NCBI GenBank assembly: GCA_022510405.1
Contig: JAFLTP010000014.1
Coordinates: 1 to 64,000, forward strand
Source of the DNA: Muribaculaceae bacterium
GTDB taxonomy: Bacteria > Bacteroidota > Bacteroidia > Bacteroidales > Muribaculaceae
Length of the DNA stretch: 64,000 nt
Direction of reading: 5' to 3'
The notes beneath the pieces are model-generated. The model was not told the DNA's origin. It did not search any database and saw only the letters and a list, made by a program, of their open reading frames with translations. The position numbers and the translations under genes are program-made. The first letter of the stretch is position 1; each line of letters opens with the position of its first letter. Positions 1 through 64,000 of the stretch are shown piece after piece.

Positions 1-53
1 GCAACAGCCTTCTAAGCTGTGGGTCGCGGGTTCGAATCCCGCCCGGTTCACCA
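1..53 (+). tRNA. tRNA-Arg (TCT), 3' part
   Basis: The window opens inside a tRNA. A 5-bp anticodon stem (4-8 with 16-20) closes a 7-nt loop whose bases 34-36 are TCT at 11-13, so it reads Arg AGA codons. The T arm is at 26-42 with the invariant TTCGAAT loop at 31-37. The acceptor 3' strand is 43-49, followed by discriminator A50 and an encoded CCA at 51-53. The acceptor 5' strand and D arm lie before the window. Confidence 0.93.
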
Positions 54-66
54 AAACTTCAATTAG

Positions 67-97
67 GACCGCTGATTTTCAGCGGTCTATTTTTTTC
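67..97 (+). terminator. rho-independent terminator of tRNA-Arg
   Basis: GACCGCTG (67-74) pairs perfectly with CAGCGGTC (80-87) around the loop ATTTT. A T-rich tract follows at 88-97. It lies 14 bp after the tRNA CCA, so it ends the tRNA transcript. Confidence 0.9.
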
Positions 98-186
98 TTC
101 AATTATTAGAACTCCTTTTTGGTTCCCCAAAATTTCTAATCTTTCTTATTTTCCTGTTAAAAAATAATGGTTTTGAGAATTTCAGA

Positions 187-780
187 TTATTTCAGGTATT
201 TCTTGATTTCTTCTTCAGAGAAACCGTTATCGAGCATCCTTTCGGCTATTTGAGTAAGTTTTTCTTTAAGGTCTTGTACTCGAGTTCGTTTCACGGTATA
301 TGTGAATTTACTAAAAATCAAATTAACTTCCATTGAGGCTTCGGTTTCCGAGGTCTTGAGTTCTGGCATCATAATATCAGCAATGAGGGCTCCTATTTTT
401 TCAATCCGGGAAGTTTGATTACTTTTATCTCCTTCAGCATACATTACAGAAATTTCTTCTTTCAATTCCCTTACCTGAGCAAAAGTTTCCACAATTGCCA
501 AGGTGGTTTGAGTAGCGACAGGACTTCTTAGTATTGTAGCCAGCATGTATAATCCCTTTTCAGTAAAGGCCTTCATTTTTGAGTATGAGTGTTTTATGTT
601 GAACTGGTCAAAATTTTTGACCAGTTCAGCTTTTATTTCTTTTGTATACTCTAAAACATATCCTTCCGGAAATTTATCAGGATTATTCCTTACAGCCTGA
701 TTCACCTCTCTTGTTTCAACTCCATATAAATGAGCCACTAAAAAGTCGGGTATAGTATTTTGCCCATTAAATGGCACCAA
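187..780 (-). CDS. ORF6N domain DNA-binding protein
   Basis: A 197-aa protein with an N-terminal ORF6N domain (about residues 10-95), the KilA-N-related DNA-binding module first described in phages and also common as a chromosomal gene in Bacteroidetes. The signature LYGVETREVNQAVRNN followed by FPEGYVLEYT fits the family, where one usually sees LY.VETR.LNQAVKRN..RFP. The C-terminal half is a helical, probably coiled-coil tail (about 105-197). The only usable start is TTG at 780; the frame is closed by a stop at 817-819 and holds no ATG upstream. It stands alone, transcribed towards the tRNA-Arg, behind an inverted repeat. The tRNA neighbour suggests a relic of an integrated element, but no integrase is visible. 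A DNA-binding role is inferred from the family; the target is unknown. Confidence 0.85.
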   Translation of the reverse strand: MVPFNGQNTIPDFLVAHLYGVETREVNQAVRNNPDKFPEGYVLEYTKEIKAELVKNFDQFNIKHSYSKMKAFTEKGLYMLATILRSPVATQTTLAIVETFAQVRELKEEISVMYAEGDKSNQTSRIEKIGALIADIMMPELKTSETEASMEVNLIFSKFTYTVKRTRVQDLKEKLTQIAERMLDNGFSEEEIKKYLK

Positions 781-803
781 TACATCTTTAACTTGCTCTA
801 TTC

Positions 804-855
804 TTATTATCTTCGCTTAGCTTGGCTCTTTAATTGTATTAGACGAAGATAATAA
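804..855. repeat. inverted repeat upstream of ORF6N gene
   Basis: TTATTATCTTCG (804-815) is the exact reverse complement of CGAAGATAATAA (844-855), with a 28-nt loop. It lies 24 bp before the TTG start of the ORF6N gene. On the + strand a run of T follows (about 859-865). It could be an operator for the ORF6N protein or a weak terminator of + strand transcription; the sequence does not decide. Confidence 0.6.
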
Positions 856-935
856 TAATTTTTTTAACTCTCGACTTGTGAAATAAAAACCTTGGAATGG
901 ATTATCTTAAAAGATTTACCCTATAAAAAATAATG

Positions 936-968
936 AAGCCTGACCGGGAATGAATTTCGATCAGGCTT
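936..968. terminator. bidirectional terminator hairpin
   Basis: AAGCCTGA (936-943) pairs with TCAGGCTT (961-968). T-rich DNA follows on the + strand and a TTATTTTTTA tract follows on the - strand. It lies 35 bp beyond the stop of the secreted protein gene that ends at 1003, so it most likely terminates that gene. Confidence 0.75.
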
Positions 969-1002
969 TTTTATGGTCAATTATATTTTGCTTTATAGGA
1001 AA

Positions 1003-2670
1003 TTATTTCATTATCTTTTTGCCATTGATGAGATATAGACCCTTGGGAAGGGAATTCAACAATGAGGCATCTCGGGTGGTCATCACTTTCACACCCTTGA
1101 GATCATATACATTATACACTCCGTTGAAATCTTCTGAATTCTCTATCTTTTCTATTCCTGCCGTGAGGTCGGTGAAAATATAGGTAAGAAGCATATCTAA
1201 GCGGATGGCCTGTCCTTCAACGCCACCACAAATTACAGTCATATCCTCGTTGGCAGCAACATTACCCGTGATTGTGGCGTATTCATAAATCAAAAATCCT
1301 TTGTCGTCCTCACCAACCGGAATATTACCCGTGAGGTTCTCCTCATACCATGCCCCATAGAAAGGACTCACTTTCTTCACATAGTCGGCGAAACTGATAG
1401 ATTCGCCTGTGCTGTTCTGGTATAACCAGGAACGGGGAGGCATCGGGGAGGAAGTGGGACTTACACTGATCACGTCACCATTATTGAAAGTCTGATAAGC
1501 CACAACATTGGAAGTGTTGGTGTCAATCTGCTTGATTTCACCGGTCTTAAGATCGAACCTATAAGGTGTATAATACATCACCGCTTCATCATAAAGCTGC
1601 GAAGAAGTATCTTCCCATTCTGCAGAAGATGCCAGCCAATTTCCATCCGGACTCATTGCCATACCGTTTCTCACAAAGAAAACAGAACATTCTACAATCT
1701 GAAATACCTTGTCCCAATATTCCGCATTTTTCTCGTTGTAGTCCTCTACCGCCTTATTGTATGCCGCCACAGCTTGAAGATAGTCCTCAATCTCCTCTTC
1801 TGTCATAAAATTGTCAAGATTGTTGTAAGGATCGTACATGTCCAAGAAATTATTGGTTTCCCAGAGGTGGTAAGCCTCGTTCCATGCCGCAACCTTCGAC
1901 GGGTCCATGAAATTTGTCACATCGGGATACTCCAAGTCAGGATTCTCCTCCTCGAAATCCCCCAAAGGTTGAGGAAGTTCAAGGTTCTTTTGATTGAAAA
2001 GGGATTCGGAGGGGAAAGAATAATTCCATACACCTTGTTCATTTTCCCTGTAAACGATCGGATAAATGAAGAAACCGCGGGCATCCACCACCTGACCGGC
2101 AATTGTCTTGCCATCCTTGCTGATCCATGTAGCACTACAATATTGAGGACGGTTGCCGAAGAAATCCTTATCAGGCACCGGCAGGAACTGGAGAGCCCCA
2201 AAATTCCCGTTGTCATCTATATCGCAATAATATGGGAGATTGCTCATTCCTTTTCCATTGTTCCCAACTACACCACAGACGCGGCTCGCATCCGGAGTGA
2301 TGCTGTGGATATTGCTGGTGACGTAGGTATCGAACACCTTGGGTGTACTAATCTCACCCTCGTTCATGATTACACCTACTGTGGACTGTGAATCAGAATC
2401 CATCATCCGACAACCCACTACCCATCCATTGTCGGCCACCACATAACCCCTGCCGAAAGAACATTCCGGATAAAAATAAAATTGTTGGTCTGGAATATTA
2501 TAATACACAGTGGAACCGTCGTCAGCCTCACCTACTATTTGAGTACCGTCGAGCGACATCTTATGTGCGTAAAAGTCTGTGAGTATATCCACCCCCTCTA
2601 TATCTATGAGATCGGCGCGGCCAATTGCCGCGGAAGCTGCCAAAAGCGAAATTAACAAAATCTTTTTCAT
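1003..2670 (-). CDS. secreted beta-propeller-like protein with T9SS-type tail
   Basis: A 555-aa exported protein. It has a signal peptide (residues 1-19, MKKILLISLLAASAAIGRA), then scattered repeats of the kind MSLDGTQIVGEA, ITPDASRVCGVVGN, ISKDGKTIAGQVV and MSPDGNWLASSAE. These resemble the S.DG..I.G blades of extracellular HAF/propeller-type repeats. A charged helical insert sits at about 240-320. The last 45 residues (VYDLKGVKV ... LPKGLYLINGKK) match the type A Por/T9SS C-terminal sorting domain, so export across the outer membrane and surface attachment are expected. The neighbouring 835-aa protein has the same tail. The cargo function is unknown. Confidence is high for a secreted protein and moderate for the propeller reading. 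Confidence 0.8.
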   Translation of the reverse strand: MKKILLISLLAASAAIGRADLIDIEGVDILTDFYAHKMSLDGTQIVGEADDGSTVYYNIPDQQFYFYPECSFGRGYVVADNGWVVGCRMMDSDSQSTVGVIMNEGEISTPKVFDTYVTSNIHSITPDASRVCGVVGNNGKGMSNLPYYCDIDDNGNFGALQFLPVPDKDFFGNRPQYCSATWISKDGKTIAGQVVDARGFFIYPIVYRENEQGVWNYSFPSESLFNQKNLELPQPLGDFEEENPDLEYPDVTNFMDPSKVAAWNEAYHLWETNNFLDMYDPYNNLDNFMTEEEIEDYLQAVAAYNKAVEDYNEKNAEYWDKVFQIVECSVFFVRNGMAMSPDGNWLASSAEWEDTSSQLYDEAVMYYTPYRFDLKTGEIKQIDTNTSNVVAYQTFNNGDVISVSPTSSPMPPRSWLYQNSTGESISFADYVKKVSPFYGAWYEENLTGNIPVGEDDKGFLIYEYATITGNVAANEDMTVICGGVEGQAIRLDMLLTYIFTDLTAGIEKIENSEDFNGVYNVYDLKGVKVMTTRDASLLNSLPKGLYLINGKKIMK

Positions 2671-2735
2671 GACTGGTGTGTTGAAATAAACTAAAAATTA
2701 AGAGTGTTTTATGGTATATTTTAAGGTATTATACG

Positions 2736-2743
2736 CAAATATA
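2736..2743 (-). promoter_or_regulatory. -7 promoter box for the 555-aa secreted protein
   Basis: On the - strand this reads TATATTTG, matching the Bacteroidetes -7 consensus TAnnTTTG, 66 bp before the ATG at 2670. No clear TTTG -33 element is seen at the expected spacing. Confidence 0.5.
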
Positions 2744-2868
2744 ACAAAAACAGAGCATTAGAACGTTATGTTTAATATTTTTTAAATATACCCTCCCCAT
2801 AGTCTTCCTTTATATAGAGGTTAAGTCACTGATTATGTTAAAATCCAACTCACTATTTTATAAAACAA

Positions 2869-2908
2869 GGAATTCCAAAATGCTACCTTAGCAACATTTT
2901 GGAATTCC
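2869..2908 (-). terminator. strong hairpin terminator after the 835-aa gene
   Basis: GGAATTCCAAAATG (2869-2882) is perfectly complementary to CATTTTGGAATTCC (2895-2908). On the - strand the hairpin is followed by TTGTTTTATAAAA. A second, smaller hairpin (CTTCTCCT 2930-2937 with AGGAGAAG 2944-2951) lies between it and the stop codon at 2973. The rest of the 2671-2972 gap holds only the promoter of the next gene and AT-rich DNA. Confidence 0.7.
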
Positions 2909-2972
2909 CGATATTAGTGTCCCTGAATTCTTCTCCTCCGGAAAGGAGAAGATCAGAGAATTACATGTTTAC

Positions 2973-5480
2973 TTATTTACGGATAAGAACTTTCTTGCCG
3001 TTGATGATATAGAGACCCGGAGCGAGGCTGTTGAGGTCGTTGCTCATCTTCACACCTTGGAGGTTGTAAACGCCTTCTACAGCTTTGTCAGTAGCGATTG
3101 ACTGGATACCGGAAGACTTTTCTATGATTTCACCTTCAACTACATCGAACTGCCAGTAAGCTATATTGCTTAAGCTTTCTGTTTGATCCTCTGAGTAAAG
3201 AGATGCATAACCAAGTGGCAACCAGAGAGTATAGCTTTCATCCGGAAGTGCTATCTTACTGAAGTCAACGATGAAGCCAATATTTGCAGGATATACATCT
3301 TCATCTATCTCAACTTCTCCCACCAATGGGGAAATAACATAGTCATCGTCCTCTGAATATTCGTCACCGTAAGGCAATTCGATTTGATTACCCTCAGTAT
3401 CTGTTACATATGCTTCTTCATTGCAATCCCAGTTCCAATAAGCTGTGTAACCTTCCCATTCGATTGTGAGTTCATTCTCTTCGAGTGTGAATGTAGGTTC
3501 TTCTTCCAATAACGGCATGATTCTGAAGACAATTGTCTGTGCTGCATTGTCTAATTCACCGTTGGTAACAAAACCTTCAGGTATTATCACTGTAATATTA
3601 CCTGTTACATCTTTAAGATAAGGAGCGAGGTTGATCTGGAGGGCGTTCATTACTTCTTCTTCGTCAGCGAGAGGAGCTACACCGCCTTCACCGTCGTTGT
3701 CAGCTACGATACTTTTCAATTCAATATCCGCAGCCTTAACTGTGATATCATCTTCATCATAGGTAATTGGATCCCAGACATTGATAGTTACTTCACCTTC
3801 ACCTGAAAGTTCAATTGCTTGATAATCCCAAGTAAGGACTGCATATTCCGGTTTGTTTACAGTTGTGTATTCTGCACGATTTTCAACACCGAGAATAGTT
3901 GGGTAAACCAAACCATTGAATACATTATATGTGATTTCTACTAATCCGGTGTATGTTGTTTCGTTGATCTTGGCAAAACCTGCCGGAATTTCGATAACCC
4001 AAGTTCCGTCAGTGAGTTCGTATTCGCTGAGATCAAGAACGATACTGTTGCCACGAACCGCTACATCTTCAACGATACCGTTGGCAAGAGAGTGAGGCTC
4101 TACACCACCGCCTTCGCCTTCGTCATCACCTACTTTCATGATAGAAACCACAGGAGGATTAGCAATAGCTGTGAGAGGATAATCGAACACTACCTCTACT
4201 TCTGCAAGCTGTGCAGCGGTATAAGTTATAGGATTCCAATTGTCATCCATCGCGTTTGGATCGGGAATAATCTCATCCCATCCCTTAACTGCATATAAGG
4301 TATAAGAAACTTCGATAGCTTCATTTACTTGGCCATCTTCTGTCACTACCAATCCTTCAGGAACATTGATAGTGTAAACACCAGGTAGTGTGGCACCGTC
4401 TACGAATGAAGCATTACCCCAGTCAACTATCAAATAATAAGGAGGTTCGGGAACCCGAGTATCTTGGTCCATATAACCGTTTGATGTGATTTCAGCTTCA
4501 ATTTCAACTGTTGTTCCATCAGGTTTGGTCAATATAACATCCGAGGAGTTTCTGAATTGGATTTCATCCTGCCATGAGAATTTGGCATTTTCAGGCCAAC
4601 CGTAAAGTGTTTCGCCATCAGCCGGAGTAATTTGTGGTTCAGGTAAAAAGTCTCCGGTAGGTTCATCATCTTCTTGAGGAACTACCTTCAATGTCAATGT
4701 GATAGGATCCAAACCGCTATAAGAAATTAAATAATACCCTGAAGCATAAACCTGAACTGTATAGTTTAGACCATCTTCTCCCTCTTCATAAGTGCTCCAT
4801 TGAAACGCATCAATTCCCATAGAATTGAGAATAGTCAATGTTCCTGCTTCTATCAGATTTACATCACTATTGGTTTCCACTACAAAAGTCAACATATCTT
4901 CCATGTTGAAGAATTTGTATTTTGAACCAATTGTGAATTCAGTTGGAGTGTCAAATTCTATAGTTTCTGCATCGTCGAAATTAACCCCGGCTTCAATTTC
5001 ATACTCGAGTACGATCTTTTGGCTAAGGTATTGAACGCCATTAGAAGTTACGATAACAGAACCTTCAGGAACAACCCATTTGATAGATAAAGGAAGTGAC
5101 CCAAGAGAAGCGTTGTCTCCATTATAAACCAATCTCAAGAAAGGTCCAGTAGAAAGAGAGGGATCTTCATAATTGGGATCATCATAATCAATAAGACCCT
5201 CAACCATTCCCTCTTCATCAATCAGCTCATCATTAACGTACATTTCCGGAACAAAGGTAGCATCACCCCAAGTATTCACAAAGTAATCTGCAGCCGACTC
5301 ACTGATAGCTAAAGATACATTGCCGTCCCACCTAACCTCGTATGCATCCGCATTCTTTGTCAAGGTTTCTCCGTCTTCCGGAGTCGCGGTGTAATCAATT
5401 GTGCATACGTCAAGTGCATTAGCCGAGAAGCCTAAACCTCCAAGCAGCATCGCCGCAGCAATTGTGTAAATTTTTTTCAT
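2973..5480 (-). CDS. large secreted multidomain protein with T9SS-type tail
   Basis: An 835-aa exported protein. Residues 1-22 form a signal peptide ending at SANA. The mature part is acidic and built of repeated Ig-like or beta-sandwich units. The motif P.DGETL followed about 13-15 residues later by a Trp-containing strand occurs near the N-terminus (TPEDGETLTKNADAYEVRW) and again near residue 285 (TPADGETLYGWPENAKFSW). Phrases such as VPEGLVV, IPAGFAKI and IPEGFVTNG recur at unit ends. The C-terminal 35 residues (GVYNLQGVKM ... LAPGLYIINGKKVLI) are a type A T9SS sorting tail closely related to that of the 555-aa neighbour. It has its own consensus promoter and a long leader. An adhesin or surface-coat role is possible but unproven. 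Confidence 0.8.
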   Translation of the reverse strand: MKKIYTIAAAMLLGGLGFSANALDVCTIDYTATPEDGETLTKNADAYEVRWDGNVSLAISESAADYFVNTWGDATFVPEMYVNDELIDEEGMVEGLIDYDDPNYEDPSLSTGPFLRLVYNGDNASLGSLPLSIKWVVPEGSVIVTSNGVQYLSQKIVLEYEIEAGVNFDDAETIEFDTPTEFTIGSKYKFFNMEDMLTFVVETNSDVNLIEAGTLTILNSMGIDAFQWSTYEEGEDGLNYTVQVYASGYYLISYSGLDPITLTLKVVPQEDDEPTGDFLPEPQITPADGETLYGWPENAKFSWQDEIQFRNSSDVILTKPDGTTVEIEAEITSNGYMDQDTRVPEPPYYLIVDWGNASFVDGATLPGVYTINVPEGLVVTEDGQVNEAIEVSYTLYAVKGWDEIIPDPNAMDDNWNPITYTAAQLAEVEVVFDYPLTAIANPPVVSIMKVGDDEGEGGGVEPHSLANGIVEDVAVRGNSIVLDLSEYELTDGTWVIEIPAGFAKINETTYTGLVEITYNVFNGLVYPTILGVENRAEYTTVNKPEYAVLTWDYQAIELSGEGEVTINVWDPITYDEDDITVKAADIELKSIVADNDGEGGVAPLADEEEVMNALQINLAPYLKDVTGNITVIIPEGFVTNGELDNAAQTIVFRIMPLLEEEPTFTLEENELTIEWEGYTAYWNWDCNEEAYVTDTEGNQIELPYGDEYSEDDDYVISPLVGEVEIDEDVYPANIGFIVDFSKIALPDESYTLWLPLGYASLYSEDQTESLSNIAYWQFDVVEGEIIEKSSGIQSIATDKAVEGVYNLQGVKMSNDLNSLAPGLYIINGKKVLIRK

Positions 5481-5485
5481 GAAAT

Positions 5486-5659
5486 AAAAAATTGGTTAGT
5501 AATTATTGTTAATTATCTCGTTTCTTATCTAAAAATACTGAGTCTTAAACCCTTTTCAATAAGGCAGAAACCCGTATTATAACTTAATTTCTTCCCCTTT
5601 GGAGAAGCCTTTGGCCTCTCCACAAAGGGAAAAAATTGGTTTTTATTAATTATCTCGTT
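5486..5659. repeat. duplicated leader segments flanking a hairpin
   Basis: Two blocks occur twice in the same order. AAAAAATTGGTT is at 5486-5497 and 5630-5641. TTAATTATCTCGTT is at 5509-5522 and 5646-5659. Between the copies lies an imperfect hairpin at about 5592-5629 (CTTTG.GAGA.GCC paired with GGC.TCTC..CAAAG). All of it lies in the predicted 177-nt leader of the 835-aa secreted protein gene. The arrangement looks like a local duplication or a short inserted element. Confidence 0.65.
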
Positions 5660-5662
5660 ACG

Positions 5663-5693
5663 CAAATTTAATACTTTCTTTTTAAAAATCAAA
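5663..5693 (-). promoter_or_regulatory. consensus Bacteroidetes promoter for the 835-aa gene
   Basis: On the - strand TTTG (5693-5690), 19 bp, then TAAATTTG (5670-5663) exactly fit the -33/-7 consensus. The transcription start would be near 5657, giving a leader of about 177 nt before the ATG at 5480. Confidence 0.75.
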
Positions 5694-5791
5694 GAATTAA
5701 CATTTTTTAATTCATATTTCCCCATCCTATCGCATATCAACTCCATATCGTTAACCTCTCTCACTCCTCCTCCCTGTCGCAGCGACTACAC

Positions 5792-5849
5792 ATTTTAGTA
5801 ACAAAATTGTCACTAACAAAATTGTTACTAATTTTAGTAACAAAATTGT
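5792..5849 (+). repeat. repeat array A upstream of the 377-aa ATPase
   Basis: The 19-mer ATTTTAGTAACAAAATTGT occurs at 5792-5810 and identically at 5831-5849. A shorter copy, CTAACAAAATTGT, lies between at 5813-5825. The middle copy sits in a perfect dyad TAACAA-AA-TTGTTA (5814-5827). The last copy covers the -33 region of the predicted ATPase promoter, so these look like operator sites. The rest of 5481-5895 holds the leader and promoter of the divergent gene. Confidence 0.75.
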
Positions 5850-5876
5850 ATATATAACTTTATTTACATAATTTTG
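5846..5876 (+). promoter_or_regulatory. promoter of the 377-aa ATPase gene
   Basis: TTG (5846-5848), a 20-bp spacer, then TAATTTTG (5869-5876), a match to TAnnTTTG. The start codon is 19 bp further at 5896. The -33 element lies inside the last copy of repeat array A. Confidence 0.6.
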
Positions 5877-5895
5877 GAAAAAACTTTTAACCAAA

Positions 5896-7029
5896 ATGCA
5901 TCAATACCCATTCGTATACGGCCGTTCGGTAAAAAACCAATATTTCACCGATCGTGAACAGGAGTCAAGATGGCTGGAAAACAATTTCAGGAATGGTGTT
6001 AACACCATCCTAATATCACCCAGAAGAATCGGAAAAACTTCTCTTGTAGAAAAAGTCTGTAGGAAATTTTCCGACTCACCTGATATCAAGATAGTTTTGT
6101 TAGACATATTCAAATGTAGGAATGAAGAGGAATTTTTCCGCACTTTTTCCGATAACGTATTACGTCAAACATCATCTAAAATGGAGGAATGGGTAGAGAA
6201 TGCTAAATCATTCCTGTCCAGACTTAGTCCGAAGGTGAACATCAGTGCCGACCCCACTTCTCCCATTTCTTTAGGGTTCGAACTTTCCTCCACCGGGCAA
6301 TTTGCCGAAGACATCCTTTCCTTGCCCCTAAAAATAGCTGCCAAAAAAAAATGCCGCTTGATCATTTGTATTGATGAGTTTCAACAGATCGGGGAGTTTA
6401 AAGACAGTATGGCTTTTCAAAAACTTTTGAGAACGTACTGGCAACATCAGGACGACGTAACTTATTGCCTTTTTGGAAGTAAGAAACATATGATGAACGA
6501 GTTATTTGAAAAACCAAGCAACCCGTTCTATAAATTCGGTGAAGTAATCAATCTGAAAAAAATTCCTGAAGAATATTGGATTGAATTTATTAAGGACAGA
6601 TTCCACAAAACAGGGAAAGAAATCCAAACCAATACAGCAAAAGAAATCTGTAGGCTCACAGAGAATTATTCCTGCTATGTGCAACAGCTTTCTTTGATCT
6701 TATGGGATAATTTCGACCCTAAAAACCAACTGGAGGCCCTTAAATTTGCTTTCGATAAACTACTTGAACATTGCGGAGTGTTATTCGAACAACAGACCAT
6801 AAACCTCTCAGCATATCAAATGAATTTCCTCAGAGCCCTTGTGGATGGGCACTCTGAAAACTTGTCCACCTCCGCTATCATTTCAAAATATGAATTGGGA
6901 AGCACATCTAACATCCAGAGAATAAAGACAGCCCTGATAAAAAAAGAATTGATCGATATCGAAGAACGCCGCTATGTGATTACAGATCCTATACTCAAAG
7001 CTTGGCTCCGGCGGCTTTTCTATCAATAA
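5896..7029 (+). CDS. archaeal-ATPase-type AAA+ protein with C-terminal winged helix
   Basis: A 377-aa ATP-binding protein of the archaeal ATPase (PF01637-like) class. Walker A is SPRRIGKTSL (about residues 40-49). Walker B is LIICIDEFQQ (about 155-164). Sensor-like FGSKKHMM follows, then a lid. The C-terminal region from about 310 (LRALVDG ... STSAIISKYELGS ... RYVITDPILKAWLR) looks like a winged-helix DNA-binding domain. No signal peptide or membrane segment is present. It is a single-gene unit on the + strand between two - strand operons, ended by a shared terminator, with repeat array A on its promoter. The biological role of this abundant family is unknown. Autoregulation through the winged helix and the array is an inference. 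Confidence 0.85.
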   Translation: MHQYPFVYGRSVKNQYFTDREQESRWLENNFRNGVNTILISPRRIGKTSLVEKVCRKFSDSPDIKIVLLDIFKCRNEEEFFRTFSDNVLRQTSSKMEEWVENAKSFLSRLSPKVNISADPTSPISLGFELSSTGQFAEDILSLPLKIAAKKKCRLIICIDEFQQIGEFKDSMAFQKLLRTYWQHQDDVTYCLFGSKKHMMNELFEKPSNPFYKFGEVINLKKIPEEYWIEFIKDRFHKTGKEIQTNTAKEICRLTENYSCYVQQLSLILWDNFDPKNQLEALKFAFDKLLEHCGVLFEQQTINLSAYQMNFLRALVDGHSENLSTSAIISKYELGSTSNIQRIKTALIKKELIDIEERRYVITDPILKAWLRRLFYQ

Positions 7030-7034
7030 AGAAA

Positions 7035-7064
7035 GGGATTGGAAACCGGGCGGTTCCAATCCCC
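7035..7064. terminator. bidirectional terminator between convergent genes
   Basis: GGGATTGGAA (7035-7044) pairs with TTCCAATCCC (7054-7063), extended inward by CC/GG with a bulged A. It lies between the ATPase stop (7029) and the stop of the SusF-like gene (7103) and probably serves both. Confidence 0.75.
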
Positions 7065-7102
7065 TATCGTTTTCAAGAAATTATTCCTATAGAATCAAAT
7101 TT

Positions 7103-8710
7103 TTATTCTGCAGGAGTTAGAAGCAACGTATAAGTGCTTTCACCTGTGAGAGTGAGGATGGCGTCTCCTTTGAAATCCACCGACATCTTCAGGTTACCTC
7201 CATTATAGACCATTTCATAGGGAGTTCCCGGTACCACATTTGCGTCCGCACCTGCTCCATAGTTGATTGTACCCCAATTGGTGTCAGCAACCTTGAATTC
7301 TGTGCCCTTTGAAATAGAGACATTCTTGCATACCCATACATTCTCCTGATCGGTAGTGATGAACTGATAGGAAGACAAAGCTGCCCAATTTTCATCCCAA
7401 CCGCCGCGGAGATATATGTCAACATGCTCATATTCCTCTTCCGCTTCGGCAATTGTGATGGTGAATTCATTGAGGTCGACAGTGATTTCGATCTCTCCGC
7501 CTTCCCATCCCGGAATCTGCCAGTTGCCCTGTGCTGAAGATGCATTCACGCCTTCCTGGAATACCGGACCTGAGTAAGAACCGTCAGCCAAAGATATGTC
7601 GAGGGTTGAGCCATCGTTGTTGGAACCGATAGAACCTATGTCCCAGCTGCCGAGAACGTGGTAGAAACGGAATATGAACTGATCTGCACCTACATAGGTT
7701 TCCCCTTTATAGATGTTGCTTCCGGGCTCTGTCTCCTCGAGAAGGATATCACTCTTTTCAACGTCCCAACCTTCAGGAGCGCCTACAAGATAGATTCCGT
7801 CGCTAAGGTCATAGATATCATAAGTCATATCTTCGATATTGACCTTGATCTCATATTTGCCCTCTCCGGCAACCTTACCGGCTTTGGCATCCTTGTCTGT
7901 GAGAATACCTGAAGGAGCTTCGTCGCCGTCAACAACGGTTCCGAGAACACCGTCCCAAGCATTTTCAGCTTCTGCTGTTCCGAGTTCAACTGCGCTTTCA
8001 GGAGCTACTTTCCACCAGTTGTCGCCACTCTGATACCATACATAAGTGAATATAGGATCATCGTATTTGCTTGCATCAGGATTATGATACATCTCATATT
8101 TCAATGAATTTGCATTCAAATCCCATGTAGTGGCGTTACTCAAGAAATAGTAATTGTCCTCAATAACGAGACCCTGGTCGATACATTGTTCTTCCAAAGA
8201 ACCAGCAGCCACATAATAATTGGAGTCTCCGAGTCTATAATTGCTACCGTTAACGTTCACATAAGCAGGCATTCGGTAGAAAATAGTCTTCACTGCCGGG
8301 TTTCTGCCCAAAAGATAGAGGTGAGCGTCGTTCCAGTCACCGGCTTTCACATAAAGGTTTTTAGCTGTCTCTTCGGTATTGCCATATTCAGGATAGAGCA
8401 TATAGGTGGAACCGAAATCCTGAGAAGATGACAACACAAGCTGGATACTGAGGTCTGCGCCGGCGGGTAGGTTGATGGCCTCATCGAGCGTGAGCACCTG
8501 CACCAAAGCGTCAGGATCATTTGCATAGTCATTGAGGTTGAAAACAGCTGCTGTTGCCAACGGTCCGGCCTCAACCACGATGATATCGTCGATGGTAAGC
8601 ACATCTTCCTGAGGATTGTGCTGTGGGATTGACTCCGGTATATCGGTCTCGTCGCAAGCTGCGAAGACTAATCCGAGAGCCCCCAAAAGAAATAAATTAT
8701 ATTTTTTCAT
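7103..8710 (-). CDS. SusF/SusE-family outer-membrane glycan-binding lipoprotein
   Basis: A 535-aa lipoprotein with lipobox VFAAC (Cys19) followed by DE, a Bacteroidetes surface-export type start. An N-terminal SusE-type beta domain (about 35-135) is followed by two or more starch-binding-like modules: one around GIYLVGAPEGWDV (about 305-400) and one around IYLRGGWDENWAALSSYQF (about 430-535). The last module resembles the C-terminus of the adjacent 282-aa SusE-like protein (TEFKVAD..W..IN.GAG, then NVV.PG), so the two share a paralogous domain. It is the last gene of the susC-D-E-F-like operon. It should bind polysaccharide at the cell surface beside the SusCD transporter; the glycan is not identifiable from sequence. 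Confidence 0.87.
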   Translation of the reverse strand: MKKYNLFLLGALGLVFAACDETDIPESIPQHNPQEDVLTIDDIIVVEAGPLATAAVFNLNDYANDPDALVQVLTLDEAINLPAGADLSIQLVLSSSQDFGSTYMLYPEYGNTEETAKNLYVKAGDWNDAHLYLLGRNPAVKTIFYRMPAYVNVNGSNYRLGDSNYYVAAGSLEEQCIDQGLVIEDNYYFLSNATTWDLNANSLKYEMYHNPDASKYDDPIFTYVWYQSGDNWWKVAPESAVELGTAEAENAWDGVLGTVVDGDEAPSGILTDKDAKAGKVAGEGKYEIKVNIEDMTYDIYDLSDGIYLVGAPEGWDVEKSDILLEETEPGSNIYKGETYVGADQFIFRFYHVLGSWDIGSIGSNNDGSTLDISLADGSYSGPVFQEGVNASSAQGNWQIPGWEGGEIEITVDLNEFTITIAEAEEEYEHVDIYLRGGWDENWAALSSYQFITTDQENVWVCKNVSISKGTEFKVADTNWGTINYGAGADANVVPGTPYEMVYNGGNLKMSVDFKGDAILTLTGESTYTLLLTPAE

Positions 8711-8737
8711 GTAATCTTTTCTTATGAGTTATAAAAT

Positions 8738-9586
8738 TTACTCTTGATCGAGAATGAGAGTATAATTACCCTTATCGAGATAGAGGTAAGCCTTGCCGGT
8801 GAAATCAACCTTGATTGTCAAGTTGCCAGGATTGTCACCACCCTGGAGTGCATAAGCCTCGCCTGGAGTTACAACATTGTCATCTCCGGCTCCTAAGTTA
8901 ATAGGAGCCCATTCACTATCAGCTACCTTGAATTCAGTTCCGGCAGGAATGGTTATGGTATTTGTCTCCCAACTGTTTTCTTCTTCTCCTGTCATAAACT
9001 GGAATTCAGGCACGGCACCCCAACCATCTACCATTCCGCCACGCAAATAAAGGTTGGCCGGCTGACCTGCCACCCAAATAGCGAGGTAGTTGGCGGAGAC
9101 ATTCTTGAAAGAAACCACATTAGAATAATATTGGGTGTTCTCCTGGCTCTGCTGTATATAAGTGTAAAGACGCATATACAGTGTCTGATATGGAAGAGGA
9201 AGATCTTGGTCATTCTTCACATTGCTCAGATATTCGAGCGCTGCAGCAACGTCACCGTTGATAGGATTGATTTCGGCACAATCGTAGAAGTCCTGGTTGA
9301 TTTCACGATAGTTTGCGAAATCTTCTGTCAAAGAGCATTGCACCCTATAAGTAGCCACAGCTGCGAAACCATAATATGGCTGGGAAGCAGTCAAGTGGAA
9401 AGTACCTGTCGAATTGTCGCTTGTCAGCATTATTGTCTGTTCACCCAACACCGGTTCATTCAGGAATTCAGCTTTAACAATTCCTTCGTGGCCTTGGAGC
9501 ACAGGATTCTTGTCCCAAGTTTCCTCACAACTTGAGAGACCGAGGGCTATAGAAACAATGCCAAGTGCATAAAAAATATTTTTCAT
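8738..9586 (-). CDS. SusE-like outer-membrane lipoprotein
   Basis: A 282-aa lipoprotein counted from the ATG at 9586; an upstream TTG at 9601 is possible but would put five extra residues before the signal peptide. The lipobox is GLSSC (Cys20) followed by EE. The N-terminal half is the SusE domain (KNPVLQGHEGIVKAEFL ... MLTSDNS ... YYGFAAVATYRVQCSL). The C-terminal about 105 residues are a carbohydrate-binding module homologous to the end of the next gene's product (NLYLRGGMVDGWGAVPEFQF). It lies 27 bp upstream of the SusF-like gene, and a hairpin separates it from susD. It is predicted to present glycan to the SusCD complex on the cell surface. Confidence 0.88.
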   Translation of the reverse strand: MKNIFYALGIVSIALGLSSCEETWDKNPVLQGHEGIVKAEFLNEPVLGEQTIMLTSDNSTGTFHLTASQPYYGFAAVATYRVQCSLTEDFANYREINQDFYDCAEINPINGDVAAALEYLSNVKNDQDLPLPYQTLYMRLYTYIQQSQENTQYYSNVVSFKNVSANYLAIWVAGQPANLYLRGGMVDGWGAVPEFQFMTGEEENSWETNTITIPAGTEFKVADSEWAPINLGAGDDNVVTPGEAYALQGGDNPGNLTIKVDFTGKAYLYLDKGNYTLILDQE

Positions 9587-9616
9587 ATCGTATATTTTCA
9601 AAATTTATGGATTTGG

Positions 9617-9641
9617 TTCCCGGCTCTTAACAAGCCGGGAA
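9617..9641 (-). terminator. intercistronic hairpin between susD and susE
   Basis: TTCCCGGCT (9617-9625) pairs perfectly with AGCCGGGAA (9633-9641) around the loop CTTAACA. On the - strand no T-run follows, so it is more likely an RNA-processing or partial-attenuation hairpin that sets the ratio of SusCD to SusEF than a full terminator. Confidence 0.6.
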
Positions 9642-9649
9642 TTTTATTC

Positions 9650-11344
9650 TTAATAACCTTCGTTCTGTGTAAAGTCAGGCTGAGCCGCAAGGACTGCCAA
9701 TGGTATCGGATAAATGTTATTACGTTCTGCAATACGAGTGCCTTCCATGTTATCCAAATTACCCTTAATCTGCCATGTGATTTGATTAGCACCGGCAAAA
9801 TATCCATTTCTCACGAGGTCGTTTCTGCGCCAGGATTCCATATAAAGTTCGCGAGAACGTTCGTTCATAATATTCCCAATAGTGAGTTGTCCGCTTGTAA
9901 TGTCAGGACTACCGGCTCTTTCCCTAATCAAGTTAACATAATTCAAGGCTGTGGTAGCATCGCCGCCGCCACCTTGCAGATAACATTCTGCCCACATGAG
10001 GTAAATGTCGGCCAATCGGATAATGGGTTGAGCGGCTGAAGACCAATCAGCAGCATTTGCAATGGTTGTTTGCATATCCCATCCGCCATCCCATGCTGCG
10101 TTTGGATAACGGTTGGTAAATTTAATAGGAGCATTACCTCCACAAGATACCCACTCACCTGTAAATCCAATGAATGTGTCTGAATAATCTTCAGCGACCC
10201 ATGAATCATTTGCATCTTCACCTGCGGGATAAACATCAGGACCACCTTTCATCCAAAGATCATCCCTAATGTCATTGTCAAGGCCATAGAATTTTTGAGC
10301 CATCTGAAGTTTAGCTCTGATACAACCCCATTGAGCGGTGGAGCCATAATTTTGAATTGGAATATAATGAGTGTTGGCAATAGGTGTCACTACTAAGAAA
10401 GTTGAACCGCCATAACTTTGGGTATAAGTCTTGTCATACCATATACCGAACAGGATTTCATCTTCTCCCGAACGGCTGCCTCCTTGCATATATTGTCCAT
10501 TTTCGATACAGAAAAGGTAGAGATAATCATTTGCAAGTCCTGAATTTTTAAAACCGCCTCCTTGATGACGAGAAATAAGGTTAGAGCAACGTTGTTGACA
10601 TTTTGCCCAATATTCCTTACTTCCAGTCCATACTTCACCATTAAGATACAGTTTGGCAAGAAGAGCTTCTGCTCCGTCTTTACCTACCCGGCCTAATACT
10701 GGTTTTTCGTTTAGATTTGAATTATCAACTATATCGACCAATTCACTTTCGAGCCAATCGAAGAGTTGTTGACGAGTGTATTGTTTTGGCTCTTCACCCA
10801 CTTCAGCCTCTTCAGTGATGAAAGAAGATTTCCCGAAAAGGTCGAGCATATTGTAGTATGAATATGCACGAAGAGTTCTGGCTTCAGCTTTCATTTCTAA
10901 AGTTTCTTCACTGTTGTCGTCTTTAAAGTTGAAGAGGAATTGGTTGCATAAAGCGATATGTCCTACCAATCTATAATAAGTACCCTCAAGATACACGTTG
11001 TTGGCACCCCATGTGCAAGAAGTGATTTCACCAGCGGCGCCGCTCTGGTCGTTTGGCCAAATCCAGACCAACTCATCTGTACAGAATTCACCCAAAGTAA
11101 AAATCATACGAAGATAAGCTGACGTACCGGCATCTATACCACTTACGTAAGAAGACCCTGGACCCGAAATACCGCTACATGCTATACCTGTATAACACAT
11201 TGCCAGTGTGTTTTCCTTAAAATCGGGAGCATTCTCGTCCACAAGGTTTGGATCGTTGGGCTGCAGATCAAGGTCACCAACACAAGAAGTGAGAACGAAT
11301 CCCATAGCCAATGCTCCGATAACTAAATATTTCTTAATGTTCAT
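9650..11344 (-). CDS. SusD/RagB family nutrient-binding outer-membrane lipoprotein
   Basis: A 564-aa lipoprotein with lipobox VLTSC (Cys21). It has the SusD/RagB architecture: an N-terminal SusD-like region with TPR-type helices (LRAYSYYNMLDLFGKSSF at about 155-172) and a C-terminal RagB region with WAECYLQGGG (about 470) and NLIRERAGSPDI. The motif NERSRELYMESWRRNDLVRNG (given here in pieces: NERSRELYME, WRRNDLVR) is typical. The protein forms the lid of the SusC channel and captures glycan at the surface. It lies 34 bp downstream of susC in the same operon. Length is normal for the family. Confidence 0.95.
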   Translation of the reverse strand: MNIKKYLVIGALAMGFVLTSCVGDLDLQPNDPNLVDENAPDFKENTLAMCYTGIACSGISGPGSSYVSGIDAGTSAYLRMIFTLGEFCTDELVWIWPNDQSGAAGEITSCTWGANNVYLEGTYYRLVGHIALCNQFLFNFKDDNSEETLEMKAEARTLRAYSYYNMLDLFGKSSFITEEAEVGEEPKQYTRQQLFDWLESELVDIVDNSNLNEKPVLGRVGKDGAEALLAKLYLNGEVWTGSKEYWAKCQQRCSNLISRHQGGGFKNSGLANDYLYLFCIENGQYMQGGSRSGEDEILFGIWYDKTYTQSYGGSTFLVVTPIANTHYIPIQNYGSTAQWGCIRAKLQMAQKFYGLDNDIRDDLWMKGGPDVYPAGEDANDSWVAEDYSDTFIGFTGEWVSCGGNAPIKFTNRYPNAAWDGGWDMQTTIANAADWSSAAQPIIRLADIYLMWAECYLQGGGGDATTALNYVNLIRERAGSPDITSGQLTIGNIMNERSRELYMESWRRNDLVRNGYFAGANQITWQIKGNLDNMEGTRIAERNNIYPIPLAVLAAQPDFTQNEGY

Positions 11345-11378
11345 TTTCTTTCTTTATTTATTAATTCAACCTCATAAA

Positions 11379-14300
11379 TTAGAAGCCAAGTACAAGACCA
11401 AGGGTCCATGTTGTGGCACGCGGATAGATGTTACCGTCGACACCGCTGAACACTTCAGGATCAAGACCTTTATATTTGGTGATTACAAACGGGTTTTGTA
11501 CACCGCAGAATACTCTGAGGTTTGCATTGTAATATTTACCGAGGTGATCGAGAGTATAACCCAATGTGATGTTGTCGCAACGTAAGAATGAAGCGTTTCT
11601 CAACCAATAGTCAGATGCGTTTGTATTCGCCGTGAAATAATAATCTGACTTAAATACATTTGAAAGCTGGTTGTTACGAGCAATACCATCGATTGTGGCG
11701 CCACCACGAAGAGATGAGGCATAAACATAGTTTCCTATAGATGAACGGAGGGAGAATCCAAGATCCCATTGTTTCCAACGGAAGTTGGAACCGAATGTCA
11801 TTGTTACCTTAGGATCCTTTGAATGTTCCACAACCAAGTCATGGGTATCAATAATACCGTCTGAATTCTGGTCAACATACACACCTTGGATCGGTGCTCC
11901 GTTTTCATCATACACCTGTTGGTAGAGATAGAAAGAATAAGCGGGATAACCCTCTCTCTGGATCTGGCAGTTACCACCGGTACCACCGAAACCACCACCT
12001 ACATAGAATTCATTACCATCAAGATTAGTAATTTCATTGTGGTTCCATCCAATGTTATAACTTAATGTCCAAACGAAATTGTCGGTTACGATCGGTTTAG
12101 CCTGGATGTTGAATTCAAGACCATAGTTTTCCATGTCACCGATGTTCTGCGGCAAGTAGTTAACTGTTGAGGATCCTGCTGGAACCGGCACTGTGGAAAG
12201 AAGGTCACGAGTCTTACGAAGATACCATTCAATGCTACCGCTGATACGGTTGTTCATGAAACCATAATCCAAACCTACGTTCCAAGTAGTAGTGGTTTCC
12301 CATTTCAAATCAGGATTGAATCCGTCGGGGAAATAAGGTATATACCATCCGCCCTGTCCATTAGTGTAGTATGATCCCGGTTGTGATGAAGTATAGGTGG
12401 GAATATAATTATAATAAGAACCTACAGCCTGTTGACCGGTTTCACCCCAACCGAGACGGAGTTTCAAATCTGAGAGCCATCCTGACGCGGGATTTAGGAA
12501 TGCTTCTTCGTTGATTCTCCAACCGAGAGCCACAGCGGGGAAGAGACCCCAGCGGTTGTCTTTTGAGAATCGTGATGTAGCATCACCACGAAGGGTTACA
12601 GTGAATAAATAGCGGTTGAGCAAAGTGTAGTTCACACGACCGAAGAATGAAAGCAACTGGAGGTGGTTTTTCCAATGGTAGTTGCCGTTCTTATCCATCG
12701 GGTCTTTCTCAAATACCTGATCTGCTGCTGTGTCAGGAGTATAATTCAAATTAAAACCACCGTTAGGATTCACGGTTGCAGGATTGATACCTGGAGTGGT
12801 TGAAACACCGGGATTTGATGATGCGCCATAATTCCAACCGTTGGCCGCCTCACGGTTCCAAGTATAACCGAGTGTAGCGTCGATCAATTGGTCGCATTTC
12901 TCTATTTCTTTACGATAGTTGAGATAGAATTCCAGAAGTGTGTTGCTGCGGAATGACTTGTCTTGTTCTTTGTAACCACCACCATAACCATTATGGTTCT
13001 TATATGCCATGTGAGAGTTGGCAGCCACTTCATACACATTGTCTGATGAAGTTACGTCATAACCCAAGTTAAGGTTTGCGTGAAGTTCGGGGAGGAAATG
13101 GAATGAGTAATCCAATTGGAGGTTTCCATTTGAACGCCATACATTTGAATAGTTTGTAGTCTGTTCGATTGTAGCAACAGGGTTGTAGGTTGCATTAGCC
13201 TCCAAATTGGCTTGACCGTCAGAAATTGCAAATGGTTCGTTATATCCGTTGAAAAGATAATGGAACGCGTCTGCAGCTGTTCCTCCGGTTATCCTGTATT
13301 GTTCAAGTTGAGCGGGTGTAAACATAACACCTATGGTAGGATTGTAGGAAACAGCCTGACCGATAGCATCTGTAGCAGCCCAAGTATTCTTCACATAGTA
13401 ACCTTTGGCGTTTGCATTAACTGACAAATGGTCGTTGAAGAACTTGGGAGTCAAGTTGAAACCGAAAGTGGCACGGTTCATTGTTGATTTCTTCATGATA
13501 CCATTGTTGTTGGTAAAAGAAGCGGTGACACGATACGGAAGCAACCCTGCAGTACCTGACAAAGAAAGAGTGTAGTCAGAACTGAAAGTTGTGCGGTAAA
13601 TCTGGTCTTGCCAGTCAGTGTCTTGGTCACCCAGCATCTGGGTTGCATTAGGAGCATGTTCAGCCACGAAATTTCTAAATTCACTTGCACTCAACACTTC
13701 TTGTTTCTTGCGTGCATAGTCTACATAGAAATTGGCTGAGAAAGTAACTTTAGGTCTACCTGCTGTACCTTTCTTAGTAGTAATGATGATCACACCGTTT
13801 GATGCACGAGAACCATAGATGGCGGTTGCGGAAGCATCCTTAAGGATGGTCATGCTTTCGATTGATTCCGGGTTGATCATTGCCAAAGGTGATCCGAGAC
13901 CTGTAGGAGTATCGTTACTCAAAGGCACTCCATCGAGCACGATAAGAGGGTCGTTGGAAGCGGAAAGTGAAGCACCACCACGGATACGGATATCGGCTGA
14001 ACCTGCAGGACCTCCGGAGGTAGTTACTACAACGCCCGGGGTTTGACCCACGAGCATATCCTGTACTGAAGTTGCGAGACCGGCTTCAATTTCATCCGGT
14101 TTTACAACTGCCACAGAACCTGTGGAGTCGGATTTCTTAACAGAACCATAACCGATCACCACTGTTTCAGCGAGAAGCTGAGCGTTCTGCTGCATAGTGA
14201 CCTTAATCTCAGTCCTGTTGTTTACGGGAACTTCAATTGGATCGTATCCCACATAACTTACAACGAGAGTACCGTTGGGGTCTACATTCAATGTGAAGTT

Positions 14301-14495
14301 ACCATCGATGTCGGTGGCGGTACCGTTGGTTGTACCTTTTTCCATTACGGTTGCACCGATCAGGGGCTCGCCCAGGTCATCATCCACGTAGCCATGGACA
14401 GTGATTTTCTGCGCGAAGCCGGGAAGCGCCAGGCCCAATAGCAATGCTATTGTCAACACAAGCTTCCTGTTCAGTTGAAAACAGATGTTCTTCAT
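11379..14495 (-). CDS. SusC/RagA family TonB-linked outer-membrane transporter
   Basis: A 1038-aa TonB-dependent transporter. A signal peptide (about 1-28, ending PGFAQ) is followed by a carboxypeptidase-regulatory-like domain (about 30-108, YVDDDLGEPLIGATVMEKGT). Next comes the plug with the TonB-box region ETVVIGYGSVKKSDSTG and the SusC signature GASLSASNDPLIVLDGVPL (about 173-191). A 22-strand barrel follows and ends in the terminal Phe needed for BAM insertion (LVLGF). It is the first gene of the susC-susD-susE-susF-like operon. The substrate is unknown: no glycoside hydrolase, hybrid two-component regulator or ECF sigma/anti-sigma pair lies next to it in this window. The repertoire suggests starch-like or other alpha-glucan import, by analogy only. 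Confidence 0.95.
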   Translation of the reverse strand: MKNICFQLNRKLVLTIALLLGLALPGFAQKITVHGYVDDDLGEPLIGATVMEKGTTNGTATDIDGNFTLNVDPNGTLVVSYVGYDPIEVPVNNRTEIKVTMQQNAQLLAETVVIGYGSVKKSDSTGSVAVVKPDEIEAGLATSVQDMLVGQTPGVVVTTSGGPAGSADIRIRGGASLSASNDPLIVLDGVPLSNDTPTGLGSPLAMINPESIESMTILKDASATAIYGSRASNGVIIITTKKGTAGRPKVTFSANFYVDYARKKQEVLSASEFRNFVAEHAPNATQMLGDQDTDWQDQIYRTTFSSDYTLSLSGTAGLLPYRVTASFTNNNGIMKKSTMNRATFGFNLTPKFFNDHLSVNANAKGYYVKNTWAATDAIGQAVSYNPTIGVMFTPAQLEQYRITGGTAADAFHYLFNGYNEPFAISDGQANLEANATYNPVATIEQTTNYSNVWRSNGNLQLDYSFHFLPELHANLNLGYDVTSSDNVYEVAANSHMAYKNHNGYGGGYKEQDKSFRSNTLLEFYLNYRKEIEKCDQLIDATLGYTWNREAANGWNYGASSNPGVSTTPGINPATVNPNGGFNLNYTPDTAADQVFEKDPMDKNGNYHWKNHLQLLSFFGRVNYTLLNRYLFTVTLRGDATSRFSKDNRWGLFPAVALGWRINEEAFLNPASGWLSDLKLRLGWGETGQQAVGSYYNYIPTYTSSQPGSYYTNGQGGWYIPYFPDGFNPDLKWETTTTWNVGLDYGFMNNRISGSIEWYLRKTRDLLSTVPVPAGSSTVNYLPQNIGDMENYGLEFNIQAKPIVTDNFVWTLSYNIGWNHNEITNLDGNEFYVGGGFGGTGGNCQIQREGYPAYSFYLYQQVYDENGAPIQGVYVDQNSDGIIDTHDLVVEHSKDPKVTMTFGSNFRWKQWDLGFSLRSSIGNYVYASSLRGGATIDGIARNNQLSNVFKSDYYFTANTNASDYWLRNASFLRCDNITLGYTLDHLGKYYNANLRVFCGVQNPFVITKYKGLDPEVFSGVDGNIYPRATTWTLGLVLGF

Positions 14496-14880
14496 GCAAG
14501 AAAAATTTAGTTGAATATATTTGGTTAGATTTTATCCGGTTTTTTACATGTTTATTCAAGTTTTTCACGACTTTAAATAAGTATGGCAAAGACAACGTCA
14601 AGCTTTATGCCCGTGCCTCGTGAGTTTTCATTGGTGTTTTATCCAAAATTCATAGCAAAAATAAACTTAAATTCGCATTATGCTATACCAATAGCATGTA
14701 TTAACATTGTTAATTAAACTATTTAACTTATAAAACTTGTTCCCTTTCACTCACTTCCAAAATAATTAAAGGAATGTTGGATTTAACAGCTGAACAATTG
14801 TTTTCACAAAGTGGGTTTAGGAAAAATCCCTCCCATTAACATCTAAAGTATTTTTTGAGACCTCTCAATCGATAAAACCT
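14496..14880 (-). promoter_or_regulatory. susC upstream region with possible promoter and operator
   Basis: A 385-bp gap. On the - strand TATTTTTG (14663-14656) fits the -7 consensus, about 160 bp before the susC ATG; no clear -33 is seen. ATGCTAT (14680-14686) and ATAGCAT (14691-14697) form a perfect 7-bp dyad around ACCA, just upstream of the -7 box, a plausible operator. The remainder (14700-14880) is AT-rich with nothing recognisable. The gap also separates susC from the end of the ATPase gene transcribed in the same direction. Confidence 0.4.
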
Positions 14881-16233
14881 TCATAGCAATGAGGCCATAT
14901 AAACCGGCAGGTATATGGTGGACCCTTCTTTATGAACATCTTTGGTGGTCAAAACATAGCTTTCCTCTATTCGTGAAGAATATTTTTCTTTAAATAAAAC
15001 CAAAGATTTGTGTGCTTTATACCCTGATGATTTCACTTCTATGGGACATATCTTTTCTCCATGAGATATCAAGAAGTCAATCTCATAATTTATTTCTTTT
15101 CCTTCATTCCCCATCTTCATCCTAAAAATATTATAATATAACGCATGGCCTGATGACCTCAACAATTGAGCCACAACATTCTCATAGACATAACCCAAGT
15201 TAGCCGCCAATTTATCGGTCAACAGTTTTTGATAAAGATGATTATCTGTAAAATCCTTATCCCAAAAACACATAGTGACAAATAACCCGGTGTCACAAAT
15301 ATACATCTTGAAAATATCTCTATCTGCATTTAAAGACATTCCTACATTAGGATCCTGACATAAATAGCAAAAATCAACAGTGAACGACTCATCCAATTCC
15401 GTGAAGATTTCTGTCAGTCTGGAATATCGGGAATTTGGAATTACCTCACCTATGCGAAACCGGGATAAATCACGTGATAATTGACCCGGTATTGATTTGA
15501 AAATTTCAGATGCCTTACCTGTAGAATCTATCCTCTTAAAATCATTGATATATAAAGTGATGATATCTCTCTTTATTTTGTCAACCTCCGAGAATTCCCC
15601 TTTTTCCAAATATTCAGCCACAGACTGAGGCATTCCACCCACCAACATATATAAGCGGAATAGTTTCATTAAATCGCGATTCACTTTCTCTCCAAGTGGC
15701 TTTACCTTCTCATAGGAATATTGGATTAATTGATAGGTAGCATCTTTCCCAATGGCCCATAAGAATTCCTCAAAGTCCATAGGAAACATAGAAATACATC
15801 TCTCTTCACTTGGAATTAAAATATCCTTTATATTTTTTTTGATGGAAATAAGTGAACCGGTCTCTATATAATGGAATCTACCATCTTTAACAAGCAGTTT
15901 GATAGCTTGACGGGCCTTAGGACAAAATTGTACCTCATCAAATATTATGACACTCTCACCGGGAATTAACGCCTTACCTGTAAGCGCTTGTAAGGATACG
16001 AAAAAATATTGCAAGTCAGTGAGATCATTAAACAATGATTTAATATTATCCGACACATAAGCAAAGTCGATGATTAAATATCGGGTATATTCCTTTTTTG
16101 CAAATTCCTCAACAATAGTGGATTTTCCTATACGTCTTGCCCCCTCAATCAATAGCGCGGTTTTCCCTCCACTTTCCTTTTTCCATTTAAGCAGTTTTGA
16201 ATATATTTTTCTTCTAAAAATGGGATATTCCAT
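14881..16233 (-). CDS. AAA_14/DUF4143 ATPase
   Basis: A 450-aa cytoplasmic protein. The AAA_14 ATPase module has Walker A EGARRIGKST (about residues 29-38) and Walker B ESVIIFDEVQF (about 92-102), then ETGSLISI (about 125-132) as sensor region. A helical/winged-helix linker follows (about 225-290). The DUF4143 C-terminus carries a PD-(D/E)XK-like nuclease core, with NYEIDFLISHG (about 385) and CPIEVKSSG (about 400). No membrane segment. It lies downstream of the related gene at 16466-17815 but is separated from it by repeat array B, which overlaps its promoter. The function of this family is not established; the nuclease reading comes from the E.D...EVK pattern. Confidence 0.87.
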   Translation of the reverse strand: MEYPIFRRKIYSKLLKWKKESGGKTALLIEGARRIGKSTIVEEFAKKEYTRYLIIDFAYVSDNIKSLFNDLTDLQYFFVSLQALTGKALIPGESVIIFDEVQFCPKARQAIKLLVKDGRFHYIETGSLISIKKNIKDILIPSEERCISMFPMDFEEFLWAIGKDATYQLIQYSYEKVKPLGEKVNRDLMKLFRLYMLVGGMPQSVAEYLEKGEFSEVDKIKRDIITLYINDFKRIDSTGKASEIFKSIPGQLSRDLSRFRIGEVIPNSRYSRLTEIFTELDESFTVDFCYLCQDPNVGMSLNADRDIFKMYICDTGLFVTMCFWDKDFTDNHLYQKLLTDKLAANLGYVYENVVAQLLRSSGHALYYNIFRMKMGNEGKEINYEIDFLISHGEKICPIEVKSSGYKAHKSLVLFKEKYSSRIEESYVLTTKDVHKEGSTIYLPVYMASLL

Positions 16234-16251
16234 ATTATTCTAATTTGCAGG

Positions 16252-16283
16252 CAAATATAAACAAAATGTCAAGAAATGACAAA
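16252..16283 (-). promoter_or_regulatory. promoter of the 450-aa ATPase gene
   Basis: On the - strand TTTG (16283-16280), 20 bp, then TATATTTG (16259-16252), a full consensus fit. The ATG is at 16233. The -33 element lies within the first unit of repeat array B. Confidence 0.72.
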
Positions 16284-16429
16284 TGTTTTAACCCCAAAAT
16301 GTACAAGAAGTGACAATTTTTAAAATATCAAAATGTACAAGAAGTGGCAATTTTTAAAATATCAAAATGTACAAGAAGTGACAATTTTTAAAATATCAAA
16401 ATGTACAAGAAATGACAAATGTTCTAACC
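16262..16429 (-). repeat. repeat array B: five tandem 33-34-bp units
   Basis: Five consecutive units start at 16262, 16295, 16329, 16363 and 16397 (lengths 33, 34, 34, 34, about 33). Each begins CAAAATGT on the + strand and continues ACAAGAAGTGACA in the middle three. The two outer units differ in the same way (AAATGACAAATGTT). Unit 1 contains the dyad TGTCA-AGAAA-TGACA (16267-16281). There are no spacers, so it is not CRISPR. The period is close to three helical turns, which would place all sites on one DNA face. Confidence 0.9.
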
Positions 16430-16465
16430 AATATTCGTTTTTTCTTAATTCATCCTTTAATGGCC

Positions 16466-17815
16466 TCAAAATGTCAAATCCTCCCTTATATTATCATTCC
16501 CCAAAAACATCACCATATAAACAGGTAGATACAACACTGTTCCCTCTTCCCTGATATCTCCCGAAACATTCAAGACCACTCCCTTCTTTATATGATAATC
16601 CTCAACATTCATAAGACGACATAAGGCCGAATGAACATAATAATCTTTCCCGGATTTTACCTCAACAGGAACTACACTTAAATCTGCGTAATCATCTACA
16701 AGGAAATCCACTTCCCCGTTCTTTTTATTGTCATAGTAAAATACTTTATGGCAATGATTTTCCAATTCCATAGCCACACAACATTCATATAAAGCTCCAA
16801 GATTTACACTCTCTTCATAATCAAGTATGGGTTTGATATTAGTGTGATACAAAATATTAGACAACAGCCCCACATCATTCAGATATAACTTAAAAAGATT
16901 CTTGTGCTCTGACTCCACAAGGGGGAAACGAGGATTGGAAACAGATTTAACTTCAATTGTGACTCCTGAATCAATCAGGTAATCAACTTCATCTTCATAA
17001 TCCTTACTTCTAACTCCTTTCTTATTCTCTATGTCTTTAAACACCAACCTCTTCTTTTGTTGTTGCAATAATGAAGGCAACTTCTCGTAAATCCTCATTA
17101 TTTTCAGCTTGTGATTTTCATCATATTTAGCAGCATCGTGCCGGTATAAATCGTGAATATCACTTTGGATTTCACGTACTTTCTTTATATTATGACTTTC
17201 CAAAAATTCATTCACAACATCCGGAAGACCTCCTGTGATCAAATATCTCCTAAACAGCGATAATATCCTTTCATGCAAAGCCAAATTGGGCGATTCCCGC
17301 TTTTCAAAACATTCCCATAAGTAAGAAATCACTTCGGGACCCACTTCGTTGGCAATTAAAAATTCCTCAAAATCCAACGGAAACATTCTTAATATCTTGA
17401 GCGAACCAACAGGTATAGAAACAGACCTCCTTAAAGTAACCCCCAAAAGTGATCCACTTGAAATATACCGATATCTTCCCTCTTGACGTAGAAATTTCAA
17501 CATTGTCATCAAATGAGGGTATTCTTGAATTTCATCTAAAAACACCAAAGTGTCAGACCATGTCTTCAATTTATTTCCCGCCAATGAGCTTAAAACAAGA
17601 TAAAATTCCTCTGTAGTCTTTACATTTTTAAAATATTGCTCTCCATTGCGATCGTCAGCAAGGTTTATCTCAATAAAATTTGGAAACAATTTTTCACCTA
17701 CATATCTTATTATATATGATTTGCCAACTTGTCTGGCACCTTCCACCAATAGAATCTTATCTGAATTAGATTCCAAATGATCCTTTATCTGCTGTGTTAT
17801 CTTCCTGTAAAGCAT
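16466..17815 (-). CDS. AAA_14/DUF4143 ATPase
   Basis: A 449-aa paralogue-like relative of the 450-aa ATPase downstream. Walker A is EGARQVGKSYI (about residues 25-35), Walker B SDTLVFLDEIQE (about 86-97), and the sensor segment is YISSGSLLGV (about 117-126). The DUF4143 tail has GEVDFLVDD (about 373-381) and VPVEVKSGK (about 388-396), the E.D...EVK nuclease-like pattern. The middle holds helical DNA-binding-like segments. No signal or membrane segment. It follows the DUF4956 gene in the same direction, separated only by repeat array C. The two adjacent ATPases share layout but their repeat arrays differ completely. The role is unknown. Confidence 0.87.
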   Translation of the reverse strand: MLYRKITQQIKDHLESNSDKILLVEGARQVGKSYIIRYVGEKLFPNFIEINLADDRNGEQYFKNVKTTEEFYLVLSSLAGNKLKTWSDTLVFLDEIQEYPHLMTMLKFLRQEGRYRYISSGSLLGVTLRRSVSIPVGSLKILRMFPLDFEEFLIANEVGPEVISYLWECFEKRESPNLALHERILSLFRRYLITGGLPDVVNEFLESHNIKKVREIQSDIHDLYRHDAAKYDENHKLKIMRIYEKLPSLLQQQKKRLVFKDIENKKGVRSKDYEDEVDYLIDSGVTIEVKSVSNPRFPLVESEHKNLFKLYLNDVGLLSNILYHTNIKPILDYEESVNLGALYECCVAMELENHCHKVFYYDNKKNGEVDFLVDDYADLSVVPVEVKSGKDYYVHSALCRLMNVEDYHIKKGVVLNVSGDIREEGTVLYLPVYMVMFLGNDNIREDLTF

Positions 17816-17826
17816 ATATTTATAAT

Positions 17827-17984
17827 CTCAAATTACACTTTTCCTATGAATTTCGACCCCTAAATATACACTTTTCCGATGAATTTTAACCCCTAAATAT
17901 ACACTTTTCCGATGAATTTCGACATCAAAAACTACATTTTTCCTATAATTTTAACTCTCAAATATACACTTTTCCTATAATTTC
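17827..17984 (-). repeat. repeat array C: five tandem 32-33-bp units
   Basis: Units begin at about 17827, 17858, 17891, 17924 and 17956. On the + strand the best unit reads CCCTAAATATACACTTTTCC followed by GATGAATTTCGAC. Copies 2 and 3 differ at only two positions (TTAAC versus TCGAC); the others are more diverged. The array fills the whole gap from 12 bp before the ATPase ATG (17815) to the stop codon of the DUF4956 gene (17985). On the - strand each unit contains TATATTT[A/G] or a variant, resembling a -7 promoter box. Confidence 0.9.
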
Positions 17985-18647
17985 CTATTTATCGGATTTG
18001 GGAAGCTTCAGGAGATGGTCGACACTGCTGGCTTCGTTGTAGCGGGTTTCGTAGTAGACTTTGAGCATCACTGTGTCTTGCAAAAAATTGATGGCTCCAA
18101 CCTCTACCTTTATAATTTTCAGACCCGTGCGATGCCTTAAATCTTCAAGGAGTTCGTGACGCTGATGGGGCTGGATGTTATCCACACGGTCATAAAGTAT
18201 AAGTTTGGAAGATACATGACGCCCTCCACGGAAACTTTCAACAACCCACACCGACAACACATAGATGATGTTGGTGGCAAAGATCTCTGCGTAACTGAGA
18301 TTCAGGGCAATGGCATTGATCACCGAAAGTGAGATAATAACGAACAGATAGGTCATTTCCCTCACCGGCACCGTCTCGGTTCTATACCGGATAATACCGA
18401 AGATGGCGAAAAGTCCCAAGGCCATGCCTACCTTGATTTTGACTCCTCCCAACAGATAGATCAGGAAAAAGATACTGATGGATATCAAAATAAAGGTGAA
18501 ATAATAATCGAGTCGCCTACTTTTCCTATAATAGAAAAACTGGATAAGGATAAAAACAAACACCATGTTGAGGATAAACCTGAAAATCATCAGGCTCAAA
18601 CTCGGCACATCCATCAACGGGGTTTCAAGAAATTCAAAGTCTTCCAT
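17985..18647 (-). CDS. DUF4956 integral membrane protein
   Basis: A 220-aa protein with about four to five membrane segments (roughly residues 18-38, 46-66, 70-84, 99-118 and 122-136), then a soluble C-terminal domain of about 85 residues. The segment GLFAIFGIIRYRTETVPVREMTYLF (GIIRYRTETVPVREMTY is the diagnostic core) identifies DUF4956. In other genomes the family often lies with a VTC-like polyphosphate polymerase domain gene or a CotH protein. Neither is present here, so the partner is missing or elsewhere. The molecular function is unknown. The gene is followed directly by repeat array C, and read-through into the next ATPase is possible. Confidence 0.85.
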   Translation of the reverse strand: MEDFEFLETPLMDVPSLSLMIFRFILNMVFVFILIQFFYYRKSRRLDYYFTFILISISIFFLIYLLGGVKIKVGMALGLFAIFGIIRYRTETVPVREMTYLFVIISLSVINAIALNLSYAEIFATNIIYVLSVWVVESFRGGRHVSSKLILYDRVDNIQPHQRHELLEDLRHRTGLKIIKVEVGAINFLQDTVMLKVYYETRYNEASSVDHLLKLPKSDK

Positions 18648-18670
18648 TGAAGAAAGGTTAAAGATAAAAT

Positions 18671-18835
18671 GGAAAGTTTAAAGTTTAAAGTGGAAAGTTT
18701 AAAGTAGAAGGTAGAAAGTGTAAAGTGTAAAGTAATTAGTTTAAAACTTAAAACTTAAAACTTACAACTTACAACTCATAACTTACAACTCATAACTTAC
18801 AACTCAAAACTTACAACTCACAACTAACAACTCTC
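18671..18835. repeat. heptad repeat array (two complementary halves)
   Basis: The left half (18671-18735) consists of units such as AAAGTTT, AAAGTGG and AAAGTGT. The right half (18740-18835) consists of AACTTAA, AACTTAC, AACTCAT, AACTCAA and AACTCAC in 7-bp steps. The halves are partly complementary, so a long imperfect hairpin is possible. Related 7-bp arrays occur at many other gaps in the window. Confidence 0.8.
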
Positions 18836-18839
18836 ACAC

Positions 18840-18870
18840 AAAAAAGGGGTCAATCAATCGATTGTACCCC
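18840..18870 (-). terminator. terminator of the PepSY-like gene
   Basis: GGGGT (18846-18850) pairs with ACCCC (18866-18870), and CAATC pairs with GATTG inside. On the - strand six Ts follow the stem. It lies 30 bp after the stop at 18901. Confidence 0.8.
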
Positions 18871-18900
18871 TCAAAGTTACAAAATTTCTTTAAATATCGC

Positions 18901-19356
18901 TTATTTCTTTACAACCTGTCCGTAGCTCTTGTCAAACTTGAGCTTCATACCGTCTGACAAAGTAACCTTGTATTGGTCTTTCTTAAACTTAATCGACTTA
19001 ACTGTTTCACCGGGATATTTGTCAGTGATAGTCTTACGAGCGATGTTCGGAAGAAGGTCGATGGATGCAGGAACACTTGACTTCTTTGCGTCTACCTGGT
19101 ACCAGTTTCCTGTAAGGTCGAACCACAATTTAGTGCCATTGTCAAGATTTACGCGATACCACATCGGTTCAGTTGTTGGCCTCATCATCTTTGCCCATGA
19201 TTTAGCAACCTTTGCTCCGGGATAGTAATCATTTAGGAAGGTCTGTACTTGAGCCGGCATCTTTTCAACTGGGCATTCTACTCTTTCTGCGTTTGCTGTT
19301 GCTGCTCCAAGGGCCACTACTAATGCAAGTGCCAATACTCTGAATAATTTTTTCAT
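18901..19356 (-). CDS. secreted PepSY-like (BLIP-related) protein
   Basis: A 151-aa exported protein with signal peptide 1-23 (ending TANA). It contains two copies of a PepSY-like fold. The first includes MPAQVQTFLNDYYPGAKVAK, then RVNLDNGTKLWFDLTGNWYQV. The second includes LLPNIARKTITDKYPGETVK, then KVTLSDGMKLKFDKSYGQVV. This is the pattern of Bacteroidetes PepSY-like proteins of the DUF2874/PF11396 class, annotated as beta-lactamase-inhibitor-like. It is small, periplasmic and basic; the ligand or target is unknown. It is a single-gene transcription unit with its own terminator, and a -7-like TAATTTTG lies on the - strand at 19414-19407. Confidence 0.85.
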   Translation of the reverse strand: MKKLFRVLALALVVALGAATANAERVECPVEKMPAQVQTFLNDYYPGAKVAKSWAKMMRPTTEPMWYRVNLDNGTKLWFDLTGNWYQVDAKKSSVPASIDLLPNIARKTITDKYPGETVKSIKFKKDQYKVTLSDGMKLKFDKSYGQVVKK

Positions 19357-19406
19357 AACCTTTAATTTTTTAATTGTTAGTTTTAATAGTTGTGTAAGAG
19401 TTAATA

Positions 19407-19414
19407 CAAAATTA
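19407..19414 (-). promoter_or_regulatory. -7 box for the PepSY-like gene
   Basis: On the - strand TAATTTTG fits TAnnTTTG, 51 bp before the ATG at 19356. No -33 element at standard spacing was found. Confidence 0.4.
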
Positions 19415-19491
19415 AAACGATATTAATTAAAAAAAGGTTCAATCACACATAGCCCGATTCCCAATTTTAACACAATTTTCACAATAGGCTT

Positions 19492-20676
19492 CTATTTAAA
19501 AAGAGAAGTAATCGGTATAGAAAAAAAATCTTCTGCCGACATCCCTCCCTCTCCAATAATCAAAGCTCTTTTAGGATTAAAGAGTTTTGAAAACTCATCT
19601 AATCCTTTGCTTGACTTTTCATTGTTGCTTTTAATTTCCAACGCTATAATATTTTCTTTTTTCTTCAAGATAAAATCAACTTCTAAATTTCTATCTCTCC
19701 AATAGTAGACTTCACATCTATGAATAAAAGCCTGTTGCACAATGTAAGCACCGATAGCAGATTCAAAAACATGTCCCCATACGCCTGGATTTAAAACAGC
19801 TTCTTCAAAAGATAAAGAAGAATAAATCTCCTTGAAGGAATTGTCATACACCTGGAATTTAGGGATAGAACCTTTAGAACGAGCTTTGTCACGGGAATAT
19901 TTTTGTAATCCGGTGACCAGACAGGCTTCTTGCAAAAGGTGAAGGTATTGGGATAAAGTAGTGGTATTACCCGCATCTTGCAGTTGTCCTATCATCTTGG
20001 TATATGAGAGAATATTTCCCGAATAGGCCGAAGCGAGTTCGAAGGTCTGTCTCAGTAAAGCAGGTTTGTTAATTTGAACATCGTTCAATATATCACGATT
20101 TATTGTGGCTTCAACAATAGCAGTAGTTATATAATCATCAAATCTCTCAGGATCTTTAATAAACGGAATTGCTCCCGGATAACCGCCATAAAATAAATAT
20201 TCTTTTAAAGAGATTCCGAAACACTCATGAATTTCACTGAATGACCATTGTGCCATTCTTATTTCTTCGAATCTTCCTGCCAGAGATTCGGAAAGACCTT
20301 TTTTTAACAGGATCCTGCTGCTACCTAAGAGCACCACTTTGATATTCCTGTCATGGAATGTATCCTCATCCCATAGTTTTTTTACGCATTCACTCCAATT
20401 ATCAATTTTTTGAATTTCATCAATCACAAGGATATATTCAGTTTGGTGTTGTTCAGCAAGAAGTCTTACGGTTTGCCAACATTGAACTATCCAATTGGAA
20501 TTATAGTCAGGAACATCGTCGGCCGCATAAAATTTGTAAGGAATTAAGATATCCTTCAATACTTGTTTAACAACAGTGGATTTACCAACTTGGCGAGGTC
20601 CCATTATAACTTGGATAAATCTTCGCGGTTCCTCAAGTCGTTGTTTAATCTTTTTATATACAGGAAGTTTATACAT
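19492..20676 (-). CDS. AAA_14/DUF4143 ATPase
   Basis: A 394-aa protein. Walker A is GPRQVGKSTVV (about residues 26-36). Walker B is YILVIDEIQKI (about 81-91). LLGSSRILLKKGLSESLAGR (about 115-134) is the typical sensor/arginine stretch of AAA_14. A winged-helix-like segment (YTKMIGQLQDAGNTTTLSQY, about 225-244) and DUF4143 follow. The nuclease-like core is NLEVDFILKK (about 330) then IIALEIKSNN (about 343-352). It is shorter than the other two DUF4143 ATPases and belongs to a different subgroup. The promoter is consensus and divergent from aroA; repeat array D lies in the leader. The role is unknown. Confidence 0.88.
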   Translation of the reverse strand: MYKLPVYKKIKQRLEEPRRFIQVIMGPRQVGKSTVVKQVLKDILIPYKFYAADDVPDYNSNWIVQCWQTVRLLAEQHQTEYILVIDEIQKIDNWSECVKKLWDEDTFHDRNIKVVLLGSSRILLKKGLSESLAGRFEEIRMAQWSFSEIHECFGISLKEYLFYGGYPGAIPFIKDPERFDDYITTAIVEATINRDILNDVQINKPALLRQTFELASAYSGNILSYTKMIGQLQDAGNTTTLSQYLHLLQEACLVTGLQKYSRDKARSKGSIPKFQVYDNSFKEIYSSLSFEEAVLNPGVWGHVFESAIGAYIVQQAFIHRCEVYYWRDRNLEVDFILKKKENIIALEIKSNNEKSSKGLDEFSKLFNPKRALIIGEGGMSAEDFFSIPITSLFK

Positions 20677-20683
20677 ATCATAA

Positions 20684-20726
20684 CAATTTACTCAGTGAAC
20701 TGAGCAATTTTACTCACTGCACTGAT
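20684..20726 (-). repeat. repeat array D: two tandem 21-22-bp units
   Basis: Unit 1 (20684-20704) and unit 2 (20705-20726) both read CAATTT(T)ACTCA.TG.ACTGA on the + strand. Unit 1 contains the dyad CTCAGT-GA-ACTGAG (20691-20704); unit 2 has a degenerate form. They lie between the predicted transcription start (about 20729) and the ATPase ATG (20676), where a bound protein would block transcription. Confidence 0.8.
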
Positions 20727-20734
20727 TAATCGTT

Positions 20735-20765
20735 CAAAGGTAATCAAAATAATAACTTTATCAAA
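20735..20765 (-). promoter_or_regulatory. consensus promoter of the 394-aa ATPase gene
   Basis: On the - strand TTTG (20765-20762), exactly 19 bp, then TACCTTTG (20742-20735), a full fit to the Bacteroidetes consensus. The predicted start near 20729 puts array D in the early leader. Confidence 0.75.
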
Positions 20766-20810
20766 AATTTTTTCAATCAATCTCCTCTTTCCTTTTTCCT
20801 ATTTCTTGTA

Positions 20811-20818
20811 TAAATTTG
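20811..20818 (+). promoter_or_regulatory. -7 box for aroA
   Basis: TAAATTTG fits TAnnTTTG and ends 4 bp before the aroA ATG at 20823. Transcription would begin at or within a few bases of the start codon, giving a nearly leaderless mRNA. No clear -33 TTTG is seen. Confidence 0.55.
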
Positions 20819-20822
20819 CAAT

Positions 20823-22079
20823 ATGATAGAACTTCCCCCTTCAAAAAGCATAGGTGCCCGCTACATGGTGGCTACCTATTTTGCCGGTACGCTGCCGGCC
20901 GATCCTTTCTTTCAAGACAATGAAGACCTCTTGGTGCTCCAGGAAGCATTATTGGAGGTATATTCCGATGAAGAACCAATAGATTATGGCGACTCACCCA
21001 TAGATGTGGGTGCATCGGGAACAGCTCTGCGGTTTGTAACCGCTGTTTGTGCGTCCTCTCCCGGAGCTGATTATGTCATAACCGGAACTCCCCGACTTAT
21101 GCAACGCCCCATGACCCCTCTTTTGGATCTTCTCAAGGAGGCCGGCGCGGAAGTGGAGGCTTTGGGTGAGAACCGCACAGGGCCTTATCGGGTGAAAGGG
21201 AATAAACTTAAGGGAGGCTCTTTTTCTATCAGAGGTGACATTAGCTCACAATTCATTTCAGCCTTGATGCTGGTGGCTCCCTCCTGGGAAAAAGGAATGA
21301 AACTTTCATTCTCCACTCCTTTGGTGTCGAAACCCTACATTGAGATGACGGGAATGTTGATGCGGAAATTCGGCATCAAGACCAAGCTGACCGATGAAAG
21401 CGTGGAAGTGCCGCACGACAGTTATATAGAACCTCTCAATTTCAAGATAGAGGCCGATTGGAGTTCTGCGTCTTTCTTCTATGAAGCCTGCGCAATCTGT
21501 GGAGAATCCTTACAGATAAAAGATCTTGTCTCGCCCAATGATTCTTTACAAGGAGACTCAATAACAGTGTCCCTTTTCACTCTTTTGGGCGTGGAATCCT
21601 CTTTCAATAAGGAAGGTGTCACTGTCGAAAGAAACGGTGAGATAAAGCAGAAGATAGAATTCAGTTTCAAGAATTGTCCCGACTTGATGTTGCCTTTTGC
21701 TGTGGCATGTCTATGTAGCGATGTTCATTTCCATTTTGTAGATGTGGCCCATTTGAGAGTCAAAGAGAGCGACCGACTTGAGTCTCTTCGTGCAGAAGCC
21801 CGAAAATTAGGATTTATAGTGACAGTTGGTGACAATTTCGTGGAATGGAATGGTGAAACGGTTGAGAAAGATGAGAATCCGGTTATAGATCCCCATGACG
21901 ACCATAGAGTGGCGATGGCTTTCGCAATGTCGGCACTAAAATTTGGAGAAATCCGCATAGAGCATCCTGAGGTCGTGGAGAAATCATTCATTGATTTCTG
22001 GAACCAGATTCCGAAAGTGGGCCTCAGTTGCGAAGAAAAAGATGGCATCATGACAGTCAAGCATAATCCTAAACCCTAA
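20823..22079 (+). CDS. aroA: 3-phosphoshikimate 1-carboxyvinyltransferase (EPSP synthase)
   Basis: A 418-aa enzyme of the shikimate pathway, joining phosphoenolpyruvate to shikimate-3-phosphate. Recognisable motifs are LPPSKSIGARY (about 4-14), GASGTALRF (about 63-71), RPMTPLLDLLKEAGA (about 98-112), GDISSQFISALML (about 140-152), KESDRL (about 317-322) and the HDDHRVAMAFA signature (about 356-366). Length is normal. It is the first gene of a tight + strand operon of six genes; the next begins 6 bp later. The 3' end (CCTAAACCCTAAACCTAAAT across 22069-22088) has the same 7-bp periodicity as the intergenic heptad arrays, so the C-terminal NPKP may derive from such a repeat. Confidence 0.96.
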   Translation: MIELPPSKSIGARYMVATYFAGTLPADPFFQDNEDLLVLQEALLEVYSDEEPIDYGDSPIDVGASGTALRFVTAVCASSPGADYVITGTPRLMQRPMTPLLDLLKEAGAEVEALGENRTGPYRVKGNKLKGGSFSIRGDISSQFISALMLVAPSWEKGMKLSFSTPLVSKPYIEMTGMLMRKFGIKTKLTDESVEVPHDSYIEPLNFKIEADWSSASFFYEACAICGESLQIKDLVSPNDSLQGDSITVSLFTLLGVESSFNKEGVTVERNGEIKQKIEFSFKNCPDLMLPFAVACLCSDVHFHFVDVAHLRVKESDRLESLRAEARKLGFIVTVGDNFVEWNGETVEKDENPVIDPHDDHRVAMAFAMSALKFGEIRIEHPEVVEKSFIDFWNQIPKVGLSCEEKDGIMTVKHNPKP

Positions 22080-22085
22080 ACCTAA

Positions 22086-22514
22086 ATGACCGGAGCGCTT
22101 GTCATATTGGCTGCATTGGTGCTTATTGGCCTTTTGCTATTTATCACCGATAAGAAATATTACCGGCATCATCACCGAGAAGATCCGGGGATGGAGCGCC
22201 GAGGGCCGAGTGCCGAGAATCCCACTTCCGAGGAGATTTGTTGCGGTCAACATTTAGTGTGTGAAAAGACCTCTCTTTCGATTGTGTCAGATGAGATAAT
22301 ATATTATGATGATGAGGAATTAGACCGGTTCGCTGGCCGTGCTCCGGAGAGTTATTCTCCCGGAGAAACTGAAGAATTCCGGGATGTTTTGATGACACTT
22401 TTGCCCGAGGACGTGGCAGGATGGGCCCGAAGCATCACTCTCCGCAAGATCCAACTTCCATCAGAAGTAAAAGATGAATTATTGTTGTTGGTATCAGAAT
22501 TAAGAGCTCAATGA
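22086..22514 (+). CDS. conserved small membrane-anchored protein
   Basis: A 142-aa protein with one N-terminal membrane helix (about residues 3-20) and a positively charged, His-rich stretch after it (KKYYRHHHR). The soluble part contains EEICCGQHLVCEK (about 49-61) and EIIYYDDEELDRFAGR (about 69-84). The ending includes LLPEDVAGWARSITLRKIQLP. Similar proteins with ECCG..EVCEK and YYDDEELDRFAGR are found across Bacteroidales, sometimes labelled phospholipase without evidence. The vicinal CC and a third Cys could bind metal. It overlaps the next gene by 4 bp, indicating translational coupling. Function unknown. Confidence 0.8.
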   Translation: MTGALVILAALVLIGLLLFITDKKYYRHHHREDPGMERRGPSAENPTSEEICCGQHLVCEKTSLSIVSDEIIYYDDEELDRFAGRAPESYSPGETEEFRDVLMTLLPEDVAGWARSITLRKIQLPSEVKDELLLLVSELRAQ

Positions 22515-23782
22515 AAAAAATATTTGTATTCTTTCTTTTAATCTGTCCACTGTGGGCTTGTGCGCAATTGGAAAACGCCACAGGATACGAACTTGCCGGA
22601 AACCTATTGGCATATCCTTACGTGGAAGTTTTGCCACCGGCACAGACTCCCCCTCCGGATGGATATGTGCCTTTTCATATGGAACATTATGGCAGACACG
22701 GGAGCCGTTGGCTTCTCGGGCCTGAAGATTACCTGGTGCCGGTTAAAAATCTGGAGAAAGCGGAAAAAGCAGGAAAACTTACACATTTGGGTGAGAAGAC
22801 CCTTAAGGCTCTAAGAGAAATCGAAAAAGAGTCACACGGAAGATTGGGTGAACTTTCCGACAAAGGTGCGATCCAACACCAAACCATTGGCAGTCGTATG
22901 GCCCGGAACTTCCCGGAAATTTTCACCCCTGAAGCAGATCTGACAGCTAAATCCACCACTGTTATCCGTTGCATCATTTCAATGACCAATGCTTTGGAAG
23001 GGATACAAAATGTAGCACCCGGGGTTCATTTCGACAAAGATGCAAGCCAGGCAGACATGTGGTTTATGAATTATGACGACAAACCGGGTTGGGCGGTAAA
23101 AGACAGCGTAGCAGCCATTGTCCTTCCGCCTTATCGCGACAGCATAATGGTGACCGATACTTATCTTTCTCGTTTGGTGACTGATGCCTACTTTGCACGT
23201 GACAGTGTGGCACCGGGATTGCTTCCCCGAATGTATTGGGTGTTGGGAAATACCCAAAGCCATAGCGGGCAACCCTGGCTTTTCGAAGAGGTGTTCAGTC
23301 GTGAAGAACTCGAGGAGAACTGGAAATCCGGAAACGCGGGATGGTTTATTCATGGAGGGAATTCCAAACTCACCAACGGCAGAATGCCTTTCGTGCAACG
23401 GAAACTACTCGGAAGAATCATCGAACGGACAGACTCGGCCATCGCCTCCGAAAAACCAAGTGCCAATCTGCGATTCGGCCATGACGGAATACTCGTTTCT
23501 ATTATCACTTTAATGGAAGTCGGCGGTTACGGCGATGAGATAAACTCATTGACAGAACTTGAAAACTCCCCATGGAAAGATTATGAAATAATACCCATGG
23601 CAGGAAATCTTCAATTGATATTCTATCGCAACCCGGACAATAAGGATGATATTCTTGTAAAGGCCATGGTTAACGAACGGGAGGTCTCAATGCCCGGTAC
23701 CCCGGTGATAGGTCCCTACTACAGTTGGAATAATCTCAGGGATTATTACCTTTCAAAAATAAATTCATTTTCGGAGAAATGA
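22511..23782 (+). CDS. secreted histidine-type (branch 2) acid phosphatase
   Basis: A 423-aa exported phosphatase. The signal peptide covers about 1-19 (ends WACAQ; the Cys has a Trp at -2, so lipidation is doubtful). The catalytic motif is RHGSR (residues 62-66) in EHYGRHGSRW, with a distal HD in FGHDGILVS (about 321-329), as in phytase and inositol-polyphosphate phosphatases of branch 2. Periplasmic or surface release of phosphate from phosphorylated substrates such as phytate is likely. Exact substrate is not predictable. It overlaps the preceding gene (ATGA) and the following tsaE (ATGA). Confidence 0.88.
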   Translation: MKKIFVFFLLICPLWACAQLENATGYELAGNLLAYPYVEVLPPAQTPPPDGYVPFHMEHYGRHGSRWLLGPEDYLVPVKNLEKAEKAGKLTHLGEKTLKALREIEKESHGRLGELSDKGAIQHQTIGSRMARNFPEIFTPEADLTAKSTTVIRCIISMTNALEGIQNVAPGVHFDKDASQADMWFMNYDDKPGWAVKDSVAAIVLPPYRDSIMVTDTYLSRLVTDAYFARDSVAPGLLPRMYWVLGNTQSHSGQPWLFEEVFSREELEENWKSGNAGWFIHGGNSKLTNGRMPFVQRKLLGRIIERTDSAIASEKPSANLRFGHDGILVSIITLMEVGGYGDEINSLTELENSPWKDYEIIPMAGNLQLIFYRNPDNKDDILVKAMVNEREVSMPGTPVIGPYYSWNNLRDYYLSKINSFSEK

Positions 23783-24189
23783 AGGAACTGACTTTTAAAT
23801 TGGAGAATTTGCCGGAAGTGGCTAACGAATTCATAAATTCGATGGGTGACGACAGGATTTTTCTTTTCGAAGGTGAAATGGGTTCGGGGAAAACCACTTT
23901 CATAGCGGAAGTGTGTAGGCAACTCGGAGCCGATGACGATTTCGGAAGTCCCACCTTCAGTTTGGTTAACGAATATGCCGACTCCAAGGGAAATCCCCTC
24001 TATCATTTTGATCTCTATAGGATCGACACTCCACAAGAGGCACTTGATATGGGTGCCGAAGAATATTTCAACTCAGGAGAAATCTGCCTTGTGGAATGGC
24101 CTGACCGATTAGGAAATCTTATGCCCGAGGATGGCAAAACAGTGGCTATAATCGTGAATCCTGACGGTTCCCGAACTATAAGATTCTGA
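23779..24189 (+). CDS. tsaE: tRNA threonylcarbamoyladenosine biosynthesis ATPase TsaE
   Basis: A 136-aa P-loop protein. Walker A is GEMGSGKTTF (about 33-42). The family motifs GSPTFSLVNEY (about 57-67) and YHFDLYRI (about 75-82) follow, and LVEWPDRL (about 99-106) is the TsaE signature. It works with TsaB and TsaD (not in this window) in forming t6A37 on ANN-decoding tRNAs. Normal length. It overlaps the phosphatase gene by 4 bp and is 1 bp from birA, so it is part of the operon. Confidence 0.95.
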   Translation: MKELTFKLENLPEVANEFINSMGDDRIFLFEGEMGSGKTTFIAEVCRQLGADDDFGSPTFSLVNEYADSKGNPLYHFDLYRIDTPQEALDMGAEEYFNSGEICLVEWPDRLGNLMPEDGKTVAIIVNPDGSRTIRF

Positions 24190-24190
24190 T

Positions 24191-24922
24191 ATGAATATAA
24201 TAAAGCTCGACTCCACTGATTCCACGAATAATTGGCTGATTCAAAACGAACACTCTGTCGAGTCGCCGGCACTCGTGTTTTGCATTTCGCAGACTGCCGG
24301 TAGAGGCCAGCGTGGCAACAGTTGGGAAAGCGAGCCCGGTAAGAATATCACCGCTTCCATAATTTTTCATCCGGAAAATTTTCCCGCTCACCAACAGTTT
24401 AAAATTTCCGAAGCAGTGGCTCTCACATTGACTGACTATCTTGATGACAAAGGGGTCGATGCAAAGGTGAAATGGCCAAACGATATCTATGTTGGAGATA
24501 AAAAAATTTGTGGGATACTGGTGGAACATGTCGTGACAGGTAGAAATTTATCACGCACCATCGCCGGATTCGGTCTGAACCTGAATCAAAAAGAATTCCT
24601 TAGCGACGCTCCTAATCCCGTGTCCTTGTCTCAAATCACCGGAAAGGAATACAACCTTGAGGAGGAAATAAAGGAAGTGGCAAACCGCTTGGAAAAATCT
24701 CTTGCCAAACTCAATGAAACAGATTTTCATAATAAATTTTTAAGAAATCTTTACCGCCATGATGGCCTCCATCATAAGTTTTATGATAGGGTACGAAACG
24801 AAAACATTAAAGCCAAAATCCTCACGGTTGCCCCGGAAGGTATCCTGACACTGAAGACCGACAAAGGAGAAACCAGAGATTACGCTTTTAAAGAAGTGGA
24901 ATTTATTATCAATGAGCGATAG
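24191..24922 (+). CDS. birA: biotin--[acetyl-CoA-carboxylase] ligase
   Basis: A 243-aa biotin protein ligase. The ATP/biotin motif is AGRGQRGNSWES (about 37-48), and KWPNDIYVGDKKICGILVE (about 96-114) is the central catalytic segment. A C-terminal SH3-like domain (about 200-243) ends the protein. There is no N-terminal HTH, so it is a monofunctional (class I) ligase that cannot act as repressor. It lies 1 bp after tsaE, and its last 11 bp overlap the next gene. Confidence 0.95.
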   Translation: MNIIKLDSTDSTNNWLIQNEHSVESPALVFCISQTAGRGQRGNSWESEPGKNITASIIFHPENFPAHQQFKISEAVALTLTDYLDDKGVDAKVKWPNDIYVGDKKICGILVEHVVTGRNLSRTIAGFGLNLNQKEFLSDAPNPVSLSQITGKEYNLEEEIKEVANRLEKSLAKLNETDFHNKFLRNLYRHDGLHHKFYDRVRNENIKAKILTVAPEGILTLKTDKGETRDYAFKEVEFIINER

Positions 24923-26003
24923 CCAAGGAAAAATGCTTGAAGAGTCTTTCGAGGAATCGATACCCCCGAAAGAACCGGTATGGAAAAAACTTTTAGGTCT
25001 TTTCATTCGCTACATCCTGCCTATCGCCTTTACGGTGTTGCTCTTGGTTTATCTTTTCCACAAGGTGAACTTCGAGGAGATGATAGACCTTCTCAAACAT
25101 GGTGTAGACTATTGGTGGATTCTTTTGGCAATGGGGATTTCCATATTTTCCCATATCTTCAGGGCAGCAAGATGGCAACTTCAATTGAACGCATTGGACG
25201 TGCGACCCCCTTTCATGGCTCTTTGTTGTTCCATTTTCGGTTGCTATGCTCTAAATCTTGTTTTTCCACGTTTGGGGGAACTATGGCGATGCACCTATAT
25301 TTCCTCATCCAAGAAGAATTCATTCACAACCGTATTGGGTTCCATGATAGCCGACCGGGCAGCCGACACTATAATGGTGGCATCCCTTCTTGTTTTCTCT
25401 TTGATAGTAGCCGCACCGGCCATACACACTTTTCTTGATAAATATCCCATCGGTAAAGATTTCGTGCATCTTATTTCACAATTTTGGTTTTGGGCTGCCG
25501 TAGTGGGTGGGATAGCGTTAATTGTATTATTATTCTTTCTTTTTCGCCGTCATCCATGGATGCAGAAGATAAAAGAGATGGCTCTTAATGTTTGGCAGGG
25601 AATTATTGTGATTGCAAAGATGAGAGGTAAATGGAAATTTCTTATCTTTACACTCTGTATCTGGGGTTGCTACTATATTCAACTGTATGTTGCGTTTTAT
25701 GCCTTTGATTTCACAAGGGTGTTGTGCCACACACCGGGACTTGCAGCCGGGTTCACACCGTGCCTTGTTGCCTTCGTATTGAGTTCCATAAGTATGGCTA
25801 TCCCTTCCAACGGAGGGTTGGGACCCTGGAACATCGCCATAATGTTCGCCCTGGCAATTTATGGAATTAACGATGCGCAGGGAACAGCCTTCTCGATGGT
25901 GCAGTGGAGCGGCCAGACCGTAATGCTTATCATTCTCGGCATCTACACAATGGCCTATATCTCCCTATCATCAGGGATGAAAAAAATAAGTATTAAACAT
26001 TAA
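24912..26003 (+). CDS. flippase-like (LPG synthase transmembrane) membrane protein
   Basis: A 363-aa integral membrane protein of the lysylphosphatidylglycerol synthase TM region / UPF0104 class (PF03706-like). It has about eight hydrophobic helices. Typical motifs are RAARWQLQL (about 85-93), YALNLVFPRLGELWRCTYIS (about 112-131, with FPRLGELWR), SMIADRAADT (about 142-151) and SMAIPSNGGLGPWNIA (about 293-308). Members without the synthase domain are thought to move lipids. It shares 11 bp with birA in another frame and is the last gene of the aroA operon. Its C-terminus (ISIKH) is encoded by the start of a repeated 14-bp segment that continues into the gap. Confidence 0.85.
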   Translation: MSDSQGKMLEESFEESIPPKEPVWKKLLGLFIRYILPIAFTVLLLVYLFHKVNFEEMIDLLKHGVDYWWILLAMGISIFSHIFRAARWQLQLNALDVRPPFMALCCSIFGCYALNLVFPRLGELWRCTYISSSKKNSFTTVLGSMIADRAADTIMVASLLVFSLIVAAPAIHTFLDKYPIGKDFVHLISQFWFWAAVVGGIALIVLLFFLFRRHPWMQKIKEMALNVWQGIIVIAKMRGKWKFLIFTLCIWGCYYIQLYVAFYAFDFTRVLCHTPGLAAGFTPCLVAFVLSSISMAIPSNGGLGPWNIAIMFALAIYGINDAQGTAFSMVQWSGQTVMLIILGIYTMAYISLSSGMKKISIKH

Positions 26004-26098
26004 GTATTGAACATTAAGTAAATTACTCAAAACTCAAAACCCACAACTCAAAACTCACAACTTAAAACTTAAAACTCACAACTTAAAACTCAAACCCC
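25987..26098. repeat. 14-bp and heptad repeats in intergenic gap
   Basis: AAGTATTAAACATT then AAGTATTGAACATT then AAGTAAATT run from the last codons of the flippase gene into the gap. From about 26026 to 26095 the DNA is made of heptads such as AACTCAA, AACTCAC and AACTTAA. The start of the next gene lies at 26104. Confidence 0.75.
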
Positions 26099-26103
26099 AC
26101 CCA

Positions 26104-26670
26104 ATGGCTTACGACGAAGATAAAGACGTATTCGACAACGAACGAGAGGAAGAGGAACTTCCAAAACAGAAAGAGGAAAAACCGCATTACAAACCCGATG
26201 ATCCCGCATACTGGGAACAGGAGGAATCCGAGTGGGACCATCTGCGTCACCGCACACGGATACCTTTCTGGCTTTGGGTAATCTGTGCTTTGGTTGTGGT
26301 GGGACTCGTGATCGGTTGCTGGATCAGGTTCTTCTCCCCTTATGTGGAAGACGCCACTCAATACGGATACGTGGAAAACATTGAAAAACGAGGAATGATA
26401 TTCAAGACCTACGAGGGAACTCTCATTCCATATAAGGAATTGATGGATACCACCAGACTCTATAACCGTGATTTCGTGTTTTCTGTAGCCGATGCCCAAA
26501 CAGCCGCCACCCTCAAGCAAGCCATGTATAACGCAAAACCTATCAGGGTGGGATATAAGAAATATTATGCCACCGTGCCTTGGAGAGGAGCAAGCAAGAT
26601 TATTGTGACCTCGGCCGACACGGTCAATCCAAATCAGATTCTTCCTCCTGAATTCGCTCCAAAGCGTTGA
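26104..26670 (+). CDS. conserved single-pass membrane protein of unknown function
   Basis: A 188-aa protein: an acidic and proline-containing cytoplasmic N-terminus (1-57, rich in Glu and Lys), one membrane helix (about 58-78, FWLWVICALVVVGLVIG), then an extracytoplasmic domain with VENIEKRGMIFKTYEGTLIP (about 98-117). The motif KRG.IFKTYEG.L also occurs in small Bacteroidales membrane proteins often mislabelled 6-phosphogluconate dehydrogenase; no dehydrogenase feature is visible here. It stands 100 bp after the aroA operon and 10 bp before the LRR gene. Confidence 0.75.
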   Translation: MAYDEDKDVFDNEREEEELPKQKEEKPHYKPDDPAYWEQEESEWDHLRHRTRIPFWLWVICALVVVGLVIGCWIRFFSPYVEDATQYGYVENIEKRGMIFKTYEGTLIPYKELMDTTRLYNRDFVFSVADAQTAATLKQAMYNAKPIRVGYKKYYATVPWRGASKIIVTSADTVNPNQILPPEFAPKR

Positions 26671-26680
26671 CCCTTATTAT

Positions 26681-27541
26681 ATGAGAATCCTTAAGACCAT
26701 ATTCCTGATAATCTTTTTCTCTTTTTTCTCCAATGCCCGATCCCAGGTGCCATTATTTAAAGTCGAGGTGCCGGATTCGGTGATGAAAAAGATTGTGGAA
26801 AAAAATTCAGTCATCACCATAAGTTCCCTTAATGGCAAGACGTCTGTAGACTCCTATGAATATTCCGATTGTAAATCTATTAAGGAAATTTTTGTCGATG
26901 AAGGGATAGAAAAAATCGGAGAATATGCTTTTTTAGGTTGCGAAAATCTAAAAAAGATAACACTTCCCTCCACTTTGAAAGAGATTGGCGAAGGGGCCTT
27001 TAGGGATTGTGTATCTCTTGAATCTTTGGATATACCGGAAGGTGTGAGAATGATTCCCGCTTATATGTGTGCTTGGGATGAAAATTTGATCAATGTCACC
27101 TTGCCTCAAAATCTGGAGGATATCGGAAGAAACGCTTTTTCATATTGCTATAAATTAGAGGAAATCAACCTGCCGGAAGGCCTGAAACATATCGGCCCGA
27201 ATGCATTCAGTTTTTGTAAGTCGCTCAAAGAGGTGGAGGTGCCTGATTCCATGGAAGAATTGGAATCTTATGCTTTTTCCGGTTGCGAAAATCTTGAAAG
27301 GGCCAAACTCCCTTCGAATTCAAAAATGTTGGGAGAAATGCTATTTACCGGATGCGAGAATCTCAAACAAATAGTCTGCATGAGTCCTGAGCCACCGACA
27401 TTTGATTGCGAAACACCCGTTTTCGACCCCTTGGAAACAAATCTTTGGCAACAATGTAGATTAATTATCCCCGTTTCCTCGGAAACACTTTACCAAAATG
27501 CACCCGGATGGCATTACTTCTTTCTAAGTAATTTTCATTAA
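26681..27541 (+). CDS. secreted BspA-like leucine-rich repeat protein
   Basis: A 286-aa exported protein. The signal peptide is about 1-22 (ends ARSQ). About seven LRR_5/BspA-type repeats of 23 residues follow, with the pattern I..YAF.GC.NL..I.LP..L..I (for example IGEYAFLGCENLKKITLP and IGPNAFSFCKSLKEVEVP). The ending (SPEPPTFD, then LIIPVSSETLYQNAPGWHYF) is the typical BspA cap. No cell-wall anchor or T9SS tail is seen. Binding to host or microbial partners is the usual role of the family. It lies 10 bp after the 188-aa membrane protein gene. Its stop codon overlaps the -7 box of the next gene. Confidence 0.88.
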   Translation: MRILKTIFLIIFFSFFSNARSQVPLFKVEVPDSVMKKIVEKNSVITISSLNGKTSVDSYEYSDCKSIKEIFVDEGIEKIGEYAFLGCENLKKITLPSTLKEIGEGAFRDCVSLESLDIPEGVRMIPAYMCAWDENLINVTLPQNLEDIGRNAFSYCYKLEEINLPEGLKHIGPNAFSFCKSLKEVEVPDSMEELESYAFSGCENLERAKLPSNSKMLGEMLFTGCENLKQIVCMSPEPPTFDCETPVFDPLETNLWQQCRLIIPVSSETLYQNAPGWHYFFLSNFH

Positions 27542-27546
27542 ATTTG
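27539..27546 (+). promoter_or_regulatory. -7 box for the polyprenyl synthase gene
   Basis: TAAATTTG fits TAnnTTTG, overlaps the stop codon of the LRR gene and ends 7 bp before the ATG at 27554. A transcript from here would be nearly leaderless. No clear -33 element. Confidence 0.5.
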
Positions 27547-27553
27547 CATCGAA

Positions 27554-28528
27554 ATGGACCGACTTGCAAAAATCCAACAAAGGATCGAGCCCGAATTGGC
27601 CAAGATGAACGCCATTATCCGGGAGTCGCTATCTTCAGACAACGACCTGATGGATACCGTTGTAAGCAATTATTTACTTACAAAGGGAAAGCAGATACGG
27701 CCCATCATGGTGATTCTCAGCGCCAAGTTCTTTGGAGAGGTCAACAATCACGTGCTTCATGCCGGAGCGGCACTCGAAATGCTACATAACGCATCTTTAA
27801 TCCATGATGATGTGGTTGACGACACTGCCTTGAGAAGAGGACGAGCCACCGTCAACAACCAATGGGGAAATCATATAGCAGTGTTGGTGGGTGACTTCTT
27901 TGTGGCAAACGCTCTTGCAGCGGGGATACGCACGGGCAATCTATCCATCATTTCATCCTTGTCTGATCTCGGTAAGGAACTCTCTTTAGGGGAAGTAGAC
28001 CAGATCTGCAATGTGCGCGACCATCGTCTTGATGAAAATCATTATATGTCGATGATTCGTAAGAAGACCGCCTCACTGTTCAGGAATTGCGTCAAGATGG
28101 GTGCCGAGGCTGTAGGGGTGTCGGAAAAGAATTATAAAAACTTGGCAGAGTATGCCGAGATGCTCGGTATGTGTTTCCAGATTCGTGACGATATCTTCGA
28201 TTATTTCTCAAATGCTCTTATCGGAAAACCAACCGGCAACGACCTCCGTGAGGGTAAAGTAACGCTTCCTTTGCTTCATGCCATTCAAACCGCGCCCGAA
28301 CCGATTTCCCAAAGTGTGAAGGAAATGCTCCATAAGGGCGACCTCAATGAAAAAGAAATCAGCATTCTCATTGATTTCGCAAAGGAATACGACGGTATAG
28401 AATATTCTTTTGCAAAAATGAGGGAAATGCAGACCGAAGCGGAAAAATTGCTTGAGAAATATCCGGATTCGGAATGGAAAGAGACTTTCCTCCAACTTTT
28501 CGATTATATAATTTCACGAGATAAATAA
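27554..28528 (+). CDS. polyprenyl diphosphate synthase (octaprenyl/solanesyl type)
   Basis: A 324-aa trans-isoprenyl diphosphate synthase. The first aspartate-rich motif is [19 protein letters not shown] (about 78-96), the second is IRDDIFDYF (about 209-217). GKQIRPIMV (about 48-56) binds isopentenyl diphosphate. It makes the side chain of menaquinone or the carrier lipid precursor; ispB-like is the best guess, but chain length cannot be fixed from sequence. It is followed 7 bp later by rnhB and then polA, likely one operon. Confidence 0.93.
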
Positions 28529-28535
28529 TACACCT

Positions 28536-29117
28536 ATGCTCCGGGACTTCATGCATCAAGGCTTGATAGAAGCTGGTTGCGACGAGGCCGGCAGAGGGTG
28601 TTTGTGCGGCCCCGTGGCTTGCGCCGCGGTGATTTTGCCACCCGATTTCGTGTGTGAGGAACTCAACGACAGCAAGCAACTTTCCGAGAAAAAAAGAGAT
28701 GCCCTTCGTCCTCTCATCGAAGAAAAGGCTCTCGATTGGTCGGTGGTGATGGTTTCCCCTCAGGAAATCGATGAGATCAACATTCTCAATGCTTCAATTG
28801 TGGGGATGCATCGTGCTTTGGCAAACCTTAAAATAAGACCGGAGCACATTCTTGTGGATGGCAACCGTTTCCGCCCTTTCGAAAATATTCCACACACCAT
28901 GGTAGTGAAGGGTGATGCAACTTTCATGTCGATTGCCGCCGCATCAATCCTTGCCAAAACCCATCGTGATGAACTCATGCTGAAACTTGCAAAGGAGTTT
29001 CCTAATTATGCCTGGGAAGTGAACAAAGGTTATCCCACTAAAGCACATCGCCGGGCCATCTCCGAACTCGGCCCCACACCCCATCACCGCAAAACATTCA
29101 AACTTCTCCCATCCTGA
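28536..29117 (+). CDS. rnhB: ribonuclease HII
   Basis: A 193-aa enzyme that cleaves RNA in RNA-DNA hybrids and at single ribonucleotides. The catalytic signature [20 protein letters not shown] (about 13-32) carries the conserved Asp-Glu. [11 protein letters not shown] (about 44-54), HILVDGNRF (about 99-107) and [13 protein letters not shown] (about 136-148) complete the family pattern. The C-terminus [16 protein letters not shown] is typical. The start at 28536 is the most upstream; an internal Met at residue 6 is an alternative. Co-transcribed with polA, 18 bp downstream. Confidence 0.96.
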
Positions 29118-29135
29118 ACTCTAAACCTTCCTCCT

Positions 29136-31883
29136 ATGAACGAAAAACGTCTTTTCCTTCTCGATGCATTCGCATTGATTTTCAGAGCATATTACGCATT
29201 GATCAAAATGCCGCGACTCACACAAGGCGGATTCAACACCTCCGCCATCTTCGGATTTGTCAACACCTTGGAGGAGATTCTGAGGAAAGAAAAGCCTACC
29301 CATATAGCAGTATGCTTCGACCCCCAAGGTCCGACTTTCAGAAGCGAGGCAGATGCATCCTACAAGGCGGAAAGGGATTCGATGCCCGAAGATATCCGAC
29401 TCTCAATTCCAATCATAAAAGAAATAATCAAGGCTTACAATATACCGATCATAGAAGTGGAAGGTTTTGAGGCCGACGATGTGATTGGCACCATGTCAAA
29501 ACGTGCCGAGTCGGAAGGGTTTACAACCTACATGATGACACCAGATAAGGATTTCGGACAGTTGGTAAGTCCGAATGTCCTTCAATACAAACCCTCTTAT
29601 CGTGGTCAGGATTTCGAATTGCGTGGAGAACAGGAAGTATGCGCGCGTTATGGTATCCAAAACACCCGACAGGTGATTGATCTTTTAGCTTTGATGGGCG
29701 ACAAGATCGACAATATCCCCGGATGTCCGGGTATCGGTGAGAAAACGGCCATAAAACTCATCAGCGATTTCGGAAGTGTGGAGGAACTCCTCAAAAGAAC
29801 CGATGAACTTAAAGGCGCACTAAAAAAGAAGGTTGAAGAGAATAAACAACAGATTCTCGATTCATATTTCCTTGCCACCATCCGCACGGATGTACCGGTT
29901 GATTTGAGTCCGGATGATCTTATCCGCAAACCGGAAGACAAGGAAAAACTTTTTGCGATTTTCAAGGAACTCGAATTCAGGAGTCTTAAAGAAAGAGTGG
30001 AACGACGTCTTGAAGGAGACCTTCCCAAAAAGACTGATTTTTCAGGAAGTTTGTTTGATTTCGATGATAAAGATCAGCAAGCGGAACCGATGGAGAAACC
30101 GCAGGACTTCCCGATTGATAAGAAGATTGTTTCCAATAAGGAAGAATTGGATGTATTGTCGCGCAAACTCATGATTCCTCAATGTGGTTTGTGTTTCCTT
30201 GCCGATGGTGAAAACGACATGGAGGCTCTTATAATTGGAGCAGCAGTGGCTGTATCTGAAACTGAAGCCTATTATATTCCGGCAACATTTACCGACGGAA
30301 TTGCACTTGTGCTCGACCTTATGGCGAGAGAGGATATCACAAAGGTGACCTTCGAAGCCAAACGTGCTTATGTACTCGCACATCGTTTACGCACAGACAA
30401 TCTGACTCCTTTCAAGAATTATTTCGACGACTCAGTGGCGCATTATCTCATCCAACCCGAAATGCGTCATGCTGCCGACACTTTGGCTACCCAATATTTG
30501 GGCCATACGATGCCGGCATATCCGATATTCGCTGTAAAGAAAGGATCCCGTTCCGTTGTGTCTACATTGGCTGAGATTTCATCCTACGCCTGCGATGATG
30601 CTGCGATGGCCCTGCGCCTTCGTCCTCTGCTTGAAAAGGAAGTGGAAAAAGAAGGTATGACCACCCTCCTAAACGAGGTGGAATTACCCTTGTCTACGGT
30701 GCTTGCGGAGATGGAGATTGCCGGTGTAAGACTCGATGTGGATGCCCTCAACGATGCAGCAAAACAGCTTGAAAACAGACTCTCCACTCTGGAAAGTGAA
30801 ATCTATGGACTCGCCGGCGAGGAATTTAATGTGGGATCTCCTTCCAAAGTGGGCGAAATATTGTTTGACAAACTTCAGCTCGACCCCAAGGCCAAGAAAA
30901 CGAAGACCGGGCAATATTCCACAAGCGAGGATGTGCTTGAAAAAATAGCAGACAAGAATCCGATTGTGGGCAAGATACTTGAATACAGACAACTCAAGAA
31001 ACTTCTCACCACTTATCTTACAGCTCTTCCGGCCTCAATTAATCCTGCAACCGGTAAGGTGCATACCGTTTATAACCAAACTGTGACGGCCACCGGTAGG
31101 ATTTCATCTTCCGCACCGAATTTACAGAACATACCAGTGAGGGAAGACCAGGGACGTGAAATCCGCAGAGCTTTCATACCGGATGAGGGACACCTTTTCC
31201 TCTCAGCCGATTATTCCCAGATAGAATTGAGACTTGTTTCAGACTTCGCACAAGACCCCACCATGCTGGAAGCCTTTAAAAACGGAGACGACATTCACGC
31301 CATCACTGCCGCCAAGATATATCACAAGAATCCGGATGAGGTCACAGCCGATGAGCGTCGCCATGCAAAGACCGCAAACTTCGGAATCCTCTACGGCATT
31401 TCCGCGTTCGGACTTGCGCAACGTTTGGGTATTCCACGTTCCGATGCAAAATATATCATCGACAATTATTTCGAAACTTTCCCCACCATTAAACGGTATA
31501 TGCACGACTCAGTGGAGAATGCACGCGACAATGGTTATGTATCCACAAAGATGGGACGTAAACGCCGTCTTCCGGATATCAATTCCAAGAATCCGGTGGT
31601 GAGAGGGTATGCCGAAAGAAATGCCATCAACGCCCCCATTCAAGGGTCGGCGGCCGATATTATCAAGGTGGCTATGGTGGATATTTACCGTGAATTCAAG
31701 GAAAAGAACTTGAAATCAAGAATGATCATGCAGGTTCACGATGAATTGAACTTCGATGTATATCCGGAGGAACTGCCGATAGTGCAAGAAATTGTTACCC
31801 GTTGTATGGAGGAAGCCTATAATGGAGATGTGGTATTGACCGCATCAAGCGGTGTCGCTTCCAACTGGCTCGACGCCCATTAA
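29136..31883 (+). CDS. polA: DNA polymerase I
   Basis: A 915-aa polymerase. An N-terminal 5'-3' exonuclease/flap domain (1-290, with EGFEADDVIGT and TPDKDFGQLV) is followed by a 3'-5' exonuclease-like domain (about 325-515) and the family A polymerase (about 520-915). Polymerase motifs are complete: DYSQIELRLVS (A), RRHAKTANFGILYGISAFGL (B/O-helix), QVHDELNFD (C). In the exonuclease domain the usual DTE catalytic motif is replaced by LADGEND and motif II lacks its Asp (VTFEAKRAYVL), so proofreading is probably lost; only motif III (YACDD) remains. Used for Okazaki fragment processing and repair. Confidence 0.97.
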   Translation: MNEKRLFLLDAFALIFRAYYALIKMPRLTQGGFNTSAIFGFVNTLEEILRKEKPTHIAVCFDPQGPTFRSEADASYKAERDSMPEDIRLSIPIIKEIIKAYNIPIIEVEGFEADDVIGTMSKRAESEGFTTYMMTPDKDFGQLVSPNVLQYKPSYRGQDFELRGEQEVCARYGIQNTRQVIDLLALMGDKIDNIPGCPGIGEKTAIKLISDFGSVEELLKRTDELKGALKKKVEENKQQILDSYFLATIRTDVPVDLSPDDLIRKPEDKEKLFAIFKELEFRSLKERVERRLEGDLPKKTDFSGSLFDFDDKDQQAEPMEKPQDFPIDKKIVSNKEELDVLSRKLMIPQCGLCFLADGENDMEALIIGAAVAVSETEAYYIPATFTDGIALVLDLMAREDITKVTFEAKRAYVLAHRLRTDNLTPFKNYFDDSVAHYLIQPEMRHAADTLATQYLGHTMPAYPIFAVKKGSRSVVSTLAEISSYACDDAAMALRLRPLLEKEVEKEGMTTLLNEVELPLSTVLAEMEIAGVRLDVDALNDAAKQLENRLSTLESEIYGLAGEEFNVGSPSKVGEILFDKLQLDPKAKKTKTGQYSTSEDVLEKIADKNPIVGKILEYRQLKKLLTTYLTALPASINPATGKVHTVYNQTVTATGRISSSAPNLQNIPVREDQGREIRRAFIPDEGHLFLSADYSQIELRLVSDFAQDPTMLEAFKNGDDIHAITAAKIYHKNPDEVTADERRHAKTANFGILYGISAFGLAQRLGIPRSDAKYIIDNYFETFPTIKRYMHDSVENARDNGYVSTKMGRKRRLPDINSKNPVVRGYAERNAINAPIQGSAADIIKVAMVDIYREFKEKNLKSRMIMQVHDELNFDVYPEELPIVQEIVTRCMEEAYNGDVVLTASSGVASNWLDAH

Positions 31884-31904
31884 AGCCTTAAATTGATTTG
31901 CTAT

Positions 31905-32765
31905 TTAGGCGAGGGAATAGGATTTGCTACGGATTTCTGCAGCGAGTTCCCGGTGGGTTTCTCCTGATTCTGCAAGAGTTTGCCATGGAATGGGTTTCCC
32001 GAAAATAATCCGGTAATGACTCCCGCGGGATTTACAAAGTTCGGAGGGCAACAGAATTTGCTCAAGATTGAACTTGATTCCCAATTTCTTTCTCAATCTG
32101 GCTGTCTTATAGAATTTCTTTGAGTTCCTGCCCTCAAAATACACAGGCACTACGTCTCTTTTATATTCTATGGCCTTGGCCACGAAAGATTTCTGCCACT
32201 CCATATCCGAAATCTCTCCGTTGTCCTGGAGACGAGAACAAAGACCTGCCGGAAATTGGAACATCTGGCAATCAGATGCCATTTTTTCATTTATGATATT
32301 TGCGTAGTCGCGTCCCTGCCTTCCGAATTTATTGATGGGTAGAAAAATTCCCTTCAGAGGAGTGACATTCATCAACATGTCGTTCACTAAGAACCGTATA
32401 TTTTCATCACCGTAAATTTCTCCGAGCACAGTTATCAATGCCATCCCGTCGAGACCTCCCAACGGATGATTGCTCGCAAACATATAGCGAACTCCCTCCT
32501 TAAGATTTTCAAGGCCCTCCACTTCCAAAGAAATGTCCAAATGATTCAAAACTCGCTTGGCGAACTCAGAACCTTCGCTGGGCAAAGTAGCCTTAAGTAT
32601 TTCATTCAACTCCTTTTGTTTGATAAGCTTTTCCACTCCGGTGATAAGAAAAGGAGGAATCCACCGACGTTTTTGCCGGGGGATTCTTTTTTTTAGGATT
32701 GATTTGATGTCGATTACCAACAATTCCTTGGAATCAGGAATGTTTCTTATGCCATTATCATCCAT
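31905..32765 (-). CDS. LPLAT-superfamily acyltransferase
   Basis: A 286-aa acyltransferase. The active-site block [15 protein letters not shown] (about 95-109) holds the catalytic His and Asp, with the NHP.GG.DG variant of the usual HX4D. Further blocks are [12 protein letters not shown] (about 141-152, substrate binding), FPAGLCSR (about 169-176) and [14 protein letters not shown] (about 206-219). No signal or clear membrane helix; likely peripheral on the inner membrane. It may acylate glycerolipids or amino-acid lipids; the substrate is unknown. Its start overlaps the obgE stop by 8 bp, and it converges on polA with a 21-bp gap. Confidence 0.85.
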
Positions 32766-33921
32766 TCACACTGTCTTCTTCTTCCCAGAAATCATTGTCC
32801 CAATCAATTTCTTCATCGGGATAATCTTCTTCGGTATCATCCTGATGGAATATGAATTCATCCTCTTCAGGATCTCTGCTTCTCACATTAAGATCACGAT
32901 GGGTAAGAGTGCTCTTAGCCTTGTTGTCTTCTGAGTTTATTTCTCGCCATAGAAGGTCTTTCAATTCGGTGAGACCCTGGCCTGTGACAGCGGATATGAA
33001 AACTGTAGGTATTCCTTCGGGGAGTTCCTTGGATATCTCTTCCCGTAGTTCATCGTCAAGAAGATCTGATTTGGAAATTGCAAGGACTCTACCCTTGTCA
33101 GCTAATTCCGGATTGAATTCCTTCAATTCATTCAAGAGGATTTCATAATCCCTCTTTATATCGTCGCTGTCTGCAGGTATAAGGAAAAGAAGCACAGCAT
33201 TTCTTTCGATGTGGCGCAAGAAGCGTAAACCGAGACCTTTACCTTCACTTGCACCCTCGATTATACCCGGTATATCAGCCATCACAAATGATTTGTCACC
33301 CCTATAGTCAACAATTCCGAGACTTGGTTCCATAGTGGTGAAAGGATAATCAGCTATCTTTGGCTTTGCAGCCGACATGGCTGAAAGTAGAGTGGATTTG
33401 CCGGCATTGGGAAAACCTACAAGACCTACGTCGCCCAAAAGTTTCAGTTCTAACACCACTGTCTTTTCGATTGCCGGCTGACCCGGTTGCGCATACCTCG
33501 GCGCACGGTTGGTGGAAGTGGCGAAATTCCAGTTGCCCAAGCCTCCTTTCCCGCCACGAAGAAGTTTCACTTCCTGACCGTCTTTTGTAACCTCACAAAG
33601 GAATTCGCCGGAATCGGCATCAAAGACAACTGTCCCTACGGGAACTTCGATTATTCTGTCTTCCCCATCTTTACCGGTGGAACGATTTTCACCTCCCCTT
33701 TCGCCGTCGGTTGCGAAAATATGGCGCTGGTATCTTAGAGGTAGCAATGTCCACATATTTCTGTTGCCTTTAAGGATGATATGTCCTCCTCGGCCACCGT
33801 TTCCTCCGTCAGGACCTCCCTTGGGAAGATATTTGGCTCTATGAAAATGTCGGCTTCCGGCGCCACCTTTACCGGAGCGGCACATTATTTTTACGTAATC
33901 TATAAAATTTGATTCTGCCAT
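32758..33921 (-). CDS. obgE: GTPase Obg
   Basis: A 387-aa ribosome-associated GTPase. The start is set at the ATG at 33921 ([13 protein letters not shown]); a longer frame to 33996 adds 25 non-conserved residues. The glycine-rich Obg fold has [20 protein letters not shown] (about 18-37). The G domain begins near 160: G1 [10 protein letters not shown]3 [10 protein letters not shown] and G4-like ISKSDLLDD. An acidic C-terminal tail ([15 protein letters not shown]) ends the protein. It acts in 50S maturation and stress response. It lies between the nucleotidyltransferase and acyltransferase genes on the same strand. Confidence 0.96.
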
Positions 33922-33952
33922 AAGAGGAGTTGTGAGTTTAAAGTTATGTGTT

Positions 33953-35005
33953 TTACAGTTTTCGGGAGGCGAGTTCGTTGGCAAGTCTGTAATCATCAGG
34001 AGATCCTATGTCCACCCAAGTCCCTTCAATATGGAAACATCCCACATTCCGGTTCTCTTCTATCAAATTCATGATAAAATCGGGAGCATCTAAATATTCT
34101 CCTTTCACAATCTTGTCAATCAATTCGCTCTTCATTATGTAAACACCGCCATTGGCAAAATAGTTGTAGGTGGGTTTTTCTTCGAGCGCTTTTACTCTCT
34201 GGCCTTGCATTCTCATAATGGCAAATGGCACCGAGACTGAATATGGCACGGCTGCAATAGTGAAATCAGCAGAAGTCTTTTTATGATGAAGATACATTGA
34301 TTCGAAATCTATCACTGAAAGAAGATCAGAATTCATCACTATGATGTCTTCCGTGGTAATATCTTCAACGTAGGCCAGACTACCGAATGTACCCAATCTT
34401 TTAGGTTCTGTTATGCAATTTATTTTCGCCCTGCCCTTTCTCTGCGCGAAATGTTCCTTTATCATTTCCCCAAGATAATTCACCGTGACATGGATTTTCT
34501 TTATCCCGCATGACTCCAATTCCTCCACATTGTAATCGATTATTGGTTTGCCTGCCACTTGCAATAAAGGTTTTGGCACTTCATCTGTAAGAGGTCTTAG
34601 GCGTTCACCCCTTCCTCCTGCCATCAAAACTGCTTCCAAGGGAAGACACGCATGCATCACTTTCAGATCTATGATATCTTTTAGTTTTCCATCTTCCATC
34701 ACCGGCAAGAGTTCGATATGCCTTTTCCTCCCTTCCGCCATCTTTAATGACAAATCTTTAGCGGATGTGGCGGATAGAAATTTCTTGTTCATCACTGAAG
34801 AGACTTTATCCGAAAGGTCTCCCCCCTCGATGAGAGCCCTGCGTATATCGCCATCGGTGATACTTCCTTTGATTTTGTCATCCTGGACAACAAAAAGGGT
34901 CATTGACTCTCCGGAAAGATCATTGATCCTTCTCATGGCTTCCCTCACGGTGGCATCCGGTGAAATCCCGTGCCTCTCTATTATTTCTTTCATCTCTTCG
35001 TTCAT
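33953..35005 (-). CDS. CBS-domain sugar nucleotidyltransferase (PtmE-like)
   Basis: A 350-aa fusion. Two CBS domains (about 12-65, with [20 protein letters not shown], and about 70-118) precede a sugar-phosphate nucleotidyltransferase domain (about 122-345). The latter starts with [20 protein letters not shown] and has [19 protein letters not shown] and [15 protein letters not shown]. The last segment ([17 protein letters not shown]) is typical. The same architecture is known from PtmE/LegG-type guanylyltransferases of legionaminic-acid pathways. The nucleotide and sugar here are not determined. Adjacent glycosyltransferase and acyltransferase genes suggest an envelope-glycan role. Confidence 0.88.
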
Positions 35006-35011
35006 GTCAAG

Positions 35012-35040
35012 TCTTATAACTCAAAACTTACAACTTAAAA
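35012..35040. repeat. short heptad repeat array
   Basis: CTTATAACTCAAAACTTACA then ACTTAAAA: four steps of the 7-bp family between the nucleotidyltransferase start and the WYL gene stop. Confidence 0.6.
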
Positions 35041-35047
35041 TTCCAAT

Positions 35048-35944
35048 TCAACCTTCATATTGCTTCAACGCATCCTTCAATTGTGTCACCACCATCACTT
35101 CCAGTTCCTTTGGTTCCAAAACCTTCACAGCGTCACCCATAGAAAGGATTTCATGCGCCAGTTCATAATTAAGTTGCAATTTATATGTAAATATCGAATA
35201 ATCATCATGAGTCTCTTCGCTCTGCGAAGGATGGAGAGGCAATGCACGAAAATATTTCGCCTGTATCGGGGTTGTCTTCAATTTTACGAGTCTTACCGGA
35301 GCTTTGGAGGTGGTGACACCCACGATGTTCCCAAACATTTCTTCAAGAGTGATTGAACCCGGCTTCTCAAAATGTTCCCTCACGAGCTGCATCTCCTTCA
35401 CTCGATCCAAAGCATAGGTTCTTATTGAATTTCCCTTTTCTTTCAAGCCGATCATATACCAGCGTTGCTTATATCTTTTCAGGAAAAAGGGTTGGAACAT
35501 GATTTTAGTTTCAGCCCGGGAGCGGGAGAAGCCGGCATAGGTGAAACATAGTTTCACTGAATCTTTTATTGCCTCCAACACCAAGGGAAGAAATTGACGT
35601 GCCGACGGCACATCCTCGATTTCAATTCTTTCGGCCCCCGTCTGGTTTTCGTTGAGAGCCGTGCTCACCGCCATCGAATCCAACAACCAATTGGTGAACG
35701 CCTTACCTCTCATGGAACTTGACTGTTCGATATAATATTGACCACCTCTGTCACATTTGATTTCTATATTGAATATCTCCTCGATGCTTCGGCGATAATG
35801 ATAAAATGTTCTGTCGGGTAAATCTATTCCACCTGAAAATTGAGTGCGCTTCCACAAATCATTCAATTGTTCTTTAGAAAGACGTCTGTTTTTTGTGAGC
35901 GTGTCGATTATCCAAATATATTTACTGATTAAATTTTGTGCCAT
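35048..35944 (-). CDS. WYL-domain transcriptional regulator
   Basis: A 298-aa regulator. The N-terminal winged helix (about 1-70, with DLPDRTFYHYRRSIEEIFN) precedes the WYL domain (about 120-200). The diagnostic strands are FQPFFLKRYKQRWYMIGL (about 151-168) and RTYALDRVKEMQL (about 176-188). A C-terminal WCX extension follows (to 298). WYL proteins sense nucleotides or nucleic acids, often in stress or defence contexts, but the ligand here is unknown. It lies 5 bp from the glycosyltransferase gene upstream and about 40 bp from the nucleotidyltransferase gene downstream. Confidence 0.9.
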   Translation of the reverse strand: MAQNLISKYIWIIDTLTKNRRLSKEQLNDLWKRTQFSGGIDLPDRTFYHYRRSIEEIFNIEIKCDRGGQYYIEQSSSMRGKAFTNWLLDSMAVSTALNENQTGAERIEIEDVPSARQFLPLVLEAIKDSVKLCFTYAGFSRSRAETKIMFQPFFLKRYKQRWYMIGLKEKGNSIRTYALDRVKEMQLVREHFEKPGSITLEEMFGNIVGVTTSKAPVRLVKLKTTPIQAKYFRALPLHPSQSEETHDDYSIFTYKLQLNYELAHEILSMGDAVKVLEPKELEVMVVTQLKDALKQYEG

Positions 35945-35949
35945 GGGGT

Positions 35950-37245
35950 CTAACTTAATTTTTTAATTAGGGCGACATATTTCAATGCGATTTCTTTGTA
36001 AGAGAATTTTTCTTCCACGCTCTTTCGCATTTCCTGTTTCATTTTTTCATAGACTGTTTCCTCCCGGGCAATTTCGTAGGCACGTGTGATTGCAATTGCG
36101 AGATTTTCGGCTCGGGTTTCAGGGTCGTCACTATATTCCGCAATGAAACCTGTCACACCGTTTTCCACAATATCACTTTGTCCTCCTTGATTGAAACTAA
36201 CCGGAATACAACCATAGGCTTGGGCCTCCACTAAAGTCCCGGGCAATGTTTCATAAGAGGAGGCAGAAACAACTATTTGTGATTTTTGATATGCACTTCT
36301 TACTTCTTTTTCATCACTCAGCACACCCAATCTTATAAGAGGTAATGCAAACCCTTCAAGATTGGCAGGGTTCTTTATATTTCCGAATAAAGCCAATTCC
36401 AGATTTTTTGCGATATCAGGATATTTTTCTTTAAGTATTTTCGATGTTTCTCTAAGAGTATCGAGGCCCTTGATGGGATCATCAAGTCGAGCAGCTCCAA
36501 AAAGAATCCGAGTAGGAGTTTTGGAGTTGGTCCGTGTCAAATCCCCCGATAGGCTGATGGAAGGGTCGTTTATGTTGAGGGAGAATGGATTGGGGATAAC
36601 TTCTATTCTTTGAGATTTCAGGAGAGAACTTTCCAAAGCTTTATTTTTCAACCAATTGCTTACCGGTACAAAAGCTAACTGCCTGTTTAGTTGGGAGTTG
36701 TTGTAGATAAGATTCTTTTTAATCCAAATTTTATGTGAAAGGTCGTTAGAAGAAGCCAATTTTTCGAGCAAAGGACACTCACCGCACTCTTTTTTATAAT
36801 TTATGCATTTCCCGGCATGGTGGCAAATACCGGTTAGGTTCCACATATCGTGCATAGTACAAATCACCGGCTTGCCCAACTTTAGAATTTTTTCAAACCC
36901 TTTCAAGGATAGCATTCCTTGATTCACCCAGTTGATGAGTATTGCGTCAGCTTCTTTCACCAAGGGATTTTTCCATAGTGGCAGCCCTTCCTCTCCCGTG
37001 TCGATTTTAAATAGATTCTTACGATTGCAACCGGTGGCAATATAAATTTTCAACCTTTCCAGAAGGAATTTAAACTTTATATCTTTAGGATTAGCAGCCA
37101 ATTCCACAAATGGTGAATCCGTAAGTTTTTCACAAACGAGCATTTGTGCGTCCACACCTTCCCCACGCAACGCCTCCAGGAGTCGTCTGCTCACCACAGC
37201 CGCACCCCCCGTCGCATCGCTCTTATTTAAAATCACCACCTTCAT
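35950..37245 (-). CDS. glycosyltransferase family 4 protein
   Basis: A 431-aa GT-B glycosyltransferase counted from the ATG at 37245 (MKVVILNKSDATGGAAVVSR). The upstream ATG at 37260 lies in the pheT terminator hairpin and is unlikely. The N-terminal domain has ICTMHDMWNLTGICHHAG and a Cys cluster (C..YKKECGECPLL), possibly structural metal binding. The C-terminal GT4 domain has FGAARLDDPIKGLDTL and the nucleotide-sugar motif ASSYETLPGTLVEAQAYGCI with the E(x7)E spacing. It likely adds a sugar to a capsule, LPS or protein glycan. It is the first gene of the - strand group that runs to 31905. Confidence 0.9.
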   Translation of the reverse strand: MKVVILNKSDATGGAAVVSRRLLEALRGEGVDAQMLVCEKLTDSPFVELAANPKDIKFKFLLERLKIYIATGCNRKNLFKIDTGEEGLPLWKNPLVKEADAILINWVNQGMLSLKGFEKILKLGKPVICTMHDMWNLTGICHHAGKCINYKKECGECPLLEKLASSNDLSHKIWIKKNLIYNNSQLNRQLAFVPVSNWLKNKALESSLLKSQRIEVIPNPFSLNINDPSISLSGDLTRTNSKTPTRILFGAARLDDPIKGLDTLRETSKILKEKYPDIAKNLELALFGNIKNPANLEGFALPLIRLGVLSDEKEVRSAYQKSQIVVSASSYETLPGTLVEAQAYGCIPVSFNQGGQSDIVENGVTGFIAEYSDDPETRAENLAIAITRAYEIAREETVYEKMKQEMRKSVEEKFSYKEIALKYVALIKKLS

Positions 37246-37257
37246 AAAACTAAATAT

Positions 37258-37287
37258 CATAAGAGCCTCACACTGGAGGCTCTTATG
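37258..37287 (-). terminator. hairpin terminator of pheT
   Basis: CATAAGAGCCTC (37258-37269) is perfectly complementary to GAGGCTCTTATG (37276-37287), with the loop ACACTG. It lies 16 bp after the pheT stop, and the - strand continues ATATTTAGTTTTA. It also borders the glycosyltransferase start. Confidence 0.8.
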
Positions 37288-37303
37288 TAGCTGATTGTGA
37301 AAC

Positions 37304-39793
37304 TTAACGAAGAGTGGCTCCGGCTGATTCGAGGGCCTTGATGATTTTTTGCATCACGGCATCGATTTGCTTGTCGTTCATTGTCTTTTCATCATCCTGA
37401 AGCGTGATGGCAATGCCATAGCTCTTCTTTCCTTCCGGAAGATTCTTTCCTTCGTAAACGTCAAACAATGTTACATCCTTGAGCAGTTTCCTTTCTGTTT
37501 TGCGCACAATTTCTTCTATTTGAGCGAAGGAAACAGATTTATCGATTAGAAGCGCCAAATCACGTTTCACCGCCTGGGTTCGTGGCAACGGTGTATAAGT
37601 CACCTTGTGATTGGCCACAAGTTTCATTATCTCTGTCCAATTGAGAGTGGCAAAAAATACAGGTTGATTGATACCGAATTTCTTCAAAATTTTTGCGCTG
37701 ACGATTCCCAATTCACCGATTCTTTTACCTTGGCGGGTGGAATAATTGAGTCTTACATCCATCAATTCCCCGCTCTCTTGTGTCTGGGTTAGTGCATTCT
37801 CGGGCACTCCCAACACATGCAACAGGTTTTCTACGATACCTTTCAGATCGAAGGCTGAAGATTCTATTTTTTGACGGTTCCAGGATGGAGAGATGAAATC
37901 CCCTGTCAACCATAATGCAAGTTCCATCCATTCGGAGAATGGCTTTAAGGGATGTTCGGGAGTTGATTCTACACCCGGTTTCTTACGGTAGACGTTTCCG
38001 AATTCATAAAACCGGAGGCTCTCGGCTTTACGATTTATGTTATAGGCAATGGATTCCAGACCGCCATAAAGGAGAGATGCCCGCATCACAGCCAGGTCGG
38101 AACTCAACGGATTCATAACAACAACGGTTGAATCCAGCGGCAACTCTTCATTGCCTTCATAGTATGCAGTGGAACTAAGGGAATTATTCATTATTTCCAT
38201 GAAACCTTCCCCGGTGAGGCGGTTGCTGATCAATTCCCTCAATGCATAGTCGGTGTCGGTGGCAGATTGTTGTGAAGGCGAATAATGCATTTCTGTGCCG
38301 AATTCCACATTATTGTATCCATAGACACGTAGAATATCTTCCACCACATCGCAAGGACGAGTCACGTCTACCCTATATGTCGGTATTCTCAGTTTGAGTA
38401 TATCGGAATTCGGGGAATCCTTTTCAACCTTTATGTCGAGCGCCTTCAATATTGTGACCACCATTTCCTCAGGAAGTTTCTTACCTATAAGAGCCTCACA
38501 ATATTTCAATGAAAGATCCACTTCTGCAGGTAGGATGGGCAAAGGATATAGATCCTCAACATTTCCACAAATTTCACCTCCGGCAAGTTCTTGCACCATC
38601 AGGGCTGCAAGTTTTGCAGCATATACAGTGATGGAAGGATCGGCGCCACGTTCATAACGGAAGGATGCGTCGGTGGAAAGACCATGCCTGCGTGCAGTCT
38701 TGCGGATCCATGTAGGATTGAAATATGCGCTCTCGATAAATACTGAAGTAGTTGACTCTGTCACACCTGAGTCAAGACCACCGAACACACCTGCGATACA
38801 CATAGGTTTTTCCGCATCGCAAATCATTAGGTCTTTCTCATGAAGAGTGTGTTCCACACCGTCGAGAGTAGTGAACTTGGTACCTGCGGGACAAGTCCGC
38901 ACCACAATCTTTTCACCTTTGATCTTGGATAGATCGAAACAGTGGAGAGGTTGGCCCAAGCCCATCAAAATAAAATTGGTGATGTCAACGATATTGTTGA
39001 TAGGACGTTGGCCTATTGTTGTGAGCAGTTCTTTCAACCATGCAGGAGATTCCTGCACCTTCACATTACGGATGGTGACACCGGAATATCTTGGACAAGC
39101 CTCTGTATCTTCAACTGAAATTTTTACGGCACCTTCGTTTTTGTCAGGAGCAAAAGCGTCAACCACAGGAATTCTCACCTCCGGCGGCATCTCTGTGGAT
39201 TTCTTCTCAGCCAACTCCTTGACAAGATATGCCTTCAAGTCACGTGCCACTCCGAGATGAGAAGCTGCGTCAACACGATTGGGAGTCAACTCCACTTCCA
39301 ACATATAATCGCTTTCCACATTAAAATAGGAGGCAGCGGGAGTGCCGGGTTCTATTTCCTTGTCTATTACAATAATACCGGCATGAGAATTTCCCACTCC
39401 TATCTCGTCTTCGGCACAAATCATACCTGAAGACTCCACACCTCTGATCTTAGACTTCTTTATTTTGAGTTCCTTATCACCCATTTTAAGGACGGTTCCG
39501 ACTGTAGCCACCACTACAGTTTGTCCTGCAGCAACATTGGGGGCGCCGCATACGATAGTTTCTGTCACTCCGTTGCCTAAGTCTACTGTGGTAACATGTA
39601 GATGGTCGGAATCTGGATGAGGTTCGCAAGTCAAAACCTTTCCTATCACTATTCCCTTGAGACCTCCGGGAATAGATTCCACTTCCTCCACATTGTCACA
39701 CTCGAGACCGAGTGAAGTAAGAGTAGCAGCGAGTTGACGGGGGTCTAAATCAAAATCTATGAATCGGCGAAGCCATTTATAAGAGATGTTCAT
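37304..39793 (-). CDS. pheT: phenylalanine--tRNA ligase beta subunit
   Basis: An 829-aa subunit. The N-terminal tRNA-binding (EMAP-like) domain lies at about 40-155 (VLTCEPHPDSDHLHVTTVDLG and IVCGAPNVAAGQ). The B3/B4 editing domain is at about 215-390 (YFNPTWIRKTARRHGLSTDA), then B5 (about 405-480) and the catalytic-like fold with HPLKPFSEW. A C-terminal FDX-ACB anticodon-binding domain occupies the last about 95 residues (PLPRTQAVKRDLALLIDKSV). Length and order are normal for bacterial PheT. The alpha subunit gene is not in this window. Confidence 0.97.
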   Translation of the reverse strand: MNISYKWLRRFIDFDLDPRQLAATLTSLGLECDNVEEVESIPGGLKGIVIGKVLTCEPHPDSDHLHVTTVDLGNGVTETIVCGAPNVAAGQTVVVATVGTVLKMGDKELKIKKSKIRGVESSGMICAEDEIGVGNSHAGIIVIDKEIEPGTPAASYFNVESDYMLEVELTPNRVDAASHLGVARDLKAYLVKELAEKKSTEMPPEVRIPVVDAFAPDKNEGAVKISVEDTEACPRYSGVTIRNVKVQESPAWLKELLTTIGQRPINNIVDITNFILMGLGQPLHCFDLSKIKGEKIVVRTCPAGTKFTTLDGVEHTLHEKDLMICDAEKPMCIAGVFGGLDSGVTESTTSVFIESAYFNPTWIRKTARRHGLSTDASFRYERGADPSITVYAAKLAALMVQELAGGEICGNVEDLYPLPILPAEVDLSLKYCEALIGKKLPEEMVVTILKALDIKVEKDSPNSDILKLRIPTYRVDVTRPCDVVEDILRVYGYNNVEFGTEMHYSPSQQSATDTDYALRELISNRLTGEGFMEIMNNSLSSTAYYEGNEELPLDSTVVVMNPLSSDLAVMRASLLYGGLESIAYNINRKAESLRFYEFGNVYRKKPGVESTPEHPLKPFSEWMELALWLTGDFISPSWNRQKIESSAFDLKGIVENLLHVLGVPENALTQTQESGELMDVRLNYSTRQGKRIGELGIVSAKILKKFGINQPVFFATLNWTEIMKLVANHKVTYTPLPRTQAVKRDLALLIDKSVSFAQIEEIVRKTERKLLKDVTLFDVYEGKNLPEGKKSYGIAITLQDDEKTMNDKQIDAVMQKIIKALESAGATLR

Positions 39794-40019
39794 GAGATGA
39801 GTTGTATGTTGTGTGTTGTGAGTCGTATGTTGTTAGTTGTGAGTTGTGAGTTATAAGTTTAAGTTGTGAGTCATAAGTTATGGAGTTGGTGTCATAAGTT
39901 TTTGGTTGTGAGTCATAAGTTTTTAGTTGTAAGTAACTTCTTTTAAACTTTAAACTTTAATATTTAACCCTTTAACCTCTTAACCTTTAAACTTTAATCT
40001 TTTAACTTTAAACTTTAAA
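39794..40019. repeat. long heptad repeat array (two complementary halves)
   Basis: From 39798 to about 39930, units such as GTTGTGA, GTTGTAT, GTCATAA and GTTTTTA repeat in 7-bp steps. From about 39935 to 40019 the complement-like family AACTTTA, AACTTTT and AACCTTT follows. The 230-bp gap between pheT and the coiled-coil protein gene contains little else. Confidence 0.8.
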
Positions 40020-40023
40020 AAAA

Positions 40024-40941
40024 CTATTTCTTCATAGTGAAATGTCGTGAGGCGAGTCTATATCCGTCGGCGAAGACTTCCACGGTGTAATCCCCTGGGG
40101 TGAGTGTGGTATTGACATCCCAATACACACTGACACTCAGTTCTTCGTTGGCATATTCCATTTGCCGTTTGGCAGTGGCCGGAACTTGGCTGCCATCCAT
40201 CTCAAAAGAGATATCGCCTCCAAGCAATGCTCCCTCAGGTGTGAGTATCCTGATATAAAAATCTTTCATACCGGCACTCGCGGTATTGTTTGGGCTTACG
40301 ATGAAACTTACTCCGAGTTGCTTGGCTTTGGTTATATTCTTTTCGGTTTTCCCTTTCTTGTTGTAGGCCTGAAAAGAGAGTCCGGTAATATTCAATTTCT
40401 TGGCCAGTTTAACTGTTTGGGTAAGTTCCTTGTTTTGAGTTGTTGCCTGGGTATATTGTGTTGAAAGTTTTTCATTCCTCTCGTTTGACTGGGCCAATTC
40501 CTGACGAAGACCTTCGTTTTCTTCACCAAGTCGTTTGATTTCTTCGAGATAATGTTTCACAATGCCCTTTAGGGTAGCAATTTCTCCTTCAAGTTCTTTA
40601 ATTCTTTTACGGTTGGCCGCATTGTTCTTCTTCTGTTCGTCAAGTTCAGCTAAAAGACCTTCCACCTTGAGTCGTGCCTCGTTGTATTGTTGCACCAAGG
40701 AGTCGTTCTTGAGATATATCTGTTGATCTTCATACTGACTGAAATCGGCATTAAGCTGATTAAATTCATTTGTGAGGAGTAACCGGTCGTTGGCCAACCG
40801 AAGGCTTTCCATTTCGGCTCTGGCCTCGTTCACTTGATCAGTACGAGTGGCATTGTTGATTATAAGTATTATCACAAGTGCGATAAGGCAGAGCACGGCA
40901 CCTCCACCTCCGAATATTATTATTTTCTGAGTCTTGTTCAT
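40024..40941 (-). CDS. membrane-anchored coiled-coil protein of unknown function
   Basis: A 305-aa protein. One N-terminal membrane helix (about 8-29, IIIFGGGGAVLCLIALVIIL) is followed by a long heptad-rich coiled coil (about 35-180) and a C-terminal beta domain. The latter starts around ITGLSFQAYNKKGKTEKN and has FYIRILTPEGALLGGDIS and LTPGDYTVEVFADGYRLA, an Ig- or PEGA-like sandwich. The protein probably projects from the inner membrane into the periplasm. Related proteins occur in Bacteroidales without known function. It stands alone between pheT and a small lipoprotein gene. Confidence 0.8.
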   Translation of the reverse strand: MNKTQKIIIFGGGGAVLCLIALVIILIINNATRTDQVNEARAEMESLRLANDRLLLTNEFNQLNADFSQYEDQQIYLKNDSLVQQYNEARLKVEGLLAELDEQKKNNAANRKRIKELEGEIATLKGIVKHYLEEIKRLGEENEGLRQELAQSNERNEKLSTQYTQATTQNKELTQTVKLAKKLNITGLSFQAYNKKGKTEKNITKAKQLGVSFIVSPNNTASAGMKDFYIRILTPEGALLGGDISFEMDGSQVPATAKRQMEYANEELSVSVYWDVNTTLTPGDYTVEVFADGYRLASRHFTMKK

Positions 40942-41044
40942 AACTATGCAAAATTAATCAAAAAATAGATAACTCGCACTTAATACCTTATATAATACCA
41001 ATTATTGGCGCTAATCTCCTTTAATGCGTTATAGGGAAAAAGAA

Positions 41045-41073
41045 AACCGGCCTTCTCGAGGAGAAAACCGGCT
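41045..41073 (-). terminator. terminator of the small lipoprotein gene
   Basis: On the - strand AGCCGGTTTTCTC pairs with GAGAAGGCCGGTT through Watson-Crick and G-U pairs around a 3-nt loop, and TTTCTTTTT follows. It lies 45 bp after the stop at 41118. Confidence 0.75.
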
Positions 41074-41117
41074 ATCTTTGCTTTTTGTCTTTTTTCTTGC
41101 TTTCCGCGTCAGAATAA

Positions 41118-41333
41118 TTATTGAGCCTGAGCAGGAGCTTCTTCAGCAGCAACAGCTACAACAGTGTCAGTAACAACTGAATCAGGAGCTACAGTGTCTT
41201 CAACAACAGCTGCATCAGCAACTACTTCTTCTACAGGAGCTTGATCTTCAGCTTCTTTTTCTGCTTTGTTACCACCACAGCTAACGAGAGCTACGCTGCA
41301 AATAACTGCAAGTGAAAGAAATACTTTTTTCAT
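41118..41333 (-). CDS. small acidic Ala/Val-rich lipoprotein
   Basis: A 71-aa lipoprotein with a signal peptide and lipobox ALVSC (Cys19) followed by GGNK. The mature 52 residues are low-complexity: Ala, Val, Glu, Asp and Thr, with the repeat-like DTVVAP.SVVTDTVVA. It may be a disordered spacer or surface lipoprotein. It has its own promoter (-7 box TAACTTTG on the - strand) and terminator, suggesting strong independent expression. Similar small acidic lipoproteins are common in Bacteroidales and uncharacterised. Confidence 0.8.
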   Translation of the reverse strand: MKKVFLSLAVICSVALVSCGGNKAEKEAEDQAPVEEVVADAAVVEDTVAPDSVVTDTVVAVAAEEAPAQAQ

Positions 41334-41383
41334 CTCTAATTAAAATTAAAATAATAAAACAATATTTGCTATCAAAAACGGTG

Positions 41384-41391
41384 CAAAGTTA
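41384..41391 (-). promoter_or_regulatory. promoter of the small lipoprotein gene
   Basis: On the - strand TAACTTTG fits TAnnTTTG, with ATTG 18 bp upstream as a weak -33. It gives a leader of about 45 nt before the ATG at 41333. Confidence 0.6.
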
Positions 41392-41543
41392 ATACATATT
41401 TTTAGTTTGCAATAAAAAACAACTTATTTTTTTGCTTTACAACATATTTTTATCTCATTTTTAACAATCTTATGTTAAAACCATATTAAATTCTTTCGAT
41501 CCTTAACATTTTATCCTATGTTCTTGGCTTTTACATAACATCG

Positions 41544-42752
41544 TCAGATGGAGTTGGATTTGATTTTGGGATAAGCGTTGAAACCCTTAAGCACGGATGG
41601 TCGCACCACCCAACGTTGAACACAATAAGCAGCAATCATATAGGCGCCTGCCAAAATCCATAGATTGATATAACATTTGCTAACCTGGGCCAATGATGCA
41701 CCGTTGGTGTTCATCTTTATGAAACCTTCCATACCCCATGTGGCAGGTATGCAATCACTTATCCCCTTCCAGAATCCCGGCATCGCATATCGGGGCCAAG
41801 TAAGTCCTGACAAGAAGAGGAATACAACCGAGGTAACAACCCATAGCACAAAAACGGATTCACGTTCCCACACTACACCCTGGAAGCACCATCCGAGTCC
41901 CACACAGGCCAGAACCATAGGAAGCAGGAACATCAATATCTCGAAAAGATTTCCTGCCATCGGGAATGAGAACATAAGGGGCACATAATGCACAAGATAA
42001 ATTATGGGCACCATGAGGATTGTGATATAACAAAGCATCTGGCCGAACATAGTCATCAAAACAGAGGGCTGTTCGTTGAATGAATTGTAGCCTATCAACG
42101 ACGGTCGTTCACGTTTGGCACCTCCTGCCATACCCGAGGCAAGTATTATGCATTGATGCAATATGAGAATGAGGACTCCTGGCATAATAAAAGAGTCGAA
42201 ACCTCCCTCAATATTACCCATTGTGATATTCTTGATAGGCATCAGATCACCGTCGATCACCGTCTCGGCAAGCGGGGCCACCAAGTCAATTTTCTCAGAA
42301 AGTATCTCCGCACCCATCGCCTGGGCCACATTTGTGGAAGCCACCAATAAGGAACGATAGCGAAGAAGCAGGCTCATTTCGCAATAAAGAACGGCCTCTC
42401 CTTGCTGGTTGTTTTTTATTCTTTTCCCAAAGCCGTCAGGAATCTCCAAAATAGCATAACAATCATGGTTGTCCATCGCTCTGCGTGCCTCGGCCAAGTC
42501 AGCCGCATACCCAATGACCCATGCCTCCTGTGTGGCATCGAAATTTCGAACCAATTCACGGCTTATGTCCGACCTGTCATTGTCTACCACCACCACGGCT
42601 ACATCCCTCACAAGCTCCGGATTATATATCAGAGAGTAGATCACGGGATATGCCAATGGCAGGAAAAGAAAGAATATGATGATTCCGGGGTCATGGATCA
42701 CGACCCGAAATTCTTGGCAATATACCTTAAACAATTGCTTGAGCTTGTTCAT
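41544..42752 (-). CDS. ABC-2 type permease of an export system
   Basis: A 402-aa permease counted from the ATG at 42752 (MNKLKQLFKVYCQEF); a TTG three codons earlier is possible. One N-terminal membrane helix (IIIFFLFLPLAYPVIYSLIY) is followed by a large extracytoplasmic domain (about 45-190, VVVVDNDRSDISRELVR). Five membrane helices form the C-terminus (about 195-385). This is the ABC2_membrane_3/YhhJ-like class. It is the last gene of the TolC-HlyD-permease-permease operon, 12 bp after the sister permease gene. No ATP-binding subunit gene lies nearby. Confidence 0.88.
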   Translation of the reverse strand: MNKLKQLFKVYCQEFRVVIHDPGIIIFFLFLPLAYPVIYSLIYNPELVRDVAVVVVDNDRSDISRELVRNFDATQEAWVIGYAADLAEARRAMDNHDCYAILEIPDGFGKRIKNNQQGEAVLYCEMSLLLRYRSLLVASTNVAQAMGAEILSEKIDLVAPLAETVIDGDLMPIKNITMGNIEGGFDSFIMPGVLILILHQCIILASGMAGGAKRERPSLIGYNSFNEQPSVLMTMFGQMLCYITILMVPIIYLVHYVPLMFSFPMAGNLFEILMFLLPMVLACVGLGWCFQGVVWERESVFVLWVVTSVVFLFLSGLTWPRYAMPGFWKGISDCIPATWGMEGFIKMNTNGASLAQVSKCYINLWILAGAYMIAAYCVQRWVVRPSVLKGFNAYPKIKSNSI

Positions 42753-42764
42753 AAAAGGCAAATT

Positions 42765-43925
42765 TTAAGGTGCATATACTGGTTTCGCCATTTCCCGTTT
42801 TATTCTCCACAACATAGTGAAAGGCAGAACCATGAAAACGATATAGGCCACAAACCATATTCTTGAATAATATATATCCACCCCATTGAGAGCCTGGTCT
42901 ATATAGATGAGAAGGTTATAACGCACGGGCAATATCCAGGAGAAAATGCTAATCGCGCCATACATGCTTTGCACAGGGAAAGAGAAAGCGGCAACCGAGA
43001 AAGCCAGGATTCCCAACAAAGCACTCACCGACAAGGAGAGCCGCAGATTTGGTAAAACTCCGAAGAAGAAAAGGGCCCATCCCTGGCAAGCAAGCACAAA
43101 CATAATTTCTGAAACCGTTAGCCAAAACCAAGAACCATACACCGGATATCCGTTAATGCCGAACAACCACGATTCCATAAAAATTGCGATTACAATCCAT
43201 ATCAGAGTCTGGGGAAGAAGTTTTGCAAAAAGAGCCTTCACAATGGAACCGTTTGCCATCTGAAGCAGTTTTGTGGAGGTGCCGTATTTTATTTCCTGGC
43301 CGAGACTGAAACAGGTGACAAGGAATATCATCAATTCCAAAACTCCCGGGATAAATGAATTACAAAGATATATTGCATAGTTCAAGCCGGGGTTATGGAT
43401 TCCTCTTGCCTGGATATTTATCGGCAATAGGATCGGAGTAACTTCTTGCGGAGAGGCACCCACCGATTCAAGCACAGTCATGGTCACTCCGGCTTTGGTG
43501 TAAAGTGCCGTGGTTTTGAAGGTCTTGAAAAGAATAGAGGCCGGAACGAAATACGTCATATTGGTGTAAAAAGTCACTACCGGTTTTCGACCTGACAACA
43601 GATCTCTTTCAAAATTTTCAGGAATTAGGAAGAACCCGAATATATCTCCTTTCTGCATAAGATGTCGAGCCTCAGTATAACTATTGCACGACTCTTTCAG
43701 ATCCACCATCTGCATCCCTCCCAAATTTTGAGTAACTTTTCTGGAAAGGGAAGAACCATCCTTATCGATCATTGCCGCCGGCACTTTGGATGGGAGGCCC
43801 TCCTGCATGAGACTTGTGAGCAACATGAAACAGAACAACGGCAATATGAAGAAGGCCACCCAGTAGATAGGTCGTCTCACTAACTGCAGGACACTTCTAA
43901 TGAATATTGCTTTTATTCCTTTCAT
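42765..43925 (-). CDS. ABC-2 type permease of an export system
   Basis: A 386-aa permease, a homologue of the next gene. It has an N-terminal helix (about 18-38, PIYWVAFFILPLFCFMLLTS), an extracytoplasmic domain (about 40-180, with AAMIDKDGSSLSRKVTQNL), then about five membrane helices. It presumably pairs with the 402-aa permease to form a heterodimeric channel in the inner membrane, coupled through HlyD to TolC. The substrate is unknown; drugs, bile salts or lipids are typical. It lies 20 bp after hlyD. Confidence 0.88.
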   Translation of the reverse strand: MKGIKAIFIRSVLQLVRRPIYWVAFFILPLFCFMLLTSLMQEGLPSKVPAAMIDKDGSSLSRKVTQNLGGMQMVDLKESCNSYTEARHLMQKGDIFGFFLIPENFERDLLSGRKPVVTFYTNMTYFVPASILFKTFKTTALYTKAGVTMTVLESVGASPQEVTPILLPINIQARGIHNPGLNYAIYLCNSFIPGVLELMIFLVTCFSLGQEIKYGTSTKLLQMANGSIVKALFAKLLPQTLIWIVIAIFMESWLFGINGYPVYGSWFWLTVSEIMFVLACQGWALFFFGVLPNLRLSLSVSALLGILAFSVAAFSFPVQSMYGAISIFSWILPVRYNLLIYIDQALNGVDIYYSRIWFVAYIVFMVLPFTMLWRIKREMAKPVYAP

Positions 43926-43945
43926 AACTTATTACATCTCACAAT

Positions 43946-44986
43946 TTACTTGTGATCCTCCAATATCACGGACATGCCGGGACGCAGATTTTCGATTTGT
44001 TGTGTGGGACGTGCTTTGATCTGGAATGTGCGCGCATCATAATCTCCGGTGGATTTAGTGGCTTGCCAATTGGCATACGTTCCCAGGTCTTTGATGTAGA
44101 AAACCTTTGCATCGGTCACGATATCAAGAGCCGGAATGCGGATTTTCAAAACAGTACCGTTAGTGATATCCTTTAAAAGCGTTTCCCTGACATTGAACAC
44201 CACCCAATGGTCGTCCTTCTGAAGGGACATAATGGGAGCTCCGGTTGCCACGAGTTCCGACACATTGGGATAAATTTCGGTGATCTCGCCGTTATATGGT
44301 GCCACTAAGTATTGGTCTTCGAGCAATGCTGTAACTTCATTCACTCCTCCTTTAGCCACATTCACCATTGCCAAGGCAGCCTCCTTATCCTCTTTCTGTG
44401 CTCCTGATTTGGCCAGAGAATATTGACTTTCAGCCGCTGCGACACCGGCAGTAGCCGCTTGATATGCAGCCTTCGCCTCATCACGTTTTTGTTCACTAAT
44501 CACTCCCTTGGCATAAAGGGCTTCCATTCTGTCATAAGTTTTCTTTGCGATACTTTCTGCTGCGATTGCCTGTTGCCAAAGTTCATAGGCAGCCTTCACT
44601 ATCTGGCTGCGAGTACCGGCATCTACTTTGGCGTTGGCAGCCTGTGCGGCACTTTCCATAGCCTCGGCCTGACCCAAACGGGCGTCAATCAAGGAAGAAT
44701 GAATATGCACCAGCGTGTCTCCCTTCTTCACACGGTCGCCCTCCTCTACAAAAATTTCTTCCACACGGCCCGGGAGTTTTCCGGAAATACGGATTTCTGT
44801 AGCGTCGGCCTGTCCTTGCACCGTGTCGGGACCCTGTTTGATCACCAAAAATCCAAGAATTGCCAAACCGGCAAGGATAAGAATCACAACCACTATCGTA
44901 AGGATAAGCATCCTGTCTTTTGCTGAGACAGCTTCTTCATTGCTTTGAGTATTCGAGAGAGGAGCGGAGTTATCGTGAGTTTGCAT
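43946..44986 (-). CDS. HlyD/EmrA-type periplasmic adaptor
   Basis: A 346-aa membrane fusion protein. One N-terminal helix (about 29-51, ILTIVVVILILAGLAILGFLV), then a split biotinyl-lipoyl domain (GRVEEIFVEEGDRVKKGDTL at about 73-92; the second half near LVAPYNGEITEIYPNVSELV). A coiled-coil hairpin lies between them (about 100-215), and a beta-barrel domain follows (about 245-346). It bridges the two ABC permeases in the inner membrane and the TolC channel. Second gene of the export operon. Confidence 0.92.
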   Translation of the reverse strand: MQTHDNSAPLSNTQSNEEAVSAKDRMLILTIVVVILILAGLAILGFLVIKQGPDTVQGQADATEIRISGKLPGRVEEIFVEEGDRVKKGDTLVHIHSSLIDARLGQAEAMESAAQAANAKVDAGTRSQIVKAAYELWQQAIAAESIAKKTYDRMEALYAKGVISEQKRDEAKAAYQAATAGVAAAESQYSLAKSGAQKEDKEAALAMVNVAKGGVNEVTALLEDQYLVAPYNGEITEIYPNVSELVATGAPIMSLQKDDHWVVFNVRETLLKDITNGTVLKIRIPALDIVTDAKVFYIKDLGTYANWQATKSTGDYDARTFQIKARPTQQIENLRPGMSVILEDHK

Positions 44987-45037
44987 GATGTGTAAGTTTT
45001 TCTTTTATTTCACCATTTATGAGCTTTGGTGTTGCTA

Positions 45038-46468
45038 TTAGTAAGGAAGATTTCCAAGCACTTTCGAGAGGTATGTATGAGCCAATCTCACGCCAATTTC
45101 AGCATCAATTTTTTCAGAGTTTGCACCGAGCCAGGCTGTCTGTGCGGCCAAAACATCACTTGTGGTAAGTACGCCTTCTTTGAATCCGAGTTGAGCCTGA
45201 TAAAGATTTTCATCAGCCTTGTTAAGATTCAAGGATGCCATATTGTAGGTTTTTTCAGCCTCGTCGAGCGTGAATTGAGCCTGGCTGACCTGAAGTTGCA
45301 CTTTTTCTTCGAGGTCTTCCAAGAGGAGACGTTGAGCAGTTGTGTTGGATTTGGCTGCCTTGTATCTCTTGTAGTCGCCTCCCCAATGCCAGATTGGCAC
45401 CTGAAGCATGGCTCCCACACTGAAACCGCCGCCGAATCGTTTCTTGAAACCGTCGATCACATTCGGGTTTGAGAATTCATATGCACCGACCACAGCAATT
45501 TTGGGAAGCAGTTCACTCAAAGAAAGTTTTTCACGGCTTTGCAAGAGATTGATGGTTTGTCTCACAATTTCAAGATCCTGACGCCTTGAGTACACATCTT
45601 CGAGATTGATGTTGTGGGGTGTAAGTTGTGAGTTTTGAGTTTGGAGGTGCTCGTCAGAAAGTTCCATCTGAGTATTTGGAGGCAAACCACAAATCTGTGC
45701 CAGAGCCATACGGGAAAGTGTTAAACCGTTTGTCACCTTCACCAATGCAATATTGGCTTCATTTGCTCGCACCTCCACTGAAAGGAGATCACTTTTAGTG
45801 GCCACACCCTCTTCAAGCATGGCACGGACATTGTTGCAAAGGGAATCGGTAAGAGAAACAAAACTTTCAGCCAGTTTTTTCTTCTCCTTAAGGGAAATAA
45901 CTGTCCAATAAGCCTCATCAACCGAATATATAATTTCCTGTGCCACATTGTTGCTCATGGCAGAGGCTATTTTTTCTCCGAACCCGGCAATTTGATTCAT
46001 AGCCCTGATCTGTCCGCCCATATACACAGGTTGGGTAAGAGTGAAAGCTCCTGCAAAAACGTTATGTATGTCATAACTCATTGCCTCCTTGGGAATCACT
46101 GCTACTTCTGATGGAATGTAACTTCCGGTTTCTGGATTGAGGACCGGTTTTCCGTCGGGTCCTTTTACAATATTGTATTGATAGGAACCAGTAGTGGGAT
46201 CGAAGCTCATGGTAGGAAGTTTCGCATCTTCCCCCAAAAGATTAATTATACGTTGGTTATAGAAATAGGTACCGGTGAAGTCAATACCGGGCAGATATGC
46301 GGCTTTAGCGGCCTCTTTAAGGGTGGAAGCGCCCTTAAGGTTTTCCTGAGTCATACGGATCAACTTATTGTTTCTCAATGCCATATTTCTACAGGAATCC
46401 AAGCTTACATCCGCATATGCTGAGAAAGCGGCTCCGAAAATTAAGAGCGGTATGAAAATATGTCTCAT
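45038..46468 (-). CDS. TolC-family outer-membrane efflux channel
   Basis: A 476-aa protein counted from the ATG at 46468 (MRHIFIPLLIFGAAFSAYAD), which gives a clear signal peptide; a longer frame to 46591 runs over the promoter. Two OEP repeats form the coiled-coil barrel: the first at about 25-255 (SLDSCRNMALRNNKLIRMTQ), the second at about 295-470 (QLQVSQAQFTLDEAEKTYN). The segment LQTQNSQLTPHNIN (about residues 275-288) is encoded by a heptad-repeat insert at 45611-45643 that keeps the frame and falls in a variable loop. First gene of the exporter operon. Confidence 0.92.
   Translation of the reverse strand: MRHIFIPLLIFGAAFSAYADVSLDSCRNMALRNNKLIRMTQENLKGASTLKEAAKAAYLPGIDFTGTYFYNQRIINLLGEDAKLPTMSFDPTTGSYQYNIVKGPDGKPVLNPETGSYIPSEVAVIPKEAMSYDIHNVFAGAFTLTQPVYMGGQIRAMNQIAGFGEKIASAMSNNVAQEIIYSVDEAYWTVISLKEKKKLAESFVSLTDSLCNNVRAMLEEGVATKSDLLSVEVRANEANIALVKVTNGLTLSRMALAQICGLPPNTQMELSDEHLQTQNSQLTPHNINLEDVYSRRQDLEIVRQTINLLQSREKLSLSELLPKIAVVGAYEFSNPNVIDGFKKRFGGGFSVGAMLQVPIWHWGGDYKRYKAAKSNTTAQRLLLEDLEEKVQLQVSQAQFTLDEAEKTYNMASLNLNKADENLYQAQLGFKEGVLTTSDVLAAQTAWLGANSEKIDAEIGVRLAHTYLSKVLGNLPY
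45611..45643. repeat. heptad repeat inside the tolC-like coding region
   Basis: GTTGTGGGGTGTAAGTTGTG then AGTTTTGAGTTTG has the same 7-bp units (GTAAGTT, GTGAGTT, TTGAGTT) as the intergenic arrays. It is 33 bp, a multiple of three, so the reading frame is intact. Confidence 0.75.
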
Positions 46469-46490
46469 GTTCAATTGATGAAAGGCACTG

Positions 46491-46518
46491 CAAATATAGC
46501 GATAAATAAGTAATTTTG
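46491..46518. promoter_or_regulatory. divergent promoters for tolC operon and MATE gene
   Basis: On the - strand TATATTTG (46498-46491) lies 23 bp before the tolC ATG (46468). On the + strand TAATTTTG (46511-46518) lies 28 bp before the MATE ATG (46546). The two -7 boxes are 12 bp apart, so the transcription units share control DNA. Neither has a convincing -33. Confidence 0.6.
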
Positions 46519-46545
46519 CATTTATCGAAAGAATTATTATCGGTG

Positions 46546-47952
46546 ATGGAGAATATAATAGAACCATCTGCGCCAAGAGGTTATTTCTCAACCGTTAAGA
46601 ATCTCTTGAAACTGGGACTTCCGGTTTTGGTGACACAGGTGGGAATTATCGTCGTGAGTTTCGCCGACACTATGATGGTAGGTGCCTACGGTCTCAACGA
46701 ATTGGCCGCTTCAGCTTTCGTGAATTCCTTGTTTCTGATTGGGATGGTGATGCTTTTGGGATTCGCCGGGGGTGTCACGCCAATTATCGGAGCATTATAT
46801 GGTAAAGGCGACCATGAAGAAGGGGGCTTGATGCTCAGGGCATCGCTTCTTGTGAATATAGCTATGGCGGGGATTTTTATAATGGCAATGGGATGTCTTT
46901 ATTTCTTGTTGCCCTATTTCGGCCAAGATGCCGACTTGATGCCTATAGCCAAAGAATACTATCTCATAATACTTCCCTCGTTGCTACCGATGGCGATATT
47001 CAATTGTATGCAACAGGCATGCAACGGTGTCACCGATACTGCCACACCAATGTGGATCATAATAGGGGCCGATATATTGAATATACTCGGGAATTATGCC
47101 CTTATATTCGGAAATTGGGGTTGTCCGGAATTAGGCCTCGCAGGTGCCGGATGGAGCACCCTTGCGGCTCGCACGGCATCTGCCATAGCAATCATAATTG
47201 TGTATACATTGAGCCCTCGCTACTACATTTATTGGCAAAATGTGGTGAGAGGAGGTTCAGGGCGAGATAGGAAACTCCAGGTGTGGAAAACAAGTTATCC
47301 CCTGATGGTTCAAAGCGGTGTGGAATGCGGTTTATGGACTGTTGGAGCAGTTGTGAGCGGCTGGTTCGGAAAAGTGGAATTGGCGGCTTATCAGGTAATG
47401 AATACCATCGGTCAATTGGGGTTCATGATTTATATGAGTTTCGGTTGGGCCACCTCTATCAAAGTGGCTAACTATACCGGACAGAAAGACTTCTCTTGTG
47501 TAAGACTTGTCACAAAGGTAGGACTTCATATGATATTGGTACTTGCCACCATAGCTTCGTTAGTGTTCCTCTTCTTCACAGATAAGATGGTGAATTACTT
47601 CACTCCTGAGGAAGACGTTGTGGCTTATGCAATGATGATGATACTGCCCCTTGTGCTCTACCAATATTGCGACGGTACCCAATTAACTTATGTAAATGCC
47701 TTGAGAGGCACCTCGGAAGTGAAACCCTTATTATGGATTTCCATTGTAAGTTACATATTTGTAGGTATCTCGGTTTTAATGCTTTTCGCAGTAGGTTTCG
47801 GGATGGAAACCGTGGGCGTTTACTATAGTTTCTCGGTGGCATTGCTCACAGCTGCAGTATTGTTGGTAGTCACCTTTAGGAGAACAGTGAGAAAGTTGGA
47901 AAGCCAAGAAAATAATAAAATTGTGTTAAATATGCTCTCCAATGGGGAGTAA
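46546..47952 (+). CDS. MATE family efflux transporter
   Basis: A 468-aa protein counted from the ATG at 46546 (MENIIEPSAPRGYF); a TTG at 46516 is in frame but lies in the -7 box. Twelve membrane helices in two MatE halves: the first from LGLPVLVTQVGIIVVSFADT (MVGAYG..ELAA follows), the second from SYPLMVQSGVECGLWTVGAV. The motif NGVTDTATPMWIIIGADILN is typical of the family. It exports drugs or other cations by Na+/H+ antiport. Divergent from the TolC export operon; the two may be co-regulated. Confidence 0.93.
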   Translation: MENIIEPSAPRGYFSTVKNLLKLGLPVLVTQVGIIVVSFADTMMVGAYGLNELAASAFVNSLFLIGMVMLLGFAGGVTPIIGALYGKGDHEEGGLMLRASLLVNIAMAGIFIMAMGCLYFLLPYFGQDADLMPIAKEYYLIILPSLLPMAIFNCMQQACNGVTDTATPMWIIIGADILNILGNYALIFGNWGCPELGLAGAGWSTLAARTASAIAIIIVYTLSPRYYIYWQNVVRGGSGRDRKLQVWKTSYPLMVQSGVECGLWTVGAVVSGWFGKVELAAYQVMNTIGQLGFMIYMSFGWATSIKVANYTGQKDFSCVRLVTKVGLHMILVLATIASLVFLFFTDKMVNYFTPEEDVVAYAMMMILPLVLYQYCDGTQLTYVNALRGTSEVKPLLWISIVSYIFVGISVLMLFAVGFGMETVGVYYSFSVALLTAAVLLVVTFRRTVRKLESQENNKIVLNMLSNGE

Positions 47953-47957
47953 TTTAG

Positions 47958-47965
47958 TAACTTTG
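47958..47965 (+). promoter_or_regulatory. -7 box for parA
   Basis: TAACTTTG fits TAnnTTTG and lies 19 bp before the parA ATG at 47985, directly after the MATE stop. No clear -33 element. Confidence 0.5.
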
Positions 47966-47984
47966 TGGGAATAGAACTAATTCA

Positions 47985-48758
47985 ATGGGCAAGATCATAT
48001 CAATAGCGAATCAGAAGGGAGGTGTCGGAAAGACGACCACAGCCTTCAATTTGGGTGCATGTTTGGCAGCCGACGGTAAAAAAGTGCTTTTGGTTGACGC
48101 TGATCCTCAAGCGAATGCCACTTCCGGTCTTGGATTGAATCCGGAGGATGCGGAGGTATCGGTCTACGAATGTCTGGTGGATAATGCCGATCCAAAAACG
48201 GGCATAAGGGAAAGCTGCGTCAAAGGCCTGGAGGTGCTCGGTTCCCGGATCGACCTTGTCGGGGCTGAAGTGGAACTCATGCAACAGAAAGACCGAGAAA
48301 GGGTCCTTTCCAGAGTGTTAAGGCCATTGAAAGATTCCTATGACTACATATTGATAGACTGCAGTCCCTCCTTGGGACTAATAACAGTAAACGCCCTCAC
48401 GGCCTCTGATTCGGTAATCATTCCGGTTCAGGCGGAATATTTTGCATTGGAAGGGATTTCACAATTACTGAACACTATCCGGATTATAAAAAGCAGATTG
48501 AGTCCTACACTGGAAATCGAGGGATTCTTGCTAACCATGTATGACGCACGCCTAAGACTTGCCAACCAAATATTTGAAGAATTGCGTCAACATTTCGGCG
48601 ACATGGTATTCAACACCGTGATACCCAGAAACATCAAACTTTCGGAGTCGCCGAGCCATGGATTGCCGGTGACCTTATATGATCCGGAAAGTAGGGGCGC
48701 CATAGCCTACGGGCAATTGAGCAGAGAGCTGATAGCCAAGAATAGACCTAAGAGATGA
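47985..48758 (+). CDS. parA: chromosome partitioning ATPase ParA (Soj)
   Basis: A 257-aa ATPase with the deviant Walker A KGGVGKTTTAFNL (about 10-22), DADPQANATSGLG (about 40-52), Walker B DYILIDCSPSLGL (about 118-130) and the C-terminal NTVIPRNIKLSESPSHGLP (about 211-229) of the chromosomal Soj class. It forms an ATP-dependent gradient on the nucleoid that moves ParB-parS. Normal length. It is followed 36 bp later by parB; the gap contains GTTAGGG/TTTAGAG heptads. Confidence 0.96.
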   Translation: MGKIISIANQKGGVGKTTTAFNLGACLAADGKKVLLVDADPQANATSGLGLNPEDAEVSVYECLVDNADPKTGIRESCVKGLEVLGSRIDLVGAEVELMQQKDRERVLSRVLRPLKDSYDYILIDCSPSLGLITVNALTASDSVIIPVQAEYFALEGISQLLNTIRIIKSRLSPTLEIEGFLLTMYDARLRLANQIFEELRQHFGDMVFNTVIPRNIKLSESPSHGLPVTLYDPESRGAIAYGQLSRELIAKNRPKR

Positions 48759-48794
48759 GGGTATAGAGTTAGGGTTTAGAGTAAAAGATTTTAT

Positions 48795-49682
48795 ATGGCG
48801 TTAAAAAGAAATGCATTGGGAAGAGGCCTTGACTCTTTGATATCGGTAAGCGATATTCAGACCGGAGGCTCCTCGGCCATAAATGAAATAAGAATAGACG
48901 ATATCAAGCCCAATCCGAATCAACCAAGGCGCACTTTCGATGAAGAGACCTTGGAAGAACTGGCCACTTCGATAAAGGAATTGGGAGTGGTTCAACCTTT
49001 GTCGGTGAGGGATATGGGCGACGGCACATATCAAATCATTGCCGGAGAAAGAAGATGGAGAGCCGCAGGACGTGCGGGTCTTAATTCTGTGCCTGCTTAT
49101 GTAAGAAGCGCCTCCGACTCGGAGGTAACTGAAATGGCGCTGATTGAAAATATCCAAAGAGAAGATCTCAACGCCATTGAGGTGGCTTTGGCATTCCGCA
49201 ATTTGATCGATACTTACAATCTTACCCAGGAACGTCTTTCAGAACGATTGGGCAAGAACCGGGCCACGATCGCCAACCATCTCCGTTTATTGAAACTTCC
49301 GGCTGAAATACAATTGGGACTCCGCGACCATAAATTGGATATGGGACATGCCAAGGCTCTTTTGAGTGTGGAAGACCCGAAGCTTCAACTCAAGATTTAC
49401 AACCTTATTCTTAAGGATGGCCTTTCAGTAAGGAAAGTAGAGGAATTGGTGAAGGAGAACGGACAGACCAACCCCGTTCAGAAACCCGAAAGCGAAGATA
49501 AAAAAGAGAAAATTCATCGTTGGGATGAATTCCAGAATCTTCTTTCGGAAAAACTCGGTTCTCAAGTAAAGATTTCACAAAAGACTCACGGCAAAGGCAC
49601 CATCACTATCAACTTTTCCAACGAGGAGGAATTGAAAAATTTAATCCGGGTTATCTCGGAATCAGGAGAGACTCCGAATTGA
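48795..49682 (+). CDS. parB: chromosome partitioning protein ParB (Spo0J)
   Basis: A 295-aa CTPase/DNA-binding protein. The N-terminal ParB domain has IKPNPNQPRRTFDEETLEEL (about 36-55) and the CTP-binding GERRWRAAGRAGL (about 83-95), then ENIQREDLNAIEVA (about 117-130). The central HTH has LTQERLSERLGKNRATIANH (about 143-162). A C-terminal dimerisation domain follows. No parS-like site (a GTTTCACGTGAAAC-type palindrome) was found by eye in this window. Its stop overlaps the next gene's TTG start (TTGA). Confidence 0.96.
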   Translation: MALKRNALGRGLDSLISVSDIQTGGSSAINEIRIDDIKPNPNQPRRTFDEETLEELATSIKELGVVQPLSVRDMGDGTYQIIAGERRWRAAGRAGLNSVPAYVRSASDSEVTEMALIENIQREDLNAIEVALAFRNLIDTYNLTQERLSERLGKNRATIANHLRLLKLPAEIQLGLRDHKLDMGHAKALLSVEDPKLQLKIYNLILKDGLSVRKVEELVKENGQTNPVQKPESEDKKEKIHRWDEFQNLLSEKLGSQVKISQKTHGKGTITINFSNEEELKNLIRVISESGETPN

Positions 49683-50416
49683 ATAAAATTTTCACACATA
49701 TAGCTATCATAGTCATCCTGTTATCAGGATTGGGGTCATTACGTTCATATGCCCAGGAACCAATGATAACCCCGTCAGGAGAACCCAACGACACCACGGC
49801 TTATGTAGACGGCATGATCCTCATGAAAACGCCACTCGAGGCAGAGGAAGATGAAGACGGCGACATCACGGTGGTGACTGCCGACGACTATCATCCATAT
49901 GGATTGGAAAACAAAAGGGAATTCAATCCGAGTCCCGAACGCGCAGTGTGGATGTCGGCTCTTTTCCCGGGATTGGGACAAATCTACAATCGCCGGTATT
50001 GGAAACTTCCCATTGTTGTGGGTGGGTTCATGGGTTTAGGTTATGCCACCAACTGGAACAACAGTATGCTCCAGGAATATTCTCAAGCCTACCGTGACCT
50101 TATGGACAATGACCCTTCAACAAAATCCTATATGAATTTCTTCCCACCTAACACCAAGGAAGAAAACCTAAACAAGACATGGCTCACCAATGTGATGAAA
50201 AGCCGTCGAGATTTCTATCGAAGAAACCGAGACCTCTGCATCATTTGTTGTGTGGGTCTTTACCTTATCTGCATGGTGGATGCATATGTAGACGCTTCGT
50301 TGGCCCACTTCGATATCTCGCCCGACCTCTCTTTGGAATGGAGTCCAGCGATAGGGATTGATCCTTCGCCCGAACGGAAATTGAATGTAGGTATTCAATG
50401 GGCTCTGAATTTTTAA
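49679..50416 (+). CDS. DUF5683 domain membrane protein
   Basis: A 245-aa exported or membrane protein starting at TTG (49679), overlapping parB by 4 bp. The signal-like helix (about 1-26, ending RSYAQ) is followed by an acidic spacer, then the DUF5683 core: SPERAVWMSALFPGLGQIYN (about 81-100) and RRYWKLPIVVGGFMGLGYAT. A second hydrophobic segment lies at about 180-198 (LCIICCVGLYLICMVDAYVD). In Bacteroidales the order parA-parB-DUF5683-transglycosylase is often kept. The function is unknown; a link between chromosome segregation and the cell envelope is inferred only from gene order. Confidence 0.88.
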   Translation: MNKIFTHIAIIVILLSGLGSLRSYAQEPMITPSGEPNDTTAYVDGMILMKTPLEAEEDEDGDITVVTADDYHPYGLENKREFNPSPERAVWMSALFPGLGQIYNRRYWKLPIVVGGFMGLGYATNWNNSMLQEYSQAYRDLMDNDPSTKSYMNFFPPNTKEENLNKTWLTNVMKSRRDFYRRNRDLCIICCVGLYLICMVDAYVDASLAHFDISPDLSLEWSPAIGIDPSPERKLNVGIQWALNF

Positions 50417-50433
50417 GTTTTGAGTTTAGAGAT

Positions 50434-52104
50434 ATGATGAATATGAAAAAATATATATTGGCTTTATCAGCAATTTTAGCAACAGTAGGCGTTTTTGCCC
50501 AGAATAATAAGGGCAACGTGAATGTGCTCGATCTAAAACATAGCATCACCGACCAGGCGATCGTTTATCCGGAAAGTTTTGAGACCGATACTCAAAAATT
50601 ACTTGAAAGCTGGTTTATCAAGAATTACACTTCCACCGACGACAGATATGCCACAGAAGGGGATGTGGTGTTTAGTGATGAGGTGATAATCGATCGTCTT
50701 AAAGCCTTACCCAACGTTATCGAGATGCCTTACAATCAAATTGTGAGATCTTACATAGATAAATACACCAAATCCAATCGGGCCCAAGTGCCGGCACTAT
50801 TGGGACTGGGTCTTTACTACAATCCTATTTTCGAGCAGTCGCTTGAAGAACAGGGCTTGCCTTTGGAATTGAAATACCTTCCTATGATAGAGTCAAGCCT
50901 CGACCCGAACGCCGTGTCAAAACATGGTGCGGCAGGACTCTGGCAATTCATGCTTGCCACAGCGAAAGGATTAGGCATGGAAGTAAACAGTCTTGTGGAT
51001 GAAAGAAGAGATCCTTATCTATCTTCTGAAATGGCCGCAAGTTATCTCAAGGGACTTTATGACACCTATGGTGACTGGACCCTTGCAATCGCTGCCTATA
51101 ACTGCGGACCCGGCACTCTTAACAAAGCCATCAGAAGAGCCGGTGGAGAACCCAAAGACCATGATTTCTGGAGCGTCTATAATTATCTCCCGGAAGAAAC
51201 CAAAGGATATGTTCCGGCATTTATCGCAATAAACTATGTGATGAACTACTATCCGGAACACAACATTTCACCGGTGTTGCCTACCGCCCCTCTGGTGATG
51301 GACACCATCCATGTGTCAGACAGAATACATTTCGAACAGATATCACAGGTGCTTAATATCCCGGTGGAAGAACTCAGAATCCTTAATCCACAATATCGTG
51401 CAGATATAATTCCTGGCACCTCCGAAAATCCGAGGAATCTGATCCTTCCCTCACAACAGATCCATGCATATCTTATGAGCGAAGAGGATATAAAGAATTA
51501 TGAGCCGGAGAAATATTTACCAAGGGATAAGGTTGAACCGGGAGAAATTCAGGGAGATTCATTGGCTGTGGTGGAAGACACGGAGATATGGGCCGAACCC
51601 ATCACCACCGTTTCCGACAAAGTGGAAAGAAACGGGGAAACCCAGACCATTGTGCATAAAGTGAAAGCCGGCGAAACCTTAGCCTCGATCGCCAAGACCT
51701 ATGAGGTGACTCAAGAAGACATCAAGAAGACCAACAACTTGAGAAGAAATGCTGTAAGAGTGGGCCAGCAATTAAAGATCACAACGAGTGCTCCACAAGC
51801 CGAGATGGAATCAACGGCAGCTGCGGTTACCAAACCTGCCCCTTCCAATAACAAAACCCAGACTTCAACCCCTAAGAAACAGACAACTACCTCATCGAAG
51901 ACAACCACTCATTTAGTGAGTAAAGGGGAAACCTTGTCGACCATTGCGAAAAAATATGGTACTACCATTACGGCTATAAAGAATGCCAATGGTTTGAAAA
52001 ATGACAATATCAGAGCGGGGCAAACATTAAAAATTCCCGCCAAATCGACGGGAACAACATCTTCAAATAAAAGTTCAGCCGGAACAAAGAAGAAGAAAAG
52101 ATAG
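50434..52104 (+). CDS. MltD-like lytic transglycosylase with two LysM domains
   Basis: A 556-aa exported murein hydrolase counted from the ATG at 50434 (MMNMKKYILALSAILATVGV; the ATG at 50443 is equally possible). The signal peptide ends at VFAQ. The goose-type/SLT domain (about 110-270) has LPLELKYLPMIESSLDPNAV with the catalytic Glu in IESS, GAAGLWQFMLATAKGLGM, and AIAAYNCGPGTLNKAI. Two C-terminal LysM domains bind peptidoglycan: about 405-450 (HKVKAGETLASIAKTYEV) and about 490-536 (HLVSKGETLSTIAKKYGT), joined by a Ser/Thr/Lys/Pro linker. The tail is strongly basic (GTKKKKR). It ends 1 bp from the convergent SlyD gene. Confidence 0.93.
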   Translation: MMNMKKYILALSAILATVGVFAQNNKGNVNVLDLKHSITDQAIVYPESFETDTQKLLESWFIKNYTSTDDRYATEGDVVFSDEVIIDRLKALPNVIEMPYNQIVRSYIDKYTKSNRAQVPALLGLGLYYNPIFEQSLEEQGLPLELKYLPMIESSLDPNAVSKHGAAGLWQFMLATAKGLGMEVNSLVDERRDPYLSSEMAASYLKGLYDTYGDWTLAIAAYNCGPGTLNKAIRRAGGEPKDHDFWSVYNYLPEETKGYVPAFIAINYVMNYYPEHNISPVLPTAPLVMDTIHVSDRIHFEQISQVLNIPVEELRILNPQYRADIIPGTSENPRNLILPSQQIHAYLMSEEDIKNYEPEKYLPRDKVEPGEIQGDSLAVVEDTEIWAEPITTVSDKVERNGETQTIVHKVKAGETLASIAKTYEVTQEDIKKTNNLRRNAVRVGQQLKITTSAPQAEMESTAAAVTKPAPSNNKTQTSTPKKQTTTSSKTTTHLVSKGETLSTIAKKYGTTITAIKNANGLKNDNIRAGQTLKIPAKSTGTTSSNKSSAGTKKKKR

Positions 52105-52105
52105 G

Positions 52106-52660
52106 TCAACAGTTACATCCGCTGCCGCAACTTCCGCTGTCACAGCCTCCTGAACCTCCACAGCCTCCACAACATCCTCCCTGTGGAAGATCCTCCGGTG
52201 TGGCATCTCTCACTTCTACGATTTCTCCTTCATATCTAACAGTAAGACCTGCGAATGGATGATTGAAATCCATTTTTATCTTATCTCCTATTTCTGTCAC
52301 TAAACCTTCAACACGTAGGTTGTCAGCCGTCATCATGGGCAATACCTTGCCTACTTGCACTTCTTCGGCAAGTTTGCCGTCGCGCATGAAAATCTCTTTA
52401 TCCAAGCTCATCAACAATTCTTCATTCTTGTCCCCGAAGGCTGCTACCGGTGGAAGTGTCACCTCGAATTTATCACCCTTAGATAGTCCTTCCATCACTG
52501 TAAGCAAACCGGGAACTATACCTGGAGTCACACCATACACCATCTCATCCGGGGCATCCTTGGGTGTCTCGAACAGCAGTTTATTGTCAGAGTCATTATA
52601 AAGCTTGTAGGAATATTCTACATATTTTCCGGGTCCTACTTTTTCTTTTTCGTTTTCCAT
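52106..52660 (-). CDS. slyD: SlyD-type FKBP peptidyl-prolyl isomerase
   Basis: A 184-aa protein. The FKBP domain is interrupted by the IF chaperone insert in SlyD fashion: KYVEYSYKLYNDSDNKLLFE at the start, VTPGIVPGLLTVMEGLSKGD (about 44-63), the insert at about 70-130 with AAFGDKNEELLMSL, and DFNHPFAGLTVRYEGEIVEV (about 131-150). The last 22 residues are Gly/Cys-rich with eight Cys in CCGGCGG, CDSG, SCGSG and CNC, a putative metal (Ni/Zn) binding tail that replaces the His-rich tail of E. coli SlyD. Cytoplasmic proline isomerase and metallochaperone role inferred. Confidence 0.92.
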   Translation of the reverse strand: MENEKEKVGPGKYVEYSYKLYNDSDNKLLFETPKDAPDEMVYGVTPGIVPGLLTVMEGLSKGDKFEVTLPPVAAFGDKNEELLMSLDKEIFMRDGKLAEEVQVGKVLPMMTADNLRVEGLVTEIGDKIKMDFNHPFAGLTVRYEGEIVEVRDATPEDLPQGGCCGGCGGSGGCDSGSCGSGCNC

Positions 52661-52694
52661 TTTTTACTAAAGTTGAAAGTTTTAATGTATAACA

Positions 52695-53477
52695 CTACTC
52701 TTCTTCCCAAAGTTCAGGATGCTTCATCACATATTGGGTCGTGGGTACTCCAACATTGAAATAAAAACCTTGAGCTACCTTGTCCCTGAGCCTCCGGGCA
52801 GTTTCTTCATCCGGCCGCACGGTTAGATAATCATATCCCGGTTCGATAAAATCAACATCCGTCGCTTCATATCCCAAAAGCCTCACCAAATCGTATTCAT
52901 GCACCGGATATATCACAAACCAGGCATTTTCGATATCTTCACCGGTCCCCGTGCTTTTGATGGCACCAAGCAAATGTTCTAACCTATATTCCCAAATCTT
53001 GGCGCTCATATCTTTTCTCTTTTCTTTGAGCACATGAACAAGGAAAGACATCTGCCTTAAATCGAAGGGATTGTCCCTCAACGACAGTTCTGCATATTTC
53101 CTTATCGTATCAATCTCTTCTTTGCTGTGAGAAGATTTTAGGCGTAGCTCATCTGTCACTCCCGAGTAAGGCGACGTGCGGTAGGGATCATAATCTTCTT
53201 GAAACATATAGCCCAAATAAAAATAACGGTATTCCTCATTGGTCATGATGGTGTCGTTTCTTGTATATTTCGCCATAAGTTTCGGGAAATAAAACGGACT
53301 CTTGGGATCATAAGTCTTTTGTTTTATTTCGTCAAGATCAGGTTTTTCCACCACTATCTTTCGCTTGTTCTGTTGGGTATTGCCCTGATTGTCATCAGCC
53401 ACTTGAGCATAGGCGCCCTGACATGCCAGGAGAGTAATTATCCCATAAAACAAATATTTTAAAATATTTTTAAGCAT
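52695..53477 (-). CDS. secreted DUF4919 protein
   Basis: A 260-aa exported protein with signal peptide about 1-24 (ends GAYAQ). The DUF4919 core starts near DEIKQKTYDPKSPFYFPKLM (about 49-68), with EEYRYFYLGYMFQEDYDPYR (about 81-100) and WFVIYPVHEYDLVRLLG (about 187-203). The C-terminus QGFYFNVGVPTTQYVMKH is typical. The start overlaps the phosphodiesterase gene by 8 bp, so it is co-translated with it. Function unknown. Confidence 0.87.
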   Translation of the reverse strand: MLKNILKYLFYGIITLLACQGAYAQVADDNQGNTQQNKRKIVVEKPDLDEIKQKTYDPKSPFYFPKLMAKYTRNDTIMTNEEYRYFYLGYMFQEDYDPYRTSPYSGVTDELRLKSSHSKEEIDTIRKYAELSLRDNPFDLRQMSFLVHVLKEKRKDMSAKIWEYRLEHLLGAIKSTGTGEDIENAWFVIYPVHEYDLVRLLGYEATDVDFIEPGYDYLTVRPDEETARRLRDKVAQGFYFNVGVPTTQYVMKHPELWEEE

Positions 53478-55569
53478 TTTCCTTCTGATTTAAATTTTGT
53501 GCTGTTGCTGTATCTTTCTTCATTTCAGGATAGCGCACGCGTGTATGATAAATAGTGGCAAGTCGTTTCTTGAACACACTCTTGATGATTTCCACGTCTT
53601 TGAATGATATGGGAGATTCTTTAAACATTCCGTCAGCTATCTGACCGTTTATGATATTTTCCACAAGTCGGTCGATCGACTCAGGTGAATAATCTGTGAG
53701 GGAACGGGAGGCAGCCTCCACTGCATCTGCCATCATCAATATGGAAGTCTCAACACTCTTTGGGTTGGGACCGGGATAAGAAAAGTCACCTTTATCTATA
53801 ACCTTATCAGGATTGTTGTTGACAGCTGTGGTATAAAAATATTTGGCCATCCCCTTTCCGTGATGTTCCAAGATGAATGATTTCACCAAGGCCGGTAATT
53901 TATGTTTATTCGCCAGGGCAGCCCCTTCTGTGACATGCGATATGATTTTTTTGGCGCTTGTCACCGGATCTAATCCTTGATGAGGATTTATGCCATGTTG
54001 GTTTTCGGTAAAGAAAATAGGACTTGAAAGTTTTCCGATGTCATGATATAAAGCCCCGGTTCTCACAAGAGTGGTGTTTGCTCCTACAGCCCTTGCAGCT
54101 TCCGCGGCGATTGTGGAAACCTGGATGGAATGTTGGAAAGTGCCCGGAGCCTCTTCAGCCAGACGTCTCAAGAGAGGGCTGTTGATATCGCTCAATTCCA
54201 CTAAAGTCACAGCCGAAGTGAATCCGAATATCTTTTCAATCACAAGTATGAGGACATAAGCAAACGATAGGATCACGGAATTGATAAGGAACATGGCAAG
54301 GATTCTCCAGGAAAATTGAGAGAAGTTTCCTTCCATTATAAGGAGCATAATGAAATACGTGAAGACATAGGTGATAAGGGACAATACCGCTGTGCGAAGC
54401 AATTGTGAACGTCGGTCGAGCTGCCAGATGCTGAATGTGGCTACAAGCCCCACAATCAATTCCATAAAGAGGAACTGCAATGGATAAGTAGACACTAAAG
54501 CTGACAAAAATACTGTCGCGATAAGAGAGAATATGGCTGTACGGGAATCGAAGAAAACAAGAACAATCACCGGCACCGCAGCAAAGGGCACCACGAAAAG
54601 GCCCTGTATCACATTCTCAAACATCAAAATAGCAAATAGAGTGAAGAGTGTTATGAATGTGATCAGGAAAGTCATCTTCCGGATGTCGGAGAAGAACAGC
54701 GGACGATAGATACTTAAGAAAATGTAAAGGACAGTGAGAATCACTGCTATATATAAACCCTGCCCTATAATGAAGTATGTATGGTCGTGTCGGTCGGACT
54801 GCCTGGTGGCCAACATTTCCTGATAAGTGTTCAGATTGGTGAAAATCTGGGGAGTAATGATTTCTCCTCTGTCCACAATTCTTTGTCCGGTTTTGATCAC
54901 ACCAAGTGCCCCGTTCACGGTGAGATATTCCTGGTCACGATATTTGGAATCGGTAACGGAATCAAGCACAATGTTGGCATTGAGACTTAAATTCAGAGCC
55001 CTGGTGATTTCCTGGGAAAGATCGGGCATATTCTTTGTCTTTTGCGCCTCATACACGGAGTCGATAAAAGTATAGGCTCTCCGTGCTGAAAACATATTCT
55101 TGAAATCCAAAGCTACGATTTCCTTGGTATTGTCCTTGCTTTCTGTGACAAGTCGTAGGGCATTCTTATGGTTATCATGCAACTCTTCTATCAAATCGTT
55201 GTCAAGAATGCCTTTTTCATATGTCTGGGTCAGCAAGGAGGTAAGGAGATAGGCTTGTCCCGGTGTGGCCTCTTGAGAGATTAGAGCGTTGAATCTGTTT
55301 ATATTCTCTTTTTCAACTTGAAGATCACGTTTCACAAAAGGTACAAAAGTACGGTCGATACTGTCGCGCATCACTCTTATTGAAGTAGAGTCCCTTAGGA
55401 TAGGTATATCAAAATCTGCGGTAAGCAATGGATATTTCCATGGCTGGTTTTGCTCATAGGAAAAACCCTGATGGTCGGCATGCGGAAGCACCAGCAAAAT
55501 TATCGCCACTGCAGAGGCCGCAAGTCCGAATCTCAGAAGATTTAATTGTGAAAATATCTTGGATAGCAT
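53470..55569 (-). CDS. 7TMR-HD (PgpH-type) cyclic dinucleotide phosphodiesterase
   Basis: A 699-aa membrane enzyme. An N-terminal helix and large extracytoplasmic 7TMR-HDED domain (about 35-270) are followed by seven membrane helices (about 280-465) and a cytoplasmic HD domain (about 480-660). The catalytic motifs are GALYHDIGKLSSPIFFTENQ (about 512-531) and KSFILEHHGKGMAKYFY. In Listeria PgpH this family hydrolyses c-di-AMP and is inhibited by ppGpp. The gene lies 32 bp downstream of rel, the ppGpp synthase/hydrolase, in the same predicted operon. Substrate in this organism is inferred. Confidence 0.92.
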   Translation of the reverse strand: MLSKIFSQLNLLRFGLAASAVAIILLVLPHADHQGFSYEQNQPWKYPLLTADFDIPILRDSTSIRVMRDSIDRTFVPFVKRDLQVEKENINRFNALISQEATPGQAYLLTSLLTQTYEKGILDNDLIEELHDNHKNALRLVTESKDNTKEIVALDFKNMFSARRAYTFIDSVYEAQKTKNMPDLSQEITRALNLSLNANIVLDSVTDSKYRDQEYLTVNGALGVIKTGQRIVDRGEIITPQIFTNLNTYQEMLATRQSDRHDHTYFIIGQGLYIAVILTVLYIFLSIYRPLFFSDIRKMTFLITFITLFTLFAILMFENVIQGLFVVPFAAVPVIVLVFFDSRTAIFSLIATVFLSALVSTYPLQFLFMELIVGLVATFSIWQLDRRSQLLRTAVLSLITYVFTYFIMLLIMEGNFSQFSWRILAMFLINSVILSFAYVLILVIEKIFGFTSAVTLVELSDINSPLLRRLAEEAPGTFQHSIQVSTIAAEAARAVGANTTLVRTGALYHDIGKLSSPIFFTENQHGINPHQGLDPVTSAKKIISHVTEGAALANKHKLPALVKSFILEHHGKGMAKYFYTTAVNNNPDKVIDKGDFSYPGPNPKSVETSILMMADAVEAASRSLTDYSPESIDRLVENIINGQIADGMFKESPISFKDVEIIKSVFKKRLATIYHTRVRYPEMKKDTATAQNLNQKENA

Positions 55570-55601
55570 TATTAATATTTAACGTTGAAAGTTGAATAAG
55601 A

Positions 55602-57716
55602 TTAGGAGGTGCGTTTTGCGAATTTCACCCCTTTGATATGCAAAAGGCTTTCACACAGATTATTCACGGTGTCGGTATTATCCACGCAAAAAGTCATGTC
55701 GCAATGAAACACCTCTTTACTTGTGGAAATATTGAGACTGCGGATGTTGATCCCGAATTTTTTGGAAACCAAGTCAATAATCTCATCCAAAATGCCCATA
55801 CGGTCGATACCATCCACCTCCACGGAGGCTATAAAACTTGAAGAACTTCCTCCCCATTGAGTCACTACAAGACGGGGCCCGTAAATTGTCTTAAGCCTCA
55901 TTGCGATGGGACAATTCACCTTATGTAGCACCACCTCCTCATCTTCATTTACAAAACCCAGGACATCATCACCCGGAATGGGATTGCAACAGCTCTCTGT
56001 ATGGTAGTTTGGTTCTTTATCGTTGGGATATAAAGTAAAAACTTTCTTTCTGTCGATGATGATCCCGGATTTGTGCTCACCTTTTTTCTTTTTGGACTTA
56101 AATGGATAGAGCAAAAGTTTTTTTACGATGGACCGTTTTTCCTCTTGGGATCCTGAAGGAGATTGTATCTTGTCAAGTTCTTCGAGTGATAATTTGTCAA
56201 CCGTTTCTGCTTTCTTAAGGTAAGTCCTGATCCGGTTTTTAGCTTTCGCCGTGTAACAGAAATCCATCCACTCCGGAGTTGGTGATTGCGACTTTGAGGT
56301 GATGATCTCCACCTGGTCGCCACTCTGAAGGACATGTGACCTCGGCACGAGCTTATGGCTTATTTTCCCGGCCATGCATTCCAATCCAAGTTGTGAGTGT
56401 ATTGCAAAAGCCATATCGAGCACTGTTGCCCCATTTGGAAGTGTCAGCAGGTCTCCTCTTGGAGTGAAAACATATATTTCGGATGAAAAAAGATTCAGTT
56501 TGATGGTATCGAGAAAATCCATCGCATTAGGTTCAGGATGGGCAAGGATATCCTTGATGGTGTTCATCCAAGTGTCTAACTCGGTTTCATCTTCATTCAC
56601 CCCGTCCTTATATTTCCAATGAGCGGCATAACCGAGTTCGGCGATTTCATCCATCCTTCGGGAGCGTATCTGCACCTCAATCCATTTACCTTCAGGTCCC
56701 ATAGCCGTGAGATGCAGAGCTCTATATCCATTCGCTTTGGGGATACTTATCCAATCGCGCAGACGTTCCGGATGGATTTTGTATTTTTCTGTAAAGAAAG
56801 TATAGATTTGCCAGCATTTGATTTTCTCCTGGGCTTCGTCATCGTTGTCAAAAATCACCCTGACTGCATACACGTCATAGATCTCTTCAAACGGAATCTT
56901 TTTTGTCTCCATCTTGTTGTAGATGGAATAGGCGCTCTTCACTCGAGCCTTTATTTCATATTTGAAACCGGCCTCGTCGAGCATCTTTTTTATCGGAGCC
57001 ACGAATTCTTCAGTGATGGCAATACGGTGCTCCTCGGTTTCATTCACTTTTTCTATAATTTCCCGATATTTCTGAGGATGCTCATATTTGAAAGCAAGGT
57101 CTTCAAGTTCATATTTAATTTTACTCAGACCAAGTCGATGTGCCAACGGTGCGTAAACATATAAAGTCTCCCCTGCGATTTTATATTGTTTTTCGGGACG
57201 CATAGAACCCAAGGTACGCATATTGTGAAGCCTGTCGGCCATCTTCACAAGAATCACCCTTATGTCCGTGCTCATGGAAAGGAGCAGTTTCCGGAAATTC
57301 TCTGCCTGAACCGATGACTGCGCTCCAAAAATACCACCGGAAATTTTGGTAACCCCCTCGACAATGTCCGCGATTTTGAGACCAAATGCAGTTTTTATAT
57401 CCTCGTGGGTATAATCCGTATCCTCCACCACGTCATGTAGCAATGCAGCACAAATTGAAGTGGAACCCAAACCCAATTCCTCCACCACAATTCTTGCAAC
57501 GGCTATGGGATGAAGGATATATGGCTCACCGCTGCGTCTTCTGGCCCCCTTATGCGCCTCTTTGGCAAAACGATAAGCCTTTTCTATAATTTCCACCTTT
57601 TTACGGTGGTTGCTCTCCAAATAACAATTCAGGAGGTCGCGGAATGCGGCATCCACTATTTTATCTTCTTGGGAAGCTGAGTTTTGGGTTAGGAATAATG
57701 GATAGGTTTCTTGCAT
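55602..57716 (-). CDS. rel: bifunctional (p)ppGpp synthetase/hydrolase
   Basis: A 704-aa Rel/SpoT protein. The HD hydrolase domain (about 50-200) has ALLHDVVEDTDYTHEDIKTA, with an intact HDXXED, and MADRLHNMRTLG. The synthetase domain (about 240-370) has RDWISIPKANGYRALHLTAM and VQIRSRRMDEIAELGYAAHW. TGS (about 400-460, VFTPRGDLLTLPNGATVLDM) and ACT (last about 80 residues) complete the order. Both activities are likely. Transcribed from a consensus promoter within the end of ribH. Confidence 0.96.
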   Translation of the reverse strand: MQETYPLFLTQNSASQEDKIVDAAFRDLLNCYLESNHRKKVEIIEKAYRFAKEAHKGARRRSGEPYILHPIAVARIVVEELGLGSTSICAALLHDVVEDTDYTHEDIKTAFGLKIADIVEGVTKISGGIFGAQSSVQAENFRKLLLSMSTDIRVILVKMADRLHNMRTLGSMRPEKQYKIAGETLYVYAPLAHRLGLSKIKYELEDLAFKYEHPQKYREIIEKVNETEEHRIAITEEFVAPIKKMLDEAGFKYEIKARVKSAYSIYNKMETKKIPFEEIYDVYAVRVIFDNDDEAQEKIKCWQIYTFFTEKYKIHPERLRDWISIPKANGYRALHLTAMGPEGKWIEVQIRSRRMDEIAELGYAAHWKYKDGVNEDETELDTWMNTIKDILAHPEPNAMDFLDTIKLNLFSSEIYVFTPRGDLLTLPNGATVLDMAFAIHSQLGLECMAGKISHKLVPRSHVLQSGDQVEIITSKSQSPTPEWMDFCYTAKAKNRIRTYLKKAETVDKLSLEELDKIQSPSGSQEEKRSIVKKLLLYPFKSKKKKGEHKSGIIIDRKKVFTLYPNDKEPNYHTESCCNPIPGDDVLGFVNEDEEVVLHKVNCPIAMRLKTIYGPRLVVTQWGGSSSSFIASVEVDGIDRMGILDEIIDLVSKKFGINIRSLNISTSKEVFHCDMTFCVDNTDTVNNLCESLLHIKGVKFAKRTS

Positions 57717-57762
57717 CTATACTATCTGCCGGTGCTTTTATTAATCGAAACGGGGGCAGATA

Positions 57763-57794
57763 CAAAGTTAGTGATAATGACGCTTAAAACCAAA
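57763..57794 (-). promoter_or_regulatory. promoter of rel
   Basis: On the - strand TTTG (57794-57791), 20 bp, then TAACTTTG (57770-57763). The -33 lies in the last codons of ribH. The leader would be about 40 nt. Confidence 0.7.
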
Positions 57795-58281
57795 ACGAAT
57801 TATGTAGGTTTGCCATAGAAATTGCCGCAGCAGCCGCTTCCGCCCCTTTATTTCCGAGAATTCCGCCGGCTCGTTCTTGAGCCTGGGTGAGATTCTCAAC
57901 TGTCAATACTCCGAAAATCACCGGGGTCTTTCCTTGGCTGTTGAGTGTGGTAACTCCTTGCGCCGCAATTTGGCAAACATAATCGAAATGAGGCGTGTCA
58001 CCTCTGATCACACAACCTATCACTATAACGGCTGCCGCATCCCCTCCATGCACCATCAAGGAAGCGGCATTTACAAGTTCAACTGTGCCCGGCACCGACA
58101 CGCTTTTGATATTCTTTTCATCCACTCCGGCCTTGCGAAGCACATCTAAGGCTCCGTCTCTTAATGCATAGGTTATATCGCTGTTCCAATCAGCGGTGAC
58201 CACATAAAATTTACCGGAACATTTTTTATTTAATTGAGGAATTTCCAAATTATCCCCGTTGGTGTTCAAAATCGTTGACAT
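57784..58281 (-). CDS. ribH: 6,7-dimethyl-8-ribityllumazine synthase
   Basis: A 165-aa riboflavin pathway enzyme. Substrate-binding segments are VTADWNSDITYALRDGALDV (about 28-47), VPGTVELVNAASLM (about 63-76) and the catalytic-loop GDTPHFDYV with His (about 94-102). Normal length. It forms oligomeric cages. It precedes rel on the same strand but rel has its own promoter. The gap upstream holds a short heptad-like array. Confidence 0.96.
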   Translation of the reverse strand: MSTILNTNGDNLEIPQLNKKCSGKFYVVTADWNSDITYALRDGALDVLRKAGVDEKNIKSVSVPGTVELVNAASLMVHGGDAAAVIVIGCVIRGDTPHFDYVCQIAAQGVTTLNSQGKTPVIFGVLTVENLTQAQERAGGILGNKGAEAAAAAISMANLHNSFWF

Positions 58282-58330
58282 TTTTAAAGTTGAAAGTTTA
58301 AAGTTTAAATTTGAGAGTTTAGAGTTTTAT
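58282..58330. repeat. short heptad repeat array
   Basis: AAAGTTGAAAGTTTAAAGTT then TAAATTTGAGAGTTTAGAGT: units of the same 7-bp family between ribH and the 285-aa gene. Confidence 0.6.
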
Positions 58331-58334
58331 GGAT

Positions 58335-59192
58335 TCAGCTTTTCACTTTCAACTTAGCCTTGGCACCAGCTATCACCTTATGCAAGAACATCCGCCATTT
58401 TGTTTCCGGCTCTTCATTGTTGTCAATCACTTCGATCAATGATATTATATCCTGTTCCAGATCCACGTCCTTCAAACTTACAGCATGAGGCAAGATTGCG
58501 TCCAGCAATCGTTTTGCTCTGGGCAACATAGAACGAAGCCGGATCATAACCTCAGCCATTTCCACTGTCATTTTTATTTCCTTCTTTGTCACCCTTCCGG
58601 TCCGCTTCTTAGAGATCTTAATGGCTTCGGCATAAAATTTCAATGACTCCCTAATATCTCCGGTAGCCGCAAGAAGTTGCGCTGTAGTGCAGAGGGAATC
58701 CACAAGTTTGTCAGTGGCAGCGGAAACTCCCGAGTTAACCTTATTGGAGAGCGAATCGGTAGTGATTTGTTGTTTCACCAATAAGGCTAATGCCTTTTTA
58801 CGTGAGCGAAGTATCCTGGTAGACAATTCCATCGCCAGAATGTGGTATTGGCCGAATCTTTCTTCATCCTGCTTCACAAGATTGTCAAGCACTTTGAAGA
58901 GGGTTTCTACCTCTTTCTCGCTCTGTTTGTAATTATGCAGGGCGTAATGAATTTCAGCCAGGTCAAATAACACCGCCACAAACAACGAGCGGAATTCCGG
59001 ATTCTGATAATCAGGAAATTCCCTCATGATCTTAAGTGCAGCAACCGTGCGCTCCATTGCCTCAAGATATTTTGCCTGACTTATATTTTCTCCCGCCTCC
59101 TTACGGGTTTGGATAGCGTTTTGCAATATTTCCTTTCCCTCCGGTGTAATCCCCGGGGCATCCAAATTAAGTTTGAGTTCTATCTGGGTCAT
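58335..59192 (-). CDS. all-helical (TPR-like) protein of unknown function
   Basis: A 285-aa soluble protein, almost entirely helical. The repeated pattern of paired amphipathic helices with Ala and Leu at TPR-like positions is visible around DLAEIHYALHNYKQSEKEVE (about 71-90) and AATGDIRESLKFYAEAIKIS (about 170-189). A basic C-terminus ends the protein (AKAKLKVKS). No signal peptide or membrane helix. It is the last gene of the upp-recF operon; its start overlaps the thioesterase stop by 4 bp. Function not recognised. Confidence 0.78.
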   Translation of the reverse strand: MTQIELKLNLDAPGITPEGKEILQNAIQTRKEAGENISQAKYLEAMERTVAALKIMREFPDYQNPEFRSLFVAVLFDLAEIHYALHNYKQSEKEVETLFKVLDNLVKQDEERFGQYHILAMELSTRILRSRKKALALLVKQQITTDSLSNKVNSGVSAATDKLVDSLCTTAQLLAATGDIRESLKFYAEAIKISKKRTGRVTKKEIKMTVEMAEVMIRLRSMLPRAKRLLDAILPHAVSLKDVDLEQDIISLIEVIDNNEEPETKWRMFLHKVIAGAKAKLKVKS

Positions 59193-59641
59193 TTCTGATG
59201 ATTTTTAGCGTTAATACAAGCTGTGAGTTTTTCCCGCCACTCTTCATTAAGAGGTGCGGCTTTTTGCGTGTGGGGATCGAACGACACCATCACAGACTCA
59301 CATAGCGATTTGACTTCGCCGGTTTCGGAATTCCTCAACATCTGCAGAAGTTTGAAACTTTTGTCGTGGATAAAGGTACATGTGGTTAGCACTTCAATTT
59401 TTTCTCCCCAAAATATGGGAGCGATGAAGGCACAATCTATATTGGCCACCACTGTGTCCACTTCCTGCCAAGATATGGCCCTACCCAACAGTTCAGTCAT
59501 AAATGTAGCCTTGCCGGTATCATAATACTGAAGGTAGACGATATTATTGACATGTCCCACAACATCCACATCGCTAAAGCGGATCTGGATGGGAAGACAG
59601 TTTGAGAATATTTCTATCGATGGAATTTCGTGGGGATTCAT
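59189..59641 (-). CDS. hotdog-fold acyl-CoA thioesterase (YbgC/4HBT-like)
   Basis: A 150-aa hotdog protein. RFSDVDVVGHVNNIVYLQYY (about 21-40) is the 4HBT active-site block with the catalytic Asp, His and Asn-Asn. IDCAFIAPIFWGEKIEVLTT (about 69-88) forms the central strand. It probably hydrolyses acyl-CoA or acyl-ACP; substrate unknown. It overlaps both neighbours by 4 bp, so translational coupling is strong. Confidence 0.9.
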   Translation of the reverse strand: MNPHEIPSIEIFSNCLPIQIRFSDVDVVGHVNNIVYLQYYDTGKATFMTELLGRAISWQEVDTVVANIDCAFIAPIFWGEKIEVLTTCTFIHDKSFKLLQMLRNSETGEVKSLCESVMVSFDPHTQKAAPLNEEWREKLTACINAKNHQK

Positions 59642-59931
59642 GAAGTGAATTTAATTTCTGTAATGACTTCTTTTCCGATGTTTTTGTTTATAATCTCTCG
59701 TAGACGGCTACGATTCATATGCAATTCATTCCTTAAAGACGCATTCGGCACACCAATATACATCACACCATTTTTCACCGAAGGTTTTCCCGTCAGTTGG
59801 GCAATGCTGCTGCCGGCAACCTGTATCCACATGTCGGCTGCCTTGAGTTCATCCAACCGATTTTGCATCGAGGTTTGTTCAAGAAGGTCCCGGAGGACAT
59901 CGCCGACACTTTGTGGAGTATACCGCTGCAT
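59638..59931 (-). CDS. DUF721 (DciA-like) protein
   Basis: A 97-aa DUF721 protein. The core VGDVLRDLLEQTSMQNRLDE (about 9-28), then WIQVAGSSIAQLTGKPSVKN (about 35-54) and LYIGVPNASLRNEL-like segment (MYIGVPNASLRNELHMNR), fits the family. DciA of this family loads the replicative helicase in bacteria without DnaC/DnaI. It is placed 1 bp after recF, a common arrangement in Bacteroidetes. A helicase-loading role is inferred from family and context. Confidence 0.88.
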   Translation of the reverse strand: MQRYTPQSVGDVLRDLLEQTSMQNRLDELKAADMWIQVAGSSIAQLTGKPSVKNGVMYIGVPNASLRNELHMNRSRLREIINKNIGKEVITEIKFTS

Positions 59932-59932
59932 A

Positions 59933-61039
59933 TCATTCAGGCGTTAACGGAGTGAATTCTCCTTCCGATACATTTATAAGGGTTTTCGGTCCGTTTATTA
60001 CTGATAAAATATCATCAAGATGCTTACGGTTGGTATCAGTGATAAAAATCTGCCCGAAATCTTCCGCATTGGTTACTTCCTTCATAATATTCTCCACTCT
60101 GGAAGCATCCAATTTATCGAAGATATCATCGAGCAAAAGCAAAGGAGTTATCCCTTTTTGTTGCTTTAGATAACGGAAAATGGCAAGTCGCAGCGCCACA
60201 GCAAAAGTCTTCAATTGTCCCTGACTGCCCAAGGTCCGAAGACTGTAGCCGTCGAGACTTGATTCTATGTCATCACGATGAATACCGGCGGAGGTGAAAC
60301 CCAAGACTTGATCTTTGGCCCTATGGGAATCAAGCACCTCCTTCATCGTGGCATCATTAAGTTTGCTTTTATATTTGATTTCAGTTTTTTCGTGACCTCC
60401 GGAAATCCTTTCATAGATTTGAGCCACTATGGGACCTATTTTTTCCACCCATTCCTTTCTGGCCGAATGAATGATAGCCCCTGTCTCCTCCATAGTGTTT
60501 TCTATGGATTCATAAAGTATGGGGTCTTTCACCCCGGCCCTGAGCATCTTGTTGCGATTCTCAAGCGCCCGGTTATACCTAATCAAGGCGGAAAGATATG
60601 TGGGATCTGCCTGAGAGATTACCATATCCATGAGTTTACGCCTTTCCTCTCCGCTACCCGAAACTATCCTGGAGTCATCCGGAGTGGATATAACGATGGG
60701 ATAACTTCCGATATGTTCAGAAAATTTAGCATATTCCTTGCCGTTGCGCTTCAGACTTTTTCGTTTCCCTTTTGCAAGTCCGCAAGAAATAGTGTCTTTG
60801 GCATCGGAGTCGGTATGAAATTCGCCTTTCACAAGCATCAGGTCCTCGCCATGTTTCACAAGGGAAGAATCAGGAATTGAAGACATCGGTCTTGCCATGC
60901 TCAACAGATGAATTGCATCCAAAAGATTGCTTTTCCCCATGCCGTTCATTCCCAACAGACAGTTCACACCGGGAGAGAATTCCAATTTGGCACTTGGAAT
61001 ATTCTTGAAATTCAATATTTCTATATTGTCAAGAGTCAT
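59933..61039 (-). CDS. recF: DNA replication/repair protein RecF
   Basis: A 368-aa SMC-like ATPase. Walker A is LGMNGMGKSNLLDAIHLLSM (about 28-47). The signature motif is LGSQGQLKTFAVALRLA (about 282-298), and Walker B is LLLLDDIFDKLDASR (about 311-325). It loads RecA at gaps together with RecO/RecR. It overlaps upp by 4 bp upstream and is 1 bp from the DUF721 gene downstream. Normal length. Confidence 0.96.
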   Translation of the reverse strand: MTLDNIEILNFKNIPSAKLEFSPGVNCLLGMNGMGKSNLLDAIHLLSMARPMSSIPDSSLVKHGEDLMLVKGEFHTDSDAKDTISCGLAKGKRKSLKRNGKEYAKFSEHIGSYPIVISTPDDSRIVSGSGEERRKLMDMVISQADPTYLSALIRYNRALENRNKMLRAGVKDPILYESIENTMEETGAIIHSARKEWVEKIGPIVAQIYERISGGHEKTEIKYKSKLNDATMKEVLDSHRAKDQVLGFTSAGIHRDDIESSLDGYSLRTLGSQGQLKTFAVALRLAIFRYLKQQKGITPLLLLDDIFDKLDASRVENIMKEVTNAEDFGQIFITDTNRKHLDDILSVINGPKTLINVSEGEFTPLTPE

Positions 61040-61695
61040 AATTTCTCACCGAACGCAAGATCTCCGGCGTCTCCCAATCCTGGAACGATGTAACTGTGAC
61101 TGTTGATTTCCGGGTCGATTGCAGCAGTCCAGATGGTGGTTTTGTCCTGAGGCATCACCTTGGCCACATAGTCTATAGCCTGTTGTGAGGCAATCACAGA
61201 CGCAATATGCACTTTCCTCGGAACACCGTTGTTTAAGAGAGCCCGATAGCCCAGCTCCATGGAACTGCCTGTGGCTAACATTGGATCCACAATTATCAAG
61301 GTTTTCCCCTCTATATCGGGTGATGCGAGATATTCCACCAAAACATCAAATTTGTCACCTTTTTCCTTATATTTTCTATAGGCGCTCACAAACGCGTTTT
61401 CAGCATGATCGAAATAATTCAGGAACCCGTGATGGAACGGGAGCCCGGCCCTGAGTATGGTTGCCAACACAACTTTATCCGATGACTCCTTCACAACAGC
61501 CTTTGCTAATGGAGTGGTGACTTGTTCGTCATGATAATCCAACCTTTTAGAGATTTCATAAGCCATTATTTCACCAATTCTTTCAAGATTTCTGCGAAAT
61601 CGAAGCGGGTCCGTTTGAATTGAAGTGTCGCGTAGTTCCCTCATAAATCTGTTCAAAAGTGAGGGTGTTTTCTCAAGGTTTATAATTTCTATCAT
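61036..61695 (-). CDS. upp: uracil phosphoribosyltransferase
   Basis: A 219-aa enzyme counted from the ATG at 61695 (MIEIINLEKTPSLLNRFM). A longer frame to 61788 would cover the promoter. The PRPP-binding loop is LIIVDPMLATGSSMELGY (about 134-151). The uracil-binding end is SYIVPGLGDAGDLAFG (about 201-216). LATILRAGLPFHHGFL (about 81-96) is conserved. It salvages uracil to UMP. It is the first gene of the five-gene overlapping operon with recF. Confidence 0.94.
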   Translation of the reverse strand: MIEIINLEKTPSLLNRFMRELRDTSIQTDPLRFRRNLERIGEIMAYEISKRLDYHDEQVTTPLAKAVVKESSDKVVLATILRAGLPFHHGFLNYFDHAENAFVSAYRKYKEKGDKFDVLVEYLASPDIEGKTLIIVDPMLATGSSMELGYRALLNNGVPRKVHIASVIASQQAIDYVAKVMPQDKTTIWTAAIDPEINSHSYIVPGLGDAGDLAFGEKL

Positions 61696-61709
61696 GGCAC
61701 GAGTTTTTG

Positions 61710-61717
61710 CAAATTTA
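61710..61717 (-). promoter_or_regulatory. -7 box of the upp-recF operon
   Basis: On the - strand TAAATTTG fits TAnnTTTG, 15 bp before the upp ATG at 61695. No convincing -33. Confidence 0.55.
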
Positions 61718-61726
61718 TCAAAATTC

Positions 61727-61757
61727 TTGCATAAATTGTAGAATATAATTAAATTTG
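61727..61757 (+). promoter_or_regulatory. promoter of tRNA-Tyr
   Basis: TTG (61727-61729), 20 bp, then TAAATTTG (61750-61757). The tRNA begins at 61789. It is divergent from the upp promoter. Confidence 0.6.
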
Positions 61758-61788
61758 CATTGAAATAAGTGAGAGAACACTGTTTCAA

Positions 61789-61871
61789 GGGTGGATACCA
61801 GAGTGGCCAAATGGGGCAGACTGTAAATCTGCTGGCTTACGCCTTCGGTGGTTCGAATCCATCTCCACCCA
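61789..61871 (+). tRNA. tRNA-Tyr (GTA)
   Basis: The acceptor stem GGGTGGA (61789-61795) pairs with TCCACCC (61864-61870). The anticodon loop CTGTAAA carries GTA and is closed by GCAGA/TCTGC. A long class II variable arm (TGGCTTACGCCTTCGGT region) and the TTCGAAT T loop (61852-61858) fit bacterial tRNA-Tyr. CCA is not encoded. Confidence 0.95.
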
Positions 61872-61874
61872 CTA

Positions 61875-61905
61875 AAAAAGGATGCTTTTTAAAGGCATCC
61901 TTTTT
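61875..61905 (+). terminator. terminator of tRNA-Tyr
   Basis: AAAAAGGATGC (61875-61885) is perfectly complementary to GCATCCTTTTT (61895-61905). It starts 3 bp after the tRNA and may also end the convergent hepT transcript. Confidence 0.9.
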
Positions 61906-61908
61906 CTA

Positions 61909-62244
61909 TTATTCTATCTGTTGTAATAAAATTTTTAAATCAGGAATATCATTCTTACAAATTTCAAAAACAATCTCAGGACTTATTGTATAATATCCAT
62001 GCACTAAGACATGTCTGAGTTTTATATAATCATTCCAATTTATAAAAGAATTAGTGGTTCTAAACTCTTCTGTCAATAAATTTGAAGCTTCTCCTATTAT
62101 TTCAAGATTCTTCACCACCGCATAAAAGAGAACCCCCTCTCCTCTCATGTCATCCAAACTTTTATCCTTCATAAAAGTTTCTATCTTATCGATTGCCTTC
62201 TTTATATGAAGGATGCGGGATGGATCTTTAAGCTTCTCTCTCAT
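61909..62244 (-). CDS. hepT: HepT-like ribonuclease toxin (DUF86)
   Basis: A 111-aa HEPN-domain protein. The RX4HXY catalytic motif is present as R77-HVLV-H82-G-Y84, within LRHVLVHGYY. The N-terminal helix includes RILHIKKAIDKIETF, as in DUF86/HepT. In characterised HepT/MntA systems, HepT is an RNase toxin, and the Tyr of this motif is modified by its partner. The gene overlaps mntA by 17 bp and is downstream of it, in a two-gene unit next to tRNA-Tyr. Confidence 0.9.
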   Translation of the reverse strand: MREKLKDPSRILHIKKAIDKIETFMKDKSLDDMRGEGVLFYAVVKNLEIIGEASNLLTEEFRTTNSFINWNDYIKLRHVLVHGYYTISPEIVFEICKNDIPDLKILLQQIE

Positions 62245-62518
62245 AAATTAAGATCTTATCCTTTTCTATGTAAGGCTTGATCCATGGAACTAAAGATTTT
62301 TCCTCCACCAAATCTACATTCCTTTGTAGTCTTGCCTCCAAATCGTTTATAATACTTATAAATTTCATGCCGATTTTTGTTTTTTCGGTAAAATTTATAA
62401 GTATATCCACATCACTGTCTTCTCTTGCATCTCCTCTTGCAAAAGAACCAAAAAGCCAAGCTTTATCAATTGGCTGAGACGAAAAGTATTCTCTTATTAT
62501 GTTGAGATCTATTGTCAT
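62228..62518 (-). CDS. mntA: MntA-like minimal nucleotidyltransferase antitoxin
   Basis: A 96-aa minimal nucleotidyltransferase. The GSX10DXD motif is G24-S25 ... D36-V37-D38 in FGSFARGDAREDSDVDILI. A further conserved Asp lies near NVDLVEEKSL (about 67-76). In known pairs the antitoxin AMPylates HepT and so silences it. It precedes hepT and overlaps it by 17 bp. The start at 62518 lies 5 bp from the aminotransferase stop, so the pair may be read from the aminotransferase transcript. Confidence 0.9.
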   Translation of the reverse strand: MTIDLNIIREYFSSQPIDKAWLFGSFARGDAREDSDVDILINFTEKTKIGMKFISIINDLEARLQRNVDLVEEKSLVPWIKPYIEKDKILIYEREA

Positions 62519-62523
62519 CTACA

Positions 62524-63711
62524 TTATTTGAGTTTGGAGGAAGCTTCTCGGATCCTGCGCATGGCTTCGCGGATATTATCATCGGAAGTGGCATAGCTCA
62601 AACGCATGTATCCCGGGGCACAGAACGCCTCTCCGTCCACACAGGCCACATGTGCCTCTTGAAGCAAATACATGGTGTAGTCACCGCTGCTCTTTATCTC
62701 ATAATCTCCATATTTCTTACCGATAAATGATGTCACATCCGGGAAAAGATAGAAAGCGCCTTCCGGCTTGTTAACCTTCCAACCCTCTATATCTTTTGCC
62801 AATTCCACAATCAAGTCTCTGCGACGTTCAAAGGCTTTACGCATATCTTCTACACAAGTCTGTGGACCTTCATATGCCGCTTCCGCTGCTTTCTGTGCTA
62901 TGGACGATGCTCCGGAGGTATATTGGCCTTGCAATTTGTTACATGCTTTTGCAACATCCAACGGCCCGGCAAGATAACCCACACGCCATCCCGTCATGGC
63001 GTATGCTTTTGAAACACCATTGATTATTACTGTGCGGTCTTTCATCCAGTCATTGTCCGCGATTGAGGAAACGCCACCCACAAAATTGATATGCTCATAA
63101 ATCTCATCACTCATCACTGTGATGTCGGGATATTTTTTTAGCACCTCCGCCAAGGCCTTCAATTCATCTTTTGTATAAACCGAGCCCGTGGGGTTACAAG
63201 GAGAATTAAGCAGTAGCATCCTAGATTTAGGAGTGATGGCCGCTTCAAGTTGGGACGGTGTGATTTTGAAATCATTTTCGAGACCGGCAGGCACCAAAAC
63301 CGACTTTCCTTCAGCCAATTTCACCATCTCAACATAACTTACCCATGCCGGAGTGGGTATAATAACCTCATCACCCGGATTTATCAAGGAAAGTATCACA
63401 TTGGCAAGTTCCTGTTTTGCTCCGTTACCCACAACGATTTGGTCAGGACTGTAGCTTAAACCGTTCTCTTTCTCCAACTTGTTGCAGATCGCTTTCCTGA
63501 GGGAAAGATAGCCTGCCACGGGTGTATACCGGGAGAAATTATCATCGATGGCTTTCTTGGCTGCCTCCTTAATAAAATCAGGGGTATCGAAATCCGGTTC
63601 ACCGACCGACATATTTATTACATCAATACCTGCCGCCTTAAGTTCGGCACTCTTTTGCGACATGGCTAATGTAGCTGACGGAGAGAGATTCTTTATCCTG
63701 TTTGATATCAT
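62524..63711 (-). CDS. aspC: pyridoxal-phosphate aminotransferase (aspartate aminotransferase family)
   Basis: A 395-aa class I aminotransferase of subgroup Ib. INMSVGEPDFDTPDFIKEAA (about 32-51) binds substrate. The block NSPCNPTGSVYTKDEL (about 169-184) and SDEIYEHINF (about 201-210) are conserved. The PLP lysine is in NGVSKAYAMTGWRVGYLAGP (about 231-250), and the C-terminal MRLSYA carries the substrate-binding Arg. It most likely makes aspartate or a related amino acid. Normal length. The gene symbol is by family and not certain. Confidence 0.9.
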   Translation of the reverse strand: MISNRIKNLSPSATLAMSQKSAELKAAGIDVINMSVGEPDFDTPDFIKEAAKKAIDDNFSRYTPVAGYLSLRKAICNKLEKENGLSYSPDQIVVGNGAKQELANVILSLINPGDEVIIPTPAWVSYVEMVKLAEGKSVLVPAGLENDFKITPSQLEAAITPKSRMLLLNSPCNPTGSVYTKDELKALAEVLKKYPDITVMSDEIYEHINFVGGVSSIADNDWMKDRTVIINGVSKAYAMTGWRVGYLAGPLDVAKACNKLQGQYTSGASSIAQKAAEAAYEGPQTCVEDMRKAFERRRDLIVELAKDIEGWKVNKPEGAFYLFPDVTSFIGKKYGDYEIKSSGDYTMYLLQEAHVACVDGEAFCAPGYMRLSYATSDDNIREAMRRIREASSKLK

Positions 63712-63835
63712 GAGTGAGTTATAAGTTGTGAGTTGTAAGTTTTAAGTGAGAATTATAGTTGTGAGTTGTAAGCTATGGGTTGTAAGTTGTGAGAAATTCT
63801 TAAATCTCACAACTTAAAACTTAAAACCCAACACT
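63712..63835. repeat. heptad repeat array with complementary halves
   Basis: From about 63718 to 63793, units such as GTTGTGA, GTTGTAA and GTTTTAA repeat. From about 63806 to 63832, AACTTAA and AACCCAA follow. GTTGTGAG (about 63786-63793) and CTCACAAC (about 63805-63812) can pair as a hairpin around AAATTCTTAAAT, which may also end the upstream gene on the - strand. Confidence 0.7.
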
Positions 63836-64000
63836 TTAAATAGATAGTCTTCTTAGAGTATTCATCAATTCCTGATCTATGGGTTTGTCATTCTTGATGG
63901 CCTTTGTGAACGGAACGTAAACGATCTCATCATTCTTGATTCCAACCATCACATTTCTTTGGTCATCAAGTAACGCATCCACAGCGGCTGCTCCCATGCG
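63836..64000 (-). CDS. pfkA: probable 6-phosphofructokinase, C-terminal part
   Basis: An open frame runs in from the window edge to a TAA at 63838-63836. It gives 54 residues: [20 protein letters not shown], then [20 protein letters not shown] and [14 protein letters not shown]. The pattern MG..AVD.LL.....VG..N.EIV..P fits the end of ATP-dependent phosphofructokinase of the PfkA class. The catalytic part is outside the window, so the call rests on the tail only. Confidence 0.72.

Follow-up and report, generated by a model that had tools for sequence, protein, structure and literature searches.

Four ATPase genes and their upstream arrays

The window, i.e. the whole 64,000-nucleotide stretch of a Muribaculaceae contig analysed here, includes four ATPase genes, each preceded by a short repeat array (Table 1). 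Three of them encode AAA_14-DUF4143 proteins, with PF13173 and PF13635 above cut-off (Pfam) and whole-protein matches to the PADLOC profile PDC-S01 (E-values of 2.5e-99, 2.4e-173 and 3.6e-176); NCBIfam gave no match for these three. The product of gene 5896-7029 lies outside this family: PF01637 is above cut-off and PDC-S01 reaches just 7e-4. A sequence search for solved relatives returned one Midasin match and nothing else. In the class of about 450 aa, the Walker A and B residues G31, K32, D94 and E95 are kept in 135/135 proteins. Of the nuclease motif E-x-D...E-x-K, residues E368, E385 and K387 are kept in 134 of 135 each and D370 in 129, the other 6 carrying Glu.

In the AlphaFold2 model of the 16466-17815 protein, the order of the structural elements suggests that residues 239-292 form a winged helix. 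Residue 269 immediately precedes helix 270-282 in this model. The top Foldseek match is 2qby, a Cdc6/Orc1 pair on origin DNA, with a low whole-chain TM of 0.27-0.33. MuB is also among the Foldseek matches.

Table 1. ATPase genes, associated elements and repeat arrays of the window
Feature	Position	Strand	Remarks
Array 1: three TAACAAAATTGT units, steps of 15 and 24 bp	5792..5849	+	Direct reading; TRF; upstream of gene 5896-7029
Candidate -7 box TAATTTTG (TAnnTTTG)	5869..5876	+	Direct reading; shortly downstream of array 1
ATPase_2 (PF01637) gene	5896..7029	+	377 aa; no DUF4143 match
AAA_14-DUF4143 ATPase gene, 450 aa	14881..16233	-	PDC-S01 match
Array 2: TTGTCACTTCTTGTACATTTT, 34-bp period, 4.6 copies	16262..16418	-	TRF score 237; upstream of gene 14881-16233
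AAA_14-DUF4143 ATPase gene, 449 aa	16466..17815	-	PDC-S01 match; AlphaFold2 mean pLDDT 91
Lys364 codon, 16466 gene	16724..16726	-	4 residues ahead of nuclease-motif Glu368; tends to track repeat 5' half; codon position verified
Predicted winged helix, residues 239-292 of 16466 protein	16940..17101	-	AlphaFold2; recognition helix, residues 270-282
Arg269 codon, 16466 gene	17009..17011	-	Best single predictor of repeat 3' half; codon position verified
Array 3: TTCATMGGAAAAGTGTATATTT, 33-bp period, about five copies (TRF 4.8)	17829..17984	-	TRF score 184; upstream of gene 16466-17815
AAA_14-DUF4143 ATPase gene, 394 aa	19492..20676	-	PDC-S01 match
Array 4: two imperfect palindromes (CTCAGTTCACTGAGTAAA type) 22 bp apart	20687..20727	-	Direct reading; upstream of gene 19492-20676

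The original prediction held that all four ATPase genes, and no other gene, have a short direct-repeat array just upstream, and that the four arrays are unrelated. Their presence was confirmed by direct reading and, for arrays 1 to 3, by TRF; array 4 is absent from the TRF output. The TAnnTTTG sequence found next to array 1 is the Bacteroidetes -7 box consensus. The restriction to ATPase genes is not literally true since heptad simple repeats precede other genes, though they are different in kind. Such heptads are common in this genome (e.g. 18651-18833, upstream of another gene). The absence of relatedness stands among the four window arrays but not within a subfamily, where arrays of different genomes often combine a common core (GAAAA or GCCAA) with a differing remainder.

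The self-match score of the 14881-16233 gene (140) is equalled in 0/196 control ORFs of the same genome and that of the 16466-17815 gene (81) in 6/196. The corresponding numbers are 19/196 for the 5896-7029 gene (30.5) and 34/196 for the 19492-20676 gene (20.6). By this comparison arrays 2 and 3 stand unaided while arrays 1 and 4 alone are not beyond chance; the latter are made credible by their relatives, which show 15-bp and 22/44-bp offsets. A genome-wide search that covered two window motifs, those of arrays 2 and 3, with up to 3 mismatches, found each of them confined to its own array in the genome assembly. This speaks against a shared regulon for both motifs and agrees with the expectation that the repeats would not appear at unrelated genes.

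Recurrence, period and anatomy of the arrays

The sample comprised 80 of 83 loci chosen among the DUF4143 matches listed because their open frames span about 400-530 aa, together with 30 further loci. Duplicate loci (L001-L008, L213, L224-L227 and L243) were not counted and L290-L296 are not part of the analysis; 127 of 136 ATPases had sufficient upstream DNA. With the offset searched freely, the period tracks the protein subfamily and control ORFs scatter. The class of about 450 aa shows a period of 32-34 bp, or multiples, in 63 of 78 loci from several phyla, and a sister class of about 427 aa shows offsets of 23, 46 or 69 (23-bp period) in 50 of 57 new proteins. For the ATPase_2 type the best offset is 15 in 20 of 30 loci at any score, window gene counted in, and in 18 at a score of at least 18; for the 394-aa type it is 22 or 44 in 25 of 30 loci at any score, again with the window gene, and in 13 at a score of at least 18. 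Arrays recur, with a subfamily-specific period, both within the order to which the window belongs and beyond its phylum, as expected of the widespread module that had been proposed. Orthologues lacking repeats, which had been named as a refuting outcome, are not the rule in these subfamilies; they are found among DUF4143 proteins of less than 390 aa, where just 5 of 21 have repeats (6 of the 21 are fragments). Arrays are thus not required by every relative.

Within the arrays, cores are conserved and spacers have diverged: adjacent copies agree at 96-99% in the core A-run and at 38-45% at the farthest spacer positions. The array regions of 53 genome-contig genes in which the core is clear contain 153 forward and 0 reverse core copies, compared to 4 copies in 282 kb of DNA from far upstream, from within genes and from downstream. 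Transposon ends, which would require the recognition sequence at either end of the unit, are unsupported: within the flank searched, no downstream core copy was found in 51/53 genes, it was present in 2/53 (two copies in one of them), and inverted core copies were found in 0/53. As many as 7 or 8 successive copies maintain the period, the finder having permitted steps of just 32-34 or 22-24 bp and their doubles. The last copy begins about 10-100 bp ahead of the start codon (5-95% range), and TAnnTTTG boxes sit at a single repeat phase (+12) in 25 of 84 genes.

Protein residues that track the repeat sequence

In the 33-bp class, no other column predicts the variable 3' half of the repeat as well as residue 269, where Arg is found with TGT and Lys with GG. 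In the training set TGT accompanies 39 of 51 Arg269 proteins and 0 of 33 non-Arg proteins. The held-out genes gave 21/27 for Arg269 and 1/24 for the others, in a set from which 13 proteins had been dropped at ≥90% identity to another held-out protein and 5 at ≥90% to a training protein, and where some members share up to 88% identity with a training protein. Residue 269 ranks first of 335 columns (p = 8e-5, independent pairs) and shows a partial r of 0.58 with repeat positions 11-12, compared to 0.22 for the next column (training and held-out pooled). The Lys269/GG rule is weaker in the held-out genes (6/7 versus 13/44 others, p = 0.008). Arg269 occurs without TGT in 12/51 training and 6/27 held-out genes, several of which read CGCA, so that this residue explains just part of the code. 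Excluded from the covariation were 23 of the 107 training arrays of the class, window array 2 among them, which scored ≤0 on the GAAAA motif; for 7 of the 107 the reversed motif gave the better fit.

In the sister class of about 427 aa the lead position, column 254, neighbours the residue-269 position. It ranks first of 250 columns (p = 3e-5), with Lys accompanying GG in 10/11 (versus 6/52) and Asp accompanying CCGAA in 14/16 (versus 1/47), all on a single set with no held-out genes. The covariation of arrays with winged-helix residues, as originally predicted, is thus borne out by residue 269, in held-out proteins too, and by the neighbouring position that leads in the second class.

Within the 33-bp class, the 5' half was linked by windows to residues 116-148 and by single columns to R110 and K364. 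Lys364 was preferred, post hoc, because in the 23-bp class the Mantel test likewise had the position four residues ahead of the motif Glu (E-4) in the lead. At Lys364/Lys346 the 5'-half signal comes from few independent switches, namely 3 pairs discordant in the residue (p = 0.05), and the six best pair-test columns include neither position. The Arg364 rows L013, L136 and L242 were pattern-classed as GGAA though they read GGATTGAAAA.

Interpretation and relation to known systems

The computed support consists of array presence, period, the privacy of two motifs, residue-base covariation and the conserved ATPase and nuclease motifs. From these we infer binding, cooperativity and autorepression: each protein probably binds the array ahead of its own gene, over its own promoter, with each repeat representing a two-part address. 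The protein plan would be an AAA+ ATPase and a winged helix with, in the three DUF4143 proteins, a PD-(D/E)XK nuclease-like domain. The winged helix would read the 3' half of the repeat via the residue just ahead of its recognition helix, while the 5' half might be read by a loop next to the active site of the nuclease. The fixed period would keep the copies in register on the DNA, allowing neighbouring molecules to pack side by side in an ordered complex, as for Orc1/Cdc6 or iteron-binding proteins. Since the likely promoter and the start region are covered by copies, autorepression, i.e. a self-limiting dose, would be expected first. Paralogues with different addresses would not be expected to cross-talk, and the array may also be a platform where the ATPase-nuclease waits ready. 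A broader reading is tentative and somewhat short of an even chance: this abundant family of defence candidates may correspond to DNA-addressed ATPase-nucleases, whose address is read by two residues in two domains through a code predictable from the protein sequence, whose addresses diversify so that paralogues coexist without cross-talk, and for which the array is a platform of nuclease assembly and control.

It is nearly an even prospect that the proteins are plain autorepressors, in which array binding sets only their own level, as for regulators of defence and toxin-antitoxin genes, and effector work takes place elsewhere, independently of the array. The promoter-like boxes at one repeat phase and the short distance from the last copy to the start codon are consistent with this, as is RptR, which uses direct repeats likewise in a defence island (PMC12255303). 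However, a period kept over so many copies exceeds the needs of simple repression, and the tendency of the nuclease-domain E-4 residue to track the repeat hints that the effector domain itself is on the array. The array might also be a mark of self, the ATPase-nuclease acting on, or being freed by, incoming or replicating DNA according to array occupancy, with phages, plasmids or rival elements that carry or remove the address as trigger. This appears rather unlikely. The PDC-S01 matches of the window proteins point to it, together with the conservation of the ATPase and nuclease motif residues (129-135 of 135 proteins at about 450 aa), the two paralogues with private addresses, and one viral contig that has four address-like copies and no ATPase match in the 13 kb examined. 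However, just 3 viral contigs matched in a scan for one pattern of one address, contigs L427 and L428 have the spacer duplicated alongside the core, one lying near a contig end, and validation is described as pending for most PDC candidates (PMC12988326).

An improbable alternative is a mobile unit, with arrays as ends or targets of an element carrying the ATPase gene, which the protein would recognise to assist transposition or recombination. The copy number is patchy in genomes of the same genus (from 1 to at least 22 DUF4143 matches among the matches listed), COG1373 is included in a table of transferred genes (PMC10782964), and MuB is among the structural matches; yet in the flank searched nearly all genes lack a downstream core copy and none has an inverted one. 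Chance or slippage, i.e. tandem duplications ahead of genes with AT-rich leaders, would fit the abundance of heptads in this genome but is opposed by the subfamily-dependent period against scattering controls, by cores kept while spacers diverged and by the residue-base covariation in held-out data. This origin is refuted for the classes as a whole and has a negligible likelihood, although single two-copy arrays could still be due to chance.

The proposed private binding of each array by the product of its own gene recalls several known systems. The archaeal initiators Orc1/Cdc6 bind origin repeats, and their origins are few per genome; we know of no nuclease domain in these proteins. The succession of AAA+ domain and DNA-reading winged helix is predicted in the same order in the 16466 model. 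However, whole-chain similarity is weak, and the window family has a nuclease domain and many private addresses. The presence of at least 29 DUF4143 matches in one genome (among the matches listed) argues against an origin-initiator role. Plasmid iterons and partition centromeres, which serve plasmid replication or segregation, are direct repeats at a fixed period close to a gene whose product reads them, and each element has its own. The ATPase arrays likewise consist of private direct repeats at a fixed period, next to the gene of a putative binding protein, but they belong to numerous paralogues of bacterial genomes, most of which have a nuclease domain. A defence-linked operon under a direct-repeat-binding protein is also provided by RptR, which represses a type I restriction-modification island operon via direct promoter repeats; RptR is a separate, small repressor whose 6-bp palindrome is conserved from genome to genome (PMC12255303), whereas here the ATPase-nuclease would be its own reader and the address varies.

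In PMC12988326, PDC-S01 is described as a single-gene phage-defence candidate of PADLOC, an ATPase fused to PD-(D/E)XK, and the fourth commonest defence entry across prokaryotes; the text covered mentions neither upstream arrays nor DNA recognition for the family whose models the three DUF4143 window proteins match. Among the individual loci of a set of rumen genomes, PDC-S01 is reported as the most frequent (PMC13356809). Upstream arrays are nowhere described in the literature covered on DUF4143, COG1373, PDC-S01 and related families, which did not include the paper defining the PDC candidates. A predictable cognate DNA site would offer a handle on the PDC-S01 family in the form of a testable binding site, a probable switch at the promoter and a rule that separates paralogues. 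Since this site is predictable in part from one or two residues, the role of this common, functionally unproven family becomes testable. If the recognition code holds in vitro, the family would also provide natural, varied protein-DNA pairs for studies of specificity.

Window genes and their arrays

All four ATPase genes of the original prediction were confirmed in the window, with repeats upstream of each as it had described (arrays 1 to 4, in gene order).

ATPase genes and intergenic heptad simple repeats of the window
Feature	Type	Position
Gene downstream of array 1	ATPase_2 (PF01637)	5896-7029
Gene downstream of array 2	AAA_14 + DUF4143	14881-16233
Gene downstream of array 3	AAA_14 + DUF4143	16466-17815
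Gene downstream of array 4	AAA_14 + DUF4143	19492-20676
Repeat	heptad simple repeat	18651-18833
Repeat	heptad simple repeat	25987-26094
Repeat	heptad simple repeat	35013-35051
Repeat	heptad simple repeat	39798-40019
Repeat	heptad simple repeat	58283-58327
Repeat	heptad simple repeat	63714-63827

Judged without their relatives, arrays 2 and 3 clearly outscore nearly all control genes of the same genome (0/196 and 6/196 controls reach their scores); arrays 1 and 4 do not (19/196 and 34/196) and draw their credibility from the arrays of relatives. The stretches fetched from this genome contain 20 ATPases belonging to these families, and 12 score at least as high as array 1, against 19/196 control ORFs, ten of which we read as heptad simple repeats. 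Profile matches at E 0.001 number 13 for DUF4143, 21 for AAA_14 and 11 for ATPase_2, in overlapping lists with some matches below the family cut-off. Two window motifs have four matches each at ≤3 mismatches in the 3.0-Mb assembly (92% complete), in their own arrays only; the reversed-pattern control gave none there.

The heptads of the window (ACTTACA and TTTAAAG types) are of a different kind from the ATPase arrays. Elsewhere in this genome, at locus L014, a strong 22-bp array (GGAAAATCCCAAGTACAACTTTGGAA) precedes a control gene of 287 aa (C23:94247-95110, + strand), and a 486-aa ATPase_2-profile gene (C23:86986-88446, - strand) carries an array of 52-bp period whose score, 216, is the highest among the ATPases examined in the genome.

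Repeat period and protein subfamily

The repeat period goes with the protein subfamily. The survey covered 41 genomes from the genus and order to which the window belongs, the order being taken as Bacteroidales from its named relatives; part of the matches was fetched, from among those listed and sorted by score, and 127/136 ATPases were scored. Among proteins matching the DUF4143-type profile (repeat called at score ≥20), those of 436-470 aa carry a repeat in 38/40 cases, 35 at 32-34 or 66 bp, and those of 424-435 aa in 18/20, 13 at 23 bp. Members of 390-405 aa (12/17) show mixed periods, most frequently 22 bp (4); repeats occur in 7/18 at 406-423 aa and 4/9 above 470 aa. The predicted presence of upstream repeats in relatives holds for the subfamilies of the window genes but fails for DUF4143 proteins below 390 aa, with 5/21 (six of the 21 being fragments). 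Controls gave 48/409 with scattered periods, most frequently 21 and 14 bp (heptads).

The module is widespread, as originally proposed. The best 80 of 571 relatives of the ~450-aa class in named genomes, mostly MAGs, span Bacteroidales, Clostridia, Bifidobacterium, Collinsella, Fibrobacter, Erysipelotrichaceae and others. With sufficient upstream DNA, 68/78 score ≥20, and 63 have a period of 32-34 or 64-67 bp; among controls, 20/170 reach that score, six with such a period. Among 57 new proteins of the ~427-aa sister class (<92% identical to earlier ones; full set 73), the period is 23 bp in 47, 46 bp in two and 69 bp in one; five are weak and two have another period. At any score and including the window genes, the best offset is 15 bp in 20/30 ATPase_2-type loci (18 at score ≥18) and 22 or 44 bp in 25/30 loci of the 394-aa type (13 at score ≥18).

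Steps between copies are 32 bp in 67, 33 bp in 180 and 34 bp in 12 cases in the ~450-aa (33-bp) class, with one step throughout in 82/97 arrays of at least three copies, and 23 bp in 191/195 cases in the 23-bp class. Since the step finder permitted only 32-34 or 22-24 bp and their doubles, the freely searched offsets are a fairer test of period. The repeats look selected. Agreement between neighbouring copies, compared across 84 arrays from the 33-bp class, is 96-99% in the core A-run and 87-97% over the four positions after it, then drops to 38-45% at the most distant spacer positions. For 53 genes with a clear core, array regions hold 153 copies, all forward, and the other flank and gene DNA (282 kb) holds four. 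Array units of the 33-bp class usually have a GAAAA core; the one upstream at locus L181 differs in being palindromic (GGAATTATTCC).

Residues that track the repeats

The predicted covariation of arrays with winged-helix residues was borne out, held-out proteins included. The most frequent repeat of the 33-bp class joins a shared half, TTGGAAAA, to a variable half (GTGTA, CGGACA, CGGCA, GTGGA, GTCCC, CCGAT and others). Among the 84/107 arrays placeable on the shared-half motif (array 2 falls outside), residue 269 (numbering of the 449-aa protein downstream of array 3) tracks the variable half with partial r 0.48 once overall divergence is removed (next column 0.25). Proteins with Arg here mostly have TGT repeats and those with Lys have GG; Gln pairs with GTCC or TGAC and Asn with CCGAT, and Thr or Ala sometimes pair with GTTG or GTCA. 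Further genomes supplied a held-out set of 71 loci and 74 protein matches; exclusion at ≥90% identity (five to training proteins, 13 to one another) left 56, of which 51 have an array, four lack one and one has insufficient upstream DNA. TGT accompanies Arg269 in 39/51 training and 21/27 held-out proteins, against 0/33 and 1/24 non-Arg proteins (held-out p 7e-8, Fisher test, relatedness ignored), and GG accompanies Lys269 in 17/19 and 6/7, against 14/65 and 13/44 of the others. In phylogenetically independent pairs (63 usable of 64, both sets pooled), residue 269 comes out top among 335 columns, with p 8e-5 (corrected ~0.03). A pattern seen post hoc in Lys269 proteins pairs Ser271 with CGGACA (8/8) and Glu/Asp271 after Phe270 with GCA (9/11).

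The AlphaFold2 model of the reference protein (pLDDT 91, pTM 0.91) places helices 239-250, 260-263 and 270-282, then strand 286-292, after the ATPase domain. We read these as a putative winged helix, in which residue 269 would therefore directly precede the recognition helix. Repeats of the 23-bp class consist of GCCAA, a variable middle and AAAA; for that middle, in the 63/72 alignable arrays, the best column is 254, just ahead of the recognition-helix Thr. Its r is 0.36, against 0.20 for the runner-up, and it leads all 250 columns across 31 independent pairs (p 3e-5). By a rule derived from the same data, Lys254 goes with GG (10/11 vs 6/52) and Asp254 with CCGAA (14/16 vs 1/47). Profile alignment sets 254 opposite 268, beside a gap and one from 269; the repeat-tracking residue is thus in nearly the same place in both classes. 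These data suggest that the predicted winged helix reads the repeat address via residue 269.

The 5' half of the repeat tends to track the residue four ahead of the first nuclease Glu in both classes. Lys364 of the 33-bp class accompanies GGAA in 75/89 (TTGAA 1, unclassed 13) and Arg364 TTGAA in 14/16 (11 by pattern, three misread by it); in the 23-bp class, Lys346 goes with repeats starting GCC in 32/37 (column r 0.58) and Ser346 with CAC or CTC in 8/11. A second DNA contact here is possible, a lead rather than a result because independent switches are few and pair tests rank other columns higher.

Promoter, identity and possible function

TAnnTTTG is the Bacteroidetes promoter-box consensus. 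Such boxes begin at repeat phase +12 in 25/84 genes (30 boxes, against five at the second most frequent phase), and the final copy starts a median 43 (33-bp class) or 74 bases (23-bp class) before the start codon. With boxes so phased and the last copy so placed, an occupied array should block or gate transcription.

The three DUF4143 window proteins match PADLOC PDC-S01, reported in PMC12988326 to be the fourth commonest defence entry in prokaryotes, most such candidates awaiting validation, and in PMC13356809 to be the commonest individual locus of a rumen set. Searches of an open-access library turned up no description of upstream arrays for this family. Four copies of GTCGGAAAAGTGTAATC (spacing 27, 32, 49) occur at 13116-13239 of viral contig IMGVR_UViG_3300004457_000197, at the edge of the DNA examined, with no ATPase match within its 13 kb; they may be a decoy or chance.

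Nuclease and ATPase motif residues are retained in 129 to 135 of 135 ~450-aa-class proteins. That the nuclease has an array-centred role is a tentative suggestion, somewhat less likely than not. By structure, the nearest mechanism, weakly, would be Orc1/Cdc6 on origin repeats. Quite probably, each protein binds the array upstream of its own gene and controls that gene's promoter.
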